A stretch of 64,000 nucleotides of DNA from Nitratireductor indicus C115 (GTDB lineage Bacteria > Pseudomonadota > Alphaproteobacteria > Rhizobiales > Rhizobiaceae), in contig NZ_AMSI01000005.1 of the NCBI RefSeq assembly GCF_000300515.1, positions 124,001 through 188,000 on the forward strand, given 5' to 3'. Below the pieces are notes generated by a model. The model was not told the DNA's origin. It ran no database searches and worked only from the letters and a program-made list of their open reading frames with translations. This document shows, piece by piece, positions 1 to 64,000 of this stretch (the first letter of the stretch is position 1; each line of letters starts with the position of its first letter). The position numbers were made by a program, and so were the translations under genes.

Positions 1-766
1 GGAAGGCGGCTGCGCCCTTTAGCCTCAGCGCGACACTCGTCGCGGCCGTTCCCGCATCGCGTTCCTCGGCAGCCTCGCGACCCGTCATATGGCCGACGAA
101 GCGTTTGCGCGAGGTGCCCACGAGCAATGGAAAGCCCAGAGCCGACAATTCGCCAAGCCGGTTCATCAGCTCGATATTCTCATCCGCCTCCTTGGCGAAG
201 CCAAAACCGGGATCAAGCAGGATCGCCTCTTCGTCAATACCGGCATCACGCGCGATTTCTATCGAACGATGCAGGAAAACATACTGATCCTCGATGACAT
301 CCGGCAATTTCTCCCGCTCCCGCCCCGTATGCATGATGACAAGCCCGGCGCCCGTTGCCGCGGCGACACGGGCAATGCCGGGCTCTCGCTGGAGACCCCA
401 CACGTCGTTGACGATGTGAGCGCCTGCGGAAACGGCAAGCCGCGCGGTTTCCTCGCGATACGTGTCAACGGAGAGGATTGCACCCGTTTCCGCAGCCAGC
501 CTCTCGATAACGGGCAGGACACGATCCTGCTCTTCTGCTGAGGATACCGCTGCGGCGCCGGGCCTGGTCGATTCACCGCCTATGTCGATGATATCGGCCC
601 CCTCGGCGATCATCCGGCGGGCCTGAGCGAGCGCATTTTCAAGTTGAGCATAATGACCGCCATCGGAAAAGCTGTCAGGCGTCACGTTGAGAATGCCCAT
701 CACAAGCGCCCGTTCGCCCAGAGCGAGGCTGCGCCCGTGCGCAAGTTTCCAGGACCGGATTGTCAT
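1..766 (-). CDS. folP: Dihydropteroate synthase, 3' end cut by window edge
   Basis: Condenses p-aminobenzoate with hydroxymethyl-dihydropterin diphosphate to make dihydropteroate in cytosolic folate synthesis; the target of sulfonamides. About 255 residues are visible, starting at the ATG at 766 (MTIRSWKLAHG). The family signatures are all present: MGILNVTPDSFSDGG near residue 22, IDIGGESTRPG near residue 60, NDVWGL in the middle and GTSRKRFVG near residue 215. Typical length is about 280, so roughly 25 residues lie beyond base 1. The next genes to the left are often folB and folK in related genomes (inference, not visible). No oddities in the visible part. Confidence 0.95.
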   Translation of the reverse strand, partial: MTIRSWKLAHGRSLALGERALVMGILNVTPDSFSDGGHYAQLENALAQARRMIAEGADIIDIGGESTRPGAAAVSSAEEQDRVLPVIERLAAETGAILSVDTYREETARLAVSAGAHIVNDVWGLQREPGIARVAAATGAGLVIMHTGREREKLPDVIEDQYVFLHRSIEIARDAGIDEEAILLDPGFGFAKEADENIELMNRLGELSALGFPLLVGTSRKRFVGHMTGREAAEERDAGTAATSVALRLKGAAAF

Positions 767-938
767 CGGCTTTTCCGCGGTTCGATCTCGTCGCGCCGTA
801 TGTGCGGCGCAATGCTGCCAAAATCAATGCCCACATATAGCTGTTGTGCTTGTCAGCACGATGTTCTGCCAGGAAATTCGCCAGAAAATTCGATTGCCAG
901 AACAGACGCCAGGCCGCAGGCTGTATCGGGGAATCGCC

Positions 939-1553
939 ATGAAGAACATCGCACTGTCACTCGCCCTTCTTGCCGCGCTCTGCGCACCGGCGTCTGCCGC
1001 CAATGTGGCGCGGAGCTACACGTATTTTTCGATCGGCGGAAAATCGCTGAGCGACATCGAACAGCAGTTGCGGTCGCGCGGGCCACATGTGCAAAGCACC
1101 GGCCAGCGCCATCCGGGGGCAACGCGGATGGAGTTCACCACCAAAGTCAGTTACGCCGAAACCAAGGGAAATTGCCGGGTTTCCAAGGCCGCCGTTTCCG
1201 TGAAGGCCAACGTATTCCTGCCGAAATGGCGCAATCGCCGCACTGCCGACCGTGAAACGGCTTTGATCTGGGATACACTCTCGCGCGACATCAAGCGCCA
1301 CGAAGACAGCCACATCAGCATTGCCAAGCGCTATGCACGCAAGATCGAAGATACGGTCGAAGCGCTGCCCTATCGCTCGTCCTGCAGCAAACTGCAGGAG
1401 ATCGCCCAGAAGGAGACCGCGCGCATCCTGGAAGAACACGATGCGGCGCAGGAGAAATTCGACCGGATCGAGAGCCACAATTTCGAGGATCGCCTCATGC
1501 GGCTTCTGAACTACCGGCTGGATCAGATTTCAAAGGGCCGCCTGCCCGGCTGA
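939..1553 (+). CDS. Secreted DUF922 family putative zinc protease
   Basis: A 204-residue protein with a classical signal peptide (MKNIALSLALLAALCAPASA) and a HEDSH motif at residues 121-125, the HExxH metal-binding pattern of the DUF922 family (predicted secreted Zn-dependent proteases common in Rhizobiales). The open frame extends far upstream, but the ATG at 939 is the first that gives a signal peptide, and the upstream part overlaps the folP promoter. Two cysteines (in GNCRV and SSCSK) could form a disulfide. The C-terminal third is charged and helical. Role unknown; no enzymatic proof is available for the family as far as I know. Confidence 0.8.
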   Translation: MKNIALSLALLAALCAPASAANVARSYTYFSIGGKSLSDIEQQLRSRGPHVQSTGQRHPGATRMEFTTKVSYAETKGNCRVSKAAVSVKANVFLPKWRNRRTADRETALIWDTLSRDIKRHEDSHISIAKRYARKIEDTVEALPYRSSCSKLQEIAQKETARILEEHDAAQEKFDRIESHNFEDRLMRLLNYRLDQISKGRLPG

Positions 1554-1602
1554 CGAGACCCGACGGCTCGCACGGATCGCCTTTTTGACAATGAATGCCT
1601 GC

Positions 1603-1995
<393 letters not shown>

Positions 1996-2142
1996 TCAAG
2001 GCAGCCATTGATTGCGTTGGCGGTGCGCGCCACAAAGCCGCGCCCCGAACGCAGCCTGCAAAGCGACGATCCGGCCATACCGGGACATGGCGGGGAACCC
2101 GGCCCAAGCGTCGTCATCCTGCTTGGGAAGCTGGCAACCGAT

Positions 2143-2502
2143 CTATCGATATGCCGCGATGAACTCGACCACTTCGTCGATGCGCCAGCCAAGATGCTCG
2201 ATCTCGACCGCATTTTGAGGGTCAGCCTCGATGGCGGCTGCGGTTTCGGCCAAGGCAAACGCGCCTATACCGCGCGCAGACCCGCACAGGGCGTGAGCGA
2301 GTTCCCGGCGCACGGCAGGATCGGCCGCACGCATCCTCGCCGCCATTGTCTCGATCTGGTGCAGAAACATGCCGAGGACCTCACGCTCGAGAGCGCTGTC
2401 TCCCATCGTCTGGCGTGCGAGATGCGCACGATCCACAGGAGATTTGGTCTCGGCGACCGCATCGCCCGACCTCCGCCACACTCTTTCATCAGGCCTTGCC
2501 AT
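2143..2502 (-). CDS. Histidine phosphotransfer (Hpt) domain protein
   Basis: A 119-residue, single-domain Hpt protein. Residues 69-79 (AHALCGSARGI) match the Hpt phospho-acceptor pattern HxLxGSA, with H70 as the likely phosphorylated histidine; helices flank it. Hpt proteins shuttle phosphate between hybrid kinases and response regulators. No kinase or regulator is adjacent. It is transcribed divergently from the growth-pole gene, and the shared 262-base intergenic region carries several TTAACC half-sites, which may suggest cell-cycle control (inference). It is not the ChpT type, which is a larger dimeric histidine-kinase-like protein. Start ATG at 2502 has GGAAG just upstream. Confidence 0.82.
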   Translation of the reverse strand: MARPDERVWRRSGDAVAETKSPVDRAHLARQTMGDSALEREVLGMFLHQIETMAARMRAADPAVRRELAHALCGSARGIGAFALAETAAAIEADPQNAVEIEHLGWRIDEVVEFIAAYR

Positions 2503-2539
2503 GGGCTTCCCCGTACTCTTTTCCAGCCCTTAAAGCCTA

Positions 2540-2620
2540 TTAACCCCGGATGGACAGGGGGTTAATGGCGATGGTTCAAAGTGATGCATTCGGCCAAAAC
2601 GTCGTTAACCCTATGTTTAA
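2540..2620. promoter_or_regulatory. Cluster of TTAACC half-sites, candidate CtrA-binding region
   Basis: Between the divergent Hpt and growth-pole genes lie TTAACC at 2540-2545, its reverse complement GGTTAA at 2560-2565, TTAACC at 2605-2610, and TTAA at 2617-2620. The last pair resembles the CtrA box TTAA-N7-TTAA, but the spacing is 8. CtrA is the alphaproteobacterial cell-cycle regulator and recognises TTAACCAT-type half-sites. Three such hexamers within 70 bases of GC-rich DNA is suggestive; binding is inferred only. Confidence 0.4.
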
Positions 2621-2764
2621 ACTTTTACGCATTTCGCCGAATGCTTGTTTTCAAGCGGCCCGTGTCCCAGTACGATACGCTTGGCTCATTTTGGGCATGT
2701 ACCCGGAGTACGAGGCTTATTCGATTATGAGGCTCCGGTTGTGAGTAGCTGAGGTGTGGCGATT

Positions 2765-5700
2765 ATGGCGCGTGTAACAAACAAGACGCAGGCGAAACAC
2801 GATTTTGCCAAGGAACTCGAGGATGCCCTCGACCTTGAGCTTTCGGAAGACCTGGAGAATGGCGGTCTTGATATCGCAGCCTCCATGGAAGATCTGGAAG
2901 CGCAGATTTCGCAGGCGGCGGAAGAGTTGGCGCGCGAAAGCCGCGACAAGAACGGCAGCGGGGCGGCTGCCGAAGTCAAACCAGTAGCTGCTGCAGCAGA
3001 GTCAAAGCCGCCCGTGACCGACACTATCGACAAGCGTACAGTGCCCGAAAAGACGACCGCCCGGCTCGAGGAGAAGCCCCTCGACCGTTCGTCTCTTTCT
3101 CCTGCCACCCCTGCCCCGCAGGCCTCGACAGCTTCCGGCTTTTCACCTGCCAATGACGACCAGGCGGGCGATTTCAACCAATTCACGCGCAAGCTCAGCC
3201 GCAGCACGCCAAACACCGCCTATTGGCTGGTGGGAGCGCTTTCCGTGCTCTGGATCGTCGGCGGGCTCATGCTCGGCAATTTCCTCTACGGCTCATCGCT
3301 CTGGCAGATCCGCTCGGCCAACGACCTGATGAACGCGCCCTACGCCATCGCGCTGCTCGTCGGCACGATCATTCCGGTGATCATGTTCTGGGGCTTTGCG
3401 GTGATGATGCGCCGCGCGCAGGAAATGCGCCAGGCGGCGCAGTCCATGACCGAGATGGCTTTCCGCCTGGCTGAGCCGGACAATATCGCCCAGGAACGCA
3501 TCATGACCGTGGGACAGGCCGTGCGCCGCGAGGTGCAGGCCATGGGCGACGGCATGGACCGCACGCTGTCGCGCGCGGTGGAGCTGGAAACGCTCGTCCA
3601 CACCGAAGTCAGCGAACTCGAGCGCGCCTATAGCGAGAATGAAGTGCGAATCCGCCATCTGGTGGATGGGCTCGGCAGTGAGCGCGAAGGCATTATCGGC
3701 CACGCGGAACGCGTTCGCGCCTCCATCGCCGGTGCCCACGAGCTCCTCAAGGAAGAGCTCGATAGCGCGGGCGACATGATCCGCAACACCATCGCCAGCG
3801 CCTCCCAGCAGCTTGCGGCAACCGTCACCCAGTCGAGCGAAGCGCTTCTCAAGCAACTCGAAGGCACAGGGGGATCGATCCATCAGGGCATCGACGATCG
3901 TATCCGCGACATTTCCCAGCGCATCTCCACCTCGGGCGATGCGGTCGCCAATCTGCTCGACACGCGGATCGCGAGCCTGAGCAAGGGTACGGATGACGCC
4001 ACACGCACGATCGGCGAGTTGCTGGACACGCGTGTGAACGCAATCACCAAGGGCACCGAGCAGGCAACCAACAGCCTCACCGAAATCCTCGACAGCCGCC
4101 TGTCGCATCTGTCGCAGACCACCCAGGAAGCACGCGAAACGCTCGGCGAACTGTTCGATACCCGTCTCGCGACGCTCACTGAACGGTCCGACGAGGCGAC
4201 CCGTGCGCTCGGTTCCCTGTTCGAAACGCGCACCTCCACCCTTCTCTCGTCCCTCGGTCAGGCAAGCGAATCCCTCAGTGGAGAATTCGATTCGCGTCTC
4301 GGCCAGCTCGAAAGCGCCATCACCGAGCGTGGTCGTGCCCTCATCTCCGAATTCACGACACGCGCCGAAGCCCTGGATTCGGGCACGCAGAAGCTCAACA
4401 GCGCACTTGAAGCTCGCGCCCGTAGCATCAATGAGACGCTGATCGAGCGCACGCGTGAGATTGCCGACACCTTCGCCCGCGGCAAGGACGAGGTTGCAGC
4501 GGCAGTGGAAACCGGCAAGACCGCACTCGATACGGAGCTCGCCGACCTGATCGCATCCACGAATATCATGCTCGAAAACACAGCCGGCGAATTCGGCAAG
4601 AGCATAGATCGCGGCTGGTCGCAGGTGAGCACCCAGTTCGAGGCCGGCCTGGAGCGTCTGGACGCGGTCCAGGCGAGCCTTGGGGAAACGGTTCAGGGCC
4701 AGATTTCAGCCTTTAGCAAGACGCATGAACAGCTTGCTGGCGCATTGCGCGACGATATGGGCAAGCTCGACGCAGCGCGCGCCGCATTCCAGGCAGGAAT
4801 CGGCAATCAGATCGAGGAACTCAACAAGAGCCGCGACGGCTTTGCTGAAGCCCTCGACAACAACATTTCCAAGATCGACGAGCGCCGCGAGAAGCTCAAC
4901 GAGGTCATCGAGGCGGACGCAGAGCGCATCAACGACATGTTCACGCGCCAGACCGGCATCATCGAGGAACGCACATCGACCATGGAGAAAGCTCTCTCCA
5001 TGGGCGTCGAGAATGTGCGCAGCACGCTTGAAAAGAGTGCCGTCGTGGTTGCCGGCGCACTGCGCGACAAGGTCATCGAGGCCACGACCACGCTCAACGA
5101 GGAAACCGGCAAACTCTTCGAAGATGCCGACCAGCGCATTGCTGCGCGCGTTGCGGAGAGCGCCAATACGCTCGACGGGCGGATCGCCAATATCGACCGG
5201 ACTTTCGATGAAGCATCGGCCCGCTTCACCGAGCGCGCCGGCCTGTTTGCACAGACCTTTGCCGAAGTCGACGACCGCATCGCCATCCGTCTCGCCTCGA
5301 CAGGCGAGACGCTTTCCAAGCACACGCAGGAAATCGCCGATACGTTCGAAACTGCCGAGCGAAGCCTTGCTCATCGCGTGGAAGCCGTTTCCGGCCAGCT
5401 CGGCGAGCGCACGGACGGTATTGCAAAAGTGTTTGAAGATCTCGACGAGAAGCTTGCCTCCCGCGCTCAGCAGACCGCGGCCGAGCTTGGGGCGCGGGCG
5501 GAGACCATCGACAGTTCGCTTGCGCAGATCGAGGGCCGTTTTGCAGAAAGCGCTGGCCGTATCGCCGCCTCGATCTCGGGCAATGTCAACGATGCGGACA
5601 AGCAACTGCGCGAAAGCGCCGAGTCGGTGGCTCAGCACGTCAACCAGCAGCTTTCCAACACGCAGGCACGCCTCGTGTCGACTGCGGACACCATCGCCCA

Positions 5701-7429
5701 GACCTTCGCGTCGGTGGACGATCACATCGGCAAGCGCACCAATGAGACAGTCACAAGTCTTGAGGAACGCACCCGTGAGCTGAATGCGATGCTTGCCGGA
5801 CGCACGGCAGAGATGACGCGCATTCTCGATGAGACTGCACGCCCGCTGGTAGACCGTTTCGCTGCGAGTGGCGGCGAACTGCGCGAAAGCATCGAGGCTC
5901 TTACCGAGGAAACGACGCAGAAGCTGCAGAGCGAAAACGCGGCGTTGGTCCAGGCACTCACCAGCCGCACCAACGAGACGCTTTCAGCCCTCGAAAATGC
6001 CCAGTCGGGCCTTGCCAACCATGTGGATGGCCTGCTGCAGCGCCTCGGCGCCTCCGGACAGCGTCTCGGCTCGCTGATCGCGTCGGCTTCCAAGAACCTG
6101 ACGGAAGTGGACGAACGGCTGAGCAGCACGGCGATGCATTTTGCGGAAAATGCCGAGAAGGCCGCAGACACCTTCTCCAATTCCGCCAATCTCATCAACG
6201 CCAACTCCGGTCGCCTCGCCGACTTCTCCGACCGCACCCTGCGCGAGATTTCGGCCATTGCCAGCCGCTTCGAAGATCACAGCAAGATGCTCGAAAGCGC
6301 TTCGGAACTCTTCGAAAAAGCACAGAATACGCTCGCCGGAAACATGGAAGGCCGCCAGGAGGCACTCGAGGCGCTCGTGCATGGCCTCGTGAACAAGTCC
6401 GAGCAGATCGAAAAAACGATGCATTCCTTCGAGGGTTTCATCGAACGCCTGCTCAGCACCGCAGAAGGCCGCACCAAGGAATCGGTCGATTCCATGCGTG
6501 CAGCGATCGCGGAAGTGGTCGATTCGGCAACCAGCCGCTTCGCCGGCGCTACGGAGGAAATCCGCCAGACCGCTTCGGCAATCCGCACAGAGCTCGAACA
6601 AACCCGTTCCGATGTGAAGCGCGGAATTGCCGAACTGCCGGCGGAAGCCAAGCAGTCCACTTCGGCCATGCGCAACGCTATCACCGAGCAGGTGAACGCG
6701 CTTAAGGAGCTGTCGGAAATCGTGGCCAAGTCCGGGCGGATGCACGGGTTCGACCCGGCGATGCCCCCCACTCCGGCACCGCTTTCCCCGCCGCAGCCCG
6801 AACCGGTCCGCAGCGCTCCACCCATGCCCCGCGCCGTTGCACCAGCTCCGGTGATGGACAAGCCCGTGGTCTCTGCTCCGGCACAACGCGCGCCGCAGCG
6901 CCTCGACCAGCAGCAGCGCCCCGCCGCCGCTCCGGCACCCGCTGCACCGCAGGTCAGGCAGCCTGAACCGGCTTCGGCAGGCGGCGGCTGGATTCGCGAC
7001 CTTCTGCGCAGCGCATCCGACAATGAGGCTCCTGCCCAGCGTGAAACCCATCCTTCCGTTCAGAAGGAAGACCGTTCCGCCCTGCATGTGGTCGAATCGC
7101 TCAACTCGCTGTCCGTGGACATCGCGCGGGCCATCGACCACGAAGCCTCCATTGATCTGTGGGACCGCTATCGTCGTGGCGAACGCAACGTCTTCACGCG
7201 CCGTCTCTACACGCTGAAAGGTCAGCAGACGTTCGACGAGATTCAGCGCAAGTATCGCAACGATGCCGAGTTCCGCTCAGCGGTCGATCTCTACTGCCGC
7301 GACTTTGAAAAGCTCCTGCGCGACGTGTCGCGTTCGGACCGCGACAATATGATGACGCAGACCTACCTGACCTCCGACACCGGCAAGGTCTATACCATGC
7401 TGGCACATGCGAGTGGTCGGCTGCGCTGA
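2765..7429 (+). CDS. Giant apolipoprotein-like coiled-coil membrane protein, growth pole ring (GPR/RgsE) homologue
   Basis: A 1554-residue protein. Residues 1-150 are acidic and Pro/Ala-rich. Two membrane helices lie at about 152-175 and 191-215, followed by over 1100 residues of predicted helix/coiled coil, a Pro/Ala-rich linker at about 1329-1409, and a conserved globular C-terminus. From residue 397 at least five near-perfect 22-residue repeats follow each other (each beginning LLDTR, ILDSR, LFDTR or similar), the apolipoprotein A1/A4/E periodicity. Known homologues in Agrobacterium (GPR) and Sinorhizobium (RgsE) form a ring at the growing pole needed for unipolar growth. Start: ATG 2765 is preferred over GTG 2756 because GAGG at 2751-2754 is well spaced only for the ATG. 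Shorter than Agrobacterium GPR (about 2100 residues as I recall), so the repeat number probably varies. Confidence 0.8.
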   Translation: MARVTNKTQAKHDFAKELEDALDLELSEDLENGGLDIAASMEDLEAQISQAAEELARESRDKNGSGAAAEVKPVAAAAESKPPVTDTIDKRTVPEKTTARLEEKPLDRSSLSPATPAPQASTASGFSPANDDQAGDFNQFTRKLSRSTPNTAYWLVGALSVLWIVGGLMLGNFLYGSSLWQIRSANDLMNAPYAIALLVGTIIPVIMFWGFAVMMRRAQEMRQAAQSMTEMAFRLAEPDNIAQERIMTVGQAVRREVQAMGDGMDRTLSRAVELETLVHTEVSELERAYSENEVRIRHLVDGLGSEREGIIGHAERVRASIAGAHELLKEELDSAGDMIRNTIASASQQLAATVTQSSEALLKQLEGTGGSIHQGIDDRIRDISQRISTSGDAVANLLDTRIASLSKGTDDATRTIGELLDTRVNAITKGTEQATNSLTEILDSRLSHLSQTTQEARETLGELFDTRLATLTERSDEATRALGSLFETRTSTLLSSLGQASESLSGEFDSRLGQLESAITERGRALISEFTTRAEALDSGTQKLNSALEARARSINETLIERTREIADTFARGKDEVAAAVETGKTALDTELADLIASTNIMLENTAGEFGKSIDRGWSQVSTQFEAGLERLDAVQASLGETVQGQISAFSKTHEQLAGALRDDMGKLDAARAAFQAGIGNQIEELNKSRDGFAEALDNNISKIDERREKLNEVIEADAERINDMFTRQTGIIEERTSTMEKALSMGVENVRSTLEKSAVVVAGALRDKVIEATTTLNEETGKLFEDADQRIAARVAESANTLDGRIANIDRTFDEASARFTERAGLFAQTFAEVDDRIAIRLASTGETLSKHTQEIADTFETAERSLAHRVEAVSGQLGERTDGIAKVFEDLDEKLASRAQQTAAELGARAETIDSSLAQIEGRFAESAGRIAASISGNVNDADKQLRESAESVAQHVNQQLSNTQARLVSTADTIAQTFASVDDHIGKRTNETVTSLEERTRELNAMLAGRTAEMTRILDETARPLVDRFAASGGELRESIEALTEETTQKLQSENAALVQALTSRTNETLSALENAQSGLANHVDGLLQRLGASGQRLGSLIASASKNLTEVDERLSSTAMHFAENAEKAADTFSNSANLINANSGRLADFSDRTLREISAIASRFEDHSKMLESASELFEKAQNTLAGNMEGRQEALEALVHGLVNKSEQIEKTMHSFEGFIERLLSTAEGRTKESVDSMRAAIAEVVDSATSRFAGATEEIRQTASAIRTELEQTRSDVKRGIAELPAEAKQSTSAMRNAITEQVNALKELSEIVAKSGRMHGFDPAMPPTPAPLSPPQPEPVRSAPPMPRAVAPAPVMDKPVVSAPAQRAPQRLDQQQRPAAAPAPAAPQVRQPEPASAGGGWIRDLLRSASDNEAPAQRETHPSVQKEDRSALHVVESLNSLSVDIARAIDHEASIDLWDRYRRGERNVFTRRLYTLKGQQTFDEIQRKYRNDAEFRSAVDLYCRDFEKLLRDVSRSDRDNMMTQTYLTSDTGKVYTMLAHASGRLR

Positions 7430-7457
7430 TCGGGAAACACGATCTCAGGAACTGAAG

Positions 7458-7481
7458 ACGGGCCCTCGCGGGCCCGTTTTT
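7458..7481 (+). terminator. Rho-independent terminator of the growth-pole gene
   Basis: An 8-bp perfect stem (ACGGGCCC, 7458-7465, paired with GGGCCCGT, 7470-7477), loop TCGC, then a run of T. It lies 29 bases after the stop codon of the upstream gene. Confidence 0.9.
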
Positions 7482-7538
7482 GTTTGGGAAGGCCATTGGC
7501 TGCGGGTCTTGGCTCAACACTCTCACGTTCGACCATTC

Positions 7539-7672
7539 GGGCATGGTTTCTCGGGTCAAGGCCGAGGATAACGACGAACAAAAAGGTTCACGTCACACTC
7601 CAACCGCTGCGATTGGGAACATCCATTTCCACATCTCTTCATCCTCGGGCTTGCCCCAAGAAACCATGCCGG
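7539..7672. repeat. Imperfect inverted repeat of a REP-like motif in the 349-base convergent gap
   Basis: The arms 7539-7572 and 7641-7672 are near reverse complements of each other (core GCATGGTTTCT plus a CCGAGGAT block), separated by about 70 bases. The motif family (CCTCGGG...CCCGAGG...CCATGCC) recurs as a short palindrome in many alphaproteobacterial genomes. The rest of the gap 7430-7778 holds the terminator at 7458 and a run of nine C at 7721-7729; no gene is visible. Confidence 0.65.
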
Positions 7673-7778
7673 AACGCCCCCGAAAAGACGACTGGAAACG
7701 TGGCGGCGGCTGGGAACGCGCCCCCCCCCTCACCCGCACTGTTCCGGCACGAATGTTTCAGGCGAGCGAGACGCAAAA

Positions 7779-8381
7779 TCAGATTTGCGAGACCGTCCAG
7801 TCGACGAGATCGGAAACGGCAGCGGCGAAGGCCCGGTCGAGGGCTGAAGCATAGGCCTGCCCGCCCTTGCCCTGAACCGGAACGGATGCCGTAAAGGTGC
7901 GCGAGGCACGCACGACGCCGGTGCGGTCATTCAGAAGGCGGACGAAAATCTCCACTTCGGCGCGATCACCTCCGCCAACGCGAATATCGAAAGCACGAAG
8001 ATCCGCCAGGAGCTGGTAATCGATGGCGAGCCCCTCACCCGGCTTGCCGACACCGCCGAAGCGGCCAGATCTTTGAAAGAGATCCGCCAGGCGCGACTGA
8101 ACGACGCGCGGGAGACGATCCGCCCAGCGCGCACCACCAAGAAGCTGAATGGCGCCGCTGCCGGTGCGGATGACGATGTCCTGTCCATCCAGCACCTTGA
8201 TAGCGGTGGGTTCCGTGATGAGCAGTTGCGTGCGCGACACGCGCCGGCCGCTGTCAGCCACACGCGGCGTAGAGAGATCGAAGGCATCGACCGGCGCCGG
8301 GCCGCCGCCCGGCAATGCCGCGCAGGCCGAGAGCGTCGCCCCCATCAACAACAGCGCGGAAATCCTCGCCTTGGTGCTCAA
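7779..8381 (-). CDS. ABC-type transport auxiliary lipoprotein of the Mla-like operon
   Basis: A 200-residue lipoprotein: lipobox LSAC with the acylated cysteine at residue 20. The body matches the ABC-type transport auxiliary lipoprotein family (PqiC/YmbA-like). It is the last gene of the operon encoding MlaE, MlaF and MlaD homologues, 106 bases after mlaD. It likely anchors or bridges the MCE protein at the outer membrane during lipid trafficking. Start is the TTG at 8381, supported by GGAG a few bases upstream and a correctly placed signal peptide. No MlaC gene accompanies it; the lipoprotein may take that place (inference). Confidence 0.85.
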   Translation of the reverse strand: MSTKARISALLLMGATLSACAALPGGGPAPVDAFDLSTPRVADSGRRVSRTQLLITEPTAIKVLDGQDIVIRTGSGAIQLLGGARWADRLPRVVQSRLADLFQRSGRFGGVGKPGEGLAIDYQLLADLRAFDIRVGGGDRAEVEIFVRLLNDRTGVVRASRTFTASVPVQGKGGQAYASALDRAFAAAVSDLVDWTVSQI

Positions 8382-8487
8382 AAGCTGCTCCTCGAATCAG
8401 ACATCCAGCGAAAGACCGGAAAGATTCGCCCCTCTGGCGCCCGGAAGGCCAAGCGCATGATTTTTTTGGGATGCCGCAGGCGGAATG

Positions 8488-9861
8488 TCAACGCCGCGTC
8501 CGCCCATCATAACGCCGAATGTCACCATCTCCCCCGGTAATGATGCGCTGCGGGTTCTGCTCGAAATCGCTGACGGCGCTTTCGATGCGATTGATCGAAC
8601 GACGGGCATCGCGAACCAGGGCTTCCACCTCACGCAGCCCCTGGCCTGAGAAGCGCTCCAAGCCGCCTGAAATCGTGTTGACGCGGGCGTTCAGCGTCTC
8701 GGCCATCTGGCGGAAGGATTTGAGCGTGGCGCGCGCCTCCTCGACAATGCCCTCGCCATCGCCCGAATCCAGCATACCATCAAGCTTGGCCAGAACAGAA
8801 TCGAGCCTCACCGAGGAACGGTTCAGCTGATCGGCGAGCTGGCTTGCATCAGAGATGAATTTGTCGATGTCGTCGCGGCGCTTGTCCACCGTCTCGCTGA
8901 CGTCGGCGATGTTCTTTGCTGCCTGATTGAAGGCGGTGCTCGCCTCTCCGAAATTGCCGAGCGCAGCCTTGACGGTATCCGGATCGACGCTGTCGAGAAC
9001 CCCGTCAAGCTTGGTCAGCGTCTGGTTCGCGCCCTCCGAGAATGTCTGGATGGAACGGACGGTCTGGTCGACCCCCTTCACCACGCTGTCGAAATTCTCG
9101 CTTGCCTTGTCGAGCCGGCTCGAAAACTGCTCGAAATTGGAAACGACCGAGGCAACCTTCTCCCGATCCACCGACTTGATCAGCTCCTCGGCAGCCTTCA
9201 GGGTCGAATCGAGCTGACCGGATACGCCGGAGATGGTCTCCGAGAGCTTGCTCACATTGGCCAGGAAGTCATCGATGCCGTCGGCGTTGGATTCCAGCGC
9301 CTGGGAGAAACGCTCGACATTGCGGATGGTCTGGGTCAACGGCTCGCGGGCATCCTTGGTGAAGCCCTCAAGCTGCGAGACCACCGAATCGGCACGTGTC
9401 AAAAGGCTCTGGGCGGTTTGAAGGAGGTTGGTGACGGCCGAGGGGCTGGCCTCGATCTCCGCCACGGTATCCTTCTCCTCGGCAAGGTCGAACAGGTTCT
9501 GCTCGCTCGGATCGCCACCGCGCATTTCGATATTGGCCTGTCCGGTCAGGCCGGCAAGACCCACGTCGGCTTTTGTGGAATGGGTAATCGGCGTCAACCG
9601 GTCCACCTCCGCATCGGCAATCGCAAAGCTCGGATTGTTGAGATCGAGATAGACGCGGCGCACATCGCCGACCTTCACGCCATTGAACAGCACCGCGCTG
9701 CCACGCGACAGGCCCGAGGCGGAGCCGGGGATACGGAAGCGCAAAAGCGCTGTCTCGCCCCGGTCGCCCACGGCCGCCGTCCAGTAGACGAAGCCGAAAG
9801 CGGCCACGATCGCAAGGACAGTGAAGAAGCCGACAAGAACGTAATTCGCTTTTGTTTCCAT
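8488..9861 (-). CDS. MCE-family lipid-binding protein, MlaD-like
   Basis: A 457-residue inner-membrane-anchored periplasmic protein: one N-terminal helix (residues 7-28), one MCE domain (about 38-120, with GLSRGSAVLFNGVKVG), then a long helical/coiled tail. MCE proteins assemble as hexameric rings forming a lipid channel between the membranes and work with an MlaE permease and MlaF ATPase. E. coli MlaD is only about 180 residues; the long helical tail resembles the tunnel-forming extensions of PqiB/LetB-type or mycobacterial Mce proteins. Seven bases after the ATPase gene, so cotranscribed. Confidence 0.9.
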   Translation of the reverse strand: METKANYVLVGFFTVLAIVAAFGFVYWTAAVGDRGETALLRFRIPGSASGLSRGSAVLFNGVKVGDVRRVYLDLNNPSFAIADAEVDRLTPITHSTKADVGLAGLTGQANIEMRGGDPSEQNLFDLAEEKDTVAEIEASPSAVTNLLQTAQSLLTRADSVVSQLEGFTKDAREPLTQTIRNVERFSQALESNADGIDDFLANVSKLSETISGVSGQLDSTLKAAEELIKSVDREKVASVVSNFEQFSSRLDKASENFDSVVKGVDQTVRSIQTFSEGANQTLTKLDGVLDSVDPDTVKAALGNFGEASTAFNQAAKNIADVSETVDKRRDDIDKFISDASQLADQLNRSSVRLDSVLAKLDGMLDSGDGEGIVEEARATLKSFRQMAETLNARVNTISGGLERFSGQGLREVEALVRDARRSINRIESAVSDFEQNPQRIITGGDGDIRRYDGRTRR

Positions 9862-9867
9862 AAACGC

Positions 9868-10680
9868 CTAACCTCGCGCGGTCCGGTCGATCTGCCGTGC
9901 CCGCTTGCCCCGGAAATAGGATTTCACCCAAGGGTCGTCGCAGGCCAGCATATCCTCGACGGTGCCTTCCACCAAAACACGCTTTTCCCCAAGCACGGCG
10001 ATGCGGTCGCAGGCGGTCAGCAGACTGTCAAGGTCGTGGGTCACCATGTAGACGGTGAGCCCCATCGTATCGCGCAGTTTCGCCACCAGTTCGTCGAACT
10101 CCGCCGCCCCTATCGGGTCGAGACCGGAGGTCGGTTCATCGAGAAAGACAATATCGGGATCGAGCGCCAGCGCACGGGCAAGAGCCGCACGCTTGATCAT
10201 GCCGCCGGAAAGCTCCGAGGGATATTTTTGCGCAGCGCTGCGCGGCAACCCTACCAGCTCTATCTTCAGATAGGCGAGTTCATCCATCAATTGACGCGGC
10301 AGATCGAGATATTCGCGCATCGGCACCTGAATGTTCTCCAGGACGGTGAGCGCCGAAAACAGCGCACCGTGCTGGAAGAGAACGCCCTGGCGCATGTCGA
10401 CCAGCATGCGCTGGCGGTCGTTGGCCTTGTCGAGATCCTGGCCAAGCAGGGTAATCGTCCCGGACCGTTTGCGGATCAGGCCCAGTATGGTGCGGAGAAG
10501 CACCGACTTGCCGGCGCCCGATGCGCCGACAAACCCCAGAATCTCGCCGCGATAGACATCGAGTGACAGCTTGTCGAGCACAACCGTGTCGCCAAAACCG
10601 ACGGTGACCTCGCGCACGGACAAGACCACATTGCGGCTGTCGCCGACCATCTGAGCGCGTTCCTGGGCAACAACAGACAT
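9868..10680 (-). CDS. MlaF-like lipid transport ABC ATPase
   Basis: A 270-residue nucleotide-binding subunit. Walker A GASGAGKS lies at residues 52-59, the signature LSGGM in the middle, and Walker B IVFLDEPTSGLDP with the D-loop after it; H-loop in VTHDL. It powers lipid movement with the MlaE permease. The frame is open further upstream to 10728, but the ATG at 10680 has GAGGG 5 bases away and falls 7 bases after the mlaE stop, whereas the longer version would overlap mlaE. Confidence 0.93.
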   Translation of the reverse strand: MSVVAQERAQMVGDSRNVVLSVREVTVGFGDTVVLDKLSLDVYRGEILGFVGASGAGKSVLLRTILGLIRKRSGTITLLGQDLDKANDRQRMLVDMRQGVLFQHGALFSALTVLENIQVPMREYLDLPRQLMDELAYLKIELVGLPRSAAQKYPSELSGGMIKRAALARALALDPDIVFLDEPTSGLDPIGAAEFDELVAKLRDTMGLTVYMVTHDLDSLLTACDRIAVLGEKRVLVEGTVEDMLACDDPWVKSYFRGKRARQIDRTARG

Positions 10681-10687
10681 CAGGCCC

Positions 10688-11950
10688 TCAGAAGTCGATT
10701 GCAGCGTAAAAGATGGCGAAAAAGCCATCGACGACGATAACGACGAAGATCGCCTTCACCACAGCCGCGGTGACATGCGTGCCGAGCGATTCGGCGCTGC
10801 CGCCCACCTTCATGCCCTCGACGGAGGCAATGATGCCCACGATAAGCGCCATGAAGGGTGCCTTGATCAGGCCTGCGAAAATGGTGGAAAGATCGATCGA
10901 TTCGCGGAGCCGGTCGATGAAGGCCTCCGGCGGAATACCGGAATAGAACCAGGCAATCAGGATCGCACCTCCCAATGCTGCGAAGTTCGCGACAATGGTC
11001 AGGCACGGTACGGCCACCATCAGCGCCACAAGGCGCGGAAAGACCAGCACACCGACAGGATTGAGGCCAATGACAGTGAGCGCATCGACTTCCTCACGCA
11101 TTTTCATGGAACCGATTTCGGCAGTGATGGCGCTGCCGGAGCGGCCCGCAATCATGATCGCCGTCATCAGCACGCCGAGTTCGCGCAGAATGAGAATGCC
11201 GACCAGATCGACCACGAAAATCTCGGCGCCGAAATAACGCAGCTGAAACGCGCCCTGCTGGGCGATGATGGCGCCCACAATGCCCGACATCAAAACGATG
11301 ATCGGAACAGCACCCACGCCCATACGGTCGATCTGATGCACGATGGCGGCGGGATTCACCGCATGTGCACGCCCAAGCTTCATCTGCGCGCCGCCGATCG
11401 TTGCGCCCAGAATGTGTGCACCATAGACGATGTCGTCGCGCGCCTCATACATAGCGCGGCCGATGGATTCCAAAATCCGGTAAAGCCAGAAACCGTGGCG
11501 GGCGGGCTTCGCTTCATCGCCGTTCTCGGCGGCTTCCTCGACCGCACCGAGCAGGATCGCGGCGGATTCGGACTGGCCGCTGATTTCAACTTCGGCCCCG
11601 CGCTTGCGCAGGGCGTGCATCAATCGCTGCATCAGCCAAGCACCGGCCGTGTCGAGGCTTGTCACCTCTTCGAGGGCCAGTATGAACTTCGAAACATCGG
11701 AGCGTTTTTCCAGTTCGCGCATCCGGGCGTCCACCCGGGCGACCGTGCGCGTGTTCCAAGGACCGCTCAGCCGGCAAGTCAGAGCCGCGCCGTCCTGATG
11801 GACGTCGATCTGGGGCTCGCTCGTCCCGCCAGCCGCCTGCGGCGCACCGCTTGCCTCGCCCTGCGAATTGGTCAACATGGTACCATCAATAGTGTGGAGG
11901 AGGCCTAAAGTGAACCGTTGGCCCTCCCGGACAACCACCCTATAAGGCAT
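10688..11950 (-). CDS. MlaE-like ABC permease with N-terminal STAS-like domain
   Basis: A 420-residue protein. Residues about 47-135 form a STAS-like domain (corresponding to MlaB of E. coli), fused to a permease of about 260 residues with several membrane helices and the conserved MlaE segments GRSGSAITAEIGSM and VGGSAESLG. So the MlaB and MlaE roles are carried on one chain, common in alphaproteobacteria. Start ATG at 11950 has a strong GGAGGA 4 bases upstream; a longer open frame exists but would run into the divergent epimerase gene. First gene of the Mla-like operon. Confidence 0.9.
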   Translation of the reverse strand: MPYRVVVREGQRFTLGLLHTIDGTMLTNSQGEASGAPQAAGGTSEPQIDVHQDGAALTCRLSGPWNTRTVARVDARMRELEKRSDVSKFILALEEVTSLDTAGAWLMQRLMHALRKRGAEVEISGQSESAAILLGAVEEAAENGDEAKPARHGFWLYRILESIGRAMYEARDDIVYGAHILGATIGGAQMKLGRAHAVNPAAIVHQIDRMGVGAVPIIVLMSGIVGAIIAQQGAFQLRYFGAEIFVVDLVGILILRELGVLMTAIMIAGRSGSAITAEIGSMKMREEVDALTVIGLNPVGVLVFPRLVALMVAVPCLTIVANFAALGGAILIAWFYSGIPPEAFIDRLRESIDLSTIFAGLIKAPFMALIVGIIASVEGMKVGGSAESLGTHVTAAVVKAIFVVIVVDGFFAIFYAAIDF

Positions 11951-11993
11951 GTTATCCTCCGATAATTCAGGCTTTTTTAGAAGTAGGGCAGAA

Positions 11994-12977
11994 ATGACAC
12001 GCGCATTGACCACCGAGATAGAGAGTTTCCCCATCGCCGGTGTGTTCACCATCTCACGCGGGTCACGGACAGAAGCCCGGGTTGTCACCTGCATCCTGAG
12101 CGAAAACGGCGTCTCCGGGCATGGCGAGTGCGTTCCCTATGCGCGCTACGACGAAACGGTGGAAAGCGTGGTCGAGGAGATCGAGGCTGTCCGGCAGGAC
12201 CTTGCCAATGGCCTCGACCGTATCGGCCTTCTCGACCGGATGGCGCCCGGAGCGGCGCGCAATGCCGTCGATTGCGCCCTTTGGGACCTGGAAGCCAAAC
12301 TGTCCGGCAGGCGTGCATCCATAACCGCCTGCACGGTGCCGCCACGCCCGTTGCCGACCGCCTATACGATTTCACTGGCAGCGCCCGATGAAATGGCCGC
12401 CCAGGCGCGGGCGCATGCTTCCCGCCCGCTCCTCAAGGTAAAGCTCGGCAGCGACAACGACGCAGCGCGTATCCATGCCGTTGCCGGTGCAGCGCCCGAA
12501 AGCCGCCTGATCGTCGATGCGAATGAGGGGTGGACCGCCGAAAATATCCGCGAAAACATGCTTGTCGCGGCGGAATTCCATGTGGCGCTCATCGAACAAC
12601 CCCTGCCGGCAGGCAAGGACGGGTTGCTGCGCGACATCCCCCATCCCGTGCCGATTTGCGCAGATGAAAGCGTGCACACGGCGGACAATCTGAACGATAT
12701 CGCCGGGCTCTACGATTTCGTCAACATCAAGCTCGACAAGACCGGCGGCCTGACCGCCGCGCTGGAACTGCGCGACAAGGCGCGCGACATGGGCTTCGGC
12801 GTGATGGTGGGCTGCATGGTCGGCACGTCGCTCGCAATGGCTCCGGCCGTGCTCCTGGCGCAGGGCGCTGATTTCGTGGATCTGGACGGCCCGCTGCTTC
12901 TGGCGCGTGACCGCGCGCATGGGCTCAGCTATTCCGGCTCGCTGGTTTCCCCACCCTCGCCGCATCTGTGGGGGTGA
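11994..12977 (+). CDS. Dipeptide epimerase (L-Ala-D/L-Glu epimerase type), enolase superfamily
   Basis: A 327-residue enolase-superfamily protein of the muconate-lactonizing subgroup. The catalytic KVK lies at 148-150, metal ligands are D175 (VDANEGW), the Glu of EQP and D224 (ADES), and the second acid/base lysine is in NIKLDK (246-249). L-Ala-D/L-Glu epimerases act in recycling of murein peptides. Substrate specificity cannot be read from sequence alone, as the family also contains other dipeptide epimerases. Start ATG 11994 chosen; the open frame begins at 11949, but that would overlap the mlaE start. Divergent from the Mla operon with a 43-base gap, so promoters must overlap coding or be very compact. 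Confidence 0.88.
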   Translation: MTRALTTEIESFPIAGVFTISRGSRTEARVVTCILSENGVSGHGECVPYARYDETVESVVEEIEAVRQDLANGLDRIGLLDRMAPGAARNAVDCALWDLEAKLSGRRASITACTVPPRPLPTAYTISLAAPDEMAAQARAHASRPLLKVKLGSDNDAARIHAVAGAAPESRLIVDANEGWTAENIRENMLVAAEFHVALIEQPLPAGKDGLLRDIPHPVPICADESVHTADNLNDIAGLYDFVNIKLDKTGGLTAALELRDKARDMGFGVMVGCMVGTSLAMAPAVLLAQGADFVDLDGPLLLARDRAHGLSYSGSLVSPPSPHLWG

Positions 12978-13034
12978 GGATACGCATCGGGCGGCATACC
13001 GCGTCGGGCGCTCACAGCGGCGTTCGAGACTTCA

Positions 13035-13090
13035 CCTGTCCTAAGTGCATTTCATCCCCGAACCGGCACCCACTTCCTGGGGACATGCCT
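13035..13090 (+). repeat. Partial copy of intergenic repeat family A
   Basis: The stretch from AAGTGCATTTCATCCC to GGGGACATGC aligns with the fuller family-A copies at 14195-14315 and (inverted) 37441-37556, which share GGAACCGGTACCCACTT-like centres flanked by GCATGT and ACATGC. Here only the right half is recognisable. It is joined directly to a family-B copy, so the gap is a mosaic. Confidence 0.6.
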
Positions 13091-13107
13091 TGGCGACACC
13101 CCATCAG

Positions 13108-13207
13108 GCGGGTTCATCGTTTCATTGAAACATTGCCAGCTCTATCTCATTGTTTTTACGTATTTATACAGACACCAACTGTAACCGCCTGACTGCAAGA
13201 TGCTCTA
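13108..13207 (-). repeat. Intergenic repeat family B, full copy abutting a gene end
   Basis: Read on the minus strand it begins TAGAGCATCTTGCAGTCA and ends near GTTTCAATGAAACGATGAAC, matching the copy at 63725-63826 (TAGAGCATGTTGCAGTCA ... GTTTCTGCGAAACGATGAAC). Its first three bases are the TAG stop codon of the metallophosphoesterase gene at 13205. Confidence 0.75.
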
Positions 13208-14071
13208 AGCGGCTTTGACGCGCCCGCGATCATAGACGACCACGCTCGGCACGGGCTGTTCGACCTCATTCTCGAGCACTTTCGCCCAATGGATGATCTC
13301 AAAGCTGCCGTCGAGGTTTTCGGCAAGTGCGGTACAGCTTTCCACCCAATCGCCAGTGTTCATATATTTGACGCCTCGGATCGTCTCTATCGCCGCGTGA
13401 TGGATATGACCGCAGATCACGCCCTCGACTTCCGAGCGCCGCGCCTCCTGGGCGAGCACGTCCTGGAAAGAGCCGATGAACTTCACCGCCTTCTTGACCT
13501 TGACCTTCGCCCATGAAGAAAACGACCAGTAGGGCCAGCCGAACACGCGGCGAATGCGGGCAACAACCCGGTTGACGACAATGGCAAGATCGTAGGCCCT
13601 GTCCCCCAGATAGGCGAGCCAGCGTGCATTGTGCACCACCTGGTCGAACTGATCGCCATGGATCACCAGATAATGGTTTCCATCGGCCCCCACATGAATG
13701 GCCCGGTCCGCAACCACGATCCCGCCGAAATGCACGCCCTGGAAAGACCGCAGAAACTCGTCGTGATTTCCAGCAATATAGACCACCTCGGTGCCTTTGC
13801 GCGCCTTGCGTAAGAGCTTCTGCACCACATCGTTGTGACTCGAAGGCCAATGCCAGGAACGGCGCAGACGCCAACCATCCACTATGTCGCCCACAAGGAA
13901 TATCTTCTGCGCATCGTGATAGCGCAGGAAATCGATCAGGAATTCCGCCTTCGCGGGCTTCGAGCCCAGGTGGACATCGGAGATGAAAAGGGTGCGGAAA
14001 TTGCGGTGTGCGGCGCCGTTCATTGCCTCGCCCAAGCCAGATGAAATCGGCCCCTCTATGACTCGATTCAT
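13205..14071 (-). CDS. LpxH-like metallophosphoesterase (UDP-2,3-diacylglucosamine diphosphatase family)
   Basis: A 288-residue calcineurin-like phosphoesterase. All metal-ligand motifs are present: SDVHLGS, VGDIVDGW, AGNHDE, VIHGDQFD and GHIHH. The family (COG2908) includes LpxH, which cleaves UDP-2,3-diacylglucosamine to lipid X in lipid A synthesis; many alphaproteobacteria use LpxI for that step, so this longer protein may have another substrate. The C-terminus carries basic helices (WAKVKVKKAVKF) that could touch the membrane. ATG 14071 used; ATG 14023 (MNGAAHRN) is an alternative, neither has a strong ribosome site. The stop codon is part of a repeat element. Confidence 0.8.
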   Translation of the reverse strand: MNRVIEGPISSGLGEAMNGAAHRNFRTLFISDVHLGSKPAKAEFLIDFLRYHDAQKIFLVGDIVDGWRLRRSWHWPSSHNDVVQKLLRKARKGTEVVYIAGNHDEFLRSFQGVHFGGIVVADRAIHVGADGNHYLVIHGDQFDQVVHNARWLAYLGDRAYDLAIVVNRVVARIRRVFGWPYWSFSSWAKVKVKKAVKFIGSFQDVLAQEARRSEVEGVICGHIHHAAIETIRGVKYMNTGDWVESCTALAENLDGSFEIIHWAKVLENEVEQPVPSVVVYDRGRVKAA

Positions 14072-14194
14072 GTCACAGCCATATGACGGCTACGGTAAGG
14101 ATGGGCGGACGGCAGGGTAATTCCCGGCTTCTAGGCGGGATTTGCGGACGGAATGCCTCACCGGCGCATTCGGCTCTGGAAAAAGCATGCGGCG

Positions 14195-14315
14195 CGGCCT
14201 AAAGCGTGTCGCGATCTTTCAGATTCGCTCAGCACGCTTTGGTTTTTGATTTCGCGAATGTGTTTATTCCGGAACCTGTTCCCACTTTCCGGAGACATGC
14301 GCTAAAAGCACCAAA
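14195..14315 (+). repeat. Intergenic repeat family A in the 342-base gap before maeB
   Basis: Begins CTAAAGCGTGTCGCGATCTTTC and ends GGAGACATGCGCTAAAAGC; its reverse complement matches 37441-37556 over about 110 bases with the same block order. Such mosaic palindromic elements are typical of Rhizobiales intergenic regions. The remaining parts of 14072-14413 hold the divergent start regions of the phosphoesterase and malic enzyme genes; no gene seen. Confidence 0.78.
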
Positions 14316-14413
14316 GCATTCGAAATGCGCGGAGCGGCGCTTGAGGGCTCATCGCTTTCGTGATGCGATGGGTGAGAGGCCGTTTTGGTCCGCCAGCAGG
14401 GAGAGCCGCCAGC

Positions 14414-16729
14414 ATGTCGCCGAAAACGAAGAAGCCGCAACGGTCCGAATTTGACGAGGCCGCGCTCTTCTTTCACCGCTACCCGACACCGGGAAAGCTG
14501 GAAATCCAGGCCACCAAGCCGCTTGGCAACCAGCGCGACCTGGCGCTTGCCTATTCGCCCGGCGTAGCCGTGCCCTGCATGGCCATCCATGACGATCCGA
14601 ATGTCGCAGCCGATTATACGGGGCGCGCCAACCTGGTTGCCGTCGTATCCAATGGCAGCGCCGTTCTCGGTCTCGGCAATATCGGCCCCCTCGCCTCGAA
14701 ACCCGTCATGGAAGGCAAGGCCGTTCTCTTCAAGAAATTCGCCGGGATCGACGTGTTCGACATCGAGATCGATGCGCCCCAGATCGACCGCATGGTGGAG
14801 ACGGTGGCAGCGCTTGAACCAACATTCGGCGGCATCAATCTCGAAGACATCAAGGCCCCGGAATGTTTCGAGGTGGAGGAGCAGCTGAAAGCCCGCATGG
14901 GCATTCCGGTCTTCCACGACGACCAGCACGGCACCGCGATCATCGTGGCGGCGGCAGTAACGAACGGGCTGGAACTTGCCGGCAAGGATATCTCGCAGGT
15001 CAAGATCGTTTCTTCGGGAGCCGGTGCGGCCGCGCTCGCCTGCCTCAACCTGCTCGTCTCGCTCGGCGCGAAACCTGAAAATATCTGGCTCACCGACCGC
15101 CATGGCGTCGTCTTCGAAGGCCGCAAGGAAGAGATGGACCGCTGGAAGGCGCCTTATGTCAAGGACACGGACAAGCGCGAACTCTCGCAGGTGATCGGCG
15201 GCGCGGACGTCTTCCTCGGACTGTCGGCTGCCGGTGTACTGAAACCGGAAATGCTGAGCGGCATGGCCGAGAAGCCGTTGATACTGGCGCTCGCCAACCC
15301 GACGCCCGAAATCATGCCCGATGCCGCCCGCGCGGCACGGTCCGACGCCATGATCTGCACGGGACGCTCCGACTTCCCTAATCAGGTCAACAACGTCCTG
15401 TGCTTTCCTTACATCTTTCGCGGGGCGCTCGACGTGGGCGCCACGGCGATCAACGAGGAGATGAAGCTCGCTGCCGTCAAGGCAATCGCGGCCCTTGCCC
15501 GCGAAGAGCCCTCCGATGTCGCCGCACGCGCCTATTCGGGCGAGACGCCGATGTTCGGACCCGATTTCCTCATCCCCTCGCCCTTCGATCCCCGTCTCAT
15601 CCTGCGCATCGCACCGGCGGTCGCCCGGGCTGCCATGGAAAGCGGTATTGCCTCAAGGCCCATCGAAGACATGGACCAGTATCTGGACCGGCTGAACCGT
15701 TTCGTGTTCCGCTCCGGCCTGGTGATGAAACCCGTCTTCTCCGCAGCCAAGGCGGCGGGGCGCAAACGGGTCATCTATGCCGACGGCGAAGACGAGCGCG
15801 TTCTGCGCGCCGCGCAGGTCGTTATCGAGGAAGGCATTGCGGAACCGATCATCATCGGTCGCCCGCATGTGGTGGAAACCCGGCTCAAACGCTATGGCCT
15901 GCGCATCCGGCCGGGAGAGGACTTCTCCATCGTCAATCCGGAAGACGATCCGCGCTATCGCCATTATGTCGATCTGCTCGTGCAGCTCGCCGGACGGCGC
16001 GGTGTGACCCCCGAAGCCGCGCGCACGCTCGTTCGCACCAACACGACGGTGATCGCCGCCATCGCCATGATGCGCGATGAAGCGGACGCCATGATCTGCG
16101 GTCTCGAAGGGCGCTTCGAGAAACACCTGCGCTACGTGGACATGATCATCGGCAGACGCGAGGGTGTCGGCGACCTTTCGGCGCTTTCCATGCTGATCTC
16201 CCAGTTCGGCGTCACCTTCTTCACGGACACCTATGTATCGCTGTGTCCATCGGCCTCCGAAATCGCGGAAATGACGGTGCTTGCGGCGGAGGAAATCCGG
16301 CGCTTCGGCATTGAGCCGAAAGCAGCGCTCCTGTCGCACTCGAATTTCGGGTCGCGCGATTCCGAAAGCGCTATGAAAATGCGCGATGCCGCACATATCC
16401 TCAAGAAGATCGCACCGGACCTGATTTCGGAGGGGGAGATGCACGGCGATTCCGCCTTGTCGGAAACGCTGCGTCAGCGCGTCTACCCGCAAGCACAGCT
16501 TTCGGGAGAAGCCAATCTTCTGGTCTTCCCCAATCTGGATGCAGCCAACATCACGCTCACGACATTGAAGGTGATGACGGAGGCCCTGCATGTGGGCCCG
16601 ATCCTGCTCGGCACGGCCATGCCCGCCCACATCCTGACGCCTTCTGTTACCTCACGCGGCGTGGTCAACATGACCGCACTCGCAGCCGTGGAAGCGCTTC
16701 AGAAGAGCAAGGCCACCGTCGAAAGCTGA
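14414..16729 (+). CDS. maeB: NADP-dependent malic enzyme with C-terminal phosphotransacetylase domain
   Basis: A 771-residue MaeB-type enzyme: oxidative decarboxylation of malate to pyruvate and CO2. The malic domain (about 1-430) has the conserved [14 protein letters not shown] and the Rossmann segment [12 protein letters not shown]; the second half (about 440-771) is a phosphotransacetylase-like domain with [14 protein letters not shown] and SHSNFGS. In this subtype the PTA part is regulatory (acetyl-CoA inhibition) and generally inactive as a transacetylase. Start ATG 14414 has GGGAGAG about 8 bases upstream; the frame is open further but without a better site. Supplies NADPH and pyruvate during growth on dicarboxylates; in rhizobia its relative is TME. 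Confidence 0.95.
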
Positions 16730-16749
16730 TCAAAGGTGCCGTAAACCAG

Positions 16750-16788
16750 AGCGCCGTGCGTCCTTTCGGATGCACGGCGCTTTGTCTT
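16750..16788 (+). terminator. Rho-independent terminator after maeB
   Basis: A 14-bp stem with one G-T pair: AGCGCCGTGC... pairs with ...GCACGGCGCT, loop TTTC, then TTTGTCTTT. It lies 21 bases beyond the maeB stop. Confidence 0.88.
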
Positions 16789-16809
16789 TCTGTCTTGCAC
16801 CTTCCATAC

Positions 16810-16847
16810 AGACAACAGGCGTTTCAGCCCGACCGGAAAATGCTCTA
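16810..16847 (-). repeat. Degenerate edge of a TAGAGCAT-type repeat at a gene end
   Basis: On the minus strand the sequence reads TAGAGCATTTTCCGGTCGGG, beginning exactly with the TAG stop of the TerB-like gene. The start resembles family B (TAGAGCATnTTGCAGTC) but diverges after about 12 bases, so it may be another family of the same kind. Confidence 0.45.
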
Positions 16848-17255
16848 TTGCGGTGTCGGCATCACCAGATCGTCGGGATTGATGTCGAGAATATCGGCGA
16901 CGCGCGCCATCAAGCGCGCGCGACGGGGCGCGAGGTCCACGTCGCTGGCTGCGATTTCGCCCACGAGATGCGCCAGCGCCAAGCCCCGCACGGTCCCTGC
17001 GCTCTGCAACAGAAGCCGTGTCGGGATCGGGCCGATCTCAGCGCCGAAGCTGCAGGCGGCAGCGACGAGTTCATCGACCTCCTCAGAGGTGTCGTGTTGC
17101 AGACGCTGGGCCACACGATACAGCACAGCGCGCTCGCGCTCACCCGGTTCATTGTCGGTCATGGCCACACGAAGGAGGAGCAGGACCTCACTCCCCAAAT
17201 CCGCGGCCATTGCGGGCCCGTTCGCCCCGGAACCGGGTGTGTCGGGTAACGACAT
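16845..17255 (-). CDS. Conserved hypothetical protein, TerB-like fold
   Basis: A 136-residue all-helical protein. The segment AMTDNEPGERERAVLYRVAQ followed by SEEVDELVAAA resembles the acidic loop and helices of TerB-like domains (tellurite-resistance family, also found fused to J domains), but the metal-binding acidic residues are only partly conserved. It lacks a signal peptide and is probably cytosolic. ATG 17255 preferred over a TTG at 17270; no clear ribosome site for either. Function unknown. The stop codon lies on a repeat edge. Confidence 0.6.
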   Translation of the reverse strand: MSLPDTPGSGANGPAMAADLGSEVLLLLRVAMTDNEPGERERAVLYRVAQRLQHDTSEEVDELVAAACSFGAEIGPIPTRLLLQSAGTVRGLALAHLVGEIAASDVDLAPRRARLMARVADILDINPDDLVMPTPQ

Positions 17256-17270
17256 GATTGAAGCACTCAA

Positions 17271-17577
17271 TGGTTATCGCCCAAACCTTAGATCAGATCG
17301 CATATGGTTGAAAACGAGACTTTCCGGGTGCCCGTAAGTCCGTTTTCGAATCTCTATCTTGCAGAATATTTAGGCGGCAAAGTGTCAGGGCCAAGCCTGC
17401 ACGGGATACGGGCAATTCGTCATATGCGACCGTCAATCGATATCTCCTCCTTCTTCGCCGGGTTCTGGACCTGACGAATGCTTCATCTGAATGACAATCA
17501 TGCACCGTTTCACCTTGCGCAAACCCTGCCGGTGTGGTGCAAGTCGCCTTTTCCTGCCCTCGCTGAACTGTTCTCCC
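17271..17577. other. 307-base divergent intergenic region
   Basis: Separates the TerB-like gene (leftward) from the TSUP permease (rightward). A 56-codon open frame, 17304-17474 (+), lies inside it but has no ribosome-binding site and no recognisable similarity, so it is not called. The rest shows no repeat or clear promoter. Confidence 0.5.
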
Positions 17578-18363
17578 ATGTTTGATGCAAGCCTAGAAAT
17601 GCTTCTGCTCCTGGCCGCGGCGGCCTGTTTCGCCGGGTTCATGGATGCCATCGCCGGCGGCGGCGGTCTTGTCACCCTGCCAACCCTGCTTCTTGCAGGC
17701 TTTTCGCCCGTAGAGGCACTTGGCACCAACAAGCTGCAAGGAATGTTCGGAACCGCCTCAGCAGCCTATTCATACGCGAAGGGCGGCCATGTGGATGTGC
17801 GAAAGCAATTGTCTTCCGGTCTTCTTGCCGGACTTGCCTCCATCGCAGGCGCCTTCGTCGCCACGCTTCTGCCAGCGGATCTGCTTCGAGCCATGCTGCC
17901 GATCCTGTTGATCGCAGTGGCACTCTATTTCGCCTTCAAGCCCAATCTCGGCGATATCGACCGGACCCAACGGCTCACCCCCTTCGTTTTCGGCCTCACT
18001 GCCGTTCCGCTTCTGGGCTTTTACGATGGTGCATTCGGGCCGGGCACCGGCTCCTTTTTCATGCTGGCCTTCGTCAGCCTCGCCGGGCAGGGCCTTCTCA
18101 AGGCCACCGCACATACGAAGTTCCTGAACTTCGCTTCCAATGTCGGCGGTTTCATCGCCTTCGCCTTCATCGGCGTCGTGTCATGGAAGATCGGCCTCGT
18201 CATGGGATTTGCCCAGATTATCGGCGCCCGTATCGGCGCGACCTTCGCGATGAAGAAAGGCGCAAAGCTCATCAAGCCGCTTCTGATCCTCGTCTGCCTT
18301 GCGCTGGCGGTGCGATTGATGATGGACCCGACCAATCCGCTCACGCGTTATATTGGTCTATAA
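17578..18363 (+). CDS. TSUP family (TauE/SafE-like) permease
   Basis: A 261-residue inner-membrane protein with about eight hydrophobic segments. The diagnostic features of the TauE/SafE family are seen: AGFMDAIAGGGGLVTLPTLL near the N-terminus and the repeat-like GFYDGAFGPGTGSFF in the middle. The family exports small organosulfur compounds or sulfite, or imports sulfur/carbon acids; the substrate is unknown here. The frame extends to 17491, but the ATG at 17578 places the first membrane helix at the usual distance. Followed 51 bases later by a small membrane protein gene on the same strand. Confidence 0.85.
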   Translation: MFDASLEMLLLLAAAACFAGFMDAIAGGGGLVTLPTLLLAGFSPVEALGTNKLQGMFGTASAAYSYAKGGHVDVRKQLSSGLLAGLASIAGAFVATLLPADLLRAMLPILLIAVALYFAFKPNLGDIDRTQRLTPFVFGLTAVPLLGFYDGAFGPGTGSFFMLAFVSLAGQGLLKATAHTKFLNFASNVGGFIAFAFIGVVSWKIGLVMGFAQIIGARIGATFAMKKGAKLIKPLLILVCLALAVRLMMDPTNPLTRYIGL

Positions 18364-18414
18364 GCGCCGGTCCCGGGCAGCCTTATCCCCGCGCCAACAA
18401 AACGCGAGGACGCC

Positions 18415-18585
18415 ATGACGCTCAACCCACCCACCAAAATCATTTTCCTGATCAGCCTGGTCATCGCCATTATCGCGATTGTCGCAGCGCTGAACATGCT
18501 CTCCTTCATTCCCTTCCCTGCGTTCTGGATCATGACCATCGCCTATATTCTTCTGTCGGCGGGCGTGATCTTCAAGGGAATCTAG
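18415..18585 (+). CDS. Small two-helix membrane protein (56 residues)
   Basis: A short frame with a good GAGGA ribosome site at 18405-18410 and ATG at 18415. The product is almost wholly hydrophobic: one helix at about 8-28 (IIFLISLVIAIIAIVAALNM) and one at about 33-54 (FPAFWIMTIAYILLSAGVIF), joined by a proline turn. No annotated function; similar short double-helix proteins are frequent in Rhizobiales. It ends 3 bases from the convergent cobQ stop. Probably cotranscribed with the TSUP permease. Confidence 0.75.
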   Translation: MTLNPPTKIIFLISLVIAIIAIVAALNMLSFIPFPAFWIMTIAYILLSAGVIFKGI

Positions 18586-18588
18586 CCG

Positions 18589-20058
18589 TTATCGTGCGGC
18601 CGCCAGCAATGCGTCGCAATCGATATGCTCCTCGAGGCGCTCAGCAAGTGCGTCGAGCGCCTTCTCCACGCCGTCGCGGTAGGATGTCGTGCTGGACGAG
18701 ATACCGCGTTCGGCGAGAAAGCTTCTGCGAAACGCATCGGCGCTGAACAGACCATGGAGATAGGAGCCCCAGACGCGACCGTCACGCGAGGTCGCGCCGT
18801 CTGCTCTGTTTCCGATCATCGCGACGGGAGATGAGCAATCATCCCCTCGAGTATCGCCAATGTGGATTTCGTAGCCTTCGAGCGGCACGTCATATCGCGC
18901 TGAATGCGCGGTCACTTCCCTGACCGTCTTTTCAGATCGCATTACGGTTTCAACATCAAGGAAACCCAGACCGGGGACCTCACCCGCCGCCCCCTCGATT
19001 CCTTCCGGGTCGGATATCGAGCGTCCCAGCATCTGATAGCCGCCGCAGAGCCCGACAATGCCCGTGCCCTTGCTGCGAAGGGCGCGAAGATCGTCCTCCC
19101 AGCCCTGCACCCTCAAAAATGCGAGATCGGCGATGGTGGATTTCGTTCCAGGCAGTACGATCAGATCCGCGTCCGAAGGGAGCCGTCGGCCCGGCGGCAC
19201 GAAAACCACCTCCACTTCCGGCTCGGCTGCAAGCGGGTCGAGATCATCGAAATTGGCGATCCGCGACAACATGGGAACAACCACCTTCAACCTTGCCTGC
19301 CCGACAGGAGGCGTTCTTGCCAGTGTCACGGTGTCTTCCGCCGGCAAAGCTGCGACCTCCCGGAGCCACGGCACGACACCGAACGATCGCCAGCCGGTAA
19401 ACCTGCCGATAGCCTCAAGCCCCTCATCAAAAAGCGTGAGATCGCCCCGGAACTTGTTGATCAGATAGCCAACGATCATGGCCCTGTCGGCTTCATCAAG
19501 AATGCGGTGTGTGCCGGCGAGAGCAGCGATAACCCCACCCCGGTCGATATCGCCCACAAGGACGACCGGAACCTTCGCCCGTGTGGCAAATCCCATATTG
19601 GCGATATCGCGGTCACGCAGGTTGATTTCTGCGGGCGAGCCCGCGCCTTCGACAATGACCAGATCGGCATCGGCAGACAGGCGCGTGAAGGATTCCATTA
19701 CAGCATCGAGCAACCGTCCCTTGAGGGACTGATAGTCACGCGCAGCGGAAAAACCGAGCGGGCGCCCCTGCACCACGATCTGCGCGCCCGTGTCGCTCTC
19801 TGGCTTGATCAGCACCGGGTTCATGTCCACGCTGGGTTTCACGCTGCAGGCTTGCGCCTGGAGCCATTGTGCACGGCCGATCTCGCCCATTGTCACGCTA
19901 CCGGGAATGGACGCCACCGCCGCGTTGTTGGACATGTTCTGCGGCTTGAAGGGGCGCACGGCAATGCCCCGACGGTGGGCCACGCGGCAGAGACCGGCGA
20001 CGAGTACCGACTTGCCGACGTCGGAGCCCGTTCCCTGCAGCATAATGGCTCTCACCAT
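18589..20058 (-). CDS. cobQ: Cobyric acid synthase
   Basis: A 489-residue glutamine-dependent amidotransferase that amidates four side chains of adenosylcobyrinic acid a,c-diamide in the aerobic and anaerobic B12 pathways. N-terminal synthetase P-loop GTGSDVGKS at residues 9-17; C-terminal class I glutaminase with the nucleophile in GLCGGYQMLG and a final catalytic His region (GSYLHGLF). The frame opens upstream to 20262, but ATG 20058 with GGAAAG 8 bases before it gives the standard MVRAIMLQGTGSD start. No other cob gene is next to it, and the 142-base upstream gap is too short for a full cobalamin riboswitch. Confidence 0.96.
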   Translation of the reverse strand: MVRAIMLQGTGSDVGKSVLVAGLCRVAHRRGIAVRPFKPQNMSNNAAVASIPGSVTMGEIGRAQWLQAQACSVKPSVDMNPVLIKPESDTGAQIVVQGRPLGFSAARDYQSLKGRLLDAVMESFTRLSADADLVIVEGAGSPAEINLRDRDIANMGFATRAKVPVVLVGDIDRGGVIAALAGTHRILDEADRAMIVGYLINKFRGDLTLFDEGLEAIGRFTGWRSFGVVPWLREVAALPAEDTVTLARTPPVGQARLKVVVPMLSRIANFDDLDPLAAEPEVEVVFVPPGRRLPSDADLIVLPGTKSTIADLAFLRVQGWEDDLRALRSKGTGIVGLCGGYQMLGRSISDPEGIEGAAGEVPGLGFLDVETVMRSEKTVREVTAHSARYDVPLEGYEIHIGDTRGDDCSSPVAMIGNRADGATSRDGRVWGSYLHGLFSADAFRRSFLAERGISSSTTSYRDGVEKALDALAERLEEHIDCDALLAAAR

Positions 20059-20200
20059 GATGTTACTTTCCCTATTTTCGGCCTCGCGCCGACTTGTCTT
20101 TTTGCGGTGCACAGCGACTGTGCCGCGCCTCGCGTTGCGCTCCCCTTCCAATGCACTAAACTCCGGTTTCAGGGAAGGAATTCCATTTCGGGAGGACGTC

Positions 20201-21370
20201 ATGGATGCCACCGTTTCGCACGCGTCGGAGCAGTTCGAGCTGAATGCCGACCAGCGTGCCATTCAGGAAATGACCCAGAGTTTCGCGGCCGACCGCGTTG
20301 CCCCGTTCGCACTCGAATGGGACCGGGAGAAATATTTTCCGGCCGATGTGGTGCGCGAAACCGGGCCGCTCGGCTTCGGCGGCATCTATGTCCGCGACGA
20401 TGTGGGCGGATCGGCCCTCGGCCGACTCGATGCCGTTTTGATCTTCGAGGCACTGGCGGCAGCCTGCCCCGGCTTCTCGTCATTCATCTCCATCCACAAC
20501 ATGGCCGGCTGGATGATCGACACGTTCGGCAGCGAAGAGCAGCGCCAGCGCTTTCTGCCGAAGCTGACCTCTATGGAATGGCTGGCGAGCTACTGCCTGA
20601 CTGAACCCGGTTCCGGTTCGGACGCTGCGGCGCTGAGGGCCCGTGCGGTGAAATCCGGCGGCGACTATATCCTCAACGGCACCAAGCAATTCATCTCCGG
20701 CGCTGGCGACAACGACATCTATGTCGCGATGGTGCGTACCGGCGAGGACGGGCCGAAGGGCGTATCCACCATAGTCATCCCCAGGGATGCACCCGGCCTC
20801 TCTTTCGGGCCGGCCGAACAGAAGATGGGCTGGCACATGCAGCCCACCCGGCAGGTGATCTTCGAGGATTGCAAGGTGCCGGCAGAGAACCTGCTCTCCC
20901 GCGAAGGAGAAGGTTTTCGCATCGCCATGGCCGGCCTCGACGGCGGGCGGCTCAATATCGCCGCCTGCTCGCTCGGGGGGGCGCAGACAGCACTCGAAAA
21001 AGCCCTCACCTACACACAGGAACGCCAAGCCTTCGGCCAGGCGATCAACCGCTTCCAAGCCTTGCAGTTCAAGCTTGCAGACATGGAAACAGGGCTGCAG
21101 GCCTCGCGCATGATGCTCTACACGGCAGCCTCCAAGCTCGACGGCAAGACGGCCGATGCCTCCAAATGGTCCGCCATGGCCAAGCGCTTCGTGACCGACA
21201 CCTGCTTCGACATTGCCAACGACGCGCTGCAGCTTCATGGCGGTTACGGTTATCTGCATGAATACGGCATCGAGAAACTGGTGCGCGACCTGCGCGTTCA
21301 CCAGATTCTCGAAGGCACCAATGAAATCATGCGCGTGATCATCGCGCGTCATCTGGTGGGGCGGAGCTAG
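20201..21370 (+). CDS. Acyl-CoA dehydrogenase, isobutyryl-CoA dehydrogenase-like
   Basis: A 389-residue FAD flavoenzyme. Family motifs are seen: CLTEPGSGSDAAAL (substrate/FAD binding), QFISGAG, and the C-terminal QLHGGYGY and ILEGTNEIMR. The next gene encodes 3-hydroxyisobutyrate dehydrogenase, which points to the isobutyryl-CoA (valine) step rather than fatty acid oxidation. Start ATG 20201 follows GGAGG by 5 bases; the open frame upstream overlaps cobQ. Electrons pass to ETF. Contains a run of seven G within the gene, in frame. Confidence 0.9.
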   Translation: MDATVSHASEQFELNADQRAIQEMTQSFAADRVAPFALEWDREKYFPADVVRETGPLGFGGIYVRDDVGGSALGRLDAVLIFEALAAACPGFSSFISIHNMAGWMIDTFGSEEQRQRFLPKLTSMEWLASYCLTEPGSGSDAAALRARAVKSGGDYILNGTKQFISGAGDNDIYVAMVRTGEDGPKGVSTIVIPRDAPGLSFGPAEQKMGWHMQPTRQVIFEDCKVPAENLLSREGEGFRIAMAGLDGGRLNIAACSLGGAQTALEKALTYTQERQAFGQAINRFQALQFKLADMETGLQASRMMLYTAASKLDGKTADASKWSAMAKRFVTDTCFDIANDALQLHGGYGYLHEYGIEKLVRDLRVHQILEGTNEIMRVIIARHLVGRS

Positions 21371-21528
21371 CGGCATGCGCCCCGCCGGCCGCAAGGCCCT
21401 CTGCCTTGCCGTTTCCCGCATTTGTGCGAACCTCAGGCAAATTCACCTGATCCGCTAAATTCAGCAGCGCGCCAAAGGGAGAGCCCGCGCGCTGCCTCGC
21501 CTCTCAACTTTCCTGGAGGAACCCTAAA

Positions 21529-22473
21529 ATGGCGACCATTGCATTCATCGGCCTCGGCAATATGGGCAATCCCATGGCGGCCAACCTGGTCAAGGCCGGA
21601 CACACGATCCACGGCTTCGATCTCGTCACTGAAAATCTGGAAACCGCCGCACGCAATGGCGTCGTCGTCATGGCGAATGCCGAAGCTGCGGTGAAGGACG
21701 CGGATGTCGTCATCACCATGCTGCCGGCCGGCAAACATGTGCTTGGCGTCTACAAGGAGATCGCACCCAAGGCACGCAAGGGCACGCTCTTCATCGATTC
21801 GTCGACGATCGATGTCGATTCGGCCAAGGGAGCTCATGCGATCGCTGCCGAGCACAAGCTTCTTTCGGTGGATGCGCCAGTGTCCGGCGGTGTCGGCGGT
21901 GCGGAAGCTGGAACGCTGACCTTCATGGCCGGCGGAGCCGCCGCCGCCTTTGAAAAAGCACAGCCGATCCTGGAACCCATGGCTGGGCGCATCGTGCATT
22001 GCGGCGCCGATGGCGCGGGTCAGGCCGCCAAGATCTGCAACAACATGATCCTCGGCATTTCCATGATTGCCGTTGGCGAAGCCTTTGCACTGGGAGAAAA
22101 GCTCGGTCTGTCGCACCAGGCTCTTTTCGACGTGGCGTCCACTTCATCGGGACAATGCTGGTCGCTCACCACCTATTGTCCCGTGCCAGGGCCCGTTCCC
22201 ACCTCGCCGGCCAATCGCGACTACAAGCCAGGCTTTGCGGCGGGGCTAATGCTCAAGGACCTCCGTCTTGCCCAGGAAGCCGCCCAAAGCGCGGGGGCCG
22301 CAACACCGCTCGGCGCGGAGGCGACACAGCTCTATGCCCTCTTCAATGCCATGGGGCATGAGGGAACGGACTTCTCGGGCATCATCAACTTCCTGCGCGG
22401 GCAGGCTGGGCAAAAAAATAGAACGCCGGCAAAAAAAGATCGAAATTTATCTGCACTGCTAACTTCCCGGTAA
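21529..22473 (+). CDS. mmsB: 3-hydroxyisobutyrate dehydrogenase
   Basis: A 314-residue NAD-dependent enzyme of valine degradation: 3-hydroxyisobutyrate to methylmalonate semialdehyde. Rossmann motif GLGNMGNPM near the N-terminus, substrate-binding DAPVSGGVGGAEAGTL, and catalytic Lys in GQAAKICNNM. The body ends at GIINFLRG as in homologues, but the chain continues about 20 residues (GQKNRTPAKKDR...), a basic tail that is probably a local extension. Good GGAGG upstream of ATG 21529. Lies 158 bases after the acyl-CoA dehydrogenase. Confidence 0.93.
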   Translation: MATIAFIGLGNMGNPMAANLVKAGHTIHGFDLVTENLETAARNGVVVMANAEAAVKDADVVITMLPAGKHVLGVYKEIAPKARKGTLFIDSSTIDVDSAKGAHAIAAEHKLLSVDAPVSGGVGGAEAGTLTFMAGGAAAAFEKAQPILEPMAGRIVHCGADGAGQAAKICNNMILGISMIAVGEAFALGEKLGLSHQALFDVASTSSGQCWSLTTYCPVPGPVPTSPANRDYKPGFAAGLMLKDLRLAQEAAQSAGAATPLGAEATQLYALFNAMGHEGTDFSGIINFLRGQAGQKNRTPAKKDRNLSALLTSR

Positions 22474-22489
22474 CCATGCAGATTTAGAA

Positions 22490-22645
22490 CTGGTGTCGAG
22501 GCGGATTTGAAGCCTCCCCGATCCCGGATCAGGTCTCGCGTACCGGGCGGGAAGCTTTCGCAGCGTAAGAGTATCGCGAAAGTTCGGTTTGCGTAAAAGT
22601 AAAGCCGCGTCTCTTCCCGCCCGAAGATACGCGGTTTTTCTTTTT
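22490..22645 (+). ncRNA. Candidate structured small RNA ending in a strong terminator
   Basis: In the 369-base gap between mmsB and the MATE gene. Features on the + strand: a hairpin GAGGC (22498-22502) with GCCTC (22512-22516); CTTTCGC (22555-22561) pairing with GCGAAAG (22576-22582); an 11-base perfect long-range complement CGGGCGGGAAG (22544-22554) with CTTCCCGCCCG (22613-22623); and a 12-bp terminator stem 22605-22634 (one mismatch) followed by TTTTTCTTTTT. The 11-base complement overlaps the terminator 5' arm and loop, so two mutually exclusive folds are possible. A CCTCCCC stretch (anti-Shine-Dalgarno-like) lies in the first loop region. It may be a trans-acting sRNA or the mmsB 3' UTR. 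The rest of the gap shows nothing else. Confidence 0.5.
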
Positions 22646-22842
22646 AACGACGAAAAACCCTGGCGTGCCATGGGCTTGCAAACCGAAATACACTCCTTTT
22701 CGTCTCAGACACTTTTCATGGACCAATAGAATCTGTCTTGCCTGACACGGGCAAAACTATAAAAGCGAGCGTTCGCTGAAGGCATTCTCCTTCCGCGTGT
22801 TGCCGGCATTGCTCCAGCTGCCGCACTCAAGAGGTAGACGAC

Positions 22843-24252
22843 ATGACGATGTCTGCATCGGGCGGCCGCGGGCCGGCCGCTCCCTGGCTTGCCGAAATTC
22901 GGGCGACAGTGGCGCTCGCATGGCCGATGGTGCTGACCAATCTCGCCCAGATCGCCATGACGACCACGGATGTCATGATGATGGGCCGGCTCGGTCCAAC
23001 GGCACTTGCTGCCGGAACACTGGGGTATAATCTCTATTTCGCGCCGGTCATTTTCGGCCTCGGTCTTCTGTTGGCCGCCTCACCCATGATGGCGAGCGCA
23101 CTCGGACGCAAGCTCCATTCGCTTCGCGACGTGCGGCGCACGGTGCGCCAGGCGCTGTGGCTGGCCATAGCCGTTTCGATCCCGATCTGGCTGCTGCTCT
23201 GGCAGGCGGAGTTCTTTCTTCTGGCCATGGGACAGGAGCCGGAACTGGCGCGCACCGCGGCAAGCTATGTGCGCACGCTGCAATGGGCCTTGCTGCCGTT
23301 CTTCGGCTATGTGGTTCTGCGTTCCTTCATCTCGGCGCTGGAACGTCCGGGCTGGGCGCTCATCATCATGTTCGTGATGGTGGCCTTTAATGTGCTCGCC
23401 AACTGGTGCCTCATGTTCGGAAATCTTGGCTTTCCGGCACTAGGAGTTCCCGGCTCCGGCCTTGCCACGACCATTTCCAGCGCCCTCATGTTCGCCGGCC
23501 TGGCGCTGGTCGTTTCTGTCGAGCGTCAATTCAAACGCTATCAGCTGTTCGGCCGTTTCTGGCGACCGGACTGGCCGCGTTTTCGCGAGTTGCTGCGACT
23601 TGGCCTACCGATTGCCGGTGCCATGACGTTCGAGGTCACGATCTTCAACGCCGCGGCCCTTCTCATGGGATTGATCAGCGCCCCGGCGCTCGCCGCCCAT
23701 GCCATCGCTATCCAGATCGCGTCGATAAGCTTCATGGTGCCCATGGGCCTGAGCCAGGCGGCCACGGTTCGCGTGGGCCGGGCATTTGGCGCCAGAAGCG
23801 TCGATGGCATCCGGCGCGCAGGCTGGACAGCGTTCTGCATCGGCGTCGGGTTCATGGGCTTGATGGCCATCCTGATGGTGACTCTCCCGCGAACCCTGAT
23901 CAGCGGCTTCATCGATCTCGACCTGCCGGAAAATCAGCCTGTGATCGAACTGGCGATTTCCTTTCTGGCGCTTGCCGGCCTGTTTCAGATATTCGACGGC
24001 GCGCAGGCTGTGGCCGCCGGCATGCTGCGTGGGCTGCACGACACCAAGATCGCAATGATCTATTCGCTGCTCGGCTATTGGGGGATAGGCTTCACGCTCG
24101 GCGTCGTACTCGCCTTCCCGCTGAATTTCGGGGGTGTGGGCATGTGGATCGGGTTGGTGACGGGGCTCGCCGTCGTCTCCGTTTTGCTGGTCATCCGCTG
24201 GATGCGGCGCGACAGGCTGTTGCCCTGGGTCAGCCCGAACGCCCTGTTGTAA
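22843..24252 (+). CDS. MATE family multidrug/toxin efflux transporter
   Basis: A 469-residue inner-membrane protein with twelve hydrophobic segments and the NorM-type layout: N-terminal WPMVLTNLAQIAMTTTDVMMMGRLG is the usual MATE opening. Exports cationic compounds in exchange for Na+ or H+; substrate unknown. ATG at 22843 follows AGAGG by about 8 bases. Preceded by a structured RNA with a terminator 200 bases upstream. The 3' end overlaps the convergent J-domain-like gene by 23 bases. Confidence 0.92.
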   Translation: MTMSASGGRGPAAPWLAEIRATVALAWPMVLTNLAQIAMTTTDVMMMGRLGPTALAAGTLGYNLYFAPVIFGLGLLLAASPMMASALGRKLHSLRDVRRTVRQALWLAIAVSIPIWLLLWQAEFFLLAMGQEPELARTAASYVRTLQWALLPFFGYVVLRSFISALERPGWALIIMFVMVAFNVLANWCLMFGNLGFPALGVPGSGLATTISSALMFAGLALVVSVERQFKRYQLFGRFWRPDWPRFRELLRLGLPIAGAMTFEVTIFNAAALLMGLISAPALAAHAIAIQIASISFMVPMGLSQAATVRVGRAFGARSVDGIRRAGWTAFCIGVGFMGLMAILMVTLPRTLISGFIDLDLPENQPVIELAISFLALAGLFQIFDGAQAVAAGMLRGLHDTKIAMIYSLLGYWGIGFTLGVVLAFPLNFGGVGMWIGLVTGLAVVSVLLVIRWMRRDRLLPWVSPNALL

Positions 24253-24694
24253 CGCGGCTCCGTTTGGCCTCGTCGATCAGCATATTGGCGAGCTGCATGC
24301 GGATCATCGCAACGGCGCGCAGATGTGAGGGAACGCGGTCGGGATGGTTGCTGAAGGCGAAGTCCCGGCGCAAACGGTCGAGATTTTCAGGTTGCGCAGT
24401 GCCTGAAAGGCCCAGCTCCCGGGCGATCTCATCGGGATCGGTGGAAGGCACCTTCTCTTCCTCAGGCTTTGCGGCGCCCGAGACCTGCGGTTTGCGCGCC
24501 TTTTGATTGGCCTCGTATTCGGCCTGCGCGCGCCGATCGGAAAAATTGATGCGCCCCGAGTGCAATTCATCGGCGACGGAAAGATAATCGAGCGACACCG
24601 TGCGGGCGGCGGCCTCTTCGGCCTCCTCGCTGATAAGCTCATCCAGGAAGGACGCGAAATCACGATTTGCGCCGCCGGCCATGCCTCTTCCCAC
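24230..24694 (-). CDS. Hypothetical protein with C-terminal J-domain-like segment
   Basis: A 154-residue protein. The first 90 residues are acidic and charged without a recognised domain; residues about 105-150 contain LRRDFAFSNHPDRVP and a following helix rich in Ala/Leu, which matches helix II, the HPD tripeptide and helix III of a DnaJ J-domain, though helix I is weak. It may stimulate a DnaK-type chaperone. Start is a GTG at 24694, with an ATG 4 codons in as alternative. Overlaps the end of the MATE gene, convergent. Confidence 0.65.
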   Translation of the reverse strand: MGRGMAGGANRDFASFLDELISEEAEEAAARTVSLDYLSVADELHSGRINFSDRRAQAEYEANQKARKPQVSGAAKPEEEKVPSTDPDEIARELGLSGTAQPENLDRLRRDFAFSNHPDRVPSHLRAVAMIRMQLANMLIDEAKRSRVTTGRSG

Positions 24695-24899
24695 GTTGGA
24701 TCTCTTTATCCGTCATCCGTCGTTTCGGAGCTAATACTTAGCCGGGGTCAGTTAAGAAACATCTGCCGCAGCCGGTTCCATTTGAAACAACGGCACTCTC
24801 TCGCCAATTGCGACATAATACATGCAGACTTTGCCATCACCATAGTGCGATTCGCTCGCACCGCTCAGTGCGGCCGGGCAGAGGTTGGAGGAAACCGAG

Positions 24900-25925
24900 A
24901 TGAGATCAGCAGCAATTGCCGCCGTCATGCTTGGAATACTGCAGGGACCCGCTCTTGCAGAAGATGCCTATCTCGATGACCGGTCTTCCCCGGAAGCGCT
25001 CCTGCAATCGCTCTACAATGCAATCAACCGCAAGGAATATGCGCGCGCCTACGACTATTTCGCCACACCTCCGGCCAAAGACCTTGAAGCCTATCAAAAA
25101 GGATATGAGGACACGCAGAATGTTGGCGTGATCACCGGGACACCCACTGCCGAGGGGGCCGCTGGCAGCACTTATTACCAGATACCGGTTGCGATCCGCG
25201 CCACGGCGACAGACGGAAGCGAACGGGTGTTTTCCGGTTGCTACACGCTGCGCCTTTCCAACCCGCAGGTTCAGGGCTCGCCCTACAAGCCCCTGCACAT
25301 CGAAAAGGCGAGCATGAAGGCCGCCGAAGGCGAACTGACCGATGTTTTGCCTGCGCAATGCGGAGATGGCGGCGAGCCGGCTGCTGCCGACACGGTGCTC
25401 GCAGCTGCAAAAGCTCTCTTCAAGGCCGTCTATGCCAATAGCTGCACCCTGCCCGCCGAAGACATGGAGCAGCCGCAAAGCTATGCTGTGCCCTTCAACT
25501 ATTCATACGACAGCGAGGATACGCCCAAACGCGAGGCGCGGCTCTTCCGCTTCTACTGCGACCGGGGTGCCTATAACGAAATGCATGTCTATCTTCTGGC
25601 CAATGAGGAAGGCGGCGTGTCCATAGTCGACTTCGCGACGCCGGAGCTCGACGTTCAATATGAAGACGGCAACTCGGACGGCAAGGTCGAGGATATGCGT
25701 ATCATCGGTTACACCGCCCAGGACCAGCTCGTGAATTCGGATTTCGATCTCGACACGCTGACCATCACCTCCCATGCCAAATGGCGCGGTGTGGGCGATG
25801 CCTCATCCTCGGGTATGTGGATTTTCCGCGAAGGTCGCTTCACGCTCGTGAAATACGAGGTGGACGCTTCCTATAATGGCGAGATCGATCCCGTGACCGT
25901 TCTGGATTACCATACTGGCCCATGA
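24900..25925 (+). CDS. Secreted DUF1176 domain protein
   Basis: A 341-residue protein with a signal peptide cleaved after ALA-EDA (residues 1-21). The C-terminal half contains the DUF1176-like segments (NSCTLPAEDM, RLFRFYCDRGAYNE, SGMWIFREGRFTLVKYE); the N-terminal half (about 25-150) looks like a separate NTF2-like or alpha-beta region (YNAINRKEYARAYDYF). Conserved in Rhizobiales; no known function. ATG 24900 is 9 bases after GGAGG; an upstream TTG would start inside the ribosome site. Stands alone, 57 bases from the convergent hydrolase. Confidence 0.7.
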   Translation: MRSAAIAAVMLGILQGPALAEDAYLDDRSSPEALLQSLYNAINRKEYARAYDYFATPPAKDLEAYQKGYEDTQNVGVITGTPTAEGAAGSTYYQIPVAIRATATDGSERVFSGCYTLRLSNPQVQGSPYKPLHIEKASMKAAEGELTDVLPAQCGDGGEPAAADTVLAAAKALFKAVYANSCTLPAEDMEQPQSYAVPFNYSYDSEDTPKREARLFRFYCDRGAYNEMHVYLLANEEGGVSIVDFATPELDVQYEDGNSDGKVEDMRIIGYTAQDQLVNSDFDLDTLTITSHAKWRGVGDASSSGMWIFREGRFTLVKYEVDASYNGEIDPVTVLDYHTGP

Positions 25926-25982
25926 CACTTCGCGGCATGATTCCGAATCTCATCGCAAAAGTCTGATTTCAAAGCGAAACCA

Positions 25983-26879
25983 TCAGCGAGACGATAGCAT
26001 CCAGTTGATCGTCTCGCGCCAGTCGGTCATGCGGATCGGGGTGCCGTGAGTGCCTGTTTCGAAACGGACAAAGCGCACGGGATAACCCGGAGCGGCGGCG
26101 CGGATTTTTCTGAAGAAGGCTTCCTGCCGCTCGACCGGAAAGACCGTATCGCGGCTGCCATGCCCAAAGAACACCGGAATGCGTGCCGCGAAACCTGGGC
26201 TTTTCAAAAAGCGTTCATGCCACATGGCCCCCAAAAGCATCAGTCCCGCGAGATGACGCGAACTCGCCTTGCCATCGGCAAGCGCCCAGCAGACAGCGCC
26301 TCCCATGGATCCGCAAGCGACCACGATGCGCGCGGCAGGCGAGGCTTTTGCATAGTGTTCGATCAGGGCGGCAATCTCGCCGGCCCCCTTCTGCGAAAAA
26401 TCTGAGAAATCCGGCGAAAGATACAATCCGCCGCTTTTGACCACCAGATTCTTGATGCGGTTGAAATTGCCGCCGAAGGTGAAGTCGTCAACGCCCTGTC
26501 TTCGATTCCCTCCCTTTCCGTGCAGGTAAATGACGATGACCCGAGCGCCTTCGGTGCGGCCGACCGCGAAATGGCGCACGATACCGACGCGCCCCCTGAG
26601 AGCGAGGTCCTTCTGCGCGGCACGAACTCCCGTGTCCACATATTGCCCATGCGCTCGCCGCTCCGGCACCGCGTCGCGCCCATTGATATCGCGCATCTCG
26701 CGATAGTCGATCACGCGCCGCGCGCCACCATCGCTCGCTTCTATGGTCTTCGGATAGGCAAACAGCCGGTCCTTATGATGTTCCAGCTCCAGCGCATGCG
26801 CAGAAACACCGGCCAAGGGTTCGATCAAGAGAAGCAGCACCCTGAAAAACCAACGTCTTATCAGGACAAGCACAGTCAT
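25983..26879 (-). CDS. Secreted or membrane-anchored alpha/beta hydrolase
   Basis: A 298-residue protein: an N-terminal basic and hydrophobic stretch (VLIRRWFFRVLLLLIEPLAG) that acts as an uncleaved anchor or signal peptide, then an alpha/beta-hydrolase body with YLHGKGGN as the oxyanion strand, the nucleophile elbow CGSMGG, and candidate Asp (HGSRDTVF) and His (TGTHGTP). It is the last gene of the MoxR/CoxE/XdhC/MocA run and overlaps mocA by 4 bases (ATGA), so translation is coupled. Its link to molybdenum enzyme maturation is unexplained. Phospholipase/carboxylesterase-like; substrate unknown. Confidence 0.75.
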   Translation of the reverse strand: MTVLVLIRRWFFRVLLLLIEPLAGVSAHALELEHHKDRLFAYPKTIEASDGGARRVIDYREMRDINGRDAVPERRAHGQYVDTGVRAAQKDLALRGRVGIVRHFAVGRTEGARVIVIYLHGKGGNRRQGVDDFTFGGNFNRIKNLVVKSGGLYLSPDFSDFSQKGAGEIAALIEHYAKASPAARIVVACGSMGGAVCWALADGKASSRHLAGLMLLGAMWHERFLKSPGFAARIPVFFGHGSRDTVFPVERQEAFFRKIRAAAPGYPVRFVRFETGTHGTPIRMTDWRETINWMLSSR

Positions 26880-28480
26880 TGAATCAACGTTCCGCCGGCC
26901 TGCGCCAGCGCCTCTGGAGTGTCCACGTCGAGCCCCGCGGCGTGACCGAGTTCGATATCGATCACAGTGAACAGGCCCTGCTCGACCACATGGCGCGCAC
27001 CCGTATCTCCTTCAAGCCTGGCGATTTCCCCGAACAACGCACGCGGCAGGAGGACCGGGTTTCCTCGCTTGCCATTGCATGTGGCACGCACCACGCTGTT
27101 GCCCCCGGCATTGCGAAAGGCAGCAATCAGTCGATCCAGATCGGCAGTTGTCACCTCGGGCATATCCGCAAGCATCACCAGAACACCGGCGGCTTCCCCA
27201 GGAAGGGCCGCGATGCCGGCCCGCAACGAGGTCGAAAGCCCTTCGGCGAAAGCCGGGTTCAACACGCTTTCAAGGCCAAGCCCATCGAGCGCGGCACGCA
27301 CGCGCTCCTCCTCGTGCCCCAGCACCGCTATGGCGCCATCGACCTGCGCGCCAGCGAGGGCGGCACCCGTGCGACGCACCAGCGGCACCCCGTCGAACTC
27401 TGCCAGAAGCTTGTTGCCCGGCCCCATACGCCGCGACTGACCGGCGGCCAGAAGCAGGCCCCAGACCGGCAGAAAACCGCTTTTTCTCTCCGCTTCGCGC
27501 GGTTGCGGGCGGCTGGGGATTTCAGCCAGAAGCCCGCCAACCCCCATGGCCGCGATATCGGCCGAAGCAACATCAAGTCCCGCCATCAGGCGGTCGAGCA
27601 CCCAGTCGAAACCGTTTGTCTTGGGGCTGCGCGCGCAGCCGGGTGCGCCGATCACGCACCGTCCGCGCACATCGCCGAGCACAAGAAGGTTTCCCGGATC
27701 GACCGGCATGCCGACCCTCTCCACGCGTCCGCCAGCGATGCGGATCGCCGCAGGGATCACATCGCCCTCATCGCAAACCGCAGAAGCGCCGAAGACGAGG
27801 ATCATATCGCTTTCATCGAGCAACGTCTCGATTGCCGCTGAAACGGCCTGTTCCTCATGCGGGGGGCGCAGCTCACGCCCCACGACACCGCCATAACGGG
27901 CAAGCCGACCGGCCGTAATCCGCACGGTCTTGTCAAGAACGCTGGGTTTCACCCCCGGCAACACTGTCTGCACCACGCCGAAACGCTTTTTTCTGAAGGG
28001 ATGGACGGCGAAGGCTCCACCGCCTGCGGCGCGCGCCTGTTCGATCAGACCCGAGGACACGGCAAAAGGGATGATCTTGACGGTCGCCACCATCTGACCC
28101 GGAACCACCGGCGTGAAAGGTGCAAGCGTTGCCAGCGTAACAGCAGGATCGACCGTGTTGACGGCATCGACCACGGCACGGTTCACCGTAAAGAGGCCGG
28201 GCGTCGCCGCATGGAGATTGACACGACCGGTCGTCGGCGAACGGGCTTCGATCTCACCCGTCGCGAAGATTTCGGCAAGCCGGGCAGCGGCGGCATCCTC
28301 GTCCAGATCGTCCGGGGAGAGGCGTGCCGCGATAACACGTGTGATGCCGGCTGCCTTCAGTGCCTCGATGTCGGAAGCGGTCAGGCGATGCGCCTTGCGC
28401 AGCCGGGTTCCGCCCACAAGCGTCGCATGGGCGAGAATGGCGCCCTCGGCATACTCGACCTGGACAGGCCCGAACTTCAC
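26876..28480 (-). CDS. Molybdenum cofactor cytidylyltransferase (MocA-like) fused to a molybdopterin-binding domain
   Basis: A 534-residue fusion. Residues 1-335 resemble the MoeA/MogA-type molybdopterin-binding module (GASAVCDEGDVIPAAI, GMPVDPGNL, GAPGCARSPKTNGFD); residues about 345-534 are an NTP-transferase with the MocA signature LLLAAGQSRRMG..NKL and LADMPEV. MocA adds CMP to Mo-molybdopterin to make MCD, the cofactor of xanthine-dehydrogenase-family hydroxylases. The XdhC-type genes sit directly upstream, overlapping by 4 bases. The fusion is a recurring alphaproteobacterial design. No molybdenum hydroxylase structural genes are in this window. Confidence 0.88.
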   Translation of the reverse strand: MKFGPVQVEYAEGAILAHATLVGGTRLRKAHRLTASDIEALKAAGITRVIAARLSPDDLDEDAAAARLAEIFATGEIEARSPTTGRVNLHAATPGLFTVNRAVVDAVNTVDPAVTLATLAPFTPVVPGQMVATVKIIPFAVSSGLIEQARAAGGGAFAVHPFRKKRFGVVQTVLPGVKPSVLDKTVRITAGRLARYGGVVGRELRPPHEEQAVSAAIETLLDESDMILVFGASAVCDEGDVIPAAIRIAGGRVERVGMPVDPGNLLVLGDVRGRCVIGAPGCARSPKTNGFDWVLDRLMAGLDVASADIAAMGVGGLLAEIPSRPQPREAERKSGFLPVWGLLLAAGQSRRMGPGNKLLAEFDGVPLVRRTGAALAGAQVDGAIAVLGHEEERVRAALDGLGLESVLNPAFAEGLSTSLRAGIAALPGEAAGVLVMLADMPEVTTADLDRLIAAFRNAGGNSVVRATCNGKRGNPVLLPRALFGEIARLEGDTGARHVVEQGLFTVIDIELGHAAGLDVDTPEALAQAGGTLIQ

Positions 28481-29181
28481 GCCGCCTGTTCCCTCGCCCC
28501 CAGCCCGCGCGAGCGCAGAGCCGCGATGACCGATCCAAGAACCGCCACGGCAATCTCGGCAGGTGATGACGCACCGATATTCATGCCGATGGGCGCCTCT
28601 ATGCGGGCAAGCCGGTCTTCGGAAACACCCGCCGCCAGGAGACGTTCCACTCGCCTTGCATGGGTCTTCCTGCTGCCCAGCGCCCCGATATAGAAACAGC
28701 CAGCCCCAAGCGCGGCCAGAAGAGCGGGGTCATCGATCTTGGGATCGTGGGTGAGCGCCGCAACGGCCGTGTAAGCATCGAGCGGGTCACGGGCGAGAAC
28801 CTCGTCCGGCCATTCGGCGTGGAGCGTAACGCCCGGAAAGCGTTCCGGCGAGGCGAATGCGGTGCGCGGGTCGATCACCGTCAGGTCGAAACCGGCAATG
28901 CGCGCCATCGGCGCCAATGCCTGGCTGATATGCACCGCACCGACCACCACAAGGCGCGGTGCAGGCAGGTGAACATTCAGAAAGAACGCCCTGCCCTCGA
29001 TTTCAACCGCTCCGGAGCGGCCGGAGCGAAACGCCTTGCCAACGGCCTCGCCCAGTGGGCCGGCCACCGTGTCTGCCTCCTGGACCACCCGGTCACGGCC
29101 ATCTCCCAGATCCGTCAACAGGATTGCGGCCTTGCGTTCGCGGCGTAGAGCGTTGAGCTTCTTCAAGGAATGCGGATCCAC
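28477..29181 (-). CDS. XdhC-family protein, C-terminal (Rossmann) part
   Basis: A 234-residue protein. The middle carries the XdhC_C Rossmann segment (RLVVVGAVHISQALAPMA, then VIDPRTAFA) and the C-terminus the conserved GxLGSRKTHARR and RIEAPIGMNIGA. XdhC/CoxI proteins bind the molybdenum cofactor, protect it and help sulfurate it before insertion into xanthine dehydrogenase or CO dehydrogenase-like enzymes. The N-terminal XdhC domain is encoded separately by the gene just upstream. Starts at a GTG that shares one base with the preceding stop (TAGTG), ends overlapping mocA by 4 bases. Confidence 0.88.
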   Translation of the reverse strand: MDPHSLKKLNALRRERKAAILLTDLGDGRDRVVQEADTVAGPLGEAVGKAFRSGRSGAVEIEGRAFFLNVHLPAPRLVVVGAVHISQALAPMARIAGFDLTVIDPRTAFASPERFPGVTLHAEWPDEVLARDPLDAYTAVAALTHDPKIDDPALLAALGAGCFYIGALGSRKTHARRVERLLAAGVSEDRLARIEAPIGMNIGASSPAEIAVAVLGSVIAALRSRGLGAREQAA

Positions 29182-29519
29182 TAGCCAAGCCTTTCAACAT
29201 AGACACGAATCTTGCCGCCGCAGGAAAGGCCTACCCGCCAGGCAGTCTCATCGGCAACACCGAATTCCAGCATGCGTGGCTCGCCATCGGCCAGAACCTC
29301 GGCGGCCTCGGCGACAACCGCGCCCTCAACACAACCGCCCGAAACAGACCCTTCGAAATTGCCCTCGGCATCAATCACGAGATGGCTGCCGACGGGGCGC
29401 GGGGCCGAGCCCCAGGTCTCCACCACAGTGGCTATCGCCACGTCGCGGCCATCCTTCATCCAGCTTTCCGCGATCACCAGCGGATCGCGCTCGCGTGTTT
29501 GGTCCATGGCTTCAGACAT
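29181..29519 (-). CDS. XdhC-family protein, N-terminal (XdhC/CoxI) part
   Basis: A 112-residue protein equal to the N-terminal XdhC_CoxI domain: conserved ATVVETWGSAPRPVGSHL and GSVSGGCVEGAVV are visible. Together with the next gene it makes up a complete XdhC, so this is a naturally split arrangement as in cox clusters (coxF/coxI). Start ATG 29519 has GGAGG 9 bases upstream; it overlaps the CoxE stop by 8 bases. Acts in the cytosol on the molybdenum cofactor. Confidence 0.87.
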   Translation of the reverse strand: MSEAMDQTRERDPLVIAESWMKDGRDVAIATVVETWGSAPRPVGSHLVIDAEGNFEGSVSGGCVEGAVVAEAAEVLADGEPRMLEFGVADETAWRVGLSCGGKIRVYVERLG

Positions 29520-30789
29520 CGGTATTGCCTCCACGCTTTTCAGGGGCATGTTTCATATGGGCATGGCGGAAGGCCGCTGCCAAGCCCCCGCTCCGCCCCG
29601 GCGCTGTCAGCGCACTGCACAAATCCGCAAGCGCATCGAGAGAATGCACAGGGCGCAACTCATCAACATGCGGCAGCATGGCGCGCATGCCGCGTGCTCT
29701 CGGCTCGAACCCCTCGAACCCCAGAAGCGGATTCAGCCAGATCAGCCGGCGACAGGATTTGTGCAGGCGTTCCATCTCCCGCGACAGGATTTCGATACGG
29801 TCCCGCTCCAGCCCATCCGTGATGAGGAGGACAATCGCGCCCTGCCCGAGAACCCGGCGCGACCACAGGCGGTTGAAATCTTCCAACGCCGTTCCAATAC
29901 GTGTGCCGCCGGACCAGTCGCGCACGCTTGCCGATGCCTCCGCAAGCGCCTCATCGGGATCGCGGCGGCTGAGCGCACGGGTGATGTTGGTCAGCCGTGT
30001 GCCGAAGGTGAAGCTGTGAACCCTGCGGCGATGCTCGGTCAGCGCATGCAGGAAATGCAGGAAGATGCGCGAATACTGGCTCATCGAGCCGGAAATATCG
30101 ACTAGGGCGACAAGCGGCGGCGCGACCTGCCGGCGCGAGCGAAACTTCGGCAGGATAAGGCTCCCGCCCGTGCGCAGTCCGCCGCGCAACATGGCGCGAG
30201 GGTCGATGCGCGCGCCATGCGGATCTGCCTTGAAGCGGCGTGTCGCCACCCGGTCGAAGGGCAGGACGAGATCGCGCATGGCAAGGCGCGCTTCGGCGAG
30301 TTCGGTCGCCGACATCTGCGCAAAATCCTTCTTGCGCAGGACTTCGAGCCCGGTGAAGGAGAGCCGCGCATCGAGCTCGAATTCGGGGCGCTTGCGGATG
30401 ATCGCCCGGCGCTCTTCATCGAACGCATCCTCGGCACGGCGGCTGCCTGCGCGCTGGCGCTCGCGCAACACTTCCGCCTCCTCGGCATCGTCCGCATCGG
30501 GTGCGTCATCGCGATCTCCACGGCGCGCCCAGTACAGCCGGAACGCCGCATCGAAGACGGCATGGTCTTCGCGTCGCGAGACGAGCGTCGCGTGCAGCGT
30601 CCAGTAGAAATCCTCGCGCTCCTCGATGCCTACCGTCAAGACAGCTTCGATGGCATCCATGACGGCGGCCGGGCCGACACGCATGCCGGTGCGCCGCAAC
30701 ATACGGGCAAAGCCGACAATGCGGTCTGCGAGCCGCGCGCCCTCAAGCGCGGGCTTGTTCGCATGAAGGTCCTGCGCCCCGCCGGCCAT
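29512..30789 (-). CDS. coxE: VWA domain protein, CoxE-like
   Basis: A 425-residue protein with a C-terminal von Willebrand A domain: the MIDAS motif DISGS is in ALVDISGSMSQYS, and a second metal ligand in GGTRIGTAL. The N-terminal half is charged and helical, as in CoxE of carboxydotrophs. CoxE works with the AAA ATPase CoxD to mature the Mo-Cu active site of CO dehydrogenase; homologues accompany other molybdenum hydroxylases too. One base after the MoxR/CoxD gene and overlapping the XdhC N-terminal gene, so tightly coupled. The gene name is by similarity. Confidence 0.85.
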   Translation of the reverse strand: MAGGAQDLHANKPALEGARLADRIVGFARMLRRTGMRVGPAAVMDAIEAVLTVGIEEREDFYWTLHATLVSRREDHAVFDAAFRLYWARRGDRDDAPDADDAEEAEVLRERQRAGSRRAEDAFDEERRAIIRKRPEFELDARLSFTGLEVLRKKDFAQMSATELAEARLAMRDLVLPFDRVATRRFKADPHGARIDPRAMLRGGLRTGGSLILPKFRSRRQVAPPLVALVDISGSMSQYSRIFLHFLHALTEHRRRVHSFTFGTRLTNITRALSRRDPDEALAEASASVRDWSGGTRIGTALEDFNRLWSRRVLGQGAIVLLITDGLERDRIEILSREMERLHKSCRRLIWLNPLLGFEGFEPRARGMRAMLPHVDELRPVHSLDALADLCSALTAPGRSGGLAAAFRHAHMKHAPEKRGGNTDV

Positions 30790-30790
30790 C

Positions 30791-31705
30791 TCAGCCTGCC
30801 TTCACCTCATCCAGAATGCGCGCACCCTCGCCTTCCTCCAGGCGGGCAATGTCATCCTGATATTTGAGGAGCACGCCCATCGTTTCGGCGGCCGTGGCCG
30901 CATCCAGCGTCTCGCGCCCAAGCATCGTCAACGCCGTTGCCCAGTCAATGGTTTCGGCAACGCCCGGCGCCTTGAACAGATCGATCTCACGCAACTTCTG
31001 CACGAAAGCGACCACCTCGCCGGCAAGCCGTTCATTGGCGTCCGGCACCTTGCGGGACAGGATTTCGAGCTCGCGCCGTGCATCGGGATAATCGACCCAG
31101 TGATACAGACAACGGCGCTTCAAGGCGTCGTGAATTTCACGCGTTCGGTTGGTGGTAATGACGACAATAGGCGGTTCCTGCGCACGAATGGTTCCCAGTT
31201 CGGGCACGCTCACCTGATAGTCCGACAAAACTTCAAGAAGATAGGCTTCGAACGCCTCGTCGGCCCGGTCCAGCTCATCGATGAGGAACACCGGCGCACC
31301 GCCAAGCCCGCCTTCCAGCGCTTCCAGGACAGGCCGGCGGATGAGATACTTTTCGGAGAAAACGCCGCTTTCCATCTCGGAACGATCGGTGGTGCCCGCC
31401 GCCTCCGCCATGCGGATCTCGATCATCTGCGCAGCATAGTTCCATTCATAGACCGCCGACGAAACGTCGAGGCCTTCATAGCATTGCAAACGGATCAGCC
31501 TGCGCCCCAGACCGGCGGCCAGAACCTTGGCGATCTCCGTCTTGCCGACACCCGCCTCGCCTTCCAGAAACAGTGGCCGCTTCATGCCGAGGCTGAGGAA
31601 GAGAACGGTGGCCAGCGCACGGTCGGCCACATAGCCGCCCGCTGTCAGAAGCGAGAGGGTCTCATCGATGGATTGCGGCAAGGCGCGGGGATTTCCTTCG
31701 GTCAT
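30791..31705 (-). CDS. coxD: MoxR/CoxD-type AAA+ ATPase
   Basis: A 304-residue ATPase: Walker A GEAGVGKTE, Walker B VFLIDELDRAD, sensor 1 VITTNRTRE. MoxR ATPases pair with VWA proteins to insert metals or remodel targets; the next gene encodes such a VWA protein (CoxE), which is the usual pair. Start ATG 31705 has GAGGG 4 bases upstream; the open frame continues upstream without a better site. First gene of the maturation run, though the flavin reductase gene 93 bases upstream points the same way. Confidence 0.87.
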   Translation of the reverse strand: MTEGNPRALPQSIDETLSLLTAGGYVADRALATVLFLSLGMKRPLFLEGEAGVGKTEIAKVLAAGLGRRLIRLQCYEGLDVSSAVYEWNYAAQMIEIRMAEAAGTTDRSEMESGVFSEKYLIRRPVLEALEGGLGGAPVFLIDELDRADEAFEAYLLEVLSDYQVSVPELGTIRAQEPPIVVITTNRTREIHDALKRRCLYHWVDYPDARRELEILSRKVPDANERLAGEVVAFVQKLREIDLFKAPGVAETIDWATALTMLGRETLDAATAAETMGVLLKYQDDIARLEEGEGARILDEVKAG

Positions 31706-31798
31706 CTTACCCTCAAGAAACTGAAGCCCGCAGACCCTCCAAGGATTTCCAGGAACGTCCAGGGGCTTCCACATGGAAGCTCGACAAGGGTCGAAACG

Positions 31799-32344
31799 CT
31801 ACAATACCCGGTAACCGCGCTCATGATAGAGGAGCGGCTGCAGATTTTCACCGATGCGCAAGCCCGTTACATGGCCGAAATAGACACGATGCGTCCCAAG
31901 CTCTACGGTCTTGACGATCTTGCAGTCGAAAACCGCAAGCGCGCCAGGAAGGATCGGGGCGCCCGTCACGATCGTTTCCCATTCAGCAAGGCCGAAACGC
32001 TCTTCATAGGAGTGTTTCGTCAGGCCGGCGAAGGCCTTGGAGAGTTCCTCATGACGGGAAGAGAGGGTGTTCAGGGCGAAAACACCGTTTTTCACGAACA
32101 GATCATTACTGGGATTCTGGCGATTGAGGCACACAAGCACCGTTGGCGGATCATCGGAGACAGAACAGGCTGCAATCGCTGTCACACCGCGCCGTCCGGC
32201 GGCGCCATCGGTGGTGACGATGTGCACCGCGCCGGCAAAACGGGCCATGGCGTCTCGGTAATGCTGCGATGATACTTCGGTGGTCTTCAGCACGATCTGT
32301 TCTTCCAATTGTCTGCTCGCGATATAGGTTCGCACGGGAGCCAT
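31799..32344 (-). CDS. Flavin reductase-like domain protein
   Basis: A 181-residue FMN-binding split-barrel protein. The family motifs are visible: RFAGAVHIVTTDG, GVTAIAACSVSDDPPTVLVCLN, and GHVTGLRIG with YHERGYRVL at the end. Such proteins reduce FMN with NAD(P)H for two-component monooxygenases, with no partner oxygenase nearby. Many in-frame codons lie upstream; ATG 32344 matches the family N-terminus, but its GGAGGG site is about 16 bases away, so the start is uncertain. May be cotranscribed with the MoxR gene. Confidence 0.82.
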   Translation of the reverse strand: MAPVRTYIASRQLEEQIVLKTTEVSSQHYRDAMARFAGAVHIVTTDGAAGRRGVTAIAACSVSDDPPTVLVCLNRQNPSNDLFVKNGVFALNTLSSRHEELSKAFAGLTKHSYEERFGLAEWETIVTGAPILPGALAVFDCKIVKTVELGTHRVYFGHVTGLRIGENLQPLLYHERGYRVL

Positions 32345-32547
32345 ACCAAGCAGATAACCACCCTCCGATACCAGACCAGAATAGGAAAAATGCACTGCGC
32401 CAGAAGAAATGACGCATGGCAGGGAGACTTGTGTGGATGAAATCCAGCACTTACACCGGTTCTCAGACTTTGGCGTTATGCTCCCGACAAGGTGGCGTGA
32501 TTCCCACGCGACGGCGTGGCCAGCAAAGAGGCGGTTAAACTCCCGAC

Positions 32548-33600
32548 ATGCGGTGCCTTGCTCTCCCCCTCGTTTTTCTGCTTGCGGCAGCAACTCCATC
32601 GAACGCTGAGGATTTCCGGATCGGTGTGGCTGCCCCCTTCAGCGGCAGTTTCTCCATTCTGGGCTCACAGATACGCGACGGTGCGCGCGTGGCGCTGGCT
32701 CAGGACAATGACGCGGTGGAACTCTTCGAACAGGACACGGCCTGCAGCCCCGAAGGTGGTGCGGCGGCTGCGCGTGCACTCATTGCCGACCGTGTCTCGG
32801 TGGTGGTGGGGTTCATCTGCACGGAAGCCGTCGAAGCCGCATTGCCGCTCCTAACCGAGGCCGGCATTCCCACGATAACGCCCGGCGTGCGCACGGCCAC
32901 CCTGACGGATGGCCGCGAACGCAGTGGCTTTCTCGTTTACCGGACAGCGCCACGAGCAGATGCGGAGCGCGACGCGGTCGCGCGGATTCTCAGCGAACGC
33001 TGGCGCAAGGAGTTCTTCGCCATCGTCGATGACGGCACGATCTATGGCCGGGAGCTTGCCGAAAGCCTGCGCGCCAGCGCGGAACTGCGAAAGCTCGAAC
33101 CTGTCTTCAAGGATACGTTCCGGCCTCAGCTCGACAATCAGGTGGGGCTCGCCGGCCGGCTGAAGCGGGCTGGCGCGACCCATGTCTTCGTCGGCGGCGA
33201 CCGCAGCGACATTGCCATTCTCGCTCGCGACGCAAAGGGCATGGACTATGTGCTTACCATCGCAGGCGGCGAAGCATTGAGGGCGGAAAACAGCACGGTT
33301 CCGCTCGCCGAGGGCACGTTGATGGTGGGGCTGCCTCGCTGGGCCGACATTGCCAGCCCGCAGGCTCTGCAAGCATTGAAGGCCGCCGAAATCCTTCCCG
33401 ATGGCTATGTGCTGCCCGCCTATGCCGCTGCGCAAACGGCGCTCGCCGCAAGCGAGAAGGGCGATGTGAATGCAGCGCTCGCAAAGGAGCGCTTCGAAAC
33501 GGTACTCGGCCCCTTCGCCTTCGACGGTAAAGGCGATCTCGACACGAGCTTCTACAGGCTTTTCCGCTTCGACGGCGAGGATTTCCGGGAGGTCGAATGA
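32548..33600 (+). CDS. Periplasmic amino-acid/amide-type ABC substrate-binding protein
   Basis: A 350-residue type I periplasmic-binding fold (LivJ-like). Signal peptide at 1-20 (LALPLVFLLAAATPSNA). FRIGVAAPFSGSFSILG is the classic opening, and VSVVVGFICTEAVEAALPL the first-domain core. No permease or ATPase genes accompany it: instead it overlaps a P1 peptidase gene by 4 bases (ATGA). It may serve a transporter elsewhere or act as a sensor subunit. Divergent from the flavin reductase gene with a 203-base gap. Confidence 0.87.
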   Translation: MRCLALPLVFLLAAATPSNAEDFRIGVAAPFSGSFSILGSQIRDGARVALAQDNDAVELFEQDTACSPEGGAAAARALIADRVSVVVGFICTEAVEAALPLLTEAGIPTITPGVRTATLTDGRERSGFLVYRTAPRADAERDAVARILSERWRKEFFAIVDDGTIYGRELAESLRASAELRKLEPVFKDTFRPQLDNQVGLAGRLKRAGATHVFVGGDRSDIAILARDAKGMDYVLTIAGGEALRAENSTVPLAEGTLMVGLPRWADIASPQALQALKAAEILPDGYVLPAYAAAQTALAASEKGDVNAALAKERFETVLGPFAFDGKGDLDTSFYRLFRFDGEDFREVE

Positions 33601-34643
33601 TGTGGCGTGCGGGCAGACGCAACCTGATCACCGATGTTGAGGGCCTGTCGGTGGGCAATCATTCCGACGAGACGGTCAAATCCGGCGTGACGGCGCTTCT
33701 TTGCGAAACGCCGGCCGTTGCCGGCGTACAGGTTCTGGGCGGTGCGCCCGGCACGCGAGAAACCGACCTCCTCTCCCCGCACAATCTGGTGGACGCGGTG
33801 GATGCCATCGTGCTTTCGGGCGGTTCAGCCTTCGGACTCGATGCGGCAGCGGGCGTGCAGGCGGCGCTTCGCGAACAGGGCAAGGGTTTCGAGATCATGG
33901 GATTCCGGGTTCCCATCGTGCCGGGAGCCATCCTGTTCGACCTGCCGAATGGAGGGAACAAGAACTGGGGCCGCTTCCCGCCCTATCGCGATTACGGGTT
34001 TGCCGCGGCCATGGCCGCCGGAGCGGAATTCAGCCTCGGTACGGCGGGTGCGGGCACGGGCGCCACCACGGCGACGCTCAAGGGCGGGCTCGGCTCGGCA
34101 TCGACCGTTCTCGACAACGGCGTGACTGTGGGGGCGCTTGTCGCCGTCAATGCCGTCGGTTCGGTCATGGTCGGTGACACACCGCATTTCTGGGCAGCCC
34201 CCTTCGAGATGGACAAGGAGTTCGGTGGGCTCGGCCTGCCTCATCCCCTGCCCTCGCATGCGGCGGCGGTGACCACCAAATTGCGAGCGGCGGCTGGCGG
34301 CAACACCACCATTGCGGTGATCGCCACCGACGCGAAGCTCGACAAGGCCGCCGCCAAGCGGCTTGCCATCGCCGCCCATGACGGATTTGCCCGCGCCATC
34401 TGGCCCGCCCACACTCCGGTCGATGGCGATCTCGTCTTTGCGCTGGCCACAGGGCGCAACGAGACGGCGCTCGAACTGGAAGCCATGCTCGACCTCAATG
34501 CGGCGGCAGCCAGCACCATGGCGCGTGCGATTGCCCGCGGCGTGCATGCGGCAACGCCTTCCGCAAATGACAGATGCCCCACATGGGCGCAAAACTATGC
34601 GGCGCAACTCGAGCATCGGCCCGCAATGACAAGGGAGAGCTGA
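33597..34643 (+). CDS. P1 family (S58) peptidase, DmpA-like
   Basis: A 348-residue N-terminal-nucleophile-type aminopeptidase/beta-aminopeptidase family member. The signature segments are present: LITDVEGLSVGN at the start, LSGGSAFGLDAAAGV, and GGNTTIAVIATDA around residues 234-245, where the conserved Ser or Thr nucleophile sits (here T237 or T238). Members self-cleave and release N-terminal D- or beta-amino acids from amides or peptides. No signal peptide. Translationally coupled to the amide-type binding protein, which suggests import and cleavage of a small amide or peptide (inference). Confidence 0.87.
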   Translation: MMWRAGRRNLITDVEGLSVGNHSDETVKSGVTALLCETPAVAGVQVLGGAPGTRETDLLSPHNLVDAVDAIVLSGGSAFGLDAAAGVQAALREQGKGFEIMGFRVPIVPGAILFDLPNGGNKNWGRFPPYRDYGFAAAMAAGAEFSLGTAGAGTGATTATLKGGLGSASTVLDNGVTVGALVAVNAVGSVMVGDTPHFWAAPFEMDKEFGGLGLPHPLPSHAAAVTTKLRAAAGGNTTIAVIATDAKLDKAAAKRLAIAAHDGFARAIWPAHTPVDGDLVFALATGRNETALELEAMLDLNAAAASTMARAIARGVHAATPSANDRCPTWAQNYAAQLEHRPAMTRES

Positions 34644-34644
34644 C

Positions 34645-35385
34645 ATGAAAGCGTTTTTCCGGTTGGTCCGTTCGTCGCTGGGAGCGATCTTCGGCCTTCT
34701 CTGCCTCGCCGCCTCCGGCCATGCCGGCGACACCGCCAACGTTGATATTCTGGGGTTCAGCGCCGATGGCGCCGTTTTCGCCTTCGAGGAATATGGCGTT
34801 CAGGACGGGTCCGGTTTTCCCTATGCCAATCGCTATTATGTCGACACTGCCAACGATACATTCTTGCCCGGCACACCAGTGCGTGTGAGGATCGATCAAG
34901 ACGGCGCCAGCGTGAACGATGCCCGTGCCCAGGCAAGGACCAAGGGACAGTCGATCATCGGCGATGCCATCCTGGCCGAGCACCACGGCTTTCGCGCTGG
35001 CTGGAATGCGGTCACGGAGCTTTCCGCCGATCCGTTCCGGCTTTCGGTCAATCCCCGGCCGGTCTTTCCCGCCATCGACGCCGCGCTGGAGTTCAGGCTC
35101 GAAGAACTGCCCATGCCCGATGGCGCGCAATGTCACGGCATGGGGGAAGCCCGCGGCTTCCGCCTGACCCGTATCGCAACCGTGTCAGGAGCAACCACGA
35201 AAACCATCCATGAGGATGGCTCCATTCCCTCAAGCCGGGGCTGCCCGCTCGGATATCGCCTTGCCGGTATACAGACCTTCTACCCCGAGGGCGGCGCCCC
35301 GGTCTTTGCGGTCCTGATCGCCATTCGCAATCTTGGCTTCGAAGGGCCCGACCACCGCTTCATTGCTGTTACCGGCAAGCTCTAA
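34645..35385 (+). CDS. Predicted secreted protein, DUF2259
   Basis: A 246-residue protein with a signal peptide (residues 1-26, ending ASGHA). The body matches the DUF2259 family of predicted secreted proteins: VDILGFSADGAVFAFEEYGVQDGSG is the diagnostic N-terminal part, and VFAVLIAIRNLGFEGPDHR the C-terminal. Function unknown. One base after the P1 peptidase stop, with GGGAGAG upstream, so part of the same operon. Confidence 0.8.
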   Translation: MKAFFRLVRSSLGAIFGLLCLAASGHAGDTANVDILGFSADGAVFAFEEYGVQDGSGFPYANRYYVDTANDTFLPGTPVRVRIDQDGASVNDARAQARTKGQSIIGDAILAEHHGFRAGWNAVTELSADPFRLSVNPRPVFPAIDAALEFRLEELPMPDGAQCHGMGEARGFRLTRIATVSGATTKTIHEDGSIPSSRGCPLGYRLAGIQTFYPEGGAPVFAVLIAIRNLGFEGPDHRFIAVTGKL

Positions 35386-35399
35386 GGCGGATAGACGCT

Positions 35400-35939
35400 T
35401 TGGGGGCAGATCAGAAAGGCGCGAGAATAACCCGGGAAGACACGACCCGGTGGAGGCATTCCAGCCGCTCCCTGCTGCCATCGCCGCTTGCGGCGGTGGC
35501 CGGTGCGCTTCTGTGGGGGCTCTTTCTCGGAGCCAACGCCTGGGTTTTCCTGACCTTTGCCGAATGGCGCACGCCATCGCGCATGACCGCTCTGGTCCTA
35601 CTGTTCTTTCTCGGAGGGACCATCGCCTTTCCCCTGGGCCATATTGCCTATCGGCTCACCAGCCGGCGCGACACGGTGGAGGCGCGCTTTGCGGCAGCTT
35701 TCCTGTCCTTCGCGGTCATGACCATCGGCGTCACCGCAGGGCTCTATGCACTCCAGTACCGCCTCTATTACGCCCAGTGGCACGGCTCCTTTCTTTCCGT
35801 CGAATGGGTGTTGCAATTCGTGTTCACGACGGCGGGAGCGCTTTATCAGTTCGCCGTTGTCGGTCTCAGGGTCTATTTTCCCTGGGGATTTGCCGCTCTT
35901 TTCCTGCTTGCCCTTCACTATGCTGCCAAGCCGCGTTGA
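35400..35939 (+). CDS. Hypothetical multi-pass membrane protein
   Basis: A 179-residue protein with four hydrophobic segments at about 30-50, 64-83, 99-119 and 137-173. No recognised family. It begins with a TTG at 35400 and has only a weak ribosome site; no better start precedes the first helix, so the N-terminus is uncertain. It follows DUF2259 by 14 bases and ends the binding protein/peptidase operon, before purB. Confidence 0.65.
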   Translation: MGADQKGARITREDTTRWRHSSRSLLPSPLAAVAGALLWGLFLGANAWVFLTFAEWRTPSRMTALVLLFFLGGTIAFPLGHIAYRLTSRRDTVEARFAAAFLSFAVMTIGVTAGLYALQYRLYYAQWHGSFLSVEWVLQFVFTTAGALYQFAVVGLRVYFPWGFAALFLLALHYAAKPR

Positions 35940-36000
35940 GCTAAGCGTCCCGCTCTGATACGGAAACGCCAATCTCAATAGAAACGAGGGCAAGGCTCGC

Positions 36001-37308
36001 ATGATCCCGCGCTATTCGCGGCCGGAAATGGTCGCCATCTGGTCGCCCGAGACCAAGTTCCGCATCTGGTTCGAAATCGAGGCATATGCCGCCGACGCAA
36101 TGGCTGAACTCGGTATCGTTCCAAAGGAAGCGGCCAAGATTATCTGGGACAAGGGCGGCAAGGCCACGTTCGACATCGATCGTATCGATGAGATCGAGCG
36201 TGAGACCAAACATGATGTGATCGCCTTCCTGACGCATCTGGCCGAGATCGTCGGACCCGAAGCGCGTTTCGTGCACCAGGGCATGACCTCGTCCGACGTG
36301 CTCGACACCTGCCTCAGCGTCCAGCTCGTGCGCGCCACCGATATCCTGCTTGCCGACCTCGATGCCCTGCTCGCCGCGCTCAAGAAGCGCGCCTTCGAGC
36401 ACAAGGACACGGTTACCATCGGCCGCAGCCACGGCATCCATGCCGAACCGACCACCTTCGGCGTCAAGCTGGCGCAGGCCTATGCGGAATTCTCGCGCTG
36501 CCGCGAGCGCCTGGTGAATGCGCGGGCGGAAATCGCCACCTGCGCCATTTCCGGTGCGGTCGGCACCTTCGCCAATATCGATCCGCGCGTCGAGGAGCAT
36601 GTGGCGGCGAAGATGGGGCTGACGCCCGAACCCGTTTCGACGCAGGTCATCCCGCGCGACCGGCACGCCATGTATTTCGCAACGCTTGCCGTTATCGCTT
36701 CGTCCATCGAGCGGCTGTCGGTTGAGGTGCGTCATCTGCAGCGCACGGAAGTTCTGGAAGCCGAGGAGTATTTCTCGCCCGGCCAGAAAGGCTCTTCCGC
36801 GATGCCGCACAAGCGCAATCCCGTGCTTTCGGAAAACCTGACGGGGCTTGCACGCATGGTGCGCGCCTATGCAACGCCAGCGCTCGAAAATGTGGCGCTG
36901 TGGCATGAGCGCGATATTTCGCACTCTTCCGTCGAACGCATGATCGGGCCTGACGCCACCGTCACGCTCGACTTCGCGCTTGGCCGTCTCACCGGCATGA
37001 TGGAAAAGCTGGTCGTCTACCCCGAAGCCATGCAGAAGAACATGGATCGCTTCCGCGGCCTCGTTCACTCACAGCGCGTGCTTCTGGCGCTCACGCAGGC
37101 AGGCGTCTCGCGCGAGGACGCCTACCGTCTCGTGCAGCGCAACGCCATGAAGGTCTGGGAACAGGGAGCGGACTTCCTGACGGAACTTCTTGGCGACAAG
37201 GATGTGCGTGCAGCACTTTCCGAAGAGGAAATCCGCGACAAGTTCGACCTTGGTTACCACACCAAGCATGTCGACACGATCTTCAAGCGGGTCTTCGGCG
37301 AGAGCTGA
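36001..37308 (+). CDS. purB: Adenylosuccinate lyase
   Basis: A 435-residue enzyme of the fumarase/aspartase superfamily. It cleaves SAICAR in purine synthesis and adenylosuccinate on the way to AMP. The superfamily signature GSSAMPHKRNP lies at residues 264-274, and HQGMTSSDVLDT and GRSHGIHAEPTTFG supply active-site His and Thr/Ser residues. Length is typical. It starts at ATG 36001 with a short upstream region. Followed by a 13-bp perfect palindrome and a repeat mosaic. Confidence 0.97.
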   Translation: MIPRYSRPEMVAIWSPETKFRIWFEIEAYAADAMAELGIVPKEAAKIIWDKGGKATFDIDRIDEIERETKHDVIAFLTHLAEIVGPEARFVHQGMTSSDVLDTCLSVQLVRATDILLADLDALLAALKKRAFEHKDTVTIGRSHGIHAEPTTFGVKLAQAYAEFSRCRERLVNARAEIATCAISGAVGTFANIDPRVEEHVAAKMGLTPEPVSTQVIPRDRHAMYFATLAVIASSIERLSVEVRHLQRTEVLEAEEYFSPGQKGSSAMPHKRNPVLSENLTGLARMVRAYATPALENVALWHERDISHSSVERMIGPDATVTLDFALGRLTGMMEKLVVYPEAMQKNMDRFRGLVHSQRVLLALTQAGVSREDAYRLVQRNAMKVWEQGADFLTELLGDKDVRAALSEEEIRDKFDLGYHTKHVDTIFKRVFGES

Positions 37309-37336
37309 GGCTCTCCTCAACCGCCAACCTGATGAC

Positions 37337-37367
37337 GTAAATCCCCGGGACAAGCCCGGGGATTTAC
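37337..37367. repeat. 13-bp perfect palindrome after purB
   Basis: GTAAATCCCCGGG (37337-37349) and its exact reverse complement (37355-37367) flank the 5-base loop ACAAG. There is no T-run, so it is a REP-like stem rather than a canonical terminator; it may still stabilise or end the purB transcript. Confidence 0.8.
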
Positions 37368-37375
37368 GGAGACGC

Positions 37376-37556
37376 TTTTCTGCTCCATCTCCTCATTTTG
37401 CCGCATTCGCGCGGGCGTCGGATGTTTCCATCCGACTGCAAAATGCTCCAACGCATGTCTCCCGGAAGTGGGTACCGGTTCCGGGATAAGGACATGCGTT
37501 AGATCAAGAACTTGAAGCGCAGGGAGCGTATCTGAAAGATCGCGATACGCTTTAGC
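37376..37556 (-). repeat. Composite intergenic repeat, family B partial joined to family A
   Basis: On the minus strand a family-A copy (TAAAGCGTATCGCGATCTTTC to GGGAGACATGCG, 37556 down to 37447) runs directly into a family-B part (GGAGCATTTTGCAGTCGGATGG and on, 37446 to 37376). The minus-strand VOC gene ends with the TAA of the family-A start, at 37552-37554. Confidence 0.78.
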
Positions 37557-38373
37557 CACCATCCCTTGCCATAGGCGCAACGCGGATCACCGTGCCCCAC
37601 GGGTCGGCAAATTCCTTTTCCGCGCTTGCATTGCGGCTTTGCAGTTGAACCCAGGAAAGGCCGGTGCGCCGGGGATCGCGAGCGCCTGCTCCGGCACTCC
37701 GCCAGGTGTTGGCGCCGATGTGATGGTGATAGCCGCCGGTTGCCAGGAACACCGCCTGCGAACCGTAGCGTGCCATCGTGTCGAAGCCCTGTGCTTCATG
37801 CCACCAGCCCTCGGCCGTGCGCGGATCACCGACACGCAGATGCACATGGCCGACGACCGTTTTTTCAGGCACGCCCTGCCAGCCCCGGTCGCCCTCGCCG
37901 AGCGTACCGAGAAGGCTCTGAAAATCCAGAGGATTGGTAGCCATCTCTATGCCAGAGGTCGTGCGGCGCCAGCTCTCAGGTGCGCGATCCGCATAGATTT
38001 CGATGCCGTTGCCTTCAGGGTCCGACAGGTAGATCGCCTCACTGACAAGGTGGTCGGAAGCGCCTTCCAGTGGCAGCCTGTTGTCACGAGCAAACACTGA
38101 CCAGCGCGCAAGGTCCGACCGCTCCGGCAGAAGAAAAGCCGTGTGAAAGAGGCCGGCCTCGCGGGGATCGTCAGGCATGGCGGATGGATCTTCCTCGATC
38201 TCCAGCAGCGTGCGGCCACCGGCGCCGAGCCTGTAGACATTGCCGGATCGCCCGTTGTCCTCAAGGCCGAGGACCTTTCCATAGAAGTCTGCCAGCCGCC
38301 CCGCATCGCGAGCCTTCAGGCCTACGCTCTCGACGCTGACGGGCGTCGTCACCGCAAAGGGAAATTCGCTCAT
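37552..38373 (-). CDS. VOC family (glyoxalase/extradiol dioxygenase fold) protein
   Basis: A 273-residue protein of two tandem vicinal-oxygen-chelate modules (CatE-like). The first begins ESVGLKARDAGRLADFY with IEIYADR at its end; the second has GHVHLRVGD, then FLATGGYHHHIGANTW. Metal-ligand candidates are H in GLFHTAFLL, E in GIEIYAD and the second-module HH pair. Such proteins are metal-dependent dioxygenases or lyases; substrate unknown. The stop codon is the edge of a repeat. Divergent from an RBBP9-like hydrolase with a 245-base gap. Confidence 0.82.
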   Translation of the reverse strand: MSEFPFAVTTPVSVESVGLKARDAGRLADFYGKVLGLEDNGRSGNVYRLGAGGRTLLEIEEDPSAMPDDPREAGLFHTAFLLPERSDLARWSVFARDNRLPLEGASDHLVSEAIYLSDPEGNGIEIYADRAPESWRRTTSGIEMATNPLDFQSLLGTLGEGDRGWQGVPEKTVVGHVHLRVGDPRTAEGWWHEAQGFDTMARYGSQAVFLATGGYHHHIGANTWRSAGAGARDPRRTGLSWVQLQSRNASAEKEFADPWGTVIRVAPMARDGG

Positions 38374-38618
38374 TTCAAGTCTCCCGACACAAGTCTTTCT
38401 TCAAGGGCGGCCTGCGCACAGCGCTTTCGCCAGAAGGTCAGTGGCCGTTCGTTCGTTTCATCTGTCCTATAGCTGGAGCGAAATGGGGTTTGAGGCAACA
38501 AGACAAGAGCGAACACGCTGTTCACATTTTTCGAACCAATTCCTAAAATCTGTTCATTCTCAAGGCGGATGCACAATCAAGGTTGAATGCTGCGTGCGAG
38601 ATAGCTACATGCCCGGCC

Positions 38619-39167
38619 ATGAAAACAGCTGAAGCCGATATTCTCATCATCCCGGGCTATACCAATTCCGGCCCCGATCACTGGCAGACCCGTTGGCAAT
38701 CGCGCCTTTCAACCGCCCGGCGGGTAGAGCAGGACGCCTGGTCGAAGCCGGTGCGCGAGGATTGGGTGGCAAAGGTCGCAGAGGCCGTCAACGCGGCGGA
38801 GCGCCCCGTGGTGCTCGTCGCCCATTCGCTTGGTGTCGCGGCTACAATCCACGCCATCCCGCAATTTCAGAAGCCCGTGGCCGGCGCGTTCCTTGTGGCG
38901 CCGCCGGATGTTGCGAACCCGAAGATTCGGCCAAAACATCTCATGACGTTCGGTCCGTATCCGCGCGACCCGCTGCCCTTCCCTTCCATGACCATCGCCA
39001 GCCGCAACGATCATTTCTGCGACTTCGACGTCGCGGAAGACATCGCAGCAAGCTGGGGATCGCTCTTTCTCGATGCGGGCGATGCCGGGCACATCAATTC
39101 GGAAGCCGGTTTCGGGCCATGGCCCGAAGGCTCGCTGACCTTCGCGCGCTTTCTCCAAACGCTTTAA
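38619..39167 (+). CDS. RBBP9/YdeN-family serine hydrolase
   Basis: A 182-residue alpha/beta-hydrolase. The family opening IIPGYTNSGPDHWQTRW is exact, the nucleophile elbow is AHSLGV, the acid is in ASRNDHFC and the histidine in DAGHINSEAGFG. Biological substrate unknown. ATG 38619 chosen over an upstream codon because it matches the family N-terminus. Ends 27 bases before the convergent LysR gene. Confidence 0.88.
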   Translation: MKTAEADILIIPGYTNSGPDHWQTRWQSRLSTARRVEQDAWSKPVREDWVAKVAEAVNAAERPVVLVAHSLGVAATIHAIPQFQKPVAGAFLVAPPDVANPKIRPKHLMTFGPYPRDPLPFPSMTIASRNDHFCDFDVAEDIAASWGSLFLDAGDAGHINSEAGFGPWPEGSLTFARFLQTL

Positions 39168-39194
39168 ACGCCCCGCAGCCGGGACCTCCGGCCT

Positions 39195-40121
39195 CTATCC
39201 GCGGCTCAGCACATTTGCGTAGTCCGTCTCGATCCGTATGACGGACTCCCGAATACGATCAATCATTTCCCGGGCGACCAGCGGCAACTCCAGAACACTG
39301 GAGGTGACGAGCCAGACATGGGTTTCGATACGCTCGGCGAGCGGACGAAACACGATGGACGGGTCGCGCGGGGCGACCATTGCAAGGCTGGAGATGATCG
39401 AAACGCCAAAACCGGCGCTTACCATGGCGCAGGCGGCTTCAAGCATCTGCACCTCGGCAGCCTCGCGCGGCGCAAGGCCGATCGAGTGGAACGCTTCGTA
39501 GATGGCGGGATAGGACATGTCGCTACGCCCAAGCGCAATAAAGGGATCGTCACACAAGTCGCGCAGGGAAACCACTTCCTTGCTGGCCAGACGGTGGTTG
39601 GCCGGCAGGGCGCAGATCATGGAGAGATGCGCGAACGGCTCGCAATGCAGCATGCTGTGGGTGGTGGGAACCAGGGACAGGCCGAAATCGGCGGACCGCG
39701 TCAGCATCACATCGGCAATACTTGGCGATGTGCGCGTGAGAAGCGTGACCTTGAGCCCGGTGCCGCGGCCCAGCATGTCGGCCACGACGCGTGGAATGAG
39801 CTGAAGGCTGATCGCGGGGAAGCCGACAATGGTGAGCTGACCCCGGTCAAACTCCCTGATTTCACGCGCCGCCTTCTGAACGCGCAGAACTCCGGCTTCG
39901 AGCTTGGCCGTCTCCGTATGGAGAACGCGCGCCTCCGGCGTCGGCACCAACCTGCCCGTATCGCGGTTGAACAAGGTGATTTCGCAGGAATCCTCGAACA
40001 ATCGCAAGAGCTTGCTGACAGCCGGCTGGCTCACGTTGAGCGCCTCGGCGGCCTTGGTTACCGAACCGCTGGTCATGAAAGCGTTAAACGCCTCGATCTG
40101 CCGGACATTGGTTTTGCGCAT
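39195..40121 (-). CDS. LysR-type transcriptional regulator
   Basis: A 308-residue regulator: N-terminal winged helix-turn-helix (about 3-62, RQIEAFNAFMTSGSVTKAAEALNVSQPAVSKLL split over the motif), then the effector-binding domain. The N-terminus resembles OccR/NocR-type opine regulators. It is transcribed away from the nine-gene amine uptake and oxidation operon across a 109-base shared region, the standard layout for a LysR protein activating the divergent operon in response to its substrate. The frame is open upstream, but ATG 40121 is the family start. Confidence 0.9.
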   Translation of the reverse strand: MRKTNVRQIEAFNAFMTSGSVTKAAEALNVSQPAVSKLLRLFEDSCEITLFNRDTGRLVPTPEARVLHTETAKLEAGVLRVQKAAREIREFDRGQLTIVGFPAISLQLIPRVVADMLGRGTGLKVTLLTRTSPSIADVMLTRSADFGLSLVPTTHSMLHCEPFAHLSMICALPANHRLASKEVVSLRDLCDDPFIALGRSDMSYPAIYEAFHSIGLAPREAAEVQMLEAACAMVSAGFGVSIISSLAMVAPRDPSIVFRPLAERIETHVWLVTSSVLELPLVAREMIDRIRESVIRIETDYANVLSRG

Positions 40122-40230
40122 GCAAATTGCATAACCTTTTGGAATACGGATCGCAAATAATATGATTTGAAATTCAGGGAAGCTCTCCGTTGAATAGGCT
40201 CGCCACCGTATAAGAACAAAGGGGAAGCAT

Positions 40231-41280
40231 ATGAAAAGGATTAGGCTGTCGCTTGCGAGCGGGATTCTGGCAGCGAGTTGTTCCATTCTCGCCACGGGCT
40301 CGGCCCTGGCCCAGGACAAGACCCTGACCGTTGGAGGATATGGCGGGTCGTTCGAGACGCTGATGAAGGAACTCATCATTCCGGAATTCGAAAGCCGGCA
40401 TGAGGTGAAGATTCAGTTCGTGCCCGGAAACTCCACCGAGAACCTCGCCCGCCTGCAGGCTCAGAAGGGCAATCAGGAACTCGATGTCGTCATCCTCGAC
40501 GACGGCCCGATGTATCAGGCCGATGCGCTCGGCTTCTGCGCGCCCATGAAAACCTCGACACCCGGCGACGAAATCTACGACATAGCCAAGCTTGGACCGA
40601 ACTCCATCGGCATCGGCTTCGTGGCCACCGGCTTCACCTACAACACCAAGTGGTTCGAGCGCGAGGGCTGGGAGCCGCCGTCAAGCTGGATGGACCTGGC
40701 GGACGAGAAGTACAGCCAGATTCTTTCGATTCCGCCGATCTCCAACACCTATGGCCTGCATACGCTCGTGATGATGGCGCGCCTGAACGGCGGCGGCGAA
40801 AAGGATATCGATCCCGGCTTCAGCACGATGGCAGACAAGGTCGCCCCGAATGTGCTGGTATTCGAACCCTCTTCCGGCAAGATGTCCGAACTGTTCCAGT
40901 CCGAAGAGATCGCACTGTCGATCTGGGGATCAGGCCGCACCAAGTCGCTTGCGGACACCGGCTTCCCGGCAAAGTTCGCCTACCCCAAGGAGGGCGCGGT
41001 GGCGCTGATGCTTGCTGCCTGCCCCGTCGTTGAAAACGATGTCTCCGACCTCGCCAACGCCTTTGTGGATTTCCTGCTCGAACCCGAAATCCAGGTGCGT
41101 CTTGCCGACGCCATGGGATCGGGCCCGGTCAACAAGAACGCCAAGCTGCCTGACGAGTTGGCTGCGTGGCTGCCTTACGGACCCGAGCAGATCGGCAAGC
41201 TGATCGCCGTCGATTGGGATACGATCAACCCGGCGCGCGAGGAATGGACCAAGCGCTGGGCCCGCGAAATCGAACGCTGA
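40231..41280 (+). CDS. PotD-like ABC transporter substrate-binding protein
   Basis: A 349-residue periplasmic protein of the spermidine/putrescine type (COG0687). Signal peptide about 1-27 (ending GSALAQ). LTVGGYGGSFETLMKELIIPEFE is the usual family start. The charged, amine-binding pocket cannot be placed by eye. First gene of the operon, ATG 40231 with AGGGGAAG upstream. Delivers substrate to the ATPase and two permeases that follow. Confidence 0.9.
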   Translation: MKRIRLSLASGILAASCSILATGSALAQDKTLTVGGYGGSFETLMKELIIPEFESRHEVKIQFVPGNSTENLARLQAQKGNQELDVVILDDGPMYQADALGFCAPMKTSTPGDEIYDIAKLGPNSIGIGFVATGFTYNTKWFEREGWEPPSSWMDLADEKYSQILSIPPISNTYGLHTLVMMARLNGGGEKDIDPGFSTMADKVAPNVLVFEPSSGKMSELFQSEEIALSIWGSGRTKSLADTGFPAKFAYPKEGAVALMLAACPVVENDVSDLANAFVDFLLEPEIQVRLADAMGSGPVNKNAKLPDELAAWLPYGPEQIGKLIAVDWDTINPAREEWTKRWAREIER

Positions 41281-41321
41281 TCGCGACATCGAGATCGCCG
41301 CACCCGCCCCGGCCAGAGCGA

Positions 41322-41343
41322 TGTGCGTCCAGACGGACGCACA
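41322..41343 (+). repeat. Intercistronic hairpin after the binding-protein gene
   Basis: TGTGCGTCC (41322-41330) pairs exactly with GGACGCACA (41335-41343), loop AGAC; no T-run. Such hairpins after a periplasmic binding protein gene often stabilise the upstream mRNA, letting the binding protein outnumber the membrane subunits (inference). Confidence 0.65.
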
Positions 41344-41432
41344 AGGGATGCTTTGCCGAACGAATTTCCGCATGCTGCGGATGTCGGGCGCCTTTGTCAG
41401 AAGGCAGCAGCTTTCGGACAGGTGCGGCGGCC

Positions 41433-42521
41433 ATGGATCAACCAGCTTTCAATCACGGGCTGCAAATGGCTTTTCTTGAGCTTCAGGCGCTGAACAAGCG
41501 TTACAACAACGTCGTTGCCGTGGAGGACTTCAATCTCAGCATCGAGCGCGGCGAATTCGTCTCGCTGCTGGGGCCTTCCGGCTGCGGCAAAACCACCACC
41601 TTGCAGATGATCGCCGGCTTCACGCAACCGACATCGGGCGCGATCATGCTGAACGGGCGCGATCTGGGTGCGGTTCCGGCGCGCAAGCGCGGCCTCGGCA
41701 TCGTGTTCCAGACCTATGCGCTTTTCCCGCACATGACGGTGGAGCAGAATGTCGGTTTCGGCCTGGAGATGCGTAAAATCCCTGCCGACGAGCGCCGGCG
41801 ACGCGTTGCCGATGCGCTTGACCTCGTTCATCTGACGCATCTCGGCGACCGTTTTCCCCGCAACATGAGCGGCGGACAGCGGCAGCGCGTGGCGCTTGCC
41901 CGTGCACTCGTGATCGAACCGGAACTCCTGTTGCTGGACGAGCCGCTCTCGAACCTCGATGCGAAACTGCGCGAGGAGATGCAGCTGGAGCTGCGCCGCA
42001 TCCAGCAGGAAGCGGGTGTCACGACCCTTCTCGTCACGCATGACCAGTCGGAGGCCATGGCCTTGAGCGACCGGGTTGCGGTCATGCAGGGCGGACGTCT
42101 CATTCAGGAAGACAGTCCCTTCGACGTCTATGAAAAACCGGCAACGTCCTTCATCTCGACCTTCCTCGGCAAGACGAACAGCCTTGCCGCAACCCTGGAG
42201 CGCGACAAGGCGGGGACAACCATCGTCATCGACGGCACACGTCTTTCCGGCCCCGATACGGCGCTTGCAGCCGGACCGGTCGAGGTCTCGCTGCGCCCCG
42301 AACGCATCGAACTCACAGATGCGGAGAAAGCGACCATTTCAGGCAATGTGATAGAGCGCGTTTTCCTGGGCGATCAATGGCTCTTCCGGGTCGAGACGCC
42401 CATCGGCAAGCTGCTCGTCATGCAGCGCAATCTGGGGCGGCGCGAAGCCAATGTCGGCGAGAGGCTGCACCTTTCCTGGGAGCCGGAGGCCATGCGGCTT
42501 CTGCCACGCGGAGAGGGCTGA
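41433..42521 (+). CDS. PotA-like ABC transporter ATPase
   Basis: A 362-residue ATPase: Walker A GPSGCGKTT, signature MSGGQRQR, Walker B LLLLDEPLSNLD, and a C-terminal TOBE domain (from about residue 275). Energises the polyamine-type importer. ATG 41433 used; ATG 41466 (MAFLELQAL) is nearly as plausible, and neither has a strong ribosome site. Its stop overlaps the next start (TGATG). Confidence 0.92.
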   Translation: MDQPAFNHGLQMAFLELQALNKRYNNVVAVEDFNLSIERGEFVSLLGPSGCGKTTTLQMIAGFTQPTSGAIMLNGRDLGAVPARKRGLGIVFQTYALFPHMTVEQNVGFGLEMRKIPADERRRRVADALDLVHLTHLGDRFPRNMSGGQRQRVALARALVIEPELLLLDEPLSNLDAKLREEMQLELRRIQQEAGVTTLLVTHDQSEAMALSDRVAVMQGGRLIQEDSPFDVYEKPATSFISTFLGKTNSLAATLERDKAGTTIVIDGTRLSGPDTALAAGPVEVSLRPERIELTDAEKATISGNVIERVFLGDQWLFRVETPIGKLLVMQRNLGRREANVGERLHLSWEPEAMRLLPRGEG

Positions 42522-43381
42522 TGAAAACCACCGGAACCAGTACCCCATGGCTCCTCAGCGCACCAGCATTGGCACTCTTTGCAGCGCTGCTTCTGACGCC
42601 GCTCGCCATGACCTTCCTGCTTTCCTTCAACAGCTTCTCCTTTTACGGGGGCATCGAGAACACGTTCGGCTTCCAGAATTACGCCGAGGTGCTGAGTGAC
42701 GTCTATTTCTATGAAATCTTCGGTCGCACCTTTCTGATCGCCTTCATCACCACGGCGATCTGCGCCCTGCTCGGCCTGCCCGAAGCTTATATCCTGTTTC
42801 GCATGAAGCCCGCCTGGCGCTCATTCATGCTGCTCATCGTGCTCGGGCCCCTCCTCATCTCGGTCGTGGTGCGCACGCTGGGATGGGCGATCCTGCTCGG
42901 CAACAAGGGCGTGATCAACGAGTTCCTGCGCGATATCGGCCTCATCAGCTCGCCCATCCGGATGATGTACACCTCCACAGGGATCGTCATCGCGCTCGTG
43001 CATGTGATGATCCCCTTCATGATCCTGGCAGTCTGGGCAGCGCTCCAGAGGCAGGACCCGGCAACGGAACGCGCCGCGGAATCGCTTGGCGCCGGTCCGC
43101 TCACGATCTTCATGCGCATCGTCCTGCCGCAGGCCATGCCCGGCGTTCTCTCGGGTTCGCTGATCGTCTTCTCACTGTCGGCAAGCGCCTTTGCGACGCC
43201 GGCGGTGCTGGGTGGGCGGCGCATCAAGATGGTCTCAACCACGGTTTATGACGAGTTCCTGAACACACTCAACTGGCCACTGGGTGCGGCCATCGCAATC
43301 CTGCTTCTGGTCTCCGTCCTGACCATCATGCTCGCCTGGAACAAGCTGGTGGAGCGCCGCTATTCGGGGGTCTTCGAATGA
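42521..43381 (+). CDS. PotB-like ABC permease
   Basis: A 286-residue inner-membrane subunit with six predicted helices and the binding-protein-dependent transport EAA loop (AAESLGAGPLTIFMRIVLP). Starts one base before the ATPase stop ends and ends in a 4-base overlap (ATGA) with the next permease. GAGAGG precedes the ATG. Confidence 0.92.
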   Translation: MKTTGTSTPWLLSAPALALFAALLLTPLAMTFLLSFNSFSFYGGIENTFGFQNYAEVLSDVYFYEIFGRTFLIAFITTAICALLGLPEAYILFRMKPAWRSFMLLIVLGPLLISVVVRTLGWAILLGNKGVINEFLRDIGLISSPIRMMYTSTGIVIALVHVMIPFMILAVWAALQRQDPATERAAESLGAGPLTIFMRIVLPQAMPGVLSGSLIVFSLSASAFATPAVLGGRRIKMVSTTVYDEFLNTLNWPLGAAIAILLLVSVLTIMLAWNKLVERRYSGVFE

Positions 43382-44178
43382 ACCGCAACGGCATTTTCGC
43401 TCTGTGTTTCAACGCATTGTTTGCGCTTTTCATGGTGGGCCCGCTGCTTATCGTGATCGGGGTTTCCTTTACCCCGACCGGCTATCTGGAGTTTCCGCCC
43501 AGCGCGATCTCGTTCCGCTGGTTCAAGGCGATCCTCGACAATCCCGACTTTATCGACGCGGCCTGGATCAGCCTCGAACTCGGTCTTGCATCGGCGACCT
43601 TGTCGACGGTTCTCGCAGTACCGGCCGCTCTGGCCATCGGACGGGAACGCTTTCGCGGGCGCGATGCGCTGCAGGGACTTTTCCTGTCGCCACTCACGGT
43701 CCCCACCGTGGTGCTGGGTGTCGCCTTCCTGCGCTTTCTGAGCCTGTTCGACATCAACGGCACGTTTTTCGGGCTTGTTCTGTGCCATGCGGTGATCGTC
43801 ACGCCTTTCGTCCTCAGGCTGGTTCTTGCCTCGGTCACGGGTGTGGACCGTTCCATCGAGATGGCAGCGACATCGCTCGGCGCATCCCATTGGACCGTGT
43901 TTCGCCGCGTGACGCTGCCGCTCATTCTGCCCGGCGTAGTGGGCGGCTGGGTGTTGGCCTTCATCACGAGTTTCGACGAGTTGACCGTGACGGTGTTCAT
44001 CGTCAATCCGTCGACGACCACACTGCCCGTCCGGTTGTTCTCGCACATCACGCAGACGACCGATCCGCTGATAGCGTCGATCTCCACCATGGTCATCCTG
44101 CTGACGGTTCTCCTGATGCTTGCGGTCAACAAGCTCTATGGGCTCGACCGGCTTCTGATCGGAGGAGAAGCGCGATGA
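43378..44178 (+). CDS. PotC-like ABC permease
   Basis: A 266-residue second permease with six helices and the EAA loop (MAATSLGASHWTVFRRVTLP). Overlaps the upstream permease and the downstream oxidoreductase by 4 bases each, so the importer and first oxidase are translationally coupled. Confidence 0.92.
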   Translation: MNRNGIFALCFNALFALFMVGPLLIVIGVSFTPTGYLEFPPSAISFRWFKAILDNPDFIDAAWISLELGLASATLSTVLAVPAALAIGRERFRGRDALQGLFLSPLTVPTVVLGVAFLRFLSLFDINGTFFGLVLCHAVIVTPFVLRLVLASVTGVDRSIEMAATSLGASHWTVFRRVTLPLILPGVVGGWVLAFITSFDELTVTVFIVNPSTTTLPVRLFSHITQTTDPLIASISTMVILLTVLLMLAVNKLYGLDRLLIGGEAR

Positions 44179-45284
44179 GCTATGACACGATCGTGGTCGG
44201 CGGCGGGCTCGTCGGCGCAGCCATAGCGCGGGGGCTTTGCAAGCTCGGCGAGAAGGTTCTGGTTCTGGACGAGGGGGATGTGGCATTCCGCGCCTCGCGT
44301 GGCAATTTCGGCCTTGTCTGGGTGCAGTCCAAAGGCGACGGCATGCCTGAATATGCCCGCTGGAGCCGTCATTCGGCCGATGTCTGGCCGGAATTCTCGC
44401 AGGACCTGCTCGAGGAAACGGGCATCGACACGGCCTATCACAAGGCTGGCGGCGCGCATCTGTGCCTTTCGGAGGAAGCATGGGAGCGCCAGTCGGCACT
44501 CATCAAGCGCATGCACAATGTGCATGGGGCCGCCGAATACGGCGCGGTGATGATCGAGCGCAAGGAACTCGACACGATGCTGCCCGGGCTCGGACCGGAC
44601 GTGGTGGGAGCAAGCTGGTCGCCGCATGATGGCCATGCGAGCCCGCTCTATCTGCTGCGTGCGCTGCACGACAGCATCGCGCGCTCGGGCGGCGAATACC
44701 GAGCCGAAGCCCGTGTCGAGGGCATTGCAAAGGAAGGTTCAGGCTATCGTGTGACCACGAGGGCTGGTTCCTTCTCCGGGGCAAAAGTTGTCCTGGCGGC
44801 AGGCCTCGGCAACCGCTCGCTCGGCCCACTTGTCGGCCTGGAAGTGCCGGTCTTTCCGCAGAAGGGCCAGATCCTGGTCACGGAGCGCACGGAGATGAAG
44901 TTCTCCATGCCGACACTTTTCGTCCGCCAGACCGATGAGGGTTCCTTCCTGCTCGGCGATAGCCACGAGGATGCCGGCTTCGACCTGACCTCACGTCCCG
45001 GCATCATGGCCGACATCGCGACGCGTGCAATCCGCTCCTTTCCGTTCTTGAAGAACCTGCGCCTCATACGCTCCTGGGCAGCGCTCAGAGTGATGAGCCC
45101 GGACGGATTTCCCATCTACCAACAGTCCGAGAGCCATCCCGGCGTCTTCTCGGTCAATTGCCATTCGGGCGTCACACTTGCCGGCGCGCATGCACGCACC
45201 CTTGCCCCGATGATTGCTCGCGGCCGGCTGGAGGAGCCCATGTCTGCCTTTTCGAGAAAGAGACTGCATGTTCAAGCGCATTAA
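44175..45284 (+). CDS. DadA-type FAD-dependent oxidoreductase
   Basis: A 369-residue FAD amine oxidoreductase. FAD-binding GGGLVGAAIARGL at the N-terminus, a second nucleotide strand VVLAAGLGNRSL, and the C-terminal DAO domain (SPDGFPIYQQ, NCHSGVTLAGA). It oxidises a D-amino acid or secondary amine to the imine. Overlaps the permease gene by 4 bases and the 2Fe-2S subunit gene by 17. Confidence 0.9.
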   Translation: MSYDTIVVGGGLVGAAIARGLCKLGEKVLVLDEGDVAFRASRGNFGLVWVQSKGDGMPEYARWSRHSADVWPEFSQDLLEETGIDTAYHKAGGAHLCLSEEAWERQSALIKRMHNVHGAAEYGAVMIERKELDTMLPGLGPDVVGASWSPHDGHASPLYLLRALHDSIARSGGEYRAEARVEGIAKEGSGYRVTTRAGSFSGAKVVLAAGLGNRSLGPLVGLEVPVFPQKGQILVTERTEMKFSMPTLFVRQTDEGSFLLGDSHEDAGFDLTSRPGIMADIATRAIRSFPFLKNLRLIRSWAALRVMSPDGFPIYQQSESHPGVFSVNCHSGVTLAGAHARTLAPMIARGRLEEPMSAFSRKRLHVQAH

Positions 45285-45567
45285 AGCCACCGAAACCCCA
45301 AGGGTTTCCTTCAGCTTCGAGGGGCAGCCCATAGAGGCCTCTACTGGCGATACGGTCGCCTCAGCGTTGATGCTTTCGGGGCAAACCCATTTTCGCAACA
45401 CGCCTATTTCCCAAAGCGAGCGCGGCCCCTTCTGCATGATGGGCGTGTGCTTCGAATGCCTGGTCGAGATCGACGGGATACCGAACCGTCAAGCCTGCAT
45501 GATCCCCGTGCGCGAGGGCATGGTGGTGCGTCGGCAAAAAGGCGCCATTGGAGTTGAAACCGAATGA
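45268..45567 (+). CDS. Small [2Fe-2S] subunit of a multi-subunit amine oxidoreductase
   Basis: A 99-residue protein with four cysteines (C56, C61, C64, C77; C-x4-C-x2-C-x12-C), the [2Fe-2S] pattern of the small subunit of opine oxidases, hydrogen cyanide synthase (HcnA) and D-hydroxyproline dehydrogenase gamma. It overlaps the DadA-type gene in front and the large FAD subunit behind by 4 bases, matching the usual subunit gene order. Acts as an electron conduit in the complex. Confidence 0.87.
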   Translation: MFKRIKATETPRVSFSFEGQPIEASTGDTVASALMLSGQTHFRNTPISQSERGPFCMMGVCFECLVEIDGIPNRQACMIPVREGMVVRRQKGAIGVETE

Positions 45568-46949
45568 AAGCGTGCGATCTCGCCATCATCGGCGCCGGCC
45601 CGGCCGGCATGGCCGCGGCAACGGAAGCTGCCAATGCCGGCCTTTCCGTCATTGTCCTCGACGAGCAACCTGCCCCAGGTGGACAGATCTACCGTGCGAT
45701 AGAGACCGTTCCGGAGGAGCGGCGCAAGATACTCGGACCGGACTATGCCCATGGCGCCGGCATCGCACAGGCATTTCGCAACTGCGGCGCCACCTACATC
45801 CCCGAGGCGACTGTCTGGAACATCAACCCCGATCTCAGCATCGATTATTCGCGCCATGGCGGGTCCGCTCAGGTATCGGCCAAACATCTGCTTATTGCCA
45901 CCGGCGCGGTGGAACGTCCCACGCCCCTGCCCGGCTGGACCCTTCCCGGCGTGACCACGGCAGGTGCATTGCAAATTCTGCTCAAGGCGCATGGGGGCGT
46001 CGGCGACGACGTGGTGCTCGTGGGAAGCGGGCCTCTGCTCTATCTGCTTGCGCAGCAGATGATTGCCGCGGGAAAGCCTCCCAAGGCCATCGTCGAAACC
46101 ATCGACAGGGAGCGCTATATCAAGGCTGCGCGCCATCTGCCCCGTGCGCTCGCCGGCTTTGGCTATCTGCGCAAGGGGCTTTCCATGATGCGGCAGATCC
46201 GGCAGGCAGGCGTGCCGCGCTTTTCCGGCGCTCACGACATTCGCATAGAGGGCGTGCATCGCGCCGAAGCGGTGGTCTTTTCGGTGGGCGGCAAGGCACA
46301 TCGGATCGAGACAACCAGCGTAGCACTACATCAGGGCGTGGTACCGAACCAGCAGGCAACACGCCTGCTCGGCTGCGACCATGCCTGGAATGAAAGCCAG
46401 CGCTGCTTCGTGCCGAAACTCGACGTCTTCCTGGAAAGCAGCATCGAGAACGTGTTCGTCGCAGGCGACGGCGCAGGCATCGCAGGTGCGAAATCGGCGG
46501 CGATGCGTGGAAGGCTGGCCGCACTTCGGGTGGCGCAGAAGCTCGGACATTCCAACGGCGCGGATATTCGCGCGCTGCAGGCCGACCTCAAGCGCGACGA
46601 GGCCGTGCGGCCCTTTCTCGAAGCTCTTTATGCGCCATCGCGAGACATCCTGCAGCCGGCAGACGAGACGATCGTATGCCGTTGCGAAGAGGTGACGGCG
46701 GGGGCCATACGCAGAGCAGTCGACCTTGGCGCTCCAGGCCCCAATCAGGTGAAATCCTTCCTGCGCAGCGGCATGGGCCCCTGTCAGGGGCGCATGTGCG
46801 GCCTTGCCGTCAGCGCCATCATCGCAGAACGGCGCAAGGAAGAGCCGGAGGCCATCGGCTATTATCGCCTCCGGCCGCCATTGAAGCCGCTGCTGCTGTC
46901 TGAACTTGCGCAGCTCGAACCGGAAGCAACGCGCAGCGAACCGCTCTGA
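45564..46949 (+). CDS. FAD/NAD(P)-dependent oxidoreductase, opine oxidase subunit A / HcnB-like
   Basis: A 461-residue flavoprotein. FAD-binding IGAGPAGMAAA at residues 7-17, second dinucleotide site VLVGSGPLLYLLA, and a C-terminal BFD-like [2Fe-2S] domain with C372, C374, C407 and C412 (VCRCEEV and GPCQGRMC). Family members: opine oxidase OoxA, NoxA, HcnB and the D-hydroxyproline dehydrogenase alpha subunit. Overlaps the small subunit gene by 4 bases; the beta-type subunit follows 9 bases later. Confidence 0.88.
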   Translation: MKACDLAIIGAGPAGMAAATEAANAGLSVIVLDEQPAPGGQIYRAIETVPEERRKILGPDYAHGAGIAQAFRNCGATYIPEATVWNINPDLSIDYSRHGGSAQVSAKHLLIATGAVERPTPLPGWTLPGVTTAGALQILLKAHGGVGDDVVLVGSGPLLYLLAQQMIAAGKPPKAIVETIDRERYIKAARHLPRALAGFGYLRKGLSMMRQIRQAGVPRFSGAHDIRIEGVHRAEAVVFSVGGKAHRIETTSVALHQGVVPNQQATRLLGCDHAWNESQRCFVPKLDVFLESSIENVFVAGDGAGIAGAKSAAMRGRLAALRVAQKLGHSNGADIRALQADLKRDEAVRPFLEALYAPSRDILQPADETIVCRCEEVTAGAIRRAVDLGAPGPNQVKSFLRSGMGPCQGRMCGLAVSAIIAERRKEEPEAIGYYRLRPPLKPLLLSELAQLEPEATRSEPL

Positions 46950-46958
46950 GGCAAGACA

Positions 46959-48119
46959 ATGGCTGCGGGATCATCCCAGGACATAACGACCGATCTTCTG
47001 GTGATCGGCGGCGGCATTCACGGTTGCTCGGCAGCGCTTAATGCAGCGCTGCGTGGCATGCGGGTCGTCGTCTTCGAGAAGGACACAGTGGCGCGCCACG
47101 CCTCGGGCGTGAACGCCGGCGGAGTGCGCAAACTCGGAAGGCACGTCGCCGAAATCCCCCTTTCGCTGCATTCCATGTCGATCTGGAACCGTATCGCCGA
47201 TTTTCTGGACGACGATTGCGGCTTTCAGCCAGCGCCGCAGATCAAGATCGCAGAGACCGAAGATGAGCTCGACACGCTGCGCGAACGGGTCGCCGAACTC
47301 AACGGGCTCGGCTACACCCATGAAGTCATTCTCGACCGCAAGACCATGCGTGGCTATCTGCCGGCGGTCGCCGAACATTGCGTGGGCGCTCTTGCCTCGC
47401 TCCAGGACGGTTTTGCACAACCTTACCAGACCACTTTTGCCTTCCAGCGCAAGGGGATCGAGAAGGGTGTGCGGTTTCTGGAAAATACACCGGTGGACCG
47501 GGTGTTCAAAACCGGAAAGGACTGGAAGGTGGTTGCGGGCGGCCAGACGTTCACCGGCCGTTTTGTACTGAATTGCGCTGGCGCCTGGGGCGGCGAGATC
47601 GCCCGCCAGATCGGTGATCACGCACCCGTCTCCGCCTATGCGCCGATGATGATCGTAACGGAACGCGTTCGGCCCTTCTGCGATGCCGTGGTGGGAGCGA
47701 CGGGCCGGCCCCTTTCCTTCAAGCAGATGCCCAACGGCACCGTCGTTATCGGCGGCGGACGGCCGGGCATTCCTGATCCCGCGACCAACCGGACCCATAT
47801 GCAAATGGCTCAACTGCGCCATTCCGCCCAGACGGCGATAGACATATTTCCCATCATGCGGGGCGCACAGATCGTGCGTTCATGGGCAGGCATCGAGGGG
47901 TTGATGCCGGATGGCATTCCGGTAATCGGCCCTGCCCTGCATGCGGAAGGTGCCTTTCATTCCTTCGGTTTTTCCGCCCACGGCTTTCAGCTCGGTCCGG
48001 GTGTCGGCGACATCGTCGCCGAACTCATCGCCACGGGCAGGACCCAGGCGCCGATCGCCCCATTTTCGGTCGGCCGTTTTTCTCAAGTTTCAACCAAGCC
48101 AAACGAGGAGCTTTCATGA
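46959..48119 (+). CDS. FAD-dependent oxidoreductase, opine oxidase subunit B / HcnC-like
   Basis: A 386-residue DAO-family flavoprotein, the likely catalytic beta subunit. FAD site VIGGGIHGCSAALNAA, and the C-terminal SWAGIEGLMPDGIPVIGPA with GFSAHGFQLGPGVG. With the small [2Fe-2S] and alpha subunits it would form an (alpha-beta-gamma) amine dehydrogenase. A separate DadA-type flavoprotein earlier in the operon means two distinct oxidases. Overlaps the RidA gene by 4 bases. Confidence 0.88.
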   Translation: MAAGSSQDITTDLLVIGGGIHGCSAALNAALRGMRVVVFEKDTVARHASGVNAGGVRKLGRHVAEIPLSLHSMSIWNRIADFLDDDCGFQPAPQIKIAETEDELDTLRERVAELNGLGYTHEVILDRKTMRGYLPAVAEHCVGALASLQDGFAQPYQTTFAFQRKGIEKGVRFLENTPVDRVFKTGKDWKVVAGGQTFTGRFVLNCAGAWGGEIARQIGDHAPVSAYAPMMIVTERVRPFCDAVVGATGRPLSFKQMPNGTVVIGGGRPGIPDPATNRTHMQMAQLRHSAQTAIDIFPIMRGAQIVRSWAGIEGLMPDGIPVIGPALHAEGAFHSFGFSAHGFQLGPGVGDIVAELIATGRTQAPIAPFSVGRFSQVSTKPNEELS

Positions 48120-48460
48120 TCAAAAGACATATCCAGACCCGCATCAATCACCGGGTGGTCGAACACAATGGCGTTCTCTATTTCGGCGGCCTGGTGGCCG
48201 ACGACAAATCCGTCAACATGAAGGGACAGACGGAGCAGATCTGCGCAAAAATCGACGCCCTCCTGGCCGAAGTCGGCTCCTCCAAGGACAAGCTTCTGAC
48301 GGCCATGATCTACATCTCCGATTTCTCACAGAAGGACGGGATGAACGAAGCGTGGCTGGAGTGGATGCCCGCAGAACATCTGCCGACGCGGGCGACCATC
48401 GGCGTGGCCGAACTCGGCAAGGATACGCTGATCGAAGTGGTGGTTTCGGCGGCGCGCTAG
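48116..48460 (+). CDS. RidA family enamine/imine deaminase
   Basis: A 114-residue RidA-fold protein. The key arginine that contacts the substrate carboxylate is kept (R92, in PTRATIGVAEL) as is the Glu near the C-terminus (E107). RidA hydrolyses reactive enamine/imine intermediates, the very products formed by the amine oxidases coded just upstream. GAGGAG precedes ATG 48116, and the gene overlaps the FAD subunit by 4 bases. Last gene of the operon; its TAG stop is followed by another repeat-like stretch (GCGCATCGCG). Confidence 0.88.
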   Translation: MIKRHIQTRINHRVVEHNGVLYFGGLVADDKSVNMKGQTEQICAKIDALLAEVGSSKDKLLTAMIYISDFSQKDGMNEAWLEWMPAEHLPTRATIGVAELGKDTLIEVVVSAAR

Positions 48461-48518
48461 CGCATCGCGCCCGAACATCGGGATCGACTTGCGGAAAGCG
48501 CGATGTGCGCACCCAAAA

Positions 48519-48549
48519 AGAAAAGCCGGGCCCAAGGCCCGGCTTTTCT
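48519..48549. terminator. Bidirectional terminator between the amine operon and hupB
   Basis: Stem GCCGGGCC (48525-48532) with GGCCCGGC (48536-48543), loop CAA, A-run on the left and T-run on the right. It can stop both the rightward operon and leftward hupB transcripts. Confidence 0.9.
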
Positions 48550-48572
48550 GTAAAGTCCCGTAAGGGATACGA

Positions 48573-48845
48573 TCAGTTGACCGCGTCCTTCAGGCCCTTG
48601 CCAGCCGAGAATTTCGGCACGTTGCGCGCCGGAATCTGAACGGTGGCACCGGTCTGCGGGTTGCGGCCCGTAGAAGCCTCACGGCGCGAAACCGAGAAAT
48701 TGCCAAAGCCTACGAGGCGGACGTCCCCGCCATTCTTCAGTTCGCCTTCGATGACGGAGAAAACCGCATCGACCGCAGACTGGGCGTCGCTTTTCGAAAG
48801 GTTCGCAGAATCCGCGACTGCGGATACGAGCTCGTTCTTGTTCAT
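48573..48845 (-). CDS. hupB: DNA-binding protein HU
   Basis: A 90-residue nucleoid-packing protein. MNKNELVSAVAD start and the DNA-binding arm FGNFSVSRREASTGRNPQTG (the N-P pair that intercalates is present). ATG 48845 has an AGGGG site 7 bases upstream; the frame runs on upstream without need. Lies directly after lon, as in most alphaproteobacteria, but each has its own terminator. Confidence 0.96.
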   Translation of the reverse strand: MNKNELVSAVADSANLSKSDAQSAVDAVFSVIEGELKNGGDVRLVGFGNFSVSRREASTGRNPQTGATVQIPARNVPKFSAGKGLKDAVN

Positions 48846-48981
48846 GAAATTACCCCTTCCTGATAAGGGCCAAGTGATGCGACTCACTTGGCTCGGCACA
48901 CTCTAGGGAGAAGTGCGTTTATGACCAAGAGAGAAAAGTTTCAAAACGGGCTGAAACCCCACGTTTTCCGGGGTTTTCGAC

Positions 48982-49008
48982 AAAAAAAGCCGGGCTCGAA
49001 AGCCCGGC
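48982..49008 (-). terminator. Rho-independent terminator of lon
   Basis: On the minus strand GCCGGGCT and AGCCCGGC pair perfectly around TTCG, followed by seven T (seen as A at 48982-48988). Located 74 bases beyond the lon stop codon. Confidence 0.9.
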
Positions 49009-49081
49009 TTTATACTTTTCGCTTTTGCTTGAGCATACGGCGTCATCGCAAGGCAAACGGCCTCCTCGACCTGCCGTAGCG

Positions 49082-51511
49082 TCAATGAGCGATCGTCTGA
49101 CCACCCGCTTCGGTGACATCAACCTTGCCGGTGCTTTCCACAGGCTCCACCCATTCGATGGGCTCAGGCATGCGGGTCAGCGCGTGCTGAAGCACCTCGC
49201 CCACCCGGCTGACCGGCACGATCTCAAGACCGTTCTTCACGTTCTCCGGAATATCGGCCAGGTCCTTGGCGTTTTCTTCCGGGATCAGCACCTTCTTGAT
49301 GCCGCCGCGCAGGGCAGCGAGCAGCTTCTCCTTCAGGCCACCGATGGGCAGGACGCGGCCACGCAGGGTGATCTCGCCGGTCATGGCGATGTCCTTGCGC
49401 ACCGGAATGCCCGTCATGATCGACACGATCGCCGTCGCCATGGCGACACCGGCAGAGGGACCATCCTTGGGCGTTGCGCCTTCCGGCACGTGCACGTGGA
49501 TGTCCTTCTTGTCGAAGACCGGCGGTTCGATGCCGAAATCGACGGCCCTGCTACGGACATAGGAGGCCGCGGCAGAAATCGATTCCTTCATCACGTCGCG
49601 CAGATTGCCCGTGACTGTCATCTTGCCCTTGCCGGGCATCATGACGCCTTCGATGGTCAGCAGTTCGCCACCGACTTCCGTCCAGGCAAGGCCTGTAACG
49701 ACACCGATCTGATCCTCGCCCTCGGCCTGGCCGAAGCGATAGCGCGGCACGCCCAGATAATCGGCAAGGTTCTTCGCCGTTACCTTTACGGACTTCTTGC
49801 CACCATCCTTCTTCGAATTGCGCAGGATTTCCGTCACCGCCTTGCGCGCCAGCTTCATCAGCTCGCGCTCGAGGTTACGCACGCCCGCCTCGCGGGTGTA
49901 GGTGCGGATGATCTCCTGCAACGCATCGTCCGTGACGGAGAATTCCTTCGGCTCAAGCGCATGCTCGCGAATCGCCTTGGGCAGCAGATGCCGCTTGGCG
50001 ATCTCCACCTTCTCGTCCTCGGTGTAGCCCGCGATACGGATGATCTCCATGCGGTCCATCAAGGCCGGCGGAATGTTGAGCGTGTTGGCCGTGGTGACGA
50101 ACATCACACTCGACAGATCGTATTCCACCTCGAGATAGTGATCCATGAAGGTCGCGTTCTGCTCAGGGTCCAGAACCTCCAGCAGGGCCGACGACGGATC
50201 GCCACGGAAATCCATGCCCATCTTGTCGATCTCGTCGAGCAGGAAGAGCGGGTTGGACTTCTTCGCCTTCTTCATCGACTGGATGACCTTACCGGGCATC
50301 GAGCCGATATAGGTGCGGCGGTGACCGCGGATCTCGGCCTCGTCACGCACACCGCCCAGCGCCATGCGCACATATTCGCGGCCAGTGGCCTTTGCGATGG
50401 ACTTGGCGAGCGAGGTCTTGCCGACGCCGGGAGGTCCAACGAGGCACAGGATCGGCCCCTTCAGCTTACGCTGGCGGCTCTGCACGGCCAGATACTCGAC
50501 GATGCGCTCCTTGACCTTGTCGAGACCGAAGTGATCGGAATCGAGCACCTCCTCGGCAAAGCTCAGATCGTTCTTGATCTTGCTCGGCTTCTTCCACGGA
50601 ATGGACAAGAGCCAGTCGAGATAATTGCGCACAACCGTCGCTTCCGCCGACATTGGCGACATGGTCTTGAGCTTCTTCAGCTCCGCATCGGCCTTCTCGC
50701 GCGCTTCCTTGGAGAGCTTCGTCTTGGCGATACGTTCCTCAAGCTCGGCGGCTTCATTGCGACCGTCCTCGCCCTCGCCGAGCTCCTTCTGAATGGCCTT
50801 CATCTGCTCATTCAGATAGTACTCGCGCTGGGTCTTCTCCATCTGGCGCTTGACGCGCGAACGGATGCGCTTTTCCACCTGCAGCACGGAAATCTCGGCT
50901 TCCATGAAGCCCATGGCCTTTTCCAGGCGCTCACGCACGGAAAGCGTGGCCAGCATTTCCTGCTTCTCGGGAATCTTGATCGCAAGATGCGAGGCGACCG
51001 TATCGGCCAGCTTCGAGTAATCCTCGATCTGGCTTGCGGCCCCGACGACCTCGGGGGAAATCTTCTTGTTGAGCTTTACGTAATTCTCGAAGTCGGAAAC
51101 CACGGAGCGCGCCAGCGCCTCGATTTCCACCTCGTCCTCGGCCGGCTCGGGCAAAACATCGGCATAGGCCTCGTGAAACTCCTCACGCTCGGTGAAGGTC
51201 TTGACGCGCGCACGCGCCGTGCCCTCCACAAGCACCTTCACGGTGCCGTCGGGCAGCTTGAGAAGCTGCAACACATTGGCAAGCGTACCGACGTCGTAGA
51301 TACCGCTCGGTTCCGGATCGTCGTCCGCAGCGTTCATCTGCGTTGCGAGAAGGATCTGCCGTTCGGCCCCCATCACCTCTTCCAAGGCCTTGATCGACTT
51401 GTCACGACCGACAAAGAGCGGAACGATCATGTGGGGGAACACAACGATGTCCCTGAGGGGCAACACCGGATACAGCGTATCACCACCGGCAGTCTTGGGG
51501 GATTGCGTCAT
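49082..51511 (-). CDS. lon: ATP-dependent protease La (Lon)
   Basis: An 809-residue cytosolic protease of misfolded and regulatory proteins. The N-terminal substrate domain ([20 protein letters not shown]), AAA+ module with Walker [12 protein letters not shown], and the protease domain with catalytic Ser in DGPSAGV and Lys in [10 protein letters not shown] are all present. Length is typical of LonA. Between clpX and hupB in the usual alphaproteobacterial order. In Caulobacter Lon degrades CcrM and DnaA, linking it to the cell cycle. Confidence 0.98.
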
Positions 51512-51527
51512 TTTTCAGCCTTTCAAA

Positions 51528-51554
51528 CCGTGGCCGCTCAAGAGCCAGCCACGG
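51528..51554 (-). promoter_or_regulatory. Hairpin in the 5' leader of lon
   Basis: CCGTGGC (51528-51534) pairs with GCCACGG (51548-51554), with an inner GCTC/GAGC pair (51536-51539 and 51542-51545). The stem ends 16 bases before the lon start codon, so if transcribed it sits close to the ribosome site. A thermosensor-like or processing role is only a guess. Confidence 0.45.
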
Positions 51555-51742
51555 AACAGAGTCTAAACGGCCAGAGCCTTATATTCCAGCATCATCCGCA
51601 TGTTGCGCAACGCTTACAGGAACAAAACTCCGCCCTCGTTCCTCCATTAGTTGGAGGCGCAGGCCGGCAAGATCAAGGCCCGCTGTGGAGCTCCTGCAGC
51701 AAAGCCGGCAAAGGATGTGCGGGAGAAGGTCAGTAGCCGAAG

Positions 51743-51774
51743 AAAAAACACCGGCCATATGAGAGGCCGGTGCT
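51743..51774 (-). terminator. Rho-independent terminator of clpX
   Basis: On the minus strand CACCGGCC and GGCCGGTG (8 bp) pair with an 8-base loop, followed by six T. It lies just after the clpX stop. Confidence 0.9.
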
Positions 51775-51780
51775 TGAAAA

Positions 51781-53055
51781 TCAGGCGCTTGCGTTGCCCT
51801 TTTCCTTTTCCCGCTCCGCATAGATGTAGAGCGGTCGGGCATTGCCAGCGACGACCTCGTCGGAAATCACAACTTCTTGAACGCCCTCAAGCGCGGGGAG
51901 CTCGAACATGGTGTCGAGGAGGATCGCTTCCATGATGGAGCGCAGACCGCGCGCACCCGTCTTGCGCTCGATGGCCTTGCGGGCAATCGCGGCAAGCGCG
52001 TTTTCATGGAACGTCAGCTCGACATTCTCCATCTCGAACAGGCGCTGATACTGCTTCACGAGCGCATTCTTCGGCTCGCTCAGAATCTGCACCAGAGCAG
52101 CCTCATCGAGGTCCTCCAGCGTCGCCAGAACCGGCAGACGGCCGACGAATTCCGGGATCAGACCGAATTTCAAAAGGTCTTCCGGCTCCACCTGACGGAA
52201 CAATTCACCCGTGCGGCGATCCTCCGGGGAGGCTACGGTCGCCCCGAAGCCAATCGAGGTCTTGCGACCGCGGTCGGAGATGATCTTGTCGAGACCGGCA
52301 AAGGCGCCGCCGCAGATGAAGAGGATGTTGGCCGTATCCACCTGCAGGAACTCCTGCTGGGGATGCTTGCGCCCACCCTGCGGAGGCACGGAAGCAACGG
52401 TGCCTTCCATGATCTTCAGAAGCGCCTGCTGCACGCCCTCGCCCGAAACGTCACGAGTGATCGAGGGATTGTCGGACTTGCGCGAAATCTTGTCGATCTC
52501 ATCGATGTAGACGATGCCGCGCTGGGCGCGCTCGACATTGTAGTCGGCGGCCTGAAGCAGCTTCAGGATGATGTTCTCTACATCCTCACCCACATAGCCG
52601 GCTTCGGTCAGCGTCGTCGCGTCGGCCATGGTGAAGGGCACATCGATGATACGGGCGAGCGTCTGGGCAAGCAGCGTCTTGCCGCAACCGGTCGGGCCGA
52701 TCAGCAGGATGTTGGATTTCGCCAGCTCGACATCCGCGCTCTTGGAAGCGTGGGCAAGCCGCTTGTAATGGTTGTGGACCGCCACGGACAGAACACGCTT
52801 GGCATGCGACTGACCGATAACGTAGTCATCCAGCACCGTCATGATTTCCTGCGGTGTGGGCACGCCCTCGCGCGACTTCACCATCGAGGATTTGTTTTCC
52901 TCGCGGATGATGTCCATGCACAGTTCGACGCACTCATCGCAAATGAAGACGGTCGGTCCCGCAATCAGTTTGCGGACCTCGTGCTGGCTCTTGCCACAGA
53001 AGGAACAGTACAGCGTATTCTTGGAATCTCCGCCGCCGCTGCTGACCTTGCTCAT
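51781..53055 (-). CDS. clpX: ATP-dependent Clp protease ATP-binding subunit ClpX
   Basis: A 424-residue AAA+ unfoldase that feeds ClpP and remodels proteins. N-terminal zinc finger with C17, C20, C39 and C42; Walker A GPTGCGKT; Walker [10 protein letters not shown]; the IGF-type loop contacting ClpP is in the [10 protein letters not shown]-like stretch. Length typical. Divergent in no direction; it follows clpP after a 313-base gap holding a hairpin. Confidence 0.98.
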
Positions 53056-53368
53056 GTCTTACGTCCTTTCACTACCACCGGCATCCCGGACGGTTGAAGC
53101 GCTTCGAGCGCCCTCATAGCGCTACTGCCTCCGCTTCGAAACGAAACACAAATCCGAAACTGCGGCAACAATGCCAAGCCCCCTTAGAGAAGTTGTCGGT
53201 GGAAACTCAACATAGGCTTAACGTAGGCGTTCGCGCGTAACCTGCAAACACAAATTTATGACAGAAATGCCGCAACCAGACGACAAATGCGCGCCTGTGG
53301 CCTGTTGTCCACGGCGCGCATCATTCCGGTTCCGACCGAAAGCCGCCCTGAGGCTACCCCCGAGCGAA
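53056..53368. other. 313-base gap between clpP and clpX
   Basis: Contains the clpX promoter region (minus strand) and a strong hairpin at 53287-53321; nothing coding. No convincing -35/-10 or sigma-32 box could be assigned. Confidence 0.4.
53287..53321 (-). terminator. Strong hairpin after clpP, possible terminator
   Basis: ATGCGCGCC (53287-53295) pairs perfectly with GGCGCGCAT (53313-53321), plus an inner GTGG/CCAC helix. On the minus strand it lies about 48 bases past the clpP stop and is followed by a weak TTTGTC, so a leaky terminator or mRNA-stabilising stem. Confidence 0.5.
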
Positions 53369-54001
53369 TCAGGCCTCTGCCGGTTTTTCCTGGTCCTCAC
53401 GCGAGGTAAAGACCTTGTCGATCAGACCGAAATCGAGTGCTTCGTCAGCGGTCATGAAGTGATCGCGGTCGAGCGTGTTCTCGATGGTTTCGTACTCCTG
53501 GCCCGTGTGCTTGACATAGACCTCGTTCAACCGGCGCTTCAGCTTGATGATATCCTGGGCATGGCGCTCGATGTCGGAGGCCTGACCCTGGAAGCCGCCC
53601 GAAGGCTGATGAACCATGATGCGCGCATTGGGCGTCGCAAAGCGCATATCCTTATGGCCGGCGCACAAAAGCAGAGAGCCCATGGAGGCCGCCTGTCCGA
53701 TGCACAGGGTCGAGACCGGCGGACGGATGAACTGCATCGTGTCGTAAATCGCCATGCCCGAGGTGACGACACCGCCGGGCGAATTGATGTAGAGGGCGAT
53801 CTCCTTCTTCGGGTTCTCCGCCTCGAGGAAGAGAAGCTGCGAGCAGATCAACGAGGCCATGCCGTCCTCTACGGGACCGGTCAGGAAGATGATGCGCTCC
53901 TTCAGGAGACGCGAAAAGATGTCGTAAGCCCGCTCGCCCCTGTTCGTCTGCTCGACGACCATGGGCACCAGATTCATGGCTGTATCGACGGGATTCGGCA
54001 T
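53369..54001 (-). CDS. clpP: ATP-dependent Clp protease proteolytic subunit ClpP
   Basis: A 210-residue serine protease. Catalytic S106 (QAASMGSLL), H131 (MVHQPSGG) and the distal Asp. N-terminal propeptide is short; length typical. Forms the tetradecameric chamber for ClpX or ClpA. Located upstream of clpX in the normal order. Confidence 0.98.
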
Positions 54002-54151
54002 AAAGCACCTTTTTCGGTTTGGAATTGCGTGCCGGCCTCTGGGGCGCGCGCAACATGTCGGAATCGTTTTTGACCTATCGATAGATAGGACGCCCCCTTC
54101 CCTTCGCGCAAGAGCAGGAGCCGCAAAGCCTTAATTTACAGCATATACGAA

Positions 54152-54179
54152 AGCGGCGCGGAAGGATTTCCACGCCGCT
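54152..54179 (-). terminator. Hairpin terminator of metY
   Basis: On the minus strand an 11-bp stem (one G-T pair) AGCGGCG... with ...CGCCGCT around a 6-base loop, followed by TTCGTATATG; the T-tract is weak. It lies 22 bases after the metY stop. Confidence 0.65.
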
Positions 54180-54200
54180 TCAGCCATTTCTGCAAATGTC

Positions 54201-55484
54201 TCAGATCTTGGCGAGCGCCTGCTCCAGATCGCCGATCACATCCTCGACATCCTCGATACCAACCGACAGACGGATCACATCGGGGCCAGCTCCTGCCGCC
54301 ACCTTCTGCTCGTCGGTGAGCTGACGGTGCGTTGTGGAGGCCGGGTGGATGATGAGCGATTTGGTATCGCCGATATTGGCAAGGTGCGAGAAGAGCTCGA
54401 CACCCTCCACCACCTTCACGCCTGCGTCGAAGCCACCCTTCAGGCCGAAGGTGAACACCGCACCGGCACCCTTGGGCGAATATTTCTGCATCAGAGCGTG
54501 GTTCGGGTCTTCCGGCAGGCCAGGATAGGAAACCCAGGAGACCTGATCCTGCCCGCGCAGCCATTCGGCCACCTTCAGCGCATTGTCGCAATGGCGCTGC
54601 ATGCGCAGTGCCAGCGTCTCGATCCCGGTCAGAATCTGGAATGCGTTGAACGGCGAGATGGTCGGGCCGAAATCGCGAAGCCCAAGAACCCGGCAGGCAA
54701 TGGCAAAGGCAAAATTGCCGAAGGTCTCGTGCAGAACCATGCCGCCATATTCAGGGCGCGGCTCGGAGAGCATCGGATATTTGCCCGACTTCGACCAGTC
54801 GAATGTTCCGCCGTCGACCAGCACGCCGCCCAGCGAATTGCCGTGGCCGCCCATGAATTTGGTCAGCGAGTGAAGCACGACGTCCGCGCCATGCTCGATC
54901 GGGCGCAGCAGGTAAGGCGTCGCCATGGTGTTGTCGACGATGAAGGGCAGTCCGTGACGGCGCGCAATCTCGCCAATACCGTCGAGGTCGACGAAAGTGC
55001 CGCCGGGGTTTGCAAGGCTCTCCACATAGATCGCCTGGGTGTTCTCGTCGATCTGGCTTTCGAAGCTCGACAGGTCTTCCGGGTCGGCCCAGCGCACATG
55101 CCAGTCGAAATTCTTGAAGGCATGGCCGAACTGGTTGATCGAGCCGCCGTAAAGCTTGCGCGCCGCGATGAAATTGGCGCCCGGGCGCATGATGGAATGA
55201 AAGGTGAGAAGCTGCGCCGCGTGGCCGGAAGCCGTTGCAAGAGCCGCCGTGCCGCCCTCAAGGGCCGCCACGCGTTCCTCGAGAACCGCCTGGGTGGGGT
55301 TCATGATGCGCGTGTAGATGTTGCCGAACGCCTTCAGGCCGAACAGCGAAGCCGCGTGATCGACATCGTCGAACACATAGGAAGTCGTCTGGTAGATCGG
55401 CGTCGCGCGCGCTCCTGTCGCGGGATCCGGCTGGGCGCCGGCATGAACGGCCAGCGTGTTGAAACCGGGGGTACGCTCACTCAT
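54201..55484 (-). CDS. metY: O-acetylhomoserine aminocarboxypropyltransferase (sulfhydrylase)
   Basis: A 427-residue PLP enzyme that makes homocysteine from O-acetylhomoserine and sulfide for methionine synthesis. The PLP lysine is K209, in HSLTKFMGGHG. The opening FNTLAVHAGAQPDPATGARATPIYQT is typical of the OAH sulfhydrylase branch, which is longer than cystathionine enzymes. GGAGG lies 7 bases before ATG 55484. No SAM-II riboswitch signature was found in the 226-base upstream region, which instead has a repeat fragment. Confidence 0.94.
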   Translation of the reverse strand: MSERTPGFNTLAVHAGAQPDPATGARATPIYQTTSYVFDDVDHAASLFGLKAFGNIYTRIMNPTQAVLEERVAALEGGTAALATASGHAAQLLTFHSIMRPGANFIAARKLYGGSINQFGHAFKNFDWHVRWADPEDLSSFESQIDENTQAIYVESLANPGGTFVDLDGIGEIARRHGLPFIVDNTMATPYLLRPIEHGADVVLHSLTKFMGGHGNSLGGVLVDGGTFDWSKSGKYPMLSEPRPEYGGMVLHETFGNFAFAIACRVLGLRDFGPTISPFNAFQILTGIETLALRMQRHCDNALKVAEWLRGQDQVSWVSYPGLPEDPNHALMQKYSPKGAGAVFTFGLKGGFDAGVKVVEGVELFSHLANIGDTKSLIIHPASTTHRQLTDEQKVAAGAGPDVIRLSVGIEDVEDVIGDLEQALAKI

Positions 55485-55562
55485 GACATTTCCTCCAAAT
55501 TACGACTTCGTTCCGGAAACGCCCCGCAGCCATGCCGGCCGGACGGCGCCCTGTCTGGTTGC

Positions 55563-55603
55563 TTTTTCGCATTCACGCGGGTGGCGGATGCTCTGATCCG
55601 GCC
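55563..55603 (-). repeat. Partial family-B repeat upstream of metY
   Basis: TTTTTCGCATTCACGCGGGTGGCGGATG matches the family-B part at 37398-37430 (CCGCATTCGCGCGGGCGTCGGATG). Only the internal part survives. Confidence 0.55.
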
Positions 55604-55710
55604 AAAGACTGGCCCTACTGCTTCTGCGCATAAATGTTCGGGCATCAATACAGAGGCCATCGGGGCGAAGCAAAGAAGATTTGTCCCATGGGCATGGGCA
55701 AAGCGGAAAA

Positions 55711-56232
55711 TCAGCGCTGGCGAATGCCGAAGCTCTGGAAACCCTTGCGCATCAGCGGCTTCTTCGAAGAAATCACCCTGCTGTTGACACCATTCCAACC
55801 GATTTCGCCGGCAAGGCGGGCATATTCGATCTTCGGGCAGCGGTTCATCACGACCTTGATACCCTTTTCCTCAAGGCGCGCGGCGGACGCATCGTCACGC
55901 ACGGTGAGCTGCATCCAGACCACCTTGGGTAACGGGTCCATGGCCAGAACCTCGTCCGTAACACCCGGCACGGCGGCAGAAGGGCGGAACACGTCCACCA
56001 TGTCGACCGGTTCCGGCAAGTCGGCAAGCGTCGCGAAGACAGGCCTGCCAAGGATTTCCTTGCCGGCCTGGCCGGGATTGACCGGGTGGACCGTATAGCC
56101 CTTGTCGAGCAGATATTTCGTGACGAAGAAACTCGGACGCACCTCGTTTGCCGAAGCGCCGACTATGGCAATGCTCTTCACCGAGGTCAGAATGCCCGAA
56201 ATATAGGCGTTGTCGTAGTCGTCGTGGTTCAT
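55711..56232 (-). CDS. CoA-binding domain protein (YccU-like)
   Basis: A 173-residue Rossmann-fold CoA-binding protein. VKSIAIVGASANEVRPSFFV with VHPVNPGQAGKEI is the standard CoA-binding motif pair, and NRCPKIEYARL is conserved at the end. Function of the stand-alone family is unknown. ATG 56232 has a GAGAG site and is preferred over a GTG two codons earlier. Convention puts it next to the O-acetylhomoserine sulfhydrylase gene, as here, in many alphaproteobacteria (from memory). Confidence 0.85.
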   Translation of the reverse strand: MNHDDYDNAYISGILTSVKSIAIVGASANEVRPSFFVTKYLLDKGYTVHPVNPGQAGKEILGRPVFATLADLPEPVDMVDVFRPSAAVPGVTDEVLAMDPLPKVVWMQLTVRDDASAARLEEKGIKVVMNRCPKIEYARLAGEIGWNGVNSRVISSKKPLMRKGFQSFGIRQR

Positions 56233-56379
56233 CGTCACTCTCTCAAAACATGCCTGTCAAAACGTGCCTGCAAAGCTTCGCGGACCGTCTGGCACCCCGA
56301 AATCCGGCCGAACATATCCGCCCCGGGCCGGTCATGCTACGCTGACCCTCCATCAACCGAAAATGCCGGAGTGTCACCC

Positions 56380-56712
56380 ATGGTGCGCTATCTCGTTTCC
56401 GCACTGTCCCTGCTGGTCCTTGCCGGGCCGGCGGAGGCCATATCGCGTTACAATTCAACTGCCATGAGCTGCGCGAACGCGCAAGCAAGGATCGCCCGCG
56501 AGGGCGCCGTGATCATGCGCTACCCGGCGCGCTTCACGAAAGGCCTTACCCTCTACGACCGCTACGTGATCAACGGAAATCTCTGTCCCAGCGGGCATAT
56601 AGCGGTGCGTGCCCATATTCCCACTGCCGATACGCCGGAATGCCCTGTCCTGCGCTGCAAGCTCGACATGCGCGACCGCTCGCTGCGGCATCCCTGGTTC
56701 TTCGACAACTGA
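56380..56712 (+). CDS. Small secreted cysteine-rich protein, paralogue 1
   Basis: A 110-residue protein with a signal peptide (residues 1-20, LVSALSLLVLAGPAEA) and four cysteines in the mature part. SCANAQARIAREGAVIMRYP lines up with SCRQARAAVETEGTALFQLK of the 96-residue protein encoded 242 bases downstream, and the Cys spacing and final CPVLRCK/CAPVDCK also align, so the two are paralogues. No known function. ATG 56380 has GGAG 10 bases upstream. The open frame begins much earlier, but that would add no signal peptide. Confidence 0.75.
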   Translation: MVRYLVSALSLLVLAGPAEAISRYNSTAMSCANAQARIAREGAVIMRYPARFTKGLTLYDRYVINGNLCPSGHIAVRAHIPTADTPECPVLRCKLDMRDRSLRHPWFFDN

Positions 56713-56797
56713 GCGCAAAGCACCCTTCCGGCCGGAAACGATCTGCTTCTTTCCGACCGCAATGCCCTTGTCCGACAACAGGAAAAGAAGTTTCAAT

Positions 56798-56839
56798 AAC
56801 ATAAATAAACGATAGTAAATCCTATCGTTTATTTATGTT
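56798..56839. repeat. 18-bp perfect AT-rich palindrome between the two secreted-protein paralogues
   Basis: Bases 56798-56815 (AACATAAATAAACGATAG) are the exact reverse complement of 56822-56839, with a 6-base loop TAAATC. The arms are about 22% GC in a genome above 60% GC, so it stands out. It could be a bidirectional stem for mRNA ends or an operator. Confidence 0.9.
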
Positions 56840-56953
56840 TATATGCACTTTTAACCACAAACCAGCGCCCTTTACATCTCGCCATCCCGCGCCGGCATCG
56901 CGCCGATTTCATCGCGGGGGTTGTCATCAACAGCGAGATCGAAAGGACGTTCC

Positions 56954-57244
56954 ATGCGCCATTCCCACGCCCTTGCCCTTGGTGTGGCCCTTTTCTCCAT
57001 TTCAGCCCAACAGCTCAATGCGGCAGAAAACAGCTGCCGTCAGGCCCGCGCAGCCGTCGAAACCGAGGGGACAGCTCTGTTCCAGCTCAAATCGCCAGGC
57101 GGGTTCATTGCTCCACGCTACCAGAGCTTTGCCGAAAAGGCCCCGGCCTGCACCCTCGCCGGCCTTCCCGACGAAGTCTTATACATCCCTGAAACGGAGG
57201 CCTTGGCCTGCGCTCCGGTCGACTGCAAAGCAAACGGCGCCTAA
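56954..57244 (+). CDS. Small secreted cysteine-rich protein, paralogue 2
   Basis: A 96-residue protein with a signal peptide (residues 1-23, ending QLNAAEN) and four cysteines. It shares the SC-QAR--E-G pattern, the Cys layout and the C-terminal C-x4-C motif with the protein coded upstream. Probably disulfide-bonded in the periplasm. Function unknown. ATG 56954 follows GAAAGGA. The 3' end has a 12-bp hairpin. Confidence 0.75.
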   Translation: MRHSHALALGVALFSISAQQLNAAENSCRQARAAVETEGTALFQLKSPGGFIAPRYQSFAEKAPACTLAGLPDEVLYIPETEALACAPVDCKANGA

Positions 57245-57278
57245 CCGTTGCCGGACACTTTGCAATGCCGGATATCAA

Positions 57279-57305
57279 AGGAGGCAGGCCACAGGCCTGC
57301 CTCCT
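57279..57305. terminator. Hairpin between convergent genes
   Basis: AGGAGGCAGGCC (57279-57290) pairs exactly with GGCCTGCCTCCT (57294-57305), loop ACA. No real T-run on either strand, so termination is likely only partial. It lies in the 87-base gap between the secreted protein and the enoyl-CoA hydratase. Confidence 0.6.
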
Positions 57306-57331
57306 CCAAACCGGCAAAGGCCGAAATTCCT

Positions 57332-58153
57332 CTATTTGTCCTGCCATTCGGGCGCGCGCTTCTCGATGAAGGCGCCGATCCCCTCCTCCGCGTCGCGGGC
57401 AAGCATGTTCTCGACCATTACCCGAACCGTATAATCATAGGCTTCCGAAAGGTTCATCTCCGCCTGATGATAGAAAGCCTCCTTACCGATCTTCACCGTC
57501 AAGGAGGATTTGGAGGCGACGAGCTTCGCCATGCCTTTCACCGTTTCACCCAGAGCATCGCGGGCGACCACGCGGTTCAGGAGACCGAAGCTTCGTGCTG
57601 TCTCTGCGTCCATCATCTCGCCGGTCAAAAGCATTTCCATGGCGTGTTTGCGGGAGACATTGCGCGACAGCGCCACCATGGGCGTTGAGCAGAACAGGCC
57701 GATATTGACGCCGGGCGTCGCAAAGCGTGACACGTCGCTCGCCACCGCCAGATCGCAGGAAGCCACGAGCTGACAGCCGGCTGCCGTCGCCACGCCATCC
57801 ACCTCGGCAATCACCGGCTTGGGATGGCGCACAATGGTCTGCATGAGACCGGCACACAGTTCCATGGTCTTTTCGAAGAAGGCCCGACCGCGATCAGTAT
57901 CCTTGCGATGCGCCGTCAATTCCTTGAGGTCGTGGCCCGCCGAGAAGAGCTTCTCGCCCGAGCGCAGGACGATAACCCGGACGCCGGCATCGTCGCGCGC
58001 ACGCTCCAAAGCCCCCTTCAAAGCCTCCATCATGGCAATGGAAAGGGCATTCGCCGGAGGATTCGCCATGGTCAGCGTCAATAATCCTTCCGCGCTCGAC
58101 GCAGAAACCAGCGGCTTCACCGCATGTTCGCCTGCCAATGCCGCTTCACCCAT
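57332..58153 (-). CDS. Enoyl-CoA hydratase/isomerase family protein
   Basis: A 273-residue crotonase-fold protein. The oxyanion-hole segments SAGHDLKEL and GVATAAGCQLVASCDLAVAS are present, as is the CoA-binding opening NPPANALSIAMMEAL. The catalytic Glu pair of true hydratases is not clear (the second region reads GVNIGLFCSTPMVALSR), as in the ECHDC3 branch, so activity is uncertain. Start ATG 58153 has GGGAGG upstream. Confidence 0.85.
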   Translation of the reverse strand: MGEAALAGEHAVKPLVSASSAEGLLTLTMANPPANALSIAMMEALKGALERARDDAGVRVIVLRSGEKLFSAGHDLKELTAHRKDTDRGRAFFEKTMELCAGLMQTIVRHPKPVIAEVDGVATAAGCQLVASCDLAVASDVSRFATPGVNIGLFCSTPMVALSRNVSRKHAMEMLLTGEMMDAETARSFGLLNRVVARDALGETVKGMAKLVASKSSLTVKIGKEAFYHQAEMNLSEAYDYTVRVMVENMLARDAEEGIGAFIEKRAPEWQDK

Positions 58154-58282
58154 CGTTTTCCTCCCGGACGAATGTTTGCCTTGAATACTCGGCTTCAGCA
58201 TAGTGCGCCTTGTCTGGCGGCTGCAATCCGGCAATTGTCTGAACCTCATGCGCCAGCAATGACATCTGCGGGAGGACGGTGA

Positions 58283-58750
58283 ATGGATCAACGGCAATTA
58301 CCTGGTGCCTATGTTCCTGTAATGGGGGCCGAGGAAGTGAACCGCTTTCTGCGGGAGGTTTTCCCCCAGGCCTGCGGCGGCGACCCGCAGGAATACCGGG
58401 CGACGGACATTCGCCCCGGCTGCTGCACGGTGCGCCTCGATGCCGGGTTCAAGCATCTACGCCCCGGAAACACGGTTTCCGGCCCTTCGCTCTTTGCCCT
58501 TGCGGATATCGGCGGGTATGTCTGCGCCCTCTCCCATATCGGGCCCGAAGCGCTGGCGGTGACCACCAATCTCAACATCAATTTCATGCGCAAGGCCGTG
58601 GCGGGCACGGTCGAGGGCCATTGCCGCATCCTCAAGCTCGGACGGCGGCTGATGATTTTCGAAGCCGAAATCGTGGCCGGTGAACACTCGGAAATCGTCG
58701 CACATGCGACCGGCACCTACTCTATTCCGCCCGTTCGAGCAGGCAGCTGA
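58283..58750 (+). CDS. PaaI-family hotdog thioesterase
   Basis: A 155-residue hotdog-fold protein. TVSGPSLFALADIGGYVCAL and VTTNLNINFMRKAVAG are the family motifs; the active-site Asp is in ALADIGG. Hydrolyses an acyl-CoA of unknown type. GGGAGGAC precedes ATG 58283. Often next to rplM-rpsI in Rhizobiales. Confidence 0.88.
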   Translation: MDQRQLPGAYVPVMGAEEVNRFLREVFPQACGGDPQEYRATDIRPGCCTVRLDAGFKHLRPGNTVSGPSLFALADIGGYVCALSHIGPEALAVTTNLNINFMRKAVAGTVEGHCRILKLGRRLMIFEAEIVAGEHSEIVAHATGTYSIPPVRAGS

Positions 58751-58870
58751 AGGGAAATTCAAGGCGAAATTTACGGTATCCAATTACCACAAAATTAAGC
58801 CATTGATTTTGCTAATTTATTTTTACAGAACTACGCATACCAGTGCTTGACGTAATCGCCCCGCACGGGT

Positions 58871-58909
58871 AGGAAACCCCAGCTGCTCCGGCTTTTCGGG
58901 GCAGTTCCT
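58871..58909 (+). promoter_or_regulatory. Structured leader upstream of rplM
   Basis: AGGAA (58871-58875) pairs with TTCCT (58905-58909), and CTGCTCCG (58883-58890) with CGGGGCAG (58897-58904) around GCTTTT. Ribosomal operons are often autoregulated through such leaders; a candidate -35 CTTGAC at 58846-58851 is just upstream, but then transcription would begin inside the stem, so promoter and hairpin cannot both be right. The region 58751-59001 contains no gene. Confidence 0.4.
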
Positions 58910-59001
58910 GTTTGGGTTGCAGTTTTTTCTTCTCGCGACACAAACAAAAGCAACAAGAAACGCCCAGCCTTCCGGCAGGGATCATGAAAGTGGAAAAACC
59001 C

Positions 59002-59466
59002 ATGAAAACCTTTTCGCAGAAGCCTGCGGAGGTGACGAAGAAGTGGATCCTGATCGACGCCGAAGGTCTCGTCGTCGGCCGTCTCGCCACCATCGTCGCC
59101 AATCGCCTGCGCGGCAAGCACAAGCCCACCTTCACCCCGCATGTGGACGATGGCGACAATGTCATCATCATCAACGCGGACAAGGTGGTCTTCACCGGCA
59201 AGAAGTACACCGACAAGAAGTACTACTGGCACACCGGCCATCCCGGCGGCATCAAGGAGCGCACCGCGCGCCAGATCATCGAGGGCCGTTTCCCGGAGCG
59301 CGTTCTTGAGAAGGCCGTCGAGCGCATGATCCCGCGCGGCCCGCTTGGCCGCCGCCAGATGAAGAATCTGCGCGTCTACGCCGGCGCTGAGCATCCGCAT
59401 GTCGCCCAGAACCCGGAGACGCTCGACGTCGCCGCCATGAGCAAGAAGAATGTGAGGGCCCAGTAA
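59002..59466 (+). CDS. rplM: 50S ribosomal protein L13
   Basis: A 154-residue ribosomal protein. [22 protein letters not shown] is the alphaproteobacterial start, and [17 protein letters not shown] and [20 protein letters not shown] the conserved core. ATG 59002 is preferred because homologues begin there; ATG 58984 six codons upstream has an AGGGA site. Followed by rpsI in a one-base overlap. Confidence 0.97.
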
Positions 59467-59948
59467 TGGCCGAAATCAACTCTCTCCAGGAACTGGGCGC
59501 GGCAACCGCCGCTCAGGCTCCCGAGCAGCAGGCTCCGGTCCATGTGCAGAAGCTCGACGCACAGGGCCGCGCTTACGCCACCGGCAAGCGCAAGAACGCC
59601 ATTGCCCGTGTGTGGGTGAAGCCGGGTTCCGGCAAGATCACCGTCAACGGCAAGGAATTCGCCACCTATTTCGCACGCCCGGTTCTGCAAATGATCCTGC
59701 AGCAGCCGATCGTTGCCGCCAGCCGCAACGGCCAGTACGACATCGTCGCCACGGTCGTCGGCGGTGGTCTCTCCGGTCAGGCCGGTGCTGTGCGCCACGG
59801 CATTTCCAAGGCTCTCACCCATTATGAGCCGGAACTGCGCGGCGTTCTCAAGAAGGGCGGCTTCCTGACCCGCGACAGCCGCGTGGTCGAGCGCAAAAAG
59901 TACGGCAAGGCGAAAGCCCGTCGCTCGTTCCAGTTCTCGAAGCGCTAA
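59466..59948 (+). CDS. rpsI: 30S ribosomal protein S9
   Basis: A 160-residue ribosomal protein. [18 protein letters not shown], the central [16 protein letters not shown], and the basic C-terminal tail ending FSKR that reaches into the ribosomal P site. The first 30 residues (Ala/Gln-rich) form the extension usual in Rhizobiales. Starts in TAATG with the rplM stop. Confidence 0.97.
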
Positions 59949-59970
59949 GCTTCAGGACAGACCGAACGAA

Positions 59971-59998
59971 AAAGCGGGCCTTCGGGTCCGCTTTTTTG
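59971..59998 (+). terminator. Rho-independent terminator after rpsI
   Basis: AGCGGGCC pairs with GGTCCGCT (one G-T), loop TTCG, then TTTTTTT. Typical strong terminator. Confidence 0.92.
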
Positions 59999-60078
59999 TT
60001 GCGCGGTTTTCTGCTTGCCCCTACCCATTGGCCCCAGCCAAGGGCCGGTATGCTGAAGCCCTTGCACGGAGAAGCGCC

Positions 60079-61026
60079 ATGCCGTCGCATTCCATCGACC
60101 ACGCCTTCGCAGCCCGCTCCCTGACGGGAGCCGCCAGCGACCCGACCTATGCGGGTGCGCTCTCCTTCATGCGCCGCAAGTTTTCCAAGAATCTCAAGGG
60201 CGCCAATGCGGTTATATGGGGCATTCCCTTCGACGCGGCTGTTTCCAACCGGCCAGGCGCGCGCTTCGGGCCGCAGGCGATCCGCCGCGCCTCCGCCATC
60301 TTCGACAACGATCCGCAATATCCTTTTGAGCGCGATCTCTTCGCCGAAATGGCCGTGATCGACTATGGCGATTGCCTGCTCGACTACGGCAATCACCAGA
60401 AGACGCCGGCAACAATCGAGCGGGAAGCGGCAAAGATCCTGAAATCCGGGGCCTTTCTTCTGTCGCTTGGCGGCGACCATTTCGTCACCTGGCCGCTTCT
60501 CAAGGCCCATGCGGCGGTTCACGGGCCACTCGCCCTCGTCCAGTTCGATGCTCATCAGGACACCTGGCATGACGATGGAAAGCGCATCGATCACGGTTCC
60601 TTCGTGGGACGTGCGGTGCGTGACGGGCTGATCGATCCTGCCGCTTCCATCCAGGTCGGCATCCGCACTCACGCGCCGGAGGATTGCGGCATCCGCATCG
60701 TTCACGGCTTCGAGGTCGAGGAAATGCGCTCCGCCGAGATCGCGGCAGCGATCCTTGAGCGGGTGGGCGACCGCCCGGCCTATGTGACCTTCGACATCGA
60801 TTGCCTCGATCCGGCCTTCGCGCCGGGCACGGGCACGCCGGTCGCGGGAGGACCTTCGAGCGCCCGGATGCTTTCGGTGATACGCCAGCTCGGCGCGCTG
60901 AACATGGTCGGCGCGGATGTGGTGGAAGTGGCCCCGGCCTACGACCATGCCGACATCACGGCCATCGCGGGCGCAACCATCGCCATGCATTATCTGGGGC
61001 TTCTCGCTGAAAAGCGACGAAGATAA
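60079..61026 (+). CDS. speB: Agmatinase / ureohydrolase family protein
   Basis: A 315-residue Mn2+ ureohydrolase. The metal ligands are present in GGDHFVTWP, DAHQDTWHD and DIDCLDPAFAPGTG. SpeB splits agmatine to putrescine and urea; other family members are guanidinobutyrase and similar, so the symbol is by family likeness. ATG 60079 has GGAG 7 bases upstream. The next gene is argC, and the polyamine-type importer is nearby on the map. Confidence 0.85.
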   Translation: MPSHSIDHAFAARSLTGAASDPTYAGALSFMRRKFSKNLKGANAVIWGIPFDAAVSNRPGARFGPQAIRRASAIFDNDPQYPFERDLFAEMAVIDYGDCLLDYGNHQKTPATIEREAAKILKSGAFLLSLGGDHFVTWPLLKAHAAVHGPLALVQFDAHQDTWHDDGKRIDHGSFVGRAVRDGLIDPAASIQVGIRTHAPEDCGIRIVHGFEVEEMRSAEIAAAILERVGDRPAYVTFDIDCLDPAFAPGTGTPVAGGPSSARMLSVIRQLGALNMVGADVVEVAPAYDHADITAIAGATIAMHYLGLLAEKRRR

Positions 61027-61114
61027 GAGCTCACAGACAGATTCAACGCGCTCGCGCATTGATTCCGCATCGCGGCGCAACCAATTGAAATACGATTCTT
61101 TTCGGGAACAAGAC

Positions 61115-62044
61115 ATGACGGCGAAAATCTTCATCGATGGCGAACATGGCACCACGGGTCTGCAGATCAGGACACGGCTTGCCGAGCGCCGCGACATCGA
61201 GGTCATTTCCATCCCGCCGGAAAAGCGGAAGGACGCCGACGCCCGCGCGGAATTCCTCAATGCCGCCGATATCGCCATACTGTGCCTGCCCGACGACGCG
61301 GCGCGCGAGAGCGTTTCGCTCATCGAGAACAACACGACACGCGTCATCGATGCCTCCACCGCGCACCGTGTGAGCGATGGCTGGACGTACGGCTTCGCCG
61401 AGATGGACAAAACCCAGACGGATGCCATCCGCTCGGCCGGCCGCGTTGCCAATCCGGGCTGCTGGCCGCAGGGCCCGATCGCCTTCCTGCGCCCGCTTAT
61501 CAAGGCTGGGCTTCTTCCCGACAGCCTGCCTGTCACGGTGAACGGCATTTCCGGCTATTCGGGCGGCGGCCGCACCATGATCGAGGATTACGAGGCCAAG
61601 GGCGAAGACGCGCCCGAGTTCATGCCCTATGCACTGACGCTGAAGCACAAGCACGTGCCTGAACTGCAGGCCTATTCGCGCCTTTCCGGCGCACCGCTGA
61701 TGCAGCCTGCCGTCGGAAATTTCGCGCAGGGCATGCTGACGGCCCTGCCCCTTCAGCTCGGCCATCTGGACCGCGTGCCGACGGGTGCAGAGCTTCATGC
61801 CGCACTTGCTGGTCACTATGGTTCGGTCGGCGGCGTGGTGCGGGTCGCTCCGCTCGGTGACATGGAGCGCACGGGCGGTCTCGATCCCGAAAGCCATAAC
61901 GACACCAACGACATGACACTGTATGTCTTTGCCAATGACGCCCGCGCACAGGCGCTTCTGATTGCCGTCTACGACAATCTCGGAAAGGGTGCCTCCGGCG
62001 CGGCCGTGCAGAACATGGACCTGATGCTGGAAGGGCGCGACTGA
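61115..62044 (+). CDS. argC: N-acetyl-gamma-glutamyl-phosphate reductase (short type)
   Basis: A 309-residue enzyme of the short ArgC type. Catalytic C116 in NPGCWPQGPIA, NADP-binding opening IDGEHGTTGLQIRTRL, and GYSGGGRTMIEDYE. Third step of arginine synthesis. The open frame extends upstream, but ATG 61115 gives the standard start. An arginine precursor gene next to an agmatinase gene is common in Rhizobiales. Confidence 0.95.
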   Translation: MTAKIFIDGEHGTTGLQIRTRLAERRDIEVISIPPEKRKDADARAEFLNAADIAILCLPDDAARESVSLIENNTTRVIDASTAHRVSDGWTYGFAEMDKTQTDAIRSAGRVANPGCWPQGPIAFLRPLIKAGLLPDSLPVTVNGISGYSGGGRTMIEDYEAKGEDAPEFMPYALTLKHKHVPELQAYSRLSGAPLMQPAVGNFAQGMLTALPLQLGHLDRVPTGAELHAALAGHYGSVGGVVRVAPLGDMERTGGLDPESHNDTNDMTLYVFANDARAQALLIAVYDNLGKGASGAAVQNMDLMLEGRD

Positions 62045-62053
62045 GGCCCTTCC

Positions 62054-62881
62054 TTGAAACCGCCTGCCTTTCCCGTCGCGTGGAACATCGTCTCGGCTCA
62101 GCTCATGGCCGATACGCCCGCAAGCTTCGTCTGGGAGGTCCGTCGCGCTGACGGCAGCCGCGCCGTGGTCAAGGACATGAAGCCCGCCGGTCTCGAAAAC
62201 GAGAAGACCGGCGCGCGCTTCCTGCAATGGCGCAATGGCCGCGATGCAGTCAGGCTTCTGGGCTGGGAAAACCAGGCCCATCTGCTGGAGTATGCCGGCG
62301 ACCGTACGTTGCTCGACGAACTGAACGAGAAGGGTGACGAAGCGGCAAGCGAACTCGCCATTGAAATGCTCGTCCGACTGGGCGACGATTCAGCCCTTGA
62401 CACCCCTCAAGGGCTGACTCCCCTCGATGAGCATTTCCGCAGCCTCTTTACCCGCGCCGACCATGATCGGCAAAACGGTCGCGAGACACTCTTCACGGAT
62501 GCCGCGGACTGCGCGCGCAAGCTCATCGCGAACCAGCGCGACCTGCGTCCCTTGCATGGCGATTTCCACCACGAGAACATGCTTCACGGCCCGCGCGGCT
62601 GGCTCCTGATCGACCCCGCAGGCGTTTACGGCGATGCCTGCTACGATGCGGCCAATCTCTTCTACAACCCGCTCGACAGGGATGATCTGCGCGGCGATCC
62701 CGCCCGCGCCGAAAGGCTCGCCCGTCAGCTTGCGCGCCGGCTCGGGCGCGAGGAGAGCGATTTTCTCCTCTATGGTTTCGTGCATGCCTGTCTTTCGGCT
62801 TCATGGCATCTTGGGGACGACAACCGGCAAGAGGCCGAACGCAGCCTCAACGTTGCTCGCGCCGTGCACGCCGCGCTTTAG
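62054..62881 (+). CDS. Aminoglycoside/hydroxyurea phosphotransferase-like kinase
   Basis: A 275-residue APH-fold protein. The catalytic loop LHGDFHHENML and the metal-binding segment IDPAGVYGDACYDAANL are intact, matching the APH(6)/hydroxyurea-resistance family. It may phosphorylate aminoglycosides such as streptomycin or another small molecule; antibiotic resistance is not shown by sequence. Begins with a TTG at 62054, with GAGG 7 bases upstream; no ATG fits. Follows argC by 9 bases. Its TAG stop coincides with the insertion point of the IS element. Confidence 0.8.
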   Translation: MKPPAFPVAWNIVSAQLMADTPASFVWEVRRADGSRAVVKDMKPAGLENEKTGARFLQWRNGRDAVRLLGWENQAHLLEYAGDRTLLDELNEKGDEAASELAIEMLVRLGDDSALDTPQGLTPLDEHFRSLFTRADHDRQNGRETLFTDAADCARKLIANQRDLRPLHGDFHHENMLHGPRGWLLIDPAGVYGDACYDAANLFYNPLDRDDLRGDPARAERLARQLARRLGREESDFLLYGFVHACLSASWHLGDDNRQEAERSLNVARAVHAAL

Positions 62882-63724
62882 GGCTAAAACCCAATCAGAG
62901 TATTGAACAGGTTTGGCAAATCAGATTCTCTTCGTGCCAAGGCATGATGGAGGCGTTGATGAGCAGGCTTTTCTGGTTGAGCGACGAGGCTTGGGCGGTG
63001 ATCGAGCCGCATCTGCCAACCAACCAACCCGGCGCTCATCGCACCGATGACCGCCGGGTCATCAGTGGCATCATTCACGTGCTGCGCTCGGGTTGCCGGT
63101 GGCAGGATTGTCCTGCCTGCTACGGACCGCCAACGACGATCTACAACCGCTTCCATCGGTGGTCGGCGCGCGGAATATGGCGACGATTGTTTGACGCCCT
63201 GGTGCAATCGAGCGATCGGGACATCCACATGATCGACAGCACCACGTCCAAGGCCCATCGATCGGCAGCGGGCGGAAAAGGGGGGCAGACGGCCAGGCAA
63301 TCGGCCGCTCGCGAGGCGGCAGGTCGACAAAAATCCATGCTGTTGTCGATAGCTGCGTCCGTCCCCTCGCGATCAATATAACGCCGGGACAGCGGGGGGA
63401 CGCGCCCATTGCCGTGCCGCTGCTCGCAACCCTGCCACCCGCCCGCCTATGTGCCGCCGACACCGCCTATGACAGCAATGTCTTGCGCGCGTTTCTCATC
63501 GCGCGCGGCACCGAGCCGGTGATCCCCAACAATCCAACTCGAAAGAACATCCAGCCATTCGATGCTGAAGCTTACAAGCGCAGAAACATCATCGAACGAA
63601 CCTTCTGCCGTCTCAAGGATTGGAGACGCGTCGCGACCCGATATGACAAGCTCGCAATCAACTTCGCAGCAACCTGCTACATAGCCGCAATCTTCACATG
63701 GTGGGCATGATTGAGTCTCGACCC
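62881..63724 (+). mobile_element. IS5-family (IS427-type) insertion sequence, 844 bp
   Basis: Ends are imperfect inverted repeats: left GGGCTAAAACCCAATCA and right (reverse complement of 63708-63724) GGGTCGAGACTCAATCA, 12 of 17 identical. Both sides are flanked by TA (62879-62880 and 63725-63726), the short target duplication typical of this group. Removing the element joins GCGCTT TA GAGCATG, that is, a repeat of family B directly on the kinase gene end. It encodes a transposase in two overlapping frames. Confidence 0.85.
62959..63710 (+). CDS. IS5/IS427-type DDE transposase in two frames (-1 frameshift)
   Basis: The first frame, from ATG 62959 (MSRLFWLSDEAWAVIEP), carries the DUF4096-like N-terminal domain and the first catalytic Asp in HMIDSTTSKAHRS; it then runs to a stop at 63381. 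The second frame, in the -1 register, carries the rest (ATDTAYDSN-like Asp and RRNIIERTFCRLKDWRR with the catalytic Glu) and ends at 63710. The frames overlap around AAAAGGGGGG (63276-63285), where a -1 slip restores KGGADGQAIGRS, the normal family sequence, giving about 250 residues. Programmed frameshifting is known in this IS group; a decayed single-base change is the alternative. A GGAGG site precedes the start. Confidence 0.8.
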
Positions 63725-63826
63725 TAGAGCATGTTGCAGTCAACTGGGATCACCTGACGTCCGCACAAATGCAAAAGCATGGAGATAGAACGGAGCAGCG
63801 TTTCTGCGAAACGATGAACCGCTCTA
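63725..63826 (+). repeat. Intergenic repeat family B, complete copy with inverted ends
   Basis: A 102-base element beginning TAGAGC and ending GCTCTA (inverted ends), with the internal TTGCAGTCA, CTGACGTCCGC and GTTTCTGCGAAAC blocks shared with the other copies. It fills the gap between the APH-like gene (before the IS insertion) and ctaA, giving the TAG stop codons of both. Confidence 0.82.
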
Positions 63827-64000
63827 ATAGATCGCCTCCTCCTCAGCCTGCGGCACGTCACCCGGCATGGGATAAGATCCCTTCGCCGCCCGCCAATGGG
63901 CACAGGCGAAGAAGAGCAGGATAAGCGCAATGCCCTGATGGGTGAGCGCTACATCTATGGGCACAACCATCAAGAGCGTGGTGATGCCGATGGCCGCCTG
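63824..64000 (-). CDS. ctaA: C-terminal end of heme A synthase (CtaA/Cox15), cut by window edge
   Basis: The last 58 residues only. A membrane helix [20 protein letters not shown] with the conserved HQ and a following helix [12 protein letters not shown] resemble the C-terminal heme-binding helices of Cox15-type heme A synthase, which oxidises heme O to heme A for cytochrome aa3. Stop TAG at 63824-63826 is the edge of the repeat. Position near rplM-rpsI fits the Rhizobiales gene order. The call rests on a short fragment, so it is tentative. Confidence 0.6.

Follow-up and report, generated by a model that had tools for sequence, protein, structure and literature searches.

Genes ending on repeats in the window

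The window is a 64,000 bp stretch of the Nitratireductor indicus C115 genome (contig NZ_AMSI01000005.1, positions 124,001–188,000) in which several genes adjoin intergenic repeats of two families, here named A and B. On the reverse strand, the TAG at the left end of a family-B element (13105–13207) is the stop codon (13205–13207) of a metallophosphoesterase gene (13205–14071, reverse strand, Metallophos domain match). A second reverse-strand family-B element (16751–16847, right end approximate) has an alternative right arm that reads CCGTGCATCC..GGACGCACGG-CGCTCTGG, and its left-end TAG (16845–16847) closes a gene for a TerB-like protein (16845–17270, reverse strand, TerB domain match). The VOC/glyoxalase gene (37552–38373, reverse strand, Glyoxalase domain match) ends on a family-A element (37449–37554, reverse strand), the left-end TAA of which, at 37552–37554, is the stop codon. 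The right end of this copy is abutted by a partial family-B copy (37358–37450, reverse strand), forming an A–B composite. A further family-A element (14200–14302, forward strand) lies upstream, in a divergent context, and has no stop codon at its edge.

The forward-strand family-B element at 63725–63826 involves two genes. Its right end is the TAG stop codon (63824–63826, reverse strand) of a gene that extends from 63824 to beyond the window and is called ctaA in the preliminary description. To its left is an IS5-family insertion sequence with a two-part transposase (62882–63724, forward strand) that lies between TTA and TAG. This IS alone parts the left end of the element from the TAG (62879–62881) of an APH_6_hur-family kinase gene (62054–62881, forward strand), with which it was once continuous; the IS sits in a YTAR that is both the kinase stop codon and the left edge of the element.

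The preliminary description listed six genes in the window as ending on repeats, and five of these stand. For the kinase, the stop codon was correctly placed on a repeat edge prior to arrival of the IS, but the repeat belongs to family B and not, as stated, to family A; the TAAAGCG that was read as a family-A start is the 3′ end of the kinase gene in reverse. The sixth gene, for RidA (stop TAG at 48458–48460, forward strand), had been assigned to a third motif, TAGCGCATCG. This is present six times in 1.26 Mb and coincides with a stop codon only here, and a BLAST search with the stretch at the RidA stop returned weak relatives only and no recognisable repeat edge. At 21113, TAGAGCAT is not accompanied by a family-B profile hit and is likely a chance match. 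TAAAGCG alone is not enriched in the window relative to shuffled sequence, and for family A only the full 105 bp model is meaningful. A first guessed repeat pattern had no match and was dropped. When the window was scanned against Rfam, no family attained its gathering score.

Coincidence of element ends and stop codons

We surveyed 1.26 Mb of the C115 genome (contigs C1, C3 and C5), using genes predicted with a purpose-written codon-usage script for the edge counts. The first base of a stop codon falls exactly on the first base of a family-B element at 26 of 106 resolvable ends, 20 of which are left ends; counted per element, 25 of 73 copies are seated on a stop. Stop codons at offsets of −60 to −1 total 21, with no more than three at any single offset, three are found at +1 or +2 and there are none from +3 to +60. 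The count at offset 0 is approximately 70 times the mean per position over −60 to −1, bearing out the earlier proposal that the elements lie at the ends of genes, on stop codons that contain TA. In a count that made no use of the repeat model, TAGAGCATTT is the most frequent of all 10-mers starting at a stop codon in the 1.26 Mb, and 10 of its 19 occurrences are at such a position. TA is present at 57/106 family-B edges, indicating partial decay. Family A gave 26 distinct hits, counting fragments, and in a tally made by eye 12 of them have a stop codon at an edge. A single element was also claimed to close two convergent genes, and this held: stop codons are found at both edges of the copies at C1:20212 and, in another genome, L151, and were at both edges of the window copy at 63725–63826 before the IS arrived.

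Elsewhere, 39 of 168 family-B ends lie on stop codons (12/55 in loci from the same genus and 27/113 in named loci), in a count that omitted 29 of 109 stretches. In plasmids with third-party annotation, a gene ends exactly on an element end in four of seven annotated regions. The end involved is the left one in Nitratireductor sp. OM-1, Sinorhizobium americanum and S. meliloti, and the right one in N. kimnyeongensis, although this last locus is possibly identical to L082 of the other-genome count. One annotated gene extends about 30 nt into a copy, and the middle of a copy lies inside a predicted gene in only 2/73 cases in C115 and 4/134 in other genomes.

Probable target site and duplication of TA

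The consensus ends are TAG/TAG in family B and TAA/TAA in family A, all of them TA followed by a purine. The family-B consensus, TAGAGC...GATCTA or GCTCTA, is symmetric over short ends that read TAGA(G/T)C, which at this length may or may not count as a terminal inverted repeat. Both ends could be resolved in 24 copies seated on a stop by their left end. A purine follows the right end in all 24, and the TA at this partner end is kept in only 12. No pyrimidine precedes TA at 4/26 stop-seated edges in C115 and at 12/37 TA-bearing stop-seated edges in other genomes.

For four stop-seated copies, an unoccupied orthologous site could be aligned: L220 with C3:308016 of C115 (92% identity over 242 bp), L301 with L299, C3:88933 with L295 and C1:359118 with L311. 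The relative has a TAG stop codon in all four. The relative has a single TA where the occupied site has one at each end of the element, with one end decayed in two cases, and one of the four sites is ATAG. Hence the duplication relative to an unoccupied site that is expected of a MITE is found at four stop-codon sites; in several other junction alignments there is no TA in the unoccupied relative, and some are unclear. A YTAR target and duplication of TA are supported but not proved for families A and B by these comparisons. We infer that the elements may be mobilised in trans by a TA-duplicating, IS5-like transposase of the YTAR type; no full-length autonomous relative with these ends was recognised among the copies examined. 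The IS in the window was rejected as the mover, as its ends differ and it has a single match in the C115 genome (E ≤ 1e-10). One distant, partial relative of it was found in one of ten other genomes of the genus.

Resemblance to known repeats

RIME, the Rhizobium-specific intergenic mosaic elements (Osteras 1995), are to judge by their name both rhizobial and mosaic. Family B is mosaic in that its right arm can be exchanged and it adjoins family A. A closer resemblance is to the CIR, the CcrM-associated intergenic repeats of Caulobacter, which in a 2007 review (PMC2229807) are approximately 110 bp, comprise two long inverted-repeat arms and a linker, carry a conserved GANTC in the loop that caps one arm and TA at both termini, and are not found inside genes. 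A typical family-B copy (L016; model length 101 plus end bases) folds into two arms and a linker (z −10.6), and the left arm has GANTC in its terminal loop in 126/214 family-B copies where 23.2 are expected from shuffles. In family A it is found in 3/9 copies against 1.0 expected, though with nine copies only. By description, the families thus share with CIR a length of about 105 bp, arms and linker, TA ends, a nearly always extragenic location and alphaproteobacterial hosts, and family B also shares the GANTC loop. They differ in that the evidence points to YTAR as target and to duplication of TA, whereas target duplication of CIR is entered as '?' in Table 1 of that source, which states that their mobility mechanism needs more information. 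That table also gives CIR no terminal inverted repeat, where family B has short symmetric ends, and the same excerpts do not mention stop-codon seating (PMC2229807).

GTAG-tagged REPs supply TAG stop codons and lie mostly between co-directional and convergent genes (PMC3733652). However, these are palindromes of 20–40 bp, discussed together with tyrosine transposases, and the passages on them give no target duplication or explanation from unoccupied sites (PMC3733652). At approximately 105 bp and with ends TAGAGC and TAAAGCG, families A and B fall outside the GTAG-REP definition. In Brucella, the palindromic repeats Bru-RS1 and Bru-RS2 are reported to be preferred sites of IS711, which targets YTAR and duplicates TA (PMC2266754). 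The IS in the window, a different one, appears to have targeted a family-B edge in a similar way, as judged from that description. Within the portions of the open-licence literature examined, CIR, RIME and Bru-RS repeats are not described as seated on stop codons. What is new here is the silent-insertion explanation set out below, the indication of what CIR-like repeats target and duplicate, and the finding that two genes were closed by a single site.

Orthologues that lack the element

Among 109 pairs in which the orthologue lacks the element, the two genes terminate at the same codon in 84, within the range of controls (0.75–0.85), and we conclude that the repeat usually occupies the stop codon rather than moving it. 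In the remaining pairs the orthologue is shorter in 22 and longer in three. The VOC gene in the window is 2–5 residues longer than its four orthologues, and the C115 orthologues of the genes at L149 and L217 are 7 and 22 residues longer.

TGA is commoner in orthologues of element-seated genes than in those of ordinary genes that end in TAG or TAA. Among equal-length pairs, the TAR fraction in orthologues of element-seated genes is 0.27 (26 genes) against 0.525 for 134 YTAR controls (P 0.001), and is indistinguishable from the 0.18 of TGA-gene controls (P 0.08). With all pairs included, it is 0.33 against 0.485 (P 0.017), and against 0.215 for TGA controls (P 0.028). Taking one control per orthologue group gives 0.26 (24 groups) against 0.43 (83 groups; median P 0.035), or 0.50 when the controls are tandem YTAR genes (P 0.008). 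Convergent YTAR controls, at 0.35 (40 groups), are the sole such set without a significant difference (P 0.18). Against all TAR controls the signal has P 0.0003. Descent of element-seated genes from genes ending in TGA may have occurred; we set it aside.

Stop codons as YTAR sites

A target-blind null, under which stop codons at element edges far exceed chance, is misleading as it ignores the rarity of YTAR. When the YTAR target was used, with every junction, YTAR or not, counted as a site, the excess was gone. Uniform choice among the YTAR sites of each intergenic region predicts 26.3 stop-seated copies in C115, where 25 were observed (64/73 copies analysed, P 0.80), and 33.4 in other genomes, where 35 were observed (102/134 copies, P 0.29). 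By region type, 17/30 copies in convergent regions are at stop codons, which make up 0.496 of the YTAR sites there (P 0.28), and 8/30 in tandem regions, where the share is 0.168 (P 0.12). Occupancy of YTAR in convergent regions is 17/70 for stop codons and 13/71 for spacers; in tandem regions it is 8/84 and 22/415. It is 4/302 in divergent regions and about 2/486 inside genes. It is thus their YTAR sequence, and not their role as stops, that makes stop codons targets, and they are not sought as such. The suggestion that the elements evolved to sit on gene ends is not demonstrated.

Origin of the stop-codon seating

The explanation that we favour, with a probability of roughly 0.8, is that families A and B are CIR-like, YTAR-targeting, TA-duplicating elements silently seated in TAG and TAA stop codons. 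They would be miniature mobile elements of about 105 bp with the palindrome YTAR as target, the central TA of which is duplicated on insertion. Where the YTAR is a TAG or TAA stop codon after a pyrimidine, the gene would still end in TAG or TAA at the same codon, with the protein unchanged. Such insertions would be silent and survive, as would those in spacers between convergent genes, while those inside genes and before promoters, which are rarely found, were presumably purged. The coding sequence of this G+C-rich genome contains few YTAR sites, and of those between convergent genes about half are stop codons, which would be why many genes end on a repeat. As YTAR is its own reverse complement, one site can serve as the single stop of two overlapping convergent genes, and insertion would split it into two. 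Afterwards, the element end at the stop codon would be preserved by its coding role, and the partner end would decay.

Active recognition of gene ends or stop codons beyond YTAR, for example via terminator structure or translation termination, would fit the higher overall occupancy of stop codons (25/154) than of spacer YTAR (39/788) and the mild stop excess under a TA-only null (P 0.027 and 0.025). We regard it as improbable given the loss of that excess within region types and with YTAR as target. Equally improbable is that insertion near a 3′ end makes a new stop, the TAG truncating, extending or replacing (TGA to TAG) the old one. The few pairs that differ in length, including L149, L217 and the VOC gene, and the frequency of TGA in orthologues are in its favour, but most pairs share the codon, as controls do, and TAG is present at the four unoccupied sites. 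Furthermore, were the frame random, genes that run into an element should outnumber those stopped at its edge by about two to one, yet there are almost none. This frame lottery was rejected, since stop codons beyond the edge (+1 to +120) were found at only four edges in C115 and six elsewhere, compared with 65 at offset 0.

It is unlikely, though less so, that edges are kept at stop codons as transcription terminators or 3′-end stabilisers. A typical copy folds much better than shuffles (z about −10) and, when read starting at its right end, shows a 19 bp hairpin that begins with TAG and is followed by TCTCTTTGTTTTT, which is terminator-like. However, left-end copies, the majority of those stop-seated in C115, have no such T-run in a typical copy, the stability of the window copy is not unusual (z −1.6 and 0.0), and YTAR occupancy is accounted for without a terminator role. 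Finally, TAGAGCAT could be a frequent string that gene callers prefer as a stop, making the association a coincidence, as it is for the RidA motif and as the frequency of TAAAGCG in the window might suggest. We give this almost no credence in view of the single spike at offset 0, the TAGAGCATTT count and the recurrence of the seating in other genera and in third-party annotation.

Implications

Under the silent-insertion explanation, the crowding of repeats at gene ends has a simple, testable reason, target sequence plus silent survival, without recognition of genes. CIR-like repeats also gain a suggested target and TA duplication, where the 2007 review (PMC2229807) left the mobility mechanism open. 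More tentatively, and with considerable doubt, stop codons might be a general safe harbour for small TA-duplicating elements, the TA-plus-purine ends having been selected for translationally silent insertion. If so, family B has reached about one-sixth of YTAR stop codons (25/154 in the 1.26 Mb), the self-complementary site also opened the overlapping stop codons of convergent genes, and any element that targets YTAR and has purine-led ends would be expected to show stop seating. For annotators, a repeat edge can be true coding sequence, and TAG usage in such genomes would partly be a footprint of mobile elements.

Coincidence of repeat edges with stop codons

In 1.26 Mb of the Nitratireductor indicus C115 genome (contigs C1, C3 and C5; 1138 genes called with a codon-usage script), 73 copies of the approximately 105 bp family B repeat provided 106 resolvable edges. 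At 26 of these edges, belonging to 25 elements, the first base of a stop codon is the first base of the element (offset 0, here called seated). Offsets −60 to −1 together held 21 edges, +1 and +2 held 3, and +3 to +60 held none. When the same sequence was searched with no repeat model, TAGAGCATTT was the top 10-mer starting at stop codons, with 10 of its 19 occurrences at a stop.

The 107 loci from other genomes comprised 27 from the same genus and 80 of the 109 named stretches among the matches listed. Here, again among the matches listed for the named stretches, offset 0 was found at 39/168 edges (38/121 elements), and any other offset from −80 to +120 held at most 3 edges. Nine plasmid regions were examined, and in four of the seven with gene annotation a gene end is exactly the element end. 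The left-end TAA or TAG ends an annotated gene in plasmids of Nitratireductor sp. OM-1, S. americanum and S. meliloti, and the right-end TAG does so in a N. kimnyeongensis plasmid. One annotated plasmid gene extends approximately 30 nt into the element, and two annotated regions had no gene ending on it. Family A has TAA or TAG at its left edge and TAA at its right, and 12 of 26 distinct hits are stop-seated, a count that includes fragments and many 3 kb loci where gene calls are less sure.

When the family B copy in the window was used as the query, matches were returned from 11/11 genomes of the genus and 0/20 of other genera. Among the matches listed, the exact internal pattern occurs in Nitratireductor, Sinorhizobium, Ensifer, Chelativorans, Aquamicrobium and other named records. 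Weaker B-like matches (80–81%) were seen in plasmids NZ_CP140001.1 and NZ_CP017076.1 of Novosphingobium, which lies outside the rhizobial order. Differences in the number of B candidates within one genus are large, with 188 unconfirmed first-look candidates in one genome (G003) and 14–22 in six sister genomes.

The window covers bases 124001–188000 of contig C5 in the 4.99 Mb draft genome. In it, five of the six genes listed in the preliminary description do end on an element edge, if the APH-like kinase is taken as it was before IS entry. The metallophosphoesterase, TerB-like and ctaA genes end on family B edges and the VOC gene on a family A edge. The kinase had ended on a repeat edge, as proposed, though the repeat had to be reassigned to family B. 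The third-motif edge at the RidA stop is a coincidence. The IS5-family insertion (62882–63724), which has one match in the C115 genome, lies exactly at the former kinase/B edge, between TTA and TAG. It sits in the YTAR common to the stop codon and the element edge, and the stop is preserved (TTAG). This parallels IS711, for which a YTAR target, TA duplication and a preference for Bru-RS repeats are reported (PMC2266754).

Probable target site and silent insertion

In the sequence flanking the element, C or T mostly precedes the left TA, and the right end is mostly followed by A or G. Exceptions with A or G before the TA were found at 4/26 stop-seated edges in C115 and 12/37 elsewhere, the latter among the matches listed. 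As a purine follows the right end in 24/24 stop-seated left-end copies, excision of the element leaves TAR. Unoccupied orthologous sites were found by comparing N. soli L220 with C115 (GGCTAGTCC; 92% identity over 242 bp), L301 with L299, C3:88933 of C115 with L295, and C1:359118 of C115 with L311. In all four cases the relative has a TAG stop at that codon. The remaining junction alignments were ambiguous or lacked the TA.

YTAR is rare in coding sequence (484 sites per 1.09 Mb), and stops make up 45/89 YTAR sites in unoccupied convergent spacers and 64/429 in unoccupied tandem ones. Seating at 17/30 convergent and 8/30 tandem locations is compatible with all YTAR sites being used equally (P = 0.28 and P = 0.12, respectively). 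The within-region tests are also consistent with this, with 25 seated copies observed and 26.3 expected in C115 (64/73 copies), and 35 observed and 33.4 expected in other genomes (102/134 copies); the 9 and 32 copies left out had no left edge or neighbouring gene, lay in a gene or overlapped. With bare TA as the target, there was a mild excess at stops (P = 0.027 and 0.025). Counted per site, occupancy peaked at stops and spacers between convergent genes and was smallest at divergent and coding sites, the order expected if harmful insertions are lost.

Taken as a whole, family B is best explained as seated at stops through insertion into a YTAR that includes TAG or TAA, with the TA duplicated and the stop retained, a reading that we consider probable (approximately 0.8).

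Fate of the gene

For 109 pairs in which the orthologue lacks the element, both genes stop at the same codon in 84, and the orthologue is shorter in 22 and longer in 3; the same-end fraction for ordinary genes is 0.75–0.85. In relatives, the stop of element-seated genes is often TGA. In equal-length pairs, the TAR fraction among orthologues of element-seated genes (0.27) departs significantly from that of YTAR controls (0.525, P = 0.001) and cannot be told apart from that of TGA-gene controls (0.18, P = 0.08). When each orthologue group contributes a single control, the departure persists (P = 0.035; against tandem controls, P = 0.008), but against convergent controls, the closest match, P is 0.18. 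We read the TGA excess as fast stop turnover in convergent genes, but element-seated genes may instead have come from TGA genes.

In C115 and sister genomes, YTAR stops of convergent genes keep TAR in approximately 0.35 of orthologues, versus 0.50 for tandem genes, and their stop codon identity turns over fast between species. In one gene, C115 (C5b:120264) and G008 (L260) have a TAG stop at the B right edge. G010 (L258) keeps its stop at the same codon, but there it reads TGA and runs on into sequence from inside the element, as if one base and part of the arm had been lost.

Partner-end decay is expected if only the seated edge became coding sequence under selection; the partner end kept its TA in 12/24 stop-seated left-end copies.

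Structure of the elements and precedent

Family B folds into two arms and a linker, with GAATC in the left loop and TA at both ends; GANTC is in the left loop of 126/214 copies. This matches by description the CIR repeats, which have two arms, a linker, a loop motif and TA ends; PMC2229807 marks their target duplication as unknown and leaves the mobility mechanism open. B can carry different right arms and adjoins A directly at several loci, so the families are mosaic. The same left module is found with GGTTCA..TGAACC or CGTGCGTCC..GGACGCACG as the right arm (window 16751–16847; L169, L172, L174 and L209), and Sinorhizobium plasmid copies L351 and L352 have yet another. Exact abutting was seen in G000 (C3:266314, C5:310954, C18:60482 and C24:28571) and at window 37450, with edge bases common to both elements, as if one had entered the end of the other.

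GTAG REP ends often supply TAG to flanking genes (PMC3733652), so the phenomenon is of a kind already known from a different class of repeat. In the open-licence literature, within the parts of papers available, no target-based explanation tested against matched controls was found.

Because YTAR is its own reverse complement, a single site can serve as the stop of two convergent genes that overlap. At C1:20212 and in L151, one element has a stop at each of its edges, bearing out the earlier suggestion that one element can close two convergent genes. The APH-like gene and ctaA both ended on the B copy in the window, its former left edge included. From the flanks, we infer that a stop site once common to two genes was divided by these elements into two stops, one for each gene. 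In a typical B copy, reading inwards from the right end, TAG opens a 19 bp hairpin followed by a T-rich stretch, a predicted structure that may act as a transcription end.
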